DNA of 24,568 bases from Cochliopodium minus. Its lineage: Eukaryota; Discosea; Himatismenida; Cochliopodiidae. The DNA lies in the NCBI GenBank assembly GCA_024220525.1, contig JAMYWO010000044.1, forward strand, positions 54,932 to 79,499, given 5' to 3'. Of this stretch, positions 1-24,568 are shown in pieces. The position numbers and the translations under genes are program-made. The notes beneath the pieces were generated by a model, which was not told the origin of the DNA, did not search any database, and saw only the letters and a list, made by a program, of their open reading frames with translations. Positions within the stretch are counted from its first letter, which is position 1; each line of letters opens with the position of its first letter.

Positions 1-3000
1 AGATGAACCACCCTCTGAATCCGTTCAAGTCTATCACTACTATGGCATTGACAATAGCGCCTAAAAAAATTAAAAATAATTAAAAATTAAAAATTATAAA
101 TTAAAAATTAAAAATTAAAAATTAAAAATTGAAAATTATAAATTAAAAATTAAAAATTTAAATTTAAAATTTAAAATGATCAAAAAAATAAAAATAATTT
201 GATATAATTAAATTAAAAAAAAAAAAAAAAATAATTATTGGTACAGGTATTTTGGGACTTGTCCATATGAATTGATTTGAGAGATGATGGCATTTCTTTC
301 AAGCGGATCTTTTTCTTCATCAAGATTGACGGCACCTTCGTAAGTGAGGGGATGAAAGACATTGTCTGCCAGCACTGCTTCTTTCCCTTTTTGTTTGAAG
401 CCGAAAATGAGGTCAATCCATTTGTTGATGTTGTTGGAAACATACTCGGATTCTAGTGCTTCTCTGTTTTTGAGAATGAACGTTCTGGGGTCTCCCTTGG
501 CCTGTTTGAATTGAATAAAAATTTTAATTTTTTTTTTTTATAGTTTTTTTTTTTGAAATTTTTTTATGTAAAAAATTTTTTTGTTCATTTAAATAACAAC
601 AGTAATTTTTAAAAAGAAAAGAAATTTTCATTTTGAAATATTTTTTATAATTTAAAATTTGATTAAAAACAAATTTTGTATTACCCACTTTGGAAGTACA
701 ACGTCATCAACTTTGAATCCACTTTGCGTAATACCTAAACTGAATTTGTTTCTGTTTTGGAGAAACTCGGGCATATAAAAAAATTCAGGGAGCAATTCCT
801 TGACATCGGAAGTATTTTTGACAGAGACGGATTGATATGTCGCGGCCACGTCGTAGTAAGTTCTGTCTGGCAAATCGAATTTTCCTCCCTGGAAGTCTAT
901 GTGGTATGTTGCGAATGGCTCTAGTCTGACTAAGTAGTGAAGAACGATCCCTATGTTGGAGTAGTGTGATCCATAAAGAAAAGGAGTTCTTTTCATCTCT
1001 ATCAATTCTGTTTTTTTTTACAAAAAAAAAAAAGATGAAACAAAAATTTATAACGAAGAAAAACAAAATTAAATTGAAATATGAAATTAAGAAAAAAGAA
1101 AAAACAAAAACAAAAAAAAGATTACTCAAAAAATAAAGTAAAAAAATTAATGAGTAATGTAAAATGATCTTACAAAATAAAAATTAAAAAATCAAGAAAA
1201 AATATTGGAAATTAAAAAATAAAATTAATAAAAGAGATCAAAAAGAAAATTAAAAAAATTATTACCTTTGTATCTATTTTTAAAATAGTTGAGTCTTACT
1301 GGTTCTAGTGCTCCAATGGGCTTGGACAGGTCTCGATATATTTTGGGATCGTTGAAATTGAGATTTTCTGTGGAGTACTCAGACACAACGTGAGGAAAGA
1401 TGGGGTACTGTGTGAGGTCGTTGTAGGATCTTCCGGCCAAGGTATTCAAGTGTTGAATGTATTCGAAGTTTCCGATCAATCTCTTTTTCCATTTCTGTGT
1501 GATAGACATTGTCTAAGAAATAAAAAATTTTAAAATGAGATAATATTTTGATAAAATAAAAATATAATAAAAAAATTGATTCATTCGACAAAGAAAAAAT
1601 TTTACAAGCAAACCTCCCTTTAAAACGATTTCTTGTTCATAACTTATTCTGTTGATCAACTTGTCGTCCGAAAAGAATTGCTCGTAGGCCTGATCTCTCT
1701 CACTGTTAGTCTCGAAGGTGAGCATGTAGGTCTTTCCGTTGTGGAGAAAGATCTCCATGGCGCTGTCGATCAACAAGTATCTGCGTTTCAAAATGTCCTT
1801 GATATCGTCATAAGGCCACTTGACGAGTTTACGAGAGGACTTGTTAGTTTTACTCTTTCGATTTTTTTCGGACTCGAGCAAATTGAAAAGTTTGGAGCTT
1901 TTGTGCAAGGGATCATCTTCATCTTTGGCGTCGATGAAATAGGCGATGTGGGAATCGAAAATCAATTCTCCATATCTGATCTGGAAGGGATGGATCAAAG
2001 AGCAACACTGGATCTGGGTGATTTTCTCCGAGAAGAGGCTGAGCGAGCCGGAAGTTTCGAGCATGTAGGCACTTGTGTCGAGCTCGGAGTTGAGAGGGTT
2101 TTGGATGTTGATCACTGGTTTCAATCTTCCTTTCATCCTTGCAATGAACTCGGTCGGATCTTGTTTCCATTTGATGACGGGAAGTGGCCAGATGCTTCTT
2201 TCGTGAACCAACCTTTTGGTGAGTTTTTTCCATTGCGATCTTACTGTCCTATCTACTTGCGTCAAGTTTCTTATTTTTAGCAAGATTGGCTTTTGAAGTT
2301 GTGCTTGCGACAAGTTCATTGTATCGACCATCTTCGAAAACAGATTTCTTGTGTTGTGTTTGAGCACGTTGAGAGACTTGTTTATTGATCTGATCTCTTT
2401 GAAGTTGATTTCCCACTTGTTGTACCACAACGCCTGTTCTTTTTGGTATTTCTCGAGAAGTTCTATCGCAGAAAGGCTCATCAAATGTTCGATGAACAAA
2501 TCGCTTTTTTGATGGATCAAATCAATCAAGTCTTCTGACTTTTTGGTCGTCTCCATCTTTTGATCGTGTTTTGGAAAGAGCAACAAAAGTTTTAGTACAG
2601 GATAATCTTCAACTTTCGGAATTAACAACTCGTATGATCCCCATATCATCTTTATCACTTCGTTTGAGATTTTGTTTTCTACTTTTGCAAAGTTGAGTAT
2701 CTTTGCAGTGGAGATCAAGAAGCAAGGGCAGAAATACTCGTCGATAAAAAAGCTATTCATTATGGTATCGAAATCTCCAAATCTTTCCATCAAGTAGGAA
2801 AAAAACTGGGTGGTTTTGTCCCTTTGGAAAGTGAAAATGTTGCACAATAATTGAATGAAATGCACTGAAATCTTTTTCCCAAAAGAATTATCTTTGTTGA
2901 TCTTGTAGATATCGAACAGATTGACAAGAAAGTTGTACTCAAACTCTTCCCACTCTTTGGTCATCTTGTCATCAAAGAAATAGGTTGTTTTGTCATTGTC

Positions 3001-6000
3001 TTCTTTTGATCTCTTAAAAATCCATGTAGCGCAAGACAGAGCGAAAACACCACAAAAAGAGTTTTGGTAAGTATTGTTTTGATGAAAGTTGTTTGCGTTA
3101 AAAAATTCGATGATCTCACTGAGAATCGACATCTGGAAATACAACTTTGCATCTTGAGACAAATCTTGCAAATTATCGATCGAAACGATCATTCTCGACA
3201 GCCATATCACGCAATTCGTTTCGTAAGGAGGAGTAGTTGAGACATATAACATACATGCTTTGATGAGTGATGAGATGAGTTCTAACAAGTCATCCTCTTC
3301 ATCTTTGATGTTTTCGTTTTGATGCTTCATTTCTTCAGAGTACAACTTACAAAGGAGAATGGGGAATTCGTGCTGCAACAAAATCTTTTTGTTTTCTTCG
3401 TTGAAAAGAAAGATGTTGTGGAGTGTTTTGAGAACATCTACTTTCAATTTTTTCTTTGCCTCACAAGACTCGAGAGTGGTACATATAGTCTGTAGAAATT
3501 CGGGATTGGGTATAGTGAATTGTTTATCGAGAAAAAAGCTGAAAACATTCACTTTCGAATCTATTTCTAGAGATTGTTTTCCCAACATCATTGATATAAG
3601 AACAGACATGAGTTCATGGTTGATTTTTTGTTCTGAGAGGGTTTGGCCAATCAAATAACAAATAGTGGGGGTGGATATTTCTTGTGCGAGAATCTGCTCT
3701 TTGAGACAAGTTTGAAGTATTTTGAGTGAACCTATCCTGATTTTGATATTTTCATTTTGAAGGAATATGAGCAGGATCTCCACATTAAAAAATTTAATGA
3801 AAGCATTGAAATAGTTGGATTGTTGAAGATAATCTTTTAAAATGAAAAAATTTAGTTTTGAATTAGGACTAGTTCTAAAAAAAGGATGTTGGGGAAAAAG
3901 ATTACCTAACAGTAAAGAAAAAACTTTTTTTCTCATTACTACAACTTCAATAGACAATTTTAAGTTTAAAACAAGTGGAATGCTGAATTTTTTTGTTGAA
4001 GTAACGATCTTGGCATGAGCGTTGCATCTTTTGACAGCAGGTTCTTGGGGTTGTGTTAAAATAAGGAATTGGAACAATTTTTCCAGATCTCCAATTTGCA
4101 TCAATGCATTGATACAAACAAGAATAGGAGTAATTGAGTCAATGGGAGGATAAGGAAAAGATATTAAGAACAGGTTAAGGAAGTAATGTATTCCACCCAA
4201 CTTCTTGAACACTTGTACATGGTATTCACAGTGTTGTGAAGTCAAAAGTTCTGCTAGGGTGTTGAATAAAATCAGTTGGTATTGAGGAGGAGAGCTTCTC
4301 CATATTGTCCAATTAAGGATCCAGTTTTGAAAAACATACAAGTTGGAAACACATCCATTAGAGAAGGTATAACTTTTTGATTTGATTTTGATATTAACTT
4401 TTGGACTGTTTAGGAAATTTGTATTCATACTTGGGAGGAGGCCTGCAGCTTCAAAGATACAATCAATTAGTAAAGGTTGTGAAATCCACTTTTTTCTTGC
4501 ACGTAAAAGAGCAGCAATCAAATGATACCCCCCGCATGTAACCATCTGATCCAAGATGTGATGATTGAATTTCAAAAGGGAACACAATATTTTAAATAAG
4601 TACAAAACCTTTTCCTCATCATCTTGTTTTACCATTCCCAACAAAAAGATTATTACTTGCACACCTCCCAAGTTGTAAAGAGAATCCTTGAAAAGAACTT
4701 GATTTACTTCTTCCACGCCCAGTTTATCGTATTGCAAATTGACATTGTTGTAGGAAATATTTTCGTTGTTCTTCAACAAAGATTTTTTAACGTTTGATAT
4801 GAGAGAAACAAACTTGGTGTCTCTTGCATAGAAAGTTATTTTTGAGTGGTTTCTGAGTCTCAAAAGATTGTGTTTTTCTCCGGGATTCAAAAAAATGCTG
4901 GTGTCTTCGTATTGTTCTAGTGATTTAAGGTTGATAATGTCGGGGAAATAATAATCGTTGAATTTTGAGTTGAACCCTCCGCTGTATGAAGGTCCAAGCA
5001 TATAAATGAGGGTGGCTTCTTCTCTTTTTATAGGAAGATCAAAGAAAAACATGTTTCCCAACCTCCACTCCACTCCCAAGAAATCAGATCCCAGAATCAA
5101 TCCAACATTGCTGTTTTGGAAAGAAAGTTTTCTATTTGAAGAGATTTTCTTGGGTTTGAGTGGTACCTCACCGAAGCTCTCGTTGAAAGAATCAATTTGA
5201 TTTAAAGTTGGATAAAGAAGATACTTGGACTCACAAAATAATCCATTTACAAACACTTCGACGATAGATTCAGAAGATGATTCTTTTCTTGTGTGGGACA
5301 AAGCTAAGTGATACCATTCACCATCTTTGAATTTCACATTCTCAAAATTAACAGAGTGTGAATTGGTTGATGTAACTTGGAGTGTGTAATCATCAACAAG
5401 AGATACTGAAATATATGGAGGGTTTTCTATTTTGTTATTATCTTGGAAAATGGTAACTAATCTGTGATACTTTTCTGAAAACTCTTGATTCTCGTAAACA
5501 GAAACTGGTTTTTCTAGGTATATCCAAAGACTAATTGACCAACCTGCTAAGGGAGGCCAAAAAGTGTCATTAAAACAGCGGACATCATCAATCTTTTTTT
5601 CAAAAAAGTATTTAAAGTTTTTGTAAGAAATTTATTAATTGATTTTACCTTTAGCCAATTTATTTGGTTTCTGGGGAAATGTAAGTAATAGTATGGAGCG
5701 TAAGAAGTTTCTGTTAACTTTAGCATCGTTTGCAAAATGTTCTTAGGGTAGTTGCCTTCAGGCTCCAAGAGTTTCAAAAAGTAAGTAGCTTCTTTGGTGC
5801 TCACATTGGAATTTTTGCCTACCACTTCGATAAGCTCCATCAAAGTCTTTTGTATTTTTGACTCTATTTCAGTTTGTTTGATTATATCTCCAAACTGTTC
5901 CAAGATGCAAAGTAAAAACCCTCTTTTCTGCACAAGTTTAGAATTGGGAGAGGATTTAAACAAAAGAATCAAAGACTTGAGTATTGTGCACTTTTGGCTA

Positions 6001-8822
6001 TTGCTTATGACGTGATAAGAAGTCTTTGTCATTTTTATGATGCATTCCAAGAAATCAGGAAAGATTATGGTGGCTCCATTCATACAATCAATACAATTAT
6101 TGAGATCTACAATGTTTTCATATTCACCAATGCTCTTTTTTCTATGTTTACTGCAATTAGGAGGCCAGTCATTTTCTAAACTCGCCGAAAGCAAAGAGTT
6201 GCAAATTCTTATTGCATTTTCTCCTTCAAAAAACCCACTTTCTAATATCGAATCTGCAAAAGTTGAAAACTGGATGTTTTTTTCAAAGTAAATTCTGTCT
6301 TCTTCGCTCTTTTTAATACACTTGCTGATAAATTGAATCAGTGAAACCAAAAAATCCATTACATACTTTTCATTAGTTTCGTTGAAAATGGTGATGTTTC
6401 CATTTCCATTAACATTATTCTCTTCATTCATTTGGTTTTTGTGTTTCCCTAAAGTGCTCAAAATGGAAAGACACCAAATAAAGCCTCCCTCCGCTTTAAA
6501 AGTGGAGATGAGAGTAGGATTAGAAGAGTAGATTCGAGAGATGATGTTCATCAGATCCTTTCTAACTTCGAAAATTTCAAATTTGGTGTTCTCTGAGATT
6601 CCAATGGAGCTTATCAAGTTTGTGATCAAGTTTTTGGTGATCAAAGTGGAGATTTTGTTATTCTCTGTTTGAGAAACAATAAGAAAAATGATCGAAAGAC
6701 AAGTAGATCTCGATTCGTTTTTGTCGATAAACTCAATCAACTTTTCTAAAATTCCCTTCTTTTTGATGACAACGCTAGTGTCTTCATTGCAAAAAACTTT
6801 TCTAAACAAAGAAATATCCGTCTTGAGAAATTCTTTCGTCAAATTGAGGACTTTGTCTTGTACAGCAAACAAAATGTCATCAACATTGAAACTAAAGTTC
6901 CTGCCCACCTCTCCATTTTTCGTTTTGATAGCGGGACTTAACTGTGATAAAATTTCTGCACAGTTTTTGATTTCAGACTCTTTGTTGAGGGCATCTGTGT
7001 AAGGAAGTTCAGAAATAGGCAAAAAAAGTTTCTCTATGTGGTCGAACAAGCCAGCTAAATACAAAGTGGAAGGATTGAGTTTTTTGTTTCTCAGATGCAA
7101 TATTATCTGTGAAGAGACAACGATCACTGAACTGGCATTCTTCAAACTCAGTAAGCCAACCAAATACTTACATTCTTCCAAACCAAAAGTGTCCATGTCA
7201 AATATTTCTATAATCTTCAAAATTTTTACTTTCAATCCAACTGTCAGATCTTCGAAACTTGTGAACAAGATTTTGAAGGGAGAAACGGATTTAATCTCGT
7301 CATATTTACAAAAATTCTTGAAGAGAGCATACAACAAATTGACCATGGTTTCTTTGACATAGTTTGAGTTTACTATGTTGAAAAAATTTAAGAAAATTTC
7401 AAACGCTGGAAAATTGGAGATTTTATAAGTGACATTTTCCACAAAATAATTTAGAGGCAATATGATCACTTCCTGTTTACTTTCATTGTTTGGTTTCATT
7501 TCATTTGTTTCTTTTTTCTCAACCAAAAAGAAGAGTCTTTGAATAGAAAATATAAAAGTGATCGTCTCTTGTTCTGTCCCTATTTCTGAAACTCTTTTCA
7601 GACAGTAGTTAAGCTTTTGATAAAATTCTTTAGTGTTGAGGTGCTTTAAAATGATGTCTGAAACTGTCGTGAATTTCTTATAAAAATACAATTAATTTTT
7701 TATAAATTTTTTCATTGGTTTTACTTCTAATGAATAAATTAGTGATAAAGATACTTCTAATAAGAGACTGGACGAAAGTTTTGATTCTTGGATTATGTTT
7801 AAAACATGATCTATCAACTCCTAAATGGTTTGATTTTCAAAAAGTAAATTGATTAAATTTAAAAATAAAATAATTTAAAATAATAAATTTAATAAATATA
7901 TTTTTCAAACTTTCTTTTTTACCATTTTGATTATTATCCTTTGTCCATCATTCGATTCACTTGCCGCCTTCAAAATGGCATTCAATAATCTGATGGTTTT
8001 CTTTTGAACATGATGTACCTCCAAATACTCGCATCCTCCAACTTCCAATCTCCATATGTTGAAGATTGATTGAAAGAATTTGATGCCATATTCATTCTTC
8101 TCCAAATTATTTAATAAGATCTTCGATCTTTGATTGCATCCAAAGAGATTCTCAATGTTATTCAAGATGGTGAAGAATATATTTGTTATAAGCAAATTCG
8201 ATTTCTGTGTTTTGATATTTGAATCCATCTCTTCCCTATTTATTGATTGTGGCAATGGATTCAGATCATAATATGATGATATCGATCGAAATGCCAATTT
8301 GGAAGTCATCATCACAGATACCCCAAGGTCAAAACTCCCGAGATTGCTGAAGATGAGTCCCGAGATTGATATTAATGTATCCAATAGTAATATAGATGTC
8401 TCCTCATCAAACTCCTAATATAGATGTTAAATAAATAATATTTGAAATAATATTCTAAAGATATTTCATATTCCAATTACAATTCTTTGATATGTTATTC
8501 TATCCAAACTCCACATTATATATATTCCCAATTCAGATGTCAAAAATTTGATCAATTCCAAATGATTGTTGGTGGTGGAGATTTTTTGAATCAATATACT
8601 CACTATTTTATCGAAGAAATCATCACAAAATATGAATTGGGAGTTTATTTCATTATCATCTTTGAATATATCACAAAACTTTTTGAGAATCGTTATCAAT
8701 AATTCATCCTCTTTATTGGACCAATTATTTCCAATTATGATTGAATAGTGATACCAATATGAATTAAACTCGAATAATGAATCTAAAGAGGTGTTAATAT
8801 TCATTGTATCAAGAGTATCCAT
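1..8822 (-). CDS. BEACH-family protein (LRBA/WDFY/Lvs type), 3' end cut by window edge
   Basis: Large scaffold of the BEACH family, which acts in vesicle and lysosome traffic or autophagy; the exact subfamily is unclear. Exons read on the minus strand: 8822-8481, 8414-7923, 7820-7725, 7676-5649, 5592-1606, 1512-1266, 1007-685, 501-245 and probably 60-1. All join in frame, giving about 2,590 residues before the last exon. The N-terminal third is armadillo-like helical sequence. A ConA/laminin-G-like domain opens the 4-kb exon (about residues 995-1170, WSISLWIY and GEWYHLALSH). A pre-BEACH block (WKKLTKRLVHERSIW) and a PH-BEACH domain (about 2182-2300, RRYLL) follow. The BEACH domain itself is unmistakable: NFEYIQHLNTLAGRSYND, DLSKPIGAL, YGSHYS, LPEFFYMPEFL, NVFHPLTYEGAVNL. 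The ATG at 8822 directly follows an in-frame TAA. The 60-1 exon fits by splice site and phase but shows no diagnostic motif. The WD40 tail is missing here; see 23467-24424. Confidence 0.93.
64..244. repeat. AT-rich low-complexity intron, ATTAAAA-like units
   Basis: The intron after the BEACH-domain exon (61-244) is built mostly of imperfect ATTAAAA/AATTTAA units and a long A run. Similar unit-built sequence fills the introns at 24056-24261 and 23688-23903. It has no sign of function beyond being intron and is a likely cause of broken assembly. Confidence 0.6.
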
Positions 8823-9144
8823 TTATTTTTTTGATTAAATAATAATTTTAAATTTGGTCAAAGAAATAAAATTTTCGATGAATTTGATATTTTTTCTTTT
8901 AAAATAAAATTATAGTTTGAACTTTCTTTGATCGTGAAGGTTTATTCCTTCATTTGAAGTAAACAAAAATGATGAAAAGCATTAAAGTTTCAATTTTTAA
9001 GAAAAATTTTCGATCCCAAAACATCTTTTTTAAAAAAATAATTCTGTAGGAAAACAATCCAAAGTTTAAATTGTAATAAAGTTAAAGAAAATGTGTATTA
9101 TATTTTTTTTTGACAAATTTGTATGAAAAAAAAAAAAAAAAAAA
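8823..9144. promoter_or_regulatory. Divergent promoter region between BEACH and LRR genes
   Basis: This 322-bp intergenic stretch separates two start codons in head-to-head orientation and holds no convincing coding frame. It contains the 16-mer TTATAGTTTGAACTTT at 8910-8925, closely matched in the next divergent promoter (12844-12859). A small hairpin lies at 8935-8952 (arms TGAAGG and CCTTCA, 6-bp loop). A run of about 20 A directly precedes the LRR start. The promoter role is inferred from position. Confidence 0.5.
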
Positions 9145-10179
9145 ATGGGCAATAATCCAAATAAAGAGGATAAAAAATCAAAACCCCAACAAAATAATAA
9201 TTTGATTCCCGACACAAATAATAATAATATCAATTTTTCCATTGAGAAAATCCTATCAGAAGATAAAAATAATATCGAGGATCGGCCTGATGAGATAATA
9301 AAAAATGAATATCCAAATAATAATATTATTCAGACAGATCCATTCAAAATGGATGCATCGGAAGAAAATAATCTGAAAAATAATTACAAATGGCTATATA
9401 TAAAGTTTGAAGATAACCCAAAGGAATTGGATCTGAGCACAATAAATTTGGATCTGAATATAATAAAATATATGGGTTACTTATTCAAATCAAATAAGAC
9501 AATAAAGAAAATAAATCTGAATAAATGTTCGATAACCAAAACAGTCATAGAATATCTGAATTTAGCATTATTGAATACTCAAGTGGAATTATTATTTCTG
9601 AGTTATAATGGAATAGAATTGCAATGTATAAAGGGACTATCCAATTATATCTCCTTCACGAAACATCTTACCAATCTGTATCTGGGAAACAACCAGATAT
9701 GCGATAAATCGATGAGATATCTCTCATTAGCATTGAAAATGAACACATCGATAAAGATGATCTACCTATCCAAAAACAAATTTGGAGATGAGGGTGTGGA
9801 ACACTTGTGCAAGGGACTCCAAGAAAACAAAACGTTGAAATCACTGTGCATAGACAACAATCAATTCACAGATAAATCTCAACAATACTTTTTGGAGCTT
9901 CTCGAACACAATTACACATTGGACTCTGTCACCCTTACTTCTTTCCGCATTTCTTATTTCTTCAAAGAAAACGTAAAGGCTTTGTTGAAATGTAATACTG
10001 TTTGGTCAAAAGACATCCACTTTACTCTTTCTGATTCGTTTAAGAGAGCTACCCACACTTTCCTCCTTTGCCTCAAGGCCGTTCAAAAAACTACAAAAAT
10101 CAAAATCACAAAATACATTATTTATGAAATATTTAGGTTGGTGAATAGGAGAAGTTTTGTTGAATTAGAGAATGATTAA
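9145..10179 (+). CDS. Leucine-rich repeat protein, ribonuclease-inhibitor-like repeats
   Basis: Intronless 344-residue protein with no specific function assigned. Residues 1-75 are hydrophilic and Asn-rich and are probably disordered. From about residue 94 to 265 there are seven leucine-rich segments about 28 residues apart: LDLSTI, INLNKC, LFLSYNGI, LYLGNN, IYLSKN, LCIDNN and LDSVTL. The 28-residue spacing is typical of RI-type LRRs, which form curved protein-binding surfaces. The C-terminal 80 residues are a mixed basic segment with no repeat. The protein starts MGNNPN; Gly2 could allow N-myristoylation, but residue 6 is Asn rather than the preferred Ser/Thr, so this is weak. No signal peptide or membrane segment is seen. 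It is divergent from the BEACH gene and convergent with the GCFC gene, 150 bp away. Asn codons shift from all AAT at the 5' end to mostly AAC later. Confidence 0.88.
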   Translation: MGNNPNKEDKKSKPQQNNNLIPDTNNNNINFSIEKILSEDKNNIEDRPDEIIKNEYPNNNIIQTDPFKMDASEENNLKNNYKWLYIKFEDNPKELDLSTINLDLNIIKYMGYLFKSNKTIKKINLNKCSITKTVIEYLNLALLNTQVELLFLSYNGIELQCIKGLSNYISFTKHLTNLYLGNNQICDKSMRYLSLALKMNTSIKMIYLSKNKFGDEGVEHLCKGLQENKTLKSLCIDNNQFTDKSQQYFLELLEHNYTLDSVTLTSFRISYFFKENVKALLKCNTVWSKDIHFTLSDSFKRATHTFLLCLKAVQKTTKIKITKYIIYEIFRLVNRRSFVELEND

Positions 10180-10329
10180 CACTTTTTTCTGTCTTGAGAT
10201 AGAAAATTATTTATTAAATTTTGGAAAAAAAAGTTTTTGAATTTAAATCTTTTTTGTTTGATTACACTCGTGAAAAAAAGATTTATCATAAATAATTTTA
10301 ATGGGTAAAAAGAGGAAACTTTTAAAAGT

Positions 10330-12795
10330 TTAAAATTTGAGGTTGGGATTATTGATGAGGACTTGATTTGCCTGTGCACCATCATTAAAATGAAAGCATA
10401 ACTTGATAGACTGACGAATGAGTTCTTCAAGAGGCCGAAACTTCAAAATGTTGAGAAAGAGATCCTGAGCAAAATTGAATTGATGGTGGTTCTTGAACCA
10501 ATTAGAAGGGACAATTCGAGAAATGGAAGTTAAAACCTCCATAAGGTGAGAGGGATCAGTTTCCTTAAGCAAATAAGGACGGATCTTTTGATACAAAAGC
10601 TTTTCGATGATCAACTTTTCGAGGAGAAGCTTATCTTGATCAAAGAAGAGGGAGTGCCAAGCGAAACAGTTTTGCAAGAGCTCGATTGACTTGTTGAGGG
10701 TGAGGACGGAAAATTGTCTGGAGAGACTCTTGGTGTCAAAGTGGCACAAGGTGATGTGAGAAATGGATTTTTCAAGGGAGGAGATGATGGATTTGTGCAA
10801 AGGGAGGATGGGATTGATTTTCGAAACAAAAAACTCTGAAAGTTCAGAAATGGTTTTGACGGCGTGGTTGGTCTGTTCTTTACTTTCGGGATAATAACCA
10901 TCGTGAAAGAGGAAAGCAAGATGAGGGACGACGAGCTTGTCAACCAGCTTTGCGATGAGAAGATCTTCTTCCTCTTCGTTTTTGTTGGGGTTGGTCCTTT
11001 GGACGAAGCCGACGAGGGAGGAGAAAAAGGGGAGTTGGGAAATGAGTGAGCCGTTGAGGAAACTGTCGAAATAAATCAACTGATACTCAACGTAAGGCTC
11101 GATGACCTCAAACAAAGAAAGAGAACAAAAGGTCTTGTCGTACAAATCACGGTGAAGGATTTTGTAATCTTCAAAATGTTTCAAAACGTTATTCAAATTG
11201 GAATAAGACTCTTCCACTTCACTGAATGTACCATCCGCGTTCTTTTTGATATCATCTTGCTCCATTTTGAACTCGTTGTAGTCGTTGGGACTCTCAAAGT
11301 CTAGTTCTTGATGCACATAGACAGTATTGTTGACGTTGGCGACGTTAGCTTTTTGGAAGAGATCCATGAACCTGTCTCTTCTGTACCTCCTTTGTTTCTG
11401 GAACCTTTTGATGAACGCTTTCTTCATTTCGGAGGAGATCTCCTTTATTTTCGGATGGATTTCGTCCATCATGAAAGAGTAGTTCTCAAGGAACTGAGAG
11501 AACTTGTGGAAAAACTCTAATCTCTTCTCAGAGTTTTGTGCATTAACTTGGATCTCCTTGTAGTTTCCTTTCTGAAGCTCATTTTCTATGTCAACAGACT
11601 TTTTAGCGTTGAAATCTTGAATCTTTTTCGAGATGTTGATCTTTTCAGTTATTTGGTTAACAACATCAGTAAAAGAAGGAGTGGTGTGCTCCTCTGTGAC
11701 AATCAAATTGAGCAGATGATAAGTGATATCATAGTTGCCCTTCCCCCTGCTCTTTACATTCTCCTTCTCGATCTGATTGGCTTTAAAATAGGCTCCCTTC
11801 TTCATCATCTCGGTCTCCCACTTGCCATCTTGCTCCATATCAAAATCGCGGAGGCCATTCTTGATCTCATCCTTGATCCTCTTCTTCTCGAGCCCCGCTG
11901 CCTTCTTTTGGTTAACAGAAGCGATCAAAGCATTGGTTCCCACCTTGATCTTCTTGCCCTTGTAATCATCCAGATCCTCCGACTCCTTATCATCTTCTTC
12001 TTCTTGTTTCTGATTGCTATCGACCTCTGTTCCATCATCATTTGTATCCAAGGGGATATAATCTCCTCCATACTTCCTCATCCTCTCCCTCTTTTCTTTT
12101 GCTATCTTTATCTTTTGATCATCGATCATATCTTTATCATCTTTTTCCTCTATATCATCGAATGTGGTGGGTATAATCACATCCTTGCCATCTATTTTCA
12201 TCTCCACGAATTCCCCATCATCTGTTATCGATACAGACGTCAATGCAGCAGACATATATCCCTCTCCTCCAGTATTCATCTCTTCTTCTTCTATGGTGGG
12301 TTTGTTTTGATAGATTATCATGCCCTTCTTCAATTCTTGCAGTTTCTCATTCGTATATTCTCCCTTCGATGAACTCATATATCCCTCTATTTTATCCCCA
12401 CTCTTTCTAAATTCGAATGTTGTTTTCTCTTTCTCTTTCTCCTTCTTTCTCTCCTTCTTTTTCTTTTTATTTTCAAAGATTATTGTATCAGATGTTATTG
12501 AATTGTATGATGGAAATTCATCTTCCATTTCATCTTCTTTTTCATTATCTACAAAACTCAATTTCTTTTTTTGTTGTGTCACTCTTGAATTATTATTTTT
12601 CTGATTCTTTTTCAATTCTGTTATTTTAGAATTTAATTGTTCTTCATCATTTTTATTATTGTTATTATTCACATTATTATTTACATTTGTATTATTATTG
12701 TTAATTTCTTCTTCTGTGTTATTATTGATTGCTTTTGTTTTTACTCTCAGATTTCGATTTCTTGTCTGATTTTTTTTGAATACTACAGTATCCAT
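10330..12795 (-). CDS. PAXBP1: GCFC-domain protein, PAXBP1/GCFC1-like
   Basis: Intronless, 821 residues. The N-terminus (FKKNQTRNRNLRVK) is followed by an Asn-rich tract, a Lys/Glu-rich stretch, and the family signature GGDYIPLD (about 243-250) before an acidic run. Next comes a charged segment with WETEMMKKG (about 326-334), as in PAXBP1/GCFC2 proteins. Residues about 535-770 form the helical GCFC region (DLYDKTFCSLSLFEVIEPYVEYQL). In animals PAXBP1 links PAX proteins to histone methylation, and GCFC relatives (GCFC2, TFIP11/Ntr1, Ntr2) associate with the spliceosome. With no sign of PAX here, a nuclear splicing or transcription role is the more likely inference. I chose the ATG at 12795; an in-frame TTG just upstream is not a credible eukaryotic start. 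GCFC2-like assignment is the main alternative. The first 250 codons are AT-richer than the rest. Confidence 0.85.
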   Translation of the reverse strand: MDTVVFKKNQTRNRNLRVKTKAINNNTEEEINNNNTNVNNNVNNNNNKNDEEQLNSKITELKKNQKNNNSRVTQQKKKLSFVDNEKEDEMEDEFPSYNSITSDTIIFENKKKKKERKKEKEKEKTTFEFRKSGDKIEGYMSSSKGEYTNEKLQELKKGMIIYQNKPTIEEEEMNTGGEGYMSAALTSVSITDDGEFVEMKIDGKDVIIPTTFDDIEEKDDKDMIDDQKIKIAKEKRERMRKYGGDYIPLDTNDDGTEVDSNQKQEEEDDKESEDLDDYKGKKIKVGTNALIASVNQKKAAGLEKKRIKDEIKNGLRDFDMEQDGKWETEMMKKGAYFKANQIEKENVKSRGKGNYDITYHLLNLIVTEEHTTPSFTDVVNQITEKINISKKIQDFNAKKSVDIENELQKGNYKEIQVNAQNSEKRLEFFHKFSQFLENYSFMMDEIHPKIKEISSEMKKAFIKRFQKQRRYRRDRFMDLFQKANVANVNNTVYVHQELDFESPNDYNEFKMEQDDIKKNADGTFSEVEESYSNLNNVLKHFEDYKILHRDLYDKTFCSLSLFEVIEPYVEYQLIYFDSFLNGSLISQLPFFSSLVGFVQRTNPNKNEEEEDLLIAKLVDKLVVPHLAFLFHDGYYPESKEQTNHAVKTISELSEFFVSKINPILPLHKSIISSLEKSISHITLCHFDTKSLSRQFSVLTLNKSIELLQNCFAWHSLFFDQDKLLLEKLIIEKLLYQKIRPYLLKETDPSHLMEVLTSISRIVPSNWFKNHHQFNFAQDLFLNILKFRPLEELIRQSIKLCFHFNDGAQANQVLINNPNLKF

Positions 12796-13018
12796 CAAAA
12801 AGATTTAAGAAAAGCTATTTTTTTTTTTATTTATATTTTTCCTTTATAATTTGAACTTTTGATTCTGGAATGGTTAATAATTATTCAATGTATTTTGGAA
12901 ATCTTCAATTGTTTGCCCTGAAAGAAGAAAGTTCAAAAATTTGCTTTTAAAAGAAATTAAAAGGATCAAAAATAAATTAAAAAAAAAAATCATTGTTTGA
13001 ACATTTGAAGGAATTTAA
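12796..13018. promoter_or_regulatory. Divergent promoter region between GCFC gene and UTP6, with GAAC-type motifs
   Basis: This 223-bp head-to-head spacer carries three related motifs: TTATAATTTGAACTTT at 12844-12859, TTTGAACTTTCTT on the minus strand at 12925-12937, and TTTGAAC at 12996-13002. The first two match the motif of the 8823-9144 promoter. Entamoeba core promoters are known to contain a GAAC element, but whether that element is related is speculation. No coding sequence is seen. Confidence 0.45.
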
Positions 13019-15408
13019 ATGGGAGATAGAGTTGATGAGATCCTTGAAGGATATATTAGAGAACTTGAAGATTTGATCATTAAGGGGATTTGTTCTAGAG
13101 TAAATAAATAAAAAATTTAATAAATTGTTGAGAAAATGAATAGAATTAAAATTTAATTTTTACATCGTTTTATTAGGAGGAGATCAATAGAATAGTGAAT
13201 ATGAGAAGAGATTTTGAATATAAAATTAATTCCAATAAACCATACAAAGAGGATTTTCTGAAATATGCAGAATATGAATTGAATCTTGTAGAATTGATCA
13301 AATTGAGAAAAAAGAAAGAAGATATTAAATTCGAGACAGTATACGAAACTAAAATACATCCAAGATTGATGAATTTATTCTTCAGAGCAACTAGAAGATT
13401 CCCAAGTAAAATGGATTTTTTTAAATTTTTTTTTGGAGATTAATATCGGAATATATCAAAAAGAGGATATCAAGTTATGGTACCAAATGATCGATTTTTG
13501 TTTGAAGCAAGGAGATAAGATGACGATAGTGAATTCGATCTCGAATGCTATCAAGCAACATCCAAACAAATCCAAATTCTGGATATTGGCATGTCAATAT
13601 GAATTCAAACATAATGTCAACATTTATACAGCAAGAGGTAAATAAATTATAAATGATAAATCCCCAATAGATAAATTAATATTTCAATTTTGATCAGAAA
13701 TAATTCAAAGGGGAATCAAATATAATCCAAAAAATAGAAAATTATGGATCGAATATTTCAAATTGGAGCTCATATATATGACCAAAATGCATAATTCCAT
13801 CGAAAGTACTTCTGGTGATAAGAAAGATAGAGAATCCCTTTTCAAATTGGATACCATCGATCTTCCCGATGAAGAAAATCAAGAGAATCAGGAGGATTCA
13901 AAAACTGATTTCAACAAATTCTTAGAAACACCATATCTCAAGGGTAATTCTTGTTTTCTATTAATTGTTGAATCAACAAAAAAATTTTTATCTTAAATTT
14001 TTTACTTTTATTTTTATTTATTTTTGTTAATTTATTTATTCTTTCTTTATACTCATAATTTTGATCTTTAAATAAATCCAGGAGAGGTACTTAATGCAAT
14101 ATACAATCTTGCAGTTGAAGAAATCCCAGACAATTTGAGTTTTAAAAAGCAGTTTTTGGACATTTGCTCCAGAAATCTAAAATTGACTAGCAACACACAA
14201 AAACTCATTCTAGAGGACTTGCTTGTCAAGTTCGAGGACAAGGCTAAAGTTTGGGACATGGTCTCCAGGGGTAACTGGGACAGTTTGTGCTTCGAAAAAG
14301 ACATTAAGGAAGAAATTTGGTCTGAGAAATTTTTTACCATTTTGGGTAATTACGGAAAAGGAATCAAAAAGGTAATTTTTAGAAAAAAAAATTCTTTTTT
14401 TTTTAATTTCAATAATTTTTTATAAAAAAAAAACAAGTTTTCACAAGAAAATAACACCAAACAATCACAAAAACTTTCCCTTTATTTATTGTCCTTTTCT
14501 AAATTTGTACTCGAGAAATTCTCTGTTGTTCCTGTTTTGTCCAACACCCAAAGAGTCGTCGAGAAAACTATCAAGCAAACGAAAGAACAGCTCCTGGCAC
14601 TCGAAAAGCAAAACACCTTCACTAAAAGATTGTACCTCGATTTCGTAGAGTTCCTCCTCAACACTGGCAATGACACAGAAGGATTAAAAATATCCGCAAA
14701 CTCTGTCAAATCTTTTCCCGATGAACCTTCCGTCGTTATTAGTCATGCTAATGTTCTCATCAAATCTCTTTCTCTTTCCCTCACTTCTAAGCACTCTGAT
14801 CTTTCTGACAAAAACCCTTTGGTTGCCCAAATCAATGGTTTGTTTCAGAATGGCCTCACCAACAAGAATCTTTCTTCCACTTTTGATTTTTGCTCCCTTT
14901 ACATCGACTTTCTCCTTTTGTCACATTACGAAGAAAAAGATCTTACCAAAATTTTTCTTGTAAAATTTTTATTTTGTTTTTTCTTTGTTATTTACTTATT
15001 TTTTCCTTTCCAAAGTCTCTTCTTTATAGAATTAACAAAAGTGATTCTCCTAAATTGCAGATAAAATGTTTCCAAGTTGCGACCATATTATTCAGCCAAA
15101 ATGTCGTCGATTTCATGGTGGAGGAAATGATCAAAAACCGATTCTTGTCTCTTGAATTTTGCTTCCTTTGCATTGACTATGAAAGTCAGAAACAAAATTA
15201 TGATTTAGAAAGAATCCGCCGACTCTACGAATCTTTTGTTCCTTTACATGGAAACAGTTCTACCAAGTTGTGGCTCCATTATGCCAAATTTGAGCTCAAA
15301 CATAACAATTCCAAGTTTGCAAATATTTATTGGCGTGCTAAAAAGATGTTGGAAGATCCCACCATCTTCATTGAGGAATGTGATACCCTCAAAAACATTA
15401 TTTATTAA
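13019..15408 (+). CDS. UTP6: UTP6, U3 snoRNP / SSU processome HAT-repeat protein
   Basis: Nucleolar component of the UTP-B subcomplex of the small-subunit processome, needed for 18S rRNA maturation. Exons: 13019-13099, 13177-13405, 13464-13637, 13698-13943, 14082-14371, 14438-14959, 15061-15408. Phases agree throughout and give 629 residues, close to the roughly 600 usual for the family. The N-terminus (MGDRVDEILEGYIRELEDL, then EEINRIVNMRRDFEYKI and KEDFLKYAEYELNLVEL) matches the conserved UTP6 N-domain. HAT repeats follow: DIKLWYQMIDFC, SKFWILACQYEF, NRKLWIEYFKLEL. The block IPDNLSFKKQFLDIC (exon 5) and the C-terminal HAT TKLWLHYAKFELKHN with IYWRAKKML are also family-typical. The exon 2/3 junction uses the AG at 13462-13463, which restores FPKDIKLW; the earlier AG at 13439-13440 would break the frame. 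The gene is convergent with the homeodomain gene, with 233 bp of AT-rich non-coding DNA between the stops. Confidence 0.95.
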
Positions 15409-15641
15409 ATTTTTACTTATTAAATCATTTCCAAAATTTCTTTCACAAATTAATTATTTTCCAAATCTTAATAATTTTCACTTTTTCTTTTCCTAAATAT
15501 TTATCATAAAAGTCAAATCCACTTCTTTTATAATTCCCGAGCCAAATATTAAAAAATAAAATTGAATTCCAAAATAAATCAAATTTTTAATTAATACAGA
15601 CAATATAAAAAGCTTCTTTCTTCTATTTTTTTTTTTTTGAG

Positions 15642-16379
15642 TCATCTCATTCTTTCCTTTTTCACTTTTGCTCGTTGATTCATAAACCAATTTTTTGTCC
15701 TGTCGAAGCTGAGATCCACTTTGCCTGCGATCTCCTCGATCGTTATTCTATCAGGGAGGGTATTTTCTTCGAAATATTCCAAAAGTTGTGTCAATTGCCA
15801 ATCCTCCAACATTCTTCTTCCATTACTTGCTGCTTTCTTGCTAGGTGGGCTGCTGGGTGTCTTGGATGATTGTTTGGTTGATATCTTTCTTTTCTTCGAG
15901 GAACTCTTCTTGGGTGATGGCTCCCTTTCTTCTTGTATATTATATTTGTTTGTTAAATTTTCCTCTTGAAACTTGGTAGAGATTTCATTTATCAATGGGT
16001 TTGAATGCAATATATCTTCTTCGATCATTATATTTTCCGTTATATTTTTTGGTGTAATGGATGTCACTTTGATTTTTGGCTTTGATATAGTTATCTCCTT
16101 TTTCTCCTGTATTTTGTTGCTTGTGATTGTTTGTCTTTTGTTGGATACTGTGGGCTTTTTTGATGGTATATCCTTCAATTCATAATAATCGTTTCTTTGT
16201 GTTCTTTTCTTTGATCTTTTATTACCTTCATCTGGATAATATTCGTTGGTAAGAAGATACATGGTTTTGTATTGTGATGATGGGCTATCTTCAAGGAAAT
16301 TGATTTTGTTTTTTGGATCTTTGATTGATTTCTCATATTCGCTTTCGAATTGGCTCCATTTTTCTATTGTCCAAGACAT
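15642..16379 (-). CDS. Homeodomain protein, 245 aa
   Basis: Likely nuclear DNA-binding transcription factor. The homeodomain spans residues about 184-243 at the extreme C-terminus. Setting Trp231 as homeodomain W48 places L16, F20, W48, F49, N51 and R53 at their canonical positions, and helix 3 reads TKNWFMNQRAKVKK. Length and spacing fit a typical 60-residue domain without the three-residue TALE insert. Residue 50, the specificity position, is Met, which is unusual; common residues there are Gln, Lys, Ser or Ile. Upstream lies a basic Ser/Lys-rich segment (KKSSSKKRKISTK), a probable nuclear localisation signal, and a disordered middle. The N-terminal MSWTIEKWSQFESEYEK is probably a short helix of unknown role. 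Intronless. It ends with a basic tail just before TGA. It shares a 530-bp divergent promoter with the PH-TPR gene. Confidence 0.88.
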   Translation of the reverse strand: MSWTIEKWSQFESEYEKSIKDPKNKINFLEDSPSSQYKTMYLLTNEYYPDEGNKRSKKRTQRNDYYELKDIPSKKPTVSNKRQTITSNKIQEKKEITISKPKIKVTSITPKNITENIMIEEDILHSNPLINEISTKFQEENLTNKYNIQEEREPSPKKSSSKKRKISTKQSSKTPSSPPSKKAASNGRRMLEDWQLTQLLEYFEENTLPDRITIEEIAGKVDLSFDRTKNWFMNQRAKVKKERMR

Positions 16380-16909
16380 GTTTTTGTTGTGTTTTAAAAG
16401 ATATGAATTAAAATTAAAATTCAGTTTTTTTTATATATTGTTTTTATTATTCAATAATTTTTTATTTATAACGAATATTTAAATTCCTCTTTTTGCAACT
16501 AAAAGGAAGATTATATAATCACAGCAGTATTAAAGAATGCTCAATTCATTCCTGTTTATTTAAAGGAATGCAAAATGAATTATGTTTGTTCTGACACTTT
16601 TATGGTTTGGGGATTAATTTAAATCAAGGAAGAATTTGTATTTAAGAAATTGAAAAAATTTTAATATCAATATGATTATCCTTCCATCTTTTCCTTAAAA
16701 TAAACAGGAATGAATTGAGCAAAAATCTTGAATATAAAAATAATTCCTTCACATTATGGTGAAAATGAAGAGAAACTTTGATAGATCTATTTTCCTTTTG
16801 ATCTCCGAACAAAACTCCATGCCATTGTATTTTTCATTTGAGTGAAAAATATTTTTTTTTTAAAAAAAAGGGATTTCAATTAGTCTTCTATTCCTGTGAT
16901 TGATAGACT
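16380..16909. promoter_or_regulatory. Divergent promoter region between homeodomain and PH-TPR genes
   Basis: This 530-bp spacer between two start codons is the longest true intergenic region in the window. No coding frame is convincing. It holds a 31-bp inverted repeat (16538-16568 and 16692-16722), a perfect 12-bp palindrome GATTATATAATC at 16509-16520, a short hairpin with arms ATTTTTCA/TGAAAAAT near 16828-16850, and A/T runs just before the PH-TPR start. The regulatory role is inferred from location only. Confidence 0.5.
16538..16722. repeat. 31-bp inverted repeat with 123-bp spacer
   Basis: Arm 1 is 16538-16568 and arm 2 is 16692-16722. The reverse complement of arm 1 equals arm 2 at 30 of 31 positions, sharing AAATAAACAGGAATGAATTG and the bases that follow. 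The spacer is not itself self-complementary, and I see no obvious target-site duplication outside the arms. It could be a paired regulatory site, the remnant of a short inverted-repeat DNA element, or a cruciform. Confidence 0.8.
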
Positions 16910-19900
16910 ATGGAGAATTCCAACAAGACAATTTACTCTTGTTATTGGTATAAACAAGGAGATTTCATCAAAAGTTGGAAGAAACGATATATATTGTTGA
17001 CAAAACATTCAATTGATTATTATGAAAATGATGTACATTCAAATACGTTCAAAATTTAATTCTCAAATTTCCTATAAAATATAAAATTTATATTTTCAAC
17101 CTTATTCCAATCTAATAAAGCAAAATTTAAATGTGCACATTATATTCAACAAATTACATTCAATTTTTTTAGCAAATGAAGAAAAAGAAAGGTGGAATTA
17201 GAATGAGTGATGTAAATGGTTTATGTGAAGAATGGAGACCAAATAACAAAAAGTATGGCAATTATGGTCTCACATTCAGAACAGCTCAAGATAACAAGAA
17301 GGATAGGCAATGGTATTTCGTTTGCACGATCTCGCAACAACAGACCAATTGGATACATTTGATGAACAAATGTATAAATAAAGAATATATAGAAGAAAAA
17401 GAAAATGAATTCAAAAATATCAACAAAGGTAAATAATTAAAATTTTATATTCCCAATAATGTATCTCCACTTGGACGGAATTATGAAAAAGAAATCCACT
17501 TTAAAATTAAATCGAAAAATTATTTAAATAGGAAATGTAAACAGACTCACCCAAAACTACTTGAAAGAGGAGCCCATCAAGTCTCCGCCTCCTGTCCCAA
17601 AGAAAGTGCACGAAACCTATAAACAACTCAACACCAAACCTTCATCTTACCAAGAAACAAAAGTGGTTTCACCTCCTCCGCCCACTCCTAAAAAAGTGAA
17701 CAACATAGACTATCCAACAAATAGCAACCAAAACAATACCAAAGGAAACAATAAGAGTATACAAAGCAACAGTTACACTCCTAGAAGCAATGTTTATGAC
17801 GAAAAGTCACCTCCTCCTGTCCCAAAGAAGCCCAAATATGAACCTACTAAAGAAACCATGTCTCCAACAGTCAATTCTCCGCCTCCTAAGCCGGTCCATC
17901 TTTCAAAGAAGAAGAATAATGATCTCGCTAAGAACACTGTAATTAGTAACAATAAAAATAGTAATGATACAATAAGTGACAACACAACTAATCACAATAT
18001 TTCAAACTATTATACTTCTACTAATAACAACAACAATAATAACAATAAGAACACAAACATTTCTACTTCTATGGGCAATAATAATTCCCCAATTATTAAC
18101 AAAACACCCAACAATCCCTCTTCCAGCAATATAAAGTCTAACAAAAGAATTAACAACGAAAATATCGACAATAATGTCATTTCTAATAATAATAATTTCA
18201 AAAACAACAGTAAACCTTCTACAAACTCCAAATCTGTTGAAATTAATAATGAAAATACCGTTTCTAACAATAAAATGTCTTCTCCCACCCCTCCTTCTAA
18301 GCCCACCACCATTACCACCACTGCACCTTCTGACAGGAAAATCACCAAGACCAACCAATCTTCTTTTGACATCTATAACGTTGCTGTTGATATGTCAGAA
18401 TCTGATGATCCCAAAAAGTAAAAATAAAAATTTTTTAAAGTTTTTTTTAAACTTCAATTTATTTATTTTTTTTTAAAACTTCAACCTTTTTTTTAAAATT
18501 ATTTCTTTTTTAAATTTAAAATATTTCTATTTTAAATTTTAATTATTATTTAATTATTTCCATTTTAAATTTAAATTACTATTTTAATTATTTCTATTTT
18601 AATTTAAATTATTTCTTTAAATAATTTAATTTGTTTCTTTTTAAATTTAAATTATTTCTTTACTTTTAAAAAATTTTTTTTTTAAAATTTTTCATTTGTT
18701 TGTTAGGTTGCAATCAGCAATAGAAATGTTCAACGAGTCCATCAGAAAGAACCCACTCTTCCCAGACGCATACAACAACAGAGGGATCTGCTACCAAAAA
18801 CTGGGCAAGTACGACATGGCCATCAAGGACTTTGACAACGCCATCTTCAACGACGATGACTGCATTCAAGCTTTTTACAACAGGGGTATCTTGCATCAAA
18901 AAATTGGCAGTTTGGACAAGGCTGTCAAGGATTTGGAGCATGTCATTAAACGTGATCCTAGGAATGCTGAGGCTATGGCTGCTAAAGGTTCTTTTTTTTT
19001 TTTTTTTTATTTTTTTTTAAATTATTTTTTAAAAATATTTGGTTTTGTTTTTATTTTATTTTTAAAATTTTTTTCAATCATTGTTTAAATTTCATCTTTT
19101 TTGATTTTTATTTATTTTTTGGTTTAAAATTATTTATTTTTCAATATTTTAATTTTTTTAATTTTTTTTTTTTTCATTCGTTTATTTTTTTAGTTTAAAA
19201 TCATTTTTATTTTTCATTATTTTAAATTTTTTTTCTTTTTTATTTTATTATATTTTTTAATTTATTTCATTTATTTTTTCATGGAAAGTTTTATTTTATT
19301 ATAATTTCATTTCCATATTTTAATCCATGTACTCTTTAAGGATTCATTTGTTTCAACCAACAAAAATTCAACGAAGCACTCCCCCTCTTCGCCCAAGCAA
19401 TCAAAATCAACCCCAACCTCTACCAAGTTTGGAATGCGATGGGACTCGTCATGTTCAAAAAGAAAAGTTACAAAGAAGCTGTCACTTTTTACACCAAATC
19501 TGTCGAATCAAATTCCAAATATCCTGATGCCTACAATAACAGGGGTTTCACATATAGTAAAAAACATTGTTTTTATATTTTTTTCATTTTTTTCATTTTT
19601 TTTAAAAAATTTTTTTTTTTCTTTTTTGGTTTTGAAAAATTTTTATTTTTCTTTTGTATCAATTTTTATTTTTTTTTTATTTATATTTTCTTTTTTTAAA
19701 ATTTTTTTTTTATTCAATATTATATTTTTTCTTAATTTTTTTTGTTTTTATTTGTATCATTTTTTTCAATTTCGTTTTTATTTTTTATTATTATTATCAT
19801 TATTATTTTTTGTTCAATATTATTATTATTTTATTATTATTATTTTATTATTATTATTTTTCATTGTTTTATTCACAATTTTTGTTATTTTTGTTATTTT

Positions 19901-21564
19901 TGTTATTTAATATTTTTTTTTTTATTTATTTTAAAAAGTGTCATTAAGAGAGTACGAGACAGCAATCCCGGATTTCCAAAGGGCTGTGCAGATCAATCCT
20001 TCTTACTTGGACGCACAGCTCAACTTGGGAATGGCTTACAATTATATCAATGACAAATCCAAAGCTCTCGAAGCGTAAGAAAAAAAAAAATAAAAAAAAA
20101 AACAAGAAAAATAAGAACAAAAAAAAATAAATAAAAACAAAACAGCATTTTTTGAATAAAATTGAAAATGTAAACAATAAATAAAAAATAAAAAAAATAG
20201 AAAAAATTCAATTAAACTTTTTTAATCCCATTGTAAAATCAACGAGATATATATCTTTTCAATTAATTGAGATTGGAATAGAGAATGATATAAAAATAAT
20301 GCTAAATAAATTATATACCTTCGATTGAAAGAAATATTCGTTATATCTCTCTCAAGATTTTAATTTTAAATGGTATATTCTCTTTCATTTTACTAGATTT
20401 TGAGGTGAACATATATGTTCCACGTATTTTATATTTGCCAAAATATAATAATATGATTGATATAAATCATAGAAACAAAGATTTTATTGCTCCAAATTGT
20501 AACATCTTGTTCCTATATCCATCAAACCTCATATACCCTTCCTTTTATTTTATTTTTATTTTATTTGATTAAAAATTTTTAGAGTGGGTTTGAAAAACTT
20601 TAAAAAAAAAAATAAAAAAATTGGCAATAAAAAACAACATTTTAAAAAGAAAATTACAATTAATAATAAAAATTTTTGTTAATAAAAAAATTTTTGTTCA
20701 TAAAAAAAAATTATTTCTTGGAAGATTCGAAAAAGTGCTCAAATTAGATCCTAAAAACTCACAAGCTTACAATTACAGAGGAATTTTGTACAGGGACAAA
20801 GGTGACAACGAAGGGGCGATGAAGGATTTCTCTCGAGCCTTGCAAATCAATCCAAGACACGTTCCCACTTTGTTTAATCGGTAAAAAAATAAACTTGAAT
20901 AAAAAATAAAATAAAATATTCGAAAAAAATATTTAAAATTTTAGTGGGAACATTTACAAAATCGAAAAAAAATGGGACCTTGCTATCTCAGATTTTAATG
21001 TATTGATACAAATAGATCCTGGTGACAGCAGCTATTATTCTGCTAGAGGACTTTGCTATGACTCCATGGGAAAGTATGACTTGGCCATCAATGATTTTAA
21101 CAATGCTTTAAAGTTAAACAAAGATCCGAAAATATACAGTAACAGGGCTTTGTGTTTTCATTCAATGGGTAAATTAAATGATTTTTTTTTTTTTTTTTTT
21201 TAAATTTTTTTTTTCATTTGAAAAGGAAAATACAAAGAAGCAGAGGAGGATTACACAAAAAGCATAGATTTGGATCCTAATAATAGTAAAACTTGGAACA
21301 ACAGAGGTCTTGCAAGAAAGGAGTTGGGAAAGAAAAACGAGGTAAGATTTAATTTTTTTTTTTTTTTTCTCAATTTGTACAAAGGCAATCCAAGATTTTA
21401 CTCAATCTATTAGGATAGATTCTAATTATGCGAATGCATATGTAAACAGAGCCCAAATTTATAAATCTATGGGAGAAAACAACAAAGCCAAGGAAGATAT
21501 AAAGGTTGCGCTAAATCTCCAACCAAACAACAGTATTGCAAAACAGATGATGCAACAACTCTGA
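16910..21564 (+). CDS. PH domain - proline/Asn-rich - TPR protein, ten exons
   Basis: Exons: 16910-17032, 17173-17428, 17532-18417, 18707-18987, 19341-19556, 19939-20074, 20725-20880, 20945-21168, 21226-21341, 21385-21564. All phases agree; the product is 857 residues. A PH domain (about 11-105; WKKRYILL, KGGIRMSD, C-terminal NWIHLM with the family Trp) suggests membrane phosphoinositide or protein binding. Residues about 130-300 hold repeated SPPPVPKK-type motifs that resemble class II SH3 ligands, followed by an Asn/Ser-rich disordered tract. Residues 422-857 form about 12 TPR motifs (DAYNNRG, LGKYDMAIKDF, ALKLN), a protein-binding superhelix. The PH half and the TPR half are joined by a 289-bp intron; splicing aa|gtaaaa to ttag|g gives an in-frame KKLQSAIEMF join. 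If unspliced, AAG TAA ends a PH-only product at 18421. Two adjacent genes are the alternative, but no start codon opens the TPR half before its first helix. No specific function is recognised. Confidence 0.83.
20075..20724 (+). other. 650-bp intron of the PH-TPR gene with higher-complexity core
   Basis: This is the longest intron in the window. Splicing it out joins the TPR residues SKALEA and FEKVLKLDP exactly, so no exon is missing. Unlike the other introns, which are almost pure A/T runs, its centre (about 20218-20560) has mixed sequence. It carries perfect palindromes AGATATATATCT (20245-20256), TCAATTAATTGA (20259-20270) and GAACATATATGTTC (20407-20420). I find no snoRNA box pair or tRNA in it. 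Confidence 0.6.
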
Positions 21565-21661
21565 GAGAAAAAAGTTAAATAAAATGTTTTTTAATTTTTT
21601 AAATTTTGACTTTATTTTGATACACTATTGTTTTCGTTTTTTTTTTTTTTTTTTTTGTAAG

Positions 21662-22336
21662 TTAGTTTTGATAAACATTTGGTTTTTTGTATAATTTTAG
21701 CAGCAAAGAAGAACTCACAACACAAACAGAGGACAAAGCCATACATACTGAAGCAACTTCAGGAGGGAGAATGAAAGGTCTGAGGGCAGGATAAAAAATG
21801 CCAGCAGCCAAAGGAATACCAAGACAGTTATAAATAAAGGTCCAAAAAAAATTAATTCTTATTCTGTTATAAGTAGTTTTGGCAAGATCAAGTGCTGCAA
21901 TAACATCTGACAAAAAAAAAAAATTTTTTTAATTGAATAAAAAAATAAATTAAAATAAATATAAAATTTACCAGTGAGATCGTTTTTGACGAGAACAATG
22001 TCAGCGGTTTCGATTGCAATGTCTGAACCTGCGCCTATCGCAATACCAACATCTGCAAGTGCCAAAGCAGGAGAATCATTGATACCATCTCCGACCATGG
22101 CAACCTTTAAAAACAAATGAAAAAAAAATTTAAAAAGATAAAAAAAAAAATAAAAAAATAAAAATAAAATAAATTAATAAAAAAGTAAATTGAAATTTAT
22201 TTTTTTACCATTTTTCCTGCATTCTGCAACTCTCTTACTTTCTCTGCTTTGTTCTGGGGAAGGACTTGTGAAAAAACATTTTTTTTGTCCATGTTGAGTT
22301 GTTCAGCAAAATGATTAGCTGTATTTTTGTTATCAC
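21662..22336 (-). CDS. Copper-transporting P1B-type ATPase, C-terminal part only
   Basis: Membrane pump that exports or compartmentalises Cu(I) using ATP. Three terminal exons are visible: 22336-22209, 22104-21972 and 21906-21662, joined in phase, about 168 residues. The P-domain end shows GDNKNTA (the G is split across the intron upstream), [10 protein letters not shown] and the hinge motif [20 protein letters not shown], then [15 protein letters not shown]. The last two membrane helices carry YN ([15 protein letters not shown]) and MALSS, which in this family are the Cu(I)-site residues of transmembrane helices 7 and 8, so copper rather than zinc or cadmium is favoured. The product ends shortly after the last helix ([12 protein letters not shown]). 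Everything upstream, including the metal-binding N-terminus, actuator domain and DKTG phosphorylation site, is absent because the sequence breaks at the N at 22442. The gene is convergent with the PH-TPR gene, 97 bp apart. Confidence 0.93.
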
Positions 22337-22370
22337 CTGATGAAAAAATAAAAATAAAAAAAAATATTAA

Positions 22371-22442
22371 TAAAAATAAAAATAAAAATAAAAATAAAAA
22401 TAAAAATAAAAATAAAAATAAAAATAAAAATAAAAATAAAAN
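22371..22442. repeat. TAAAAA hexamer microsatellite ending in an ambiguous base
   Basis: About 12 nearly perfect tandem copies of TAAAAA occupy 22371-22441, and position 22442 is N, the only ambiguous base in the window. The repeat lies inside what should be an intron of the copper ATPase. The sequence after the N belongs to a different gene on the other strand, so the repeat probably marks a contig end or scaffold join. Confidence 0.9.
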
Positions 22443-23381
22443 TTGTTGATGGAAAGGGAAAAGGAATTAATAGATTTTGGTATGATGAAGTAAAAGGAGA
22501 TTTGAAATTTGAAGAGAATTCTCTTCATTATTTTAAAATTCATATTCATATTATTGATAAAGAAACAAATGATGGAGAATTATATTCATCATAAGGGGAA
22601 ATTTTTTTTCTTTTTTAGAAGAAGATGTTGATCAGTTTGGAACAAGTCACTTTGATTTTCATCATCAACTTTTTTGCTCTTTTTTGTGGAAGATTCTTTG
22701 AAAGTTTCGTCAGAGAAAAATACTAGTAAGAATTTCAATTCATTTATTATTTTTATTTTTTTTTAATTTCTTTTAATCATTTTTTAATATTTACTTTACA
22801 ATGTATTTTTTTTCATTTCAATTCTTTTATATTTATTTAAATTTTTTTTATTATCAAAAAGATTTAGAGATACTTTATGAACATTAAAGCAGAAAGAATT
22901 TCTCTTTGTGAAGTTGATGGAGATGTGGTTTCCTTCTAGTTTCTCCAAATTAAAAATTTTATTTTCTGTCGCAAAAGGAACATCGTTGTAAAAAGAATTG
23001 TAAATCTTGAATTTGCTCAAGGTGAATTTTTTTTTTCATCATTTTTTTAAAAATTTTTTTTTTTTAATGGAGTAAAAGATGGTTTGGTGAAAGGGATGGA
23101 GAGTTTCAAAGATTCCATAGTGGATGTCTTTCACGGACTCGTAACTAAAACATCCAATAAATATCAGAAAGAAGGGATCTCTTCTGCTGCAAGACAATTT
23201 TAACAGGAGCTGTCGGTGTGTTTACAAAACCTCCCGAAGTATTGGTGCGAACATTTTGAATTTTTACAATGACGAAGCTTTACTAAGAGCCAAAATCAAG
23301 TACAAACTTTCTGAGGAAGTCTATGATTTTGTCTGTTCTCAACTTTTTACTCAAAACTTAGAGAATTTTCGAAAGTTTTAA
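22443..23381 (+). pseudogene. VPS13-like C-terminal region, apparently disrupted
   Basis: VPS13 proteins are bridge-like lipid-transfer proteins at membrane contacts. Four blocks resemble their C-terminal part. 22443-22591 contains LHYFKIHIHIID. 22619-22723 contains LISLEQVTLIFIINFF. 22868-23021 contains YFMNIKAERISL. From 23073 the sequence reads KDGLVKGMESFKDSIV, then HGLVTKTSNKYQKEG, then in other frames ILTGAVGVFTK and ANILNFYNDEALLRAK, with a stop at 23379-23381. The last block matches the VPS13 pattern of GLxxG, GxVTKP, QKEG and GxxGxxTKP. A GT-AG intron at 23022-23072 fits in phase. In-frame stops at 22592, 22724 and 22937 and two frame changes near 23190-23250 break the reading. Either the gene has decayed or this segment contains base errors; it lies in a poorly assembled contig. 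Open minus-strand frames also cross 22600-23030, so the strand is not certain for the first three blocks. Confidence 0.42.
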
Positions 23382-23466
23382 TTTAAACGAGGAAACAAAA
23401 GGATTGCAAAAAATCTTTTTTTTTTAATTTTAATAAATAAATGAATATAAATAAAAAAAAAACAAA

Positions 23467-24424
23467 TTATATTCCCAAATTCTTTGATTCATCGCTCAAA
23501 TAGAAAGAGTAGATTTCACCATTCTTACAGCCGACAAATATTTCGGAGGAGTCCTCATTGAGACAGATGGAGGTGACGGGAGAGTTGGAGCCGGATTGAA
23601 ACTTTTCCATGACTGTCAAGTCAACGGCTGACAAAAGTACAATATCTCCAAATGTATTCCCAACAACGATTATGTTAGGTAAATAGCCTATTATAAAGAA
23701 TTTTGAAAAATTAAAAAAATTAAAAAAATTCAAACAAAAAAATTGAATTATCCAAAAAAAATTTAATTTTAAATTTTTTAAAAAATTAAAGTGAATTAAA
23801 AATCAAAAAAATTAGATTTTAAAAAAATTAATGAAAAAAAAAAATTTAAAACGAATTAATTAAAATCAAACAATTAATATTTAAAAATTTAATTTTTTCT
23901 TGCCTTGGATATAGTTAGAGAAGCTCGCACAAGTTATCTTGGTGTCGAGTTTACTTTTGGCTATGACGTCTCCGTTGATGCTCCACAAAATCAGACTAGA
24001 GCCGTTCTTTTTATATACAGGTTTTGAAGGGCTGGAGTTGGATTTTTTCAAGGGTCTTTTTTTTAAAAAAAATTAAAATTAATATAAAAATTAAAAATTT
24101 AAAAATTAAAATAAATTAATAATAAATTAAAATAAATTAATAATAAAAATTAAAAATTAAAATAAATTAATAATAAATTGAACAAAATAAATATTAAAAA
24201 ATAATTTAAAGAATAAAATTAAAAATTAAAAATAAAATGATTATAAAATAAAAATAATTACTTTTTCGACAGAACTTTGTTTTTGGTCTTGTTATCTACA
24301 ATGGTGAGAATGTCTCCTGTGTTAGGATTTACTTTGACGCGATAAACACGTGTGCCCTCTTTGGTGCAATCAAGTGAAAGGATGTAGGTGTGTCTATTCA
24401 AATCCCATACAATAGCAGTTCCAT
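23467..24424 (-). CDS. C-terminal WD40 exons of a BEACH protein (5' end beyond the window)
   Basis: Three exons, 24424-24262, 24055-23904 and 23687-23467, join in phase and give about 178 residues ending in TAA. The first has DGTAIVWDLNRHTYILSL, closely matching the final WD40 blades of BEACH proteins, followed by VNPNTGDIL. The second has NGSSLILWSINGDVIAKSK and CASFSNYI. The third has VVGNTFGDIVLL and IFVGCKNGEIYSF. The product ends after DESKNLGI with no FYVE domain, unlike WDFY3. The intron at 23688-23903 starts with GC (AG|GCAAGA) rather than GT. The strand and content are exactly what the BEACH gene cut at position 1 lacks, so this is probably the same gene and the two window ends are probably neighbours. 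It is convergent with the VPS13-like fragment, 85 bp apart. Confidence 0.85.
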
Positions 24425-24552
24425 CTGTTGAAAAAATAAATAAAAATTTTAATTTAAAATTAAATACAAAAAAGTTTTTATTAAATTAATGAAATTAAAA
24501 ATATAATATTAAAAATTTTAAAATTAAAAAACAAATTATTTAAAATCAATAA

Positions 24553-24568
24553 AGATCGGAAGAGCACA
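24553..24568 (+). other. Illumina TruSeq adapter remnant
   Basis: The last 16 bases, AGATCGGAAGAGCACA, are identical to the start of the standard Illumina TruSeq adapter. They are artefactual, not genomic. The genomic sequence therefore ends at about 24552, inside an AT-rich BEACH-gene intron. Confidence 0.97.

Follow-up and report, generated by a model that had tools for sequence, protein, structure and literature searches.

The window analysed here, a stretch of 24,568 bases (C44:54932-79499), very probably contains pieces of a draft assembly in the wrong order, an artefact and not a feature of the biology. The most likely place of contig B, the short piece on the right, is to the left of contig A, where it would complete the BEACH gene that runs off A's left end. 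The window is part of C44, a scaffold of 208,633 bases in an assembly of 44.65 Mb and 598 contigs, with N runs and further sequence on both sides. Directly left of position 1 are 1,597 N (C44:53335-54931), and directly right of the window end are 3,053 N (C44:79500-82552); the window edges are borders of N runs within the scaffold, not ends of a molecule. The genes of the window are eukaryotic. Its features are listed below in window positions, which are also used without prefix in the text.

1-22441: contig A, whose left end carries the BEACH head gene and whose right end carries the final portion of a copper P-type ATPase; it is bounded by the 1,597 N on the left and by a single N on the right.
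1-8822, minus strand: BEACH gene without a WD40 tail (long front, PH_BEACH, BEACH domain), delimited by Beach and PH_BEACH matches and by upstream reading frames to 8822.
238-1497, minus strand: BEACH domain in three exons, PF02138 positions 1-270.
21662-22336, minus strand: last exons of the copper P-type ATPase, TIGR01511 positions 393-542; the first acceptor, at 22336, continues the exon C87:119123-119271.
22344-22441: (AAAAAT)n tandem array of period 6 in an ATPase intron, where contig A breaks.
22442 (C44:77373): single N, almost certainly a false join of A and B; the ATPase is cut here and continues on C87 and C44.
22443-24552: contig B, very probably misplaced and most likely from left of position 1, with a headless BEACH-type tail at its right end and a wrong neighbour at the N.
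22443-23327, plus strand: partial, degenerate copy of sequence at C87:145678-145916 (lactonase gene) and at C87:155632-156825, carrying deletions and frame breaks.
23467-24428, minus strand: three terminal WD40 exons of a BEACH-type protein, from comparison with the C78 tail and Pfam.
24553-24568, plus strand: 16-base sequence AGATCGGAAGAGCACA at the end of contig B, which we take to be an Illumina adapter remnant.

The three BEACH exons of contig A (1225-1497, 679-1008 and 238-528) align with Pfam Beach positions 1-93, 77-184 and 174-270, and each of them singly exceeds the PF02138 cut-off. Among structures, the domain matches LRBA (1T77, E 3.1e-87) and neurobeachin (1MI1, E 1.2e-85). PH_BEACH (PF14844) is located upstream at about 1678-2004 (E 3.8e-16, 59.5 bits against a cut-off of 27.5), and a ConA-like match (PF13385) found upstream in the same gene reaches 19.3 bits, under its cut-off of 27.6. 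Judged from the reading frame, the gene probably starts at 8822. Past the BEACH exons, position 1 directly adjoins the N run, and queries from B's tail gave no convincing match for a WD40 tail in contig A (best E 0.43). The gene thus leaves the window after its BEACH domain and without WD40 repeats, as a preliminary description of this DNA had it.

The same description took the right edge for the minus-strand WD40 exons of a BEACH-type protein lacking its front, which is borne out here. The exons lie at about 24261-24428, 23902-24066 and 23467-23682. The contiguous tail of the BEACH locus C78 is matched by the outer two (E 5e-6 and 3e-4) but not by the middle one (E 5.9). Spliced by hand, the three exons match 19 Pfam families with E no higher than 1, all under their own family cut-offs; most are beta-propeller or WD40 models, with Beta-prop_EML_2 the best (2.6e-9) and NBCH_WD40 of neurobeachin also matched (1.4e-6). 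Beyond these exons come the adapter and then N, with no front attached. Position 24552 is the final base ahead of the adapter, whose 16-mer has one exact copy in the 44.65 Mb, against zero for a control read backwards. The N runs could in principle represent withheld letters instead of sequence that failed to assemble; for the right-hand run, the adapter in front of it speaks for an assembly gap. Joining 24552 to position 1, as proposed earlier, would give the normal domain order, but about 160-180 residues, as estimated from C78, would still be missing between the BEACH domain of A and the first exon of B. A search of the assembly for the middle WD40 exons, suggested earlier, did not find them: a C78-based query matched only C78 itself and generic WD40-like sequence (next best E 5.3e-5, on C83).

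By eye, the plus-strand gene of B had given the impression of a VPS13 tail. This assignment was dropped: neither the pieces of this gene in B nor its hand-spliced C87 copy matches any Pfam family, and against six VPS13_C loci the gene shows only weak matches (best E 0.02).

The copper P-type ATPase cut at the single N determines the right neighbour of contig A. Its back, on A, lies below the full-length cut-off of TIGR01511, as expected of a fragment, and the other single pieces do likewise. Its front is located at C44:40215-42350, where the TIGR01511 match ends at 136, while the match on A starts at 393. The front belongs to a contig (C44:39893-53334) that begins at the single N C44:39892; about 70 bases at C44:39893 match neither an ATPase exon nor the intron repeat. 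HMA domains (at least six matches, among the matches listed; counts of the HMA and BEACH searches are lower bounds) and relatives of the last ATPase exon (three matches) are found on C44, C277 and C299 only. Both C277 and C299 hold the two halves, so the front and the back on C44 form one unpaired set. Placed on a template of 731 residues, spliced by hand from C277, the C44 front covers 48-325 and the back covers 600-728. When the missing middle was used as query, 11 matches came up, distributed over C277 (3), C299 (4), C87 (3) and C255 (1, weak). The stretch on C87, at 117236-118649, sits in a contig (C87:116588-118913) that lies between a single N (116587) and a run of 108 N (118914-119021); the ATPase reading of this piece leaves out 117301-118499. 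In the next C87 contig, from 119022, the exon 119123-119271 fits right ahead of A's first ATPase exon. It matches residues 1173-1221 of copper-transporting ATPase 2 (E 7.2e-4), scores 16.9 bits in Pfam Hydrolase against a cut-off of 26.4, and gave no match when compared with C277 (best E 3.0).

Intron phases agree at all three junctions of these pieces (0/0, 2/2 and 1/1). From the C44 front into C87:116588-118913, the phase is 0 and E1-E2_ATPase position 64 is followed by 67. From the C87:119022 piece into contig A, the phase is 1, the split codon (G joined to GT) restores the TGDN motif, and Hydrolase position 122 is followed by 122. The junction within C87, in phase 2, is the weakest, because the template matches of the left-end exons of C87:116588-118913 reach no better than E 0.08 and 0.35. 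Agreement in phase alone at both of the other, strong junctions would arise by chance in 1 of 9 cases. The domains are distributed accordingly along the gene, with PF00403 and PF00122 on the C44 front, PF00122 on C87, and PF00702 and TIGR01511 on A. The C277 template compared with B, on the other hand, gave no match at E up to 1. Since the ATPase continues elsewhere in phase, A's right neighbour is the C87:119022 piece and not B, and we are all but certain that the A-B join is false. The earlier proposal to move 22443-24552 in front of position 1 is hereby strengthened in one part, the ATPase independently giving A another right neighbour; the other part, that A is the head of B, is favoured rather than proved.

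The BEACH domain search gave at least 38 matches on at least 11 scaffolds. The head nearest to A is that of C58 (76% identity over 214 residues). The C58 BEACH gene turns into an unrelated coding stretch within an intron, without any N there; beyond the cut gene, the letters are N between C58:45275 and 36863. C318:18576-19077 holds a second headless tail, with a single N at C318:19323, and the BEACH domain search found no match on C318. The tails of B and C318 are 56% identical over 133 columns (52-56% across comparisons), and their differences by codon position (26, 18 and 48 in 92 codons) are as expected of constrained coding sequence. For calibration, four loci that carry both head and tail were used (C78, C292, C18 and C353, out of seven where a tail was seen by eye). 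In five of their six pairs, heads 51-67% identical have tails 17-25% identical, and in the sixth the values are 93% and 90%; three head values were computed over 86 residues. The heads without tail are A, C58, C83 and C275, and their pairs other than A-C58, five in all, are 48-58% identical. Among the six pairs of tailless heads, only A-C58 fits sister tails at 56%, and this comparison of sequences would make B and C318 the tails belonging to A and C58, whichever goes with which. The earlier alternative of two BEACH paralogs therefore holds to the extent that there are two tailless sister heads and two headless sister tails, with the head of B favoured but unproved. C83 was also considered as the owner of tail B, its gene being likewise cut by a single N, and was rejected with a head just 54% and 58% identical to those of A and C58.

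Within this set of sisters, B could be misplaced and yet be the tail of the C58 gene, with A's own tail on C318. The C58 gene likewise loses its end, and C318 does carry a headless tail related to that of B; B, however, is on A's scaffold, whereas C318 and C58 are separate scaffolds, and a swap of the type seen in the ATPase would place B directly ahead of A. We regard this assignment as unlikely. The pairing of A with B is favoured over that of C58 with B owing to the position of B on A's own scaffold and to the swapped-order rule described below; paralogy alone cannot assign a tail to one of two sisters, so the owner of B is favoured and not proved. The WD40 exons of B would accordingly be the tail of A's gene and not of its C58 sister. 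Intron texture was also tried for pairing A with B and C58 with C318, and was given no weight after controls. TTAA density is high in all three B introns and in one of three A introns, and the mean 6-mer similarity of introns is 0.69 and 0.71 for these two pairings versus 0.56 and 0.59 for the opposite ones. In the controls, TTAA density has no local correlation (Spearman 0.06 for 177 pairs no more than 500 bases apart), and neighbours only slightly exceed distant stretches in 6-mer similarity (medians 0.62 versus 0.57).

The swapped-order rule comes from the two other places where the ATPase is divided, and rests on these two cases. On C44, the contig with the ATPase front stands left of A, opposite to the gene order and with its orientation kept. 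On C87, 116588-118913 stands left of 119022, again opposite to the gene order and with orientation kept. In the misordering that we favour, contigs would have broken within introns full of long A/T arrays and would then have been scaffolded with orientation kept and order swapped. The true plus-strand order would be A, C87:119022 onward, C87:116588-118913 and C44:39893-53334. The same error at the A-N-B join would make the true order B-A, as the BEACH gene requires, and with B before A the WD40 exons would complete the gene running off position 1. The ordering error probably arose in scaffolding. A mate-pair orientation error is our guess at the cause of the swaps, one that does not simply explain the gap sizes.

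Single Ns were found at seven sites in the examined loci, a small and unchosen sample of the assembly: C44:39892, C44:77373, C83:94337, C78:127673, C318:19323, C87:116587 and one on C35 (position 1173 of the locus). By eye, six of the seven touch an A/T simple-repeat array, and the seventh an AT-rich tandem stretch. At the five sites assessed, all except those on C78 and C35, a gene is visibly cut. A single N need not reflect gap size, and with genes cut at other single Ns too, a true gap many kilobases long might lie behind the N at 22442, with A and B as genuine neighbours and further BEACH and ATPase genes half lost in gaps. We consider this highly improbable, as A's ATPase exons continue elsewhere in phase and, among the matches listed, no unpaired HMA front is left for a second gene. 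BEACH domains occur on at least 11 scaffolds, but the only free heads for B among the matches listed are A, C58, C83 and C275.

It is scarcely credible that the swapped order is real, the gene pieces lying truly apart in the genome of a protist that keeps its copper ATPase and BEACH genes as permuted segments, trans-spliced across split AT-rich introns or joined by DNA unscrambling. The swapped order with kept orientation in two places would agree with such a genome, as would the C58 gene that changes into an unrelated coding stretch in an intron with no N. However, all eight readable piece ends (of the ATPase, A's BEACH gene, B and the C318 tail) are at an N or an N run, at seven sites: C44:39892, C44:54931, C44:77373, C44:79500 (after the adapter), C87:116587, C87:118914-119021 (two ends) and C318:19323. 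The circular molecule offered earlier, in which 24552 would run on to 1 and yield the usual BEACH domain order, can be dismissed practically outright, with the window inside a 208,633-base scaffold between N runs and, by eye, more genes on either side, with another contig as A's right neighbour and with the adapter terminating B.

Recognising the probable misordering does away with a spurious circle and a spuriously split gene. Contig order is untrustworthy here across single Ns at A/T-array introns, and claims of gene order or gene loss from this assembly need the same check. Where a gene is split, comparing intron phases across its pieces reveals such swaps cheaply and needs no reads.

The case resembles mis-scaffolded draft assemblies in its breaks at A/T-array introns, in the N at the readable breaks of the ATPase, A and B, in the adapter at a contig end and in the genes cut at joins; it differs in that two sets of pieces, on C44 and C87, are swapped with orientation kept. 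Like LRBA and neurobeachin, PH-BEACH-WD40 proteins in which a WD40 tail is expected, A's gene has PH_BEACH and then the BEACH domain, whereas it is cut by a gap and its link to a WD40 tail is inferred. The ATPase shares with the copper P1B ATPases ATP7B and CopA the HMA domains, A-domain, P-domain parts and last TM segment, all found across its pieces, and differs from them in being distributed over four contigs: that from C44:39893 onward, two on C87, and contig A.

The left half of the second contig of the window (22443-23327) is a decayed, incomplete duplicate of two stretches of scaffold C87 that are separated by 10 kb. Its initial 147 bases share 99-100% identity with the stretch from the C87 lactonase gene, and the remainder is 81-93% identical to C87, with deletions and frame breaks. 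Further along this contig, at 23880-23905, GC, not GT, apparently opens the intron that follows the second WD40 exon, while the counterpart of this intron on scaffold C318 starts with GT, both as judged by eye. The first contig of the window harbors an additional gene:

15645-16430, minus strand, homeodomain gene (PF00046, E 7.1e-12)

On scaffold C58, the BEACH gene changes to an unrelated coding stretch within an AT-rich intron (C58:45276-46215). No N is located at this switch point, and a long N run comes after it. On the scaffold that carries the window, one contig end inside an intron of the copper P-type ATPase gene has about 70 bases of higher complexity (C44:39893-39962), which by eye match neither neighbour.

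Two other scaffolds each contain part of a BEACH domain, with C275 covering only positions 1-141 and C18 only positions 139-276. Together they possibly represent another gene divided between scaffolds, although their identities to scaffold C292 differ (82% for C275 versus 93% for C18).
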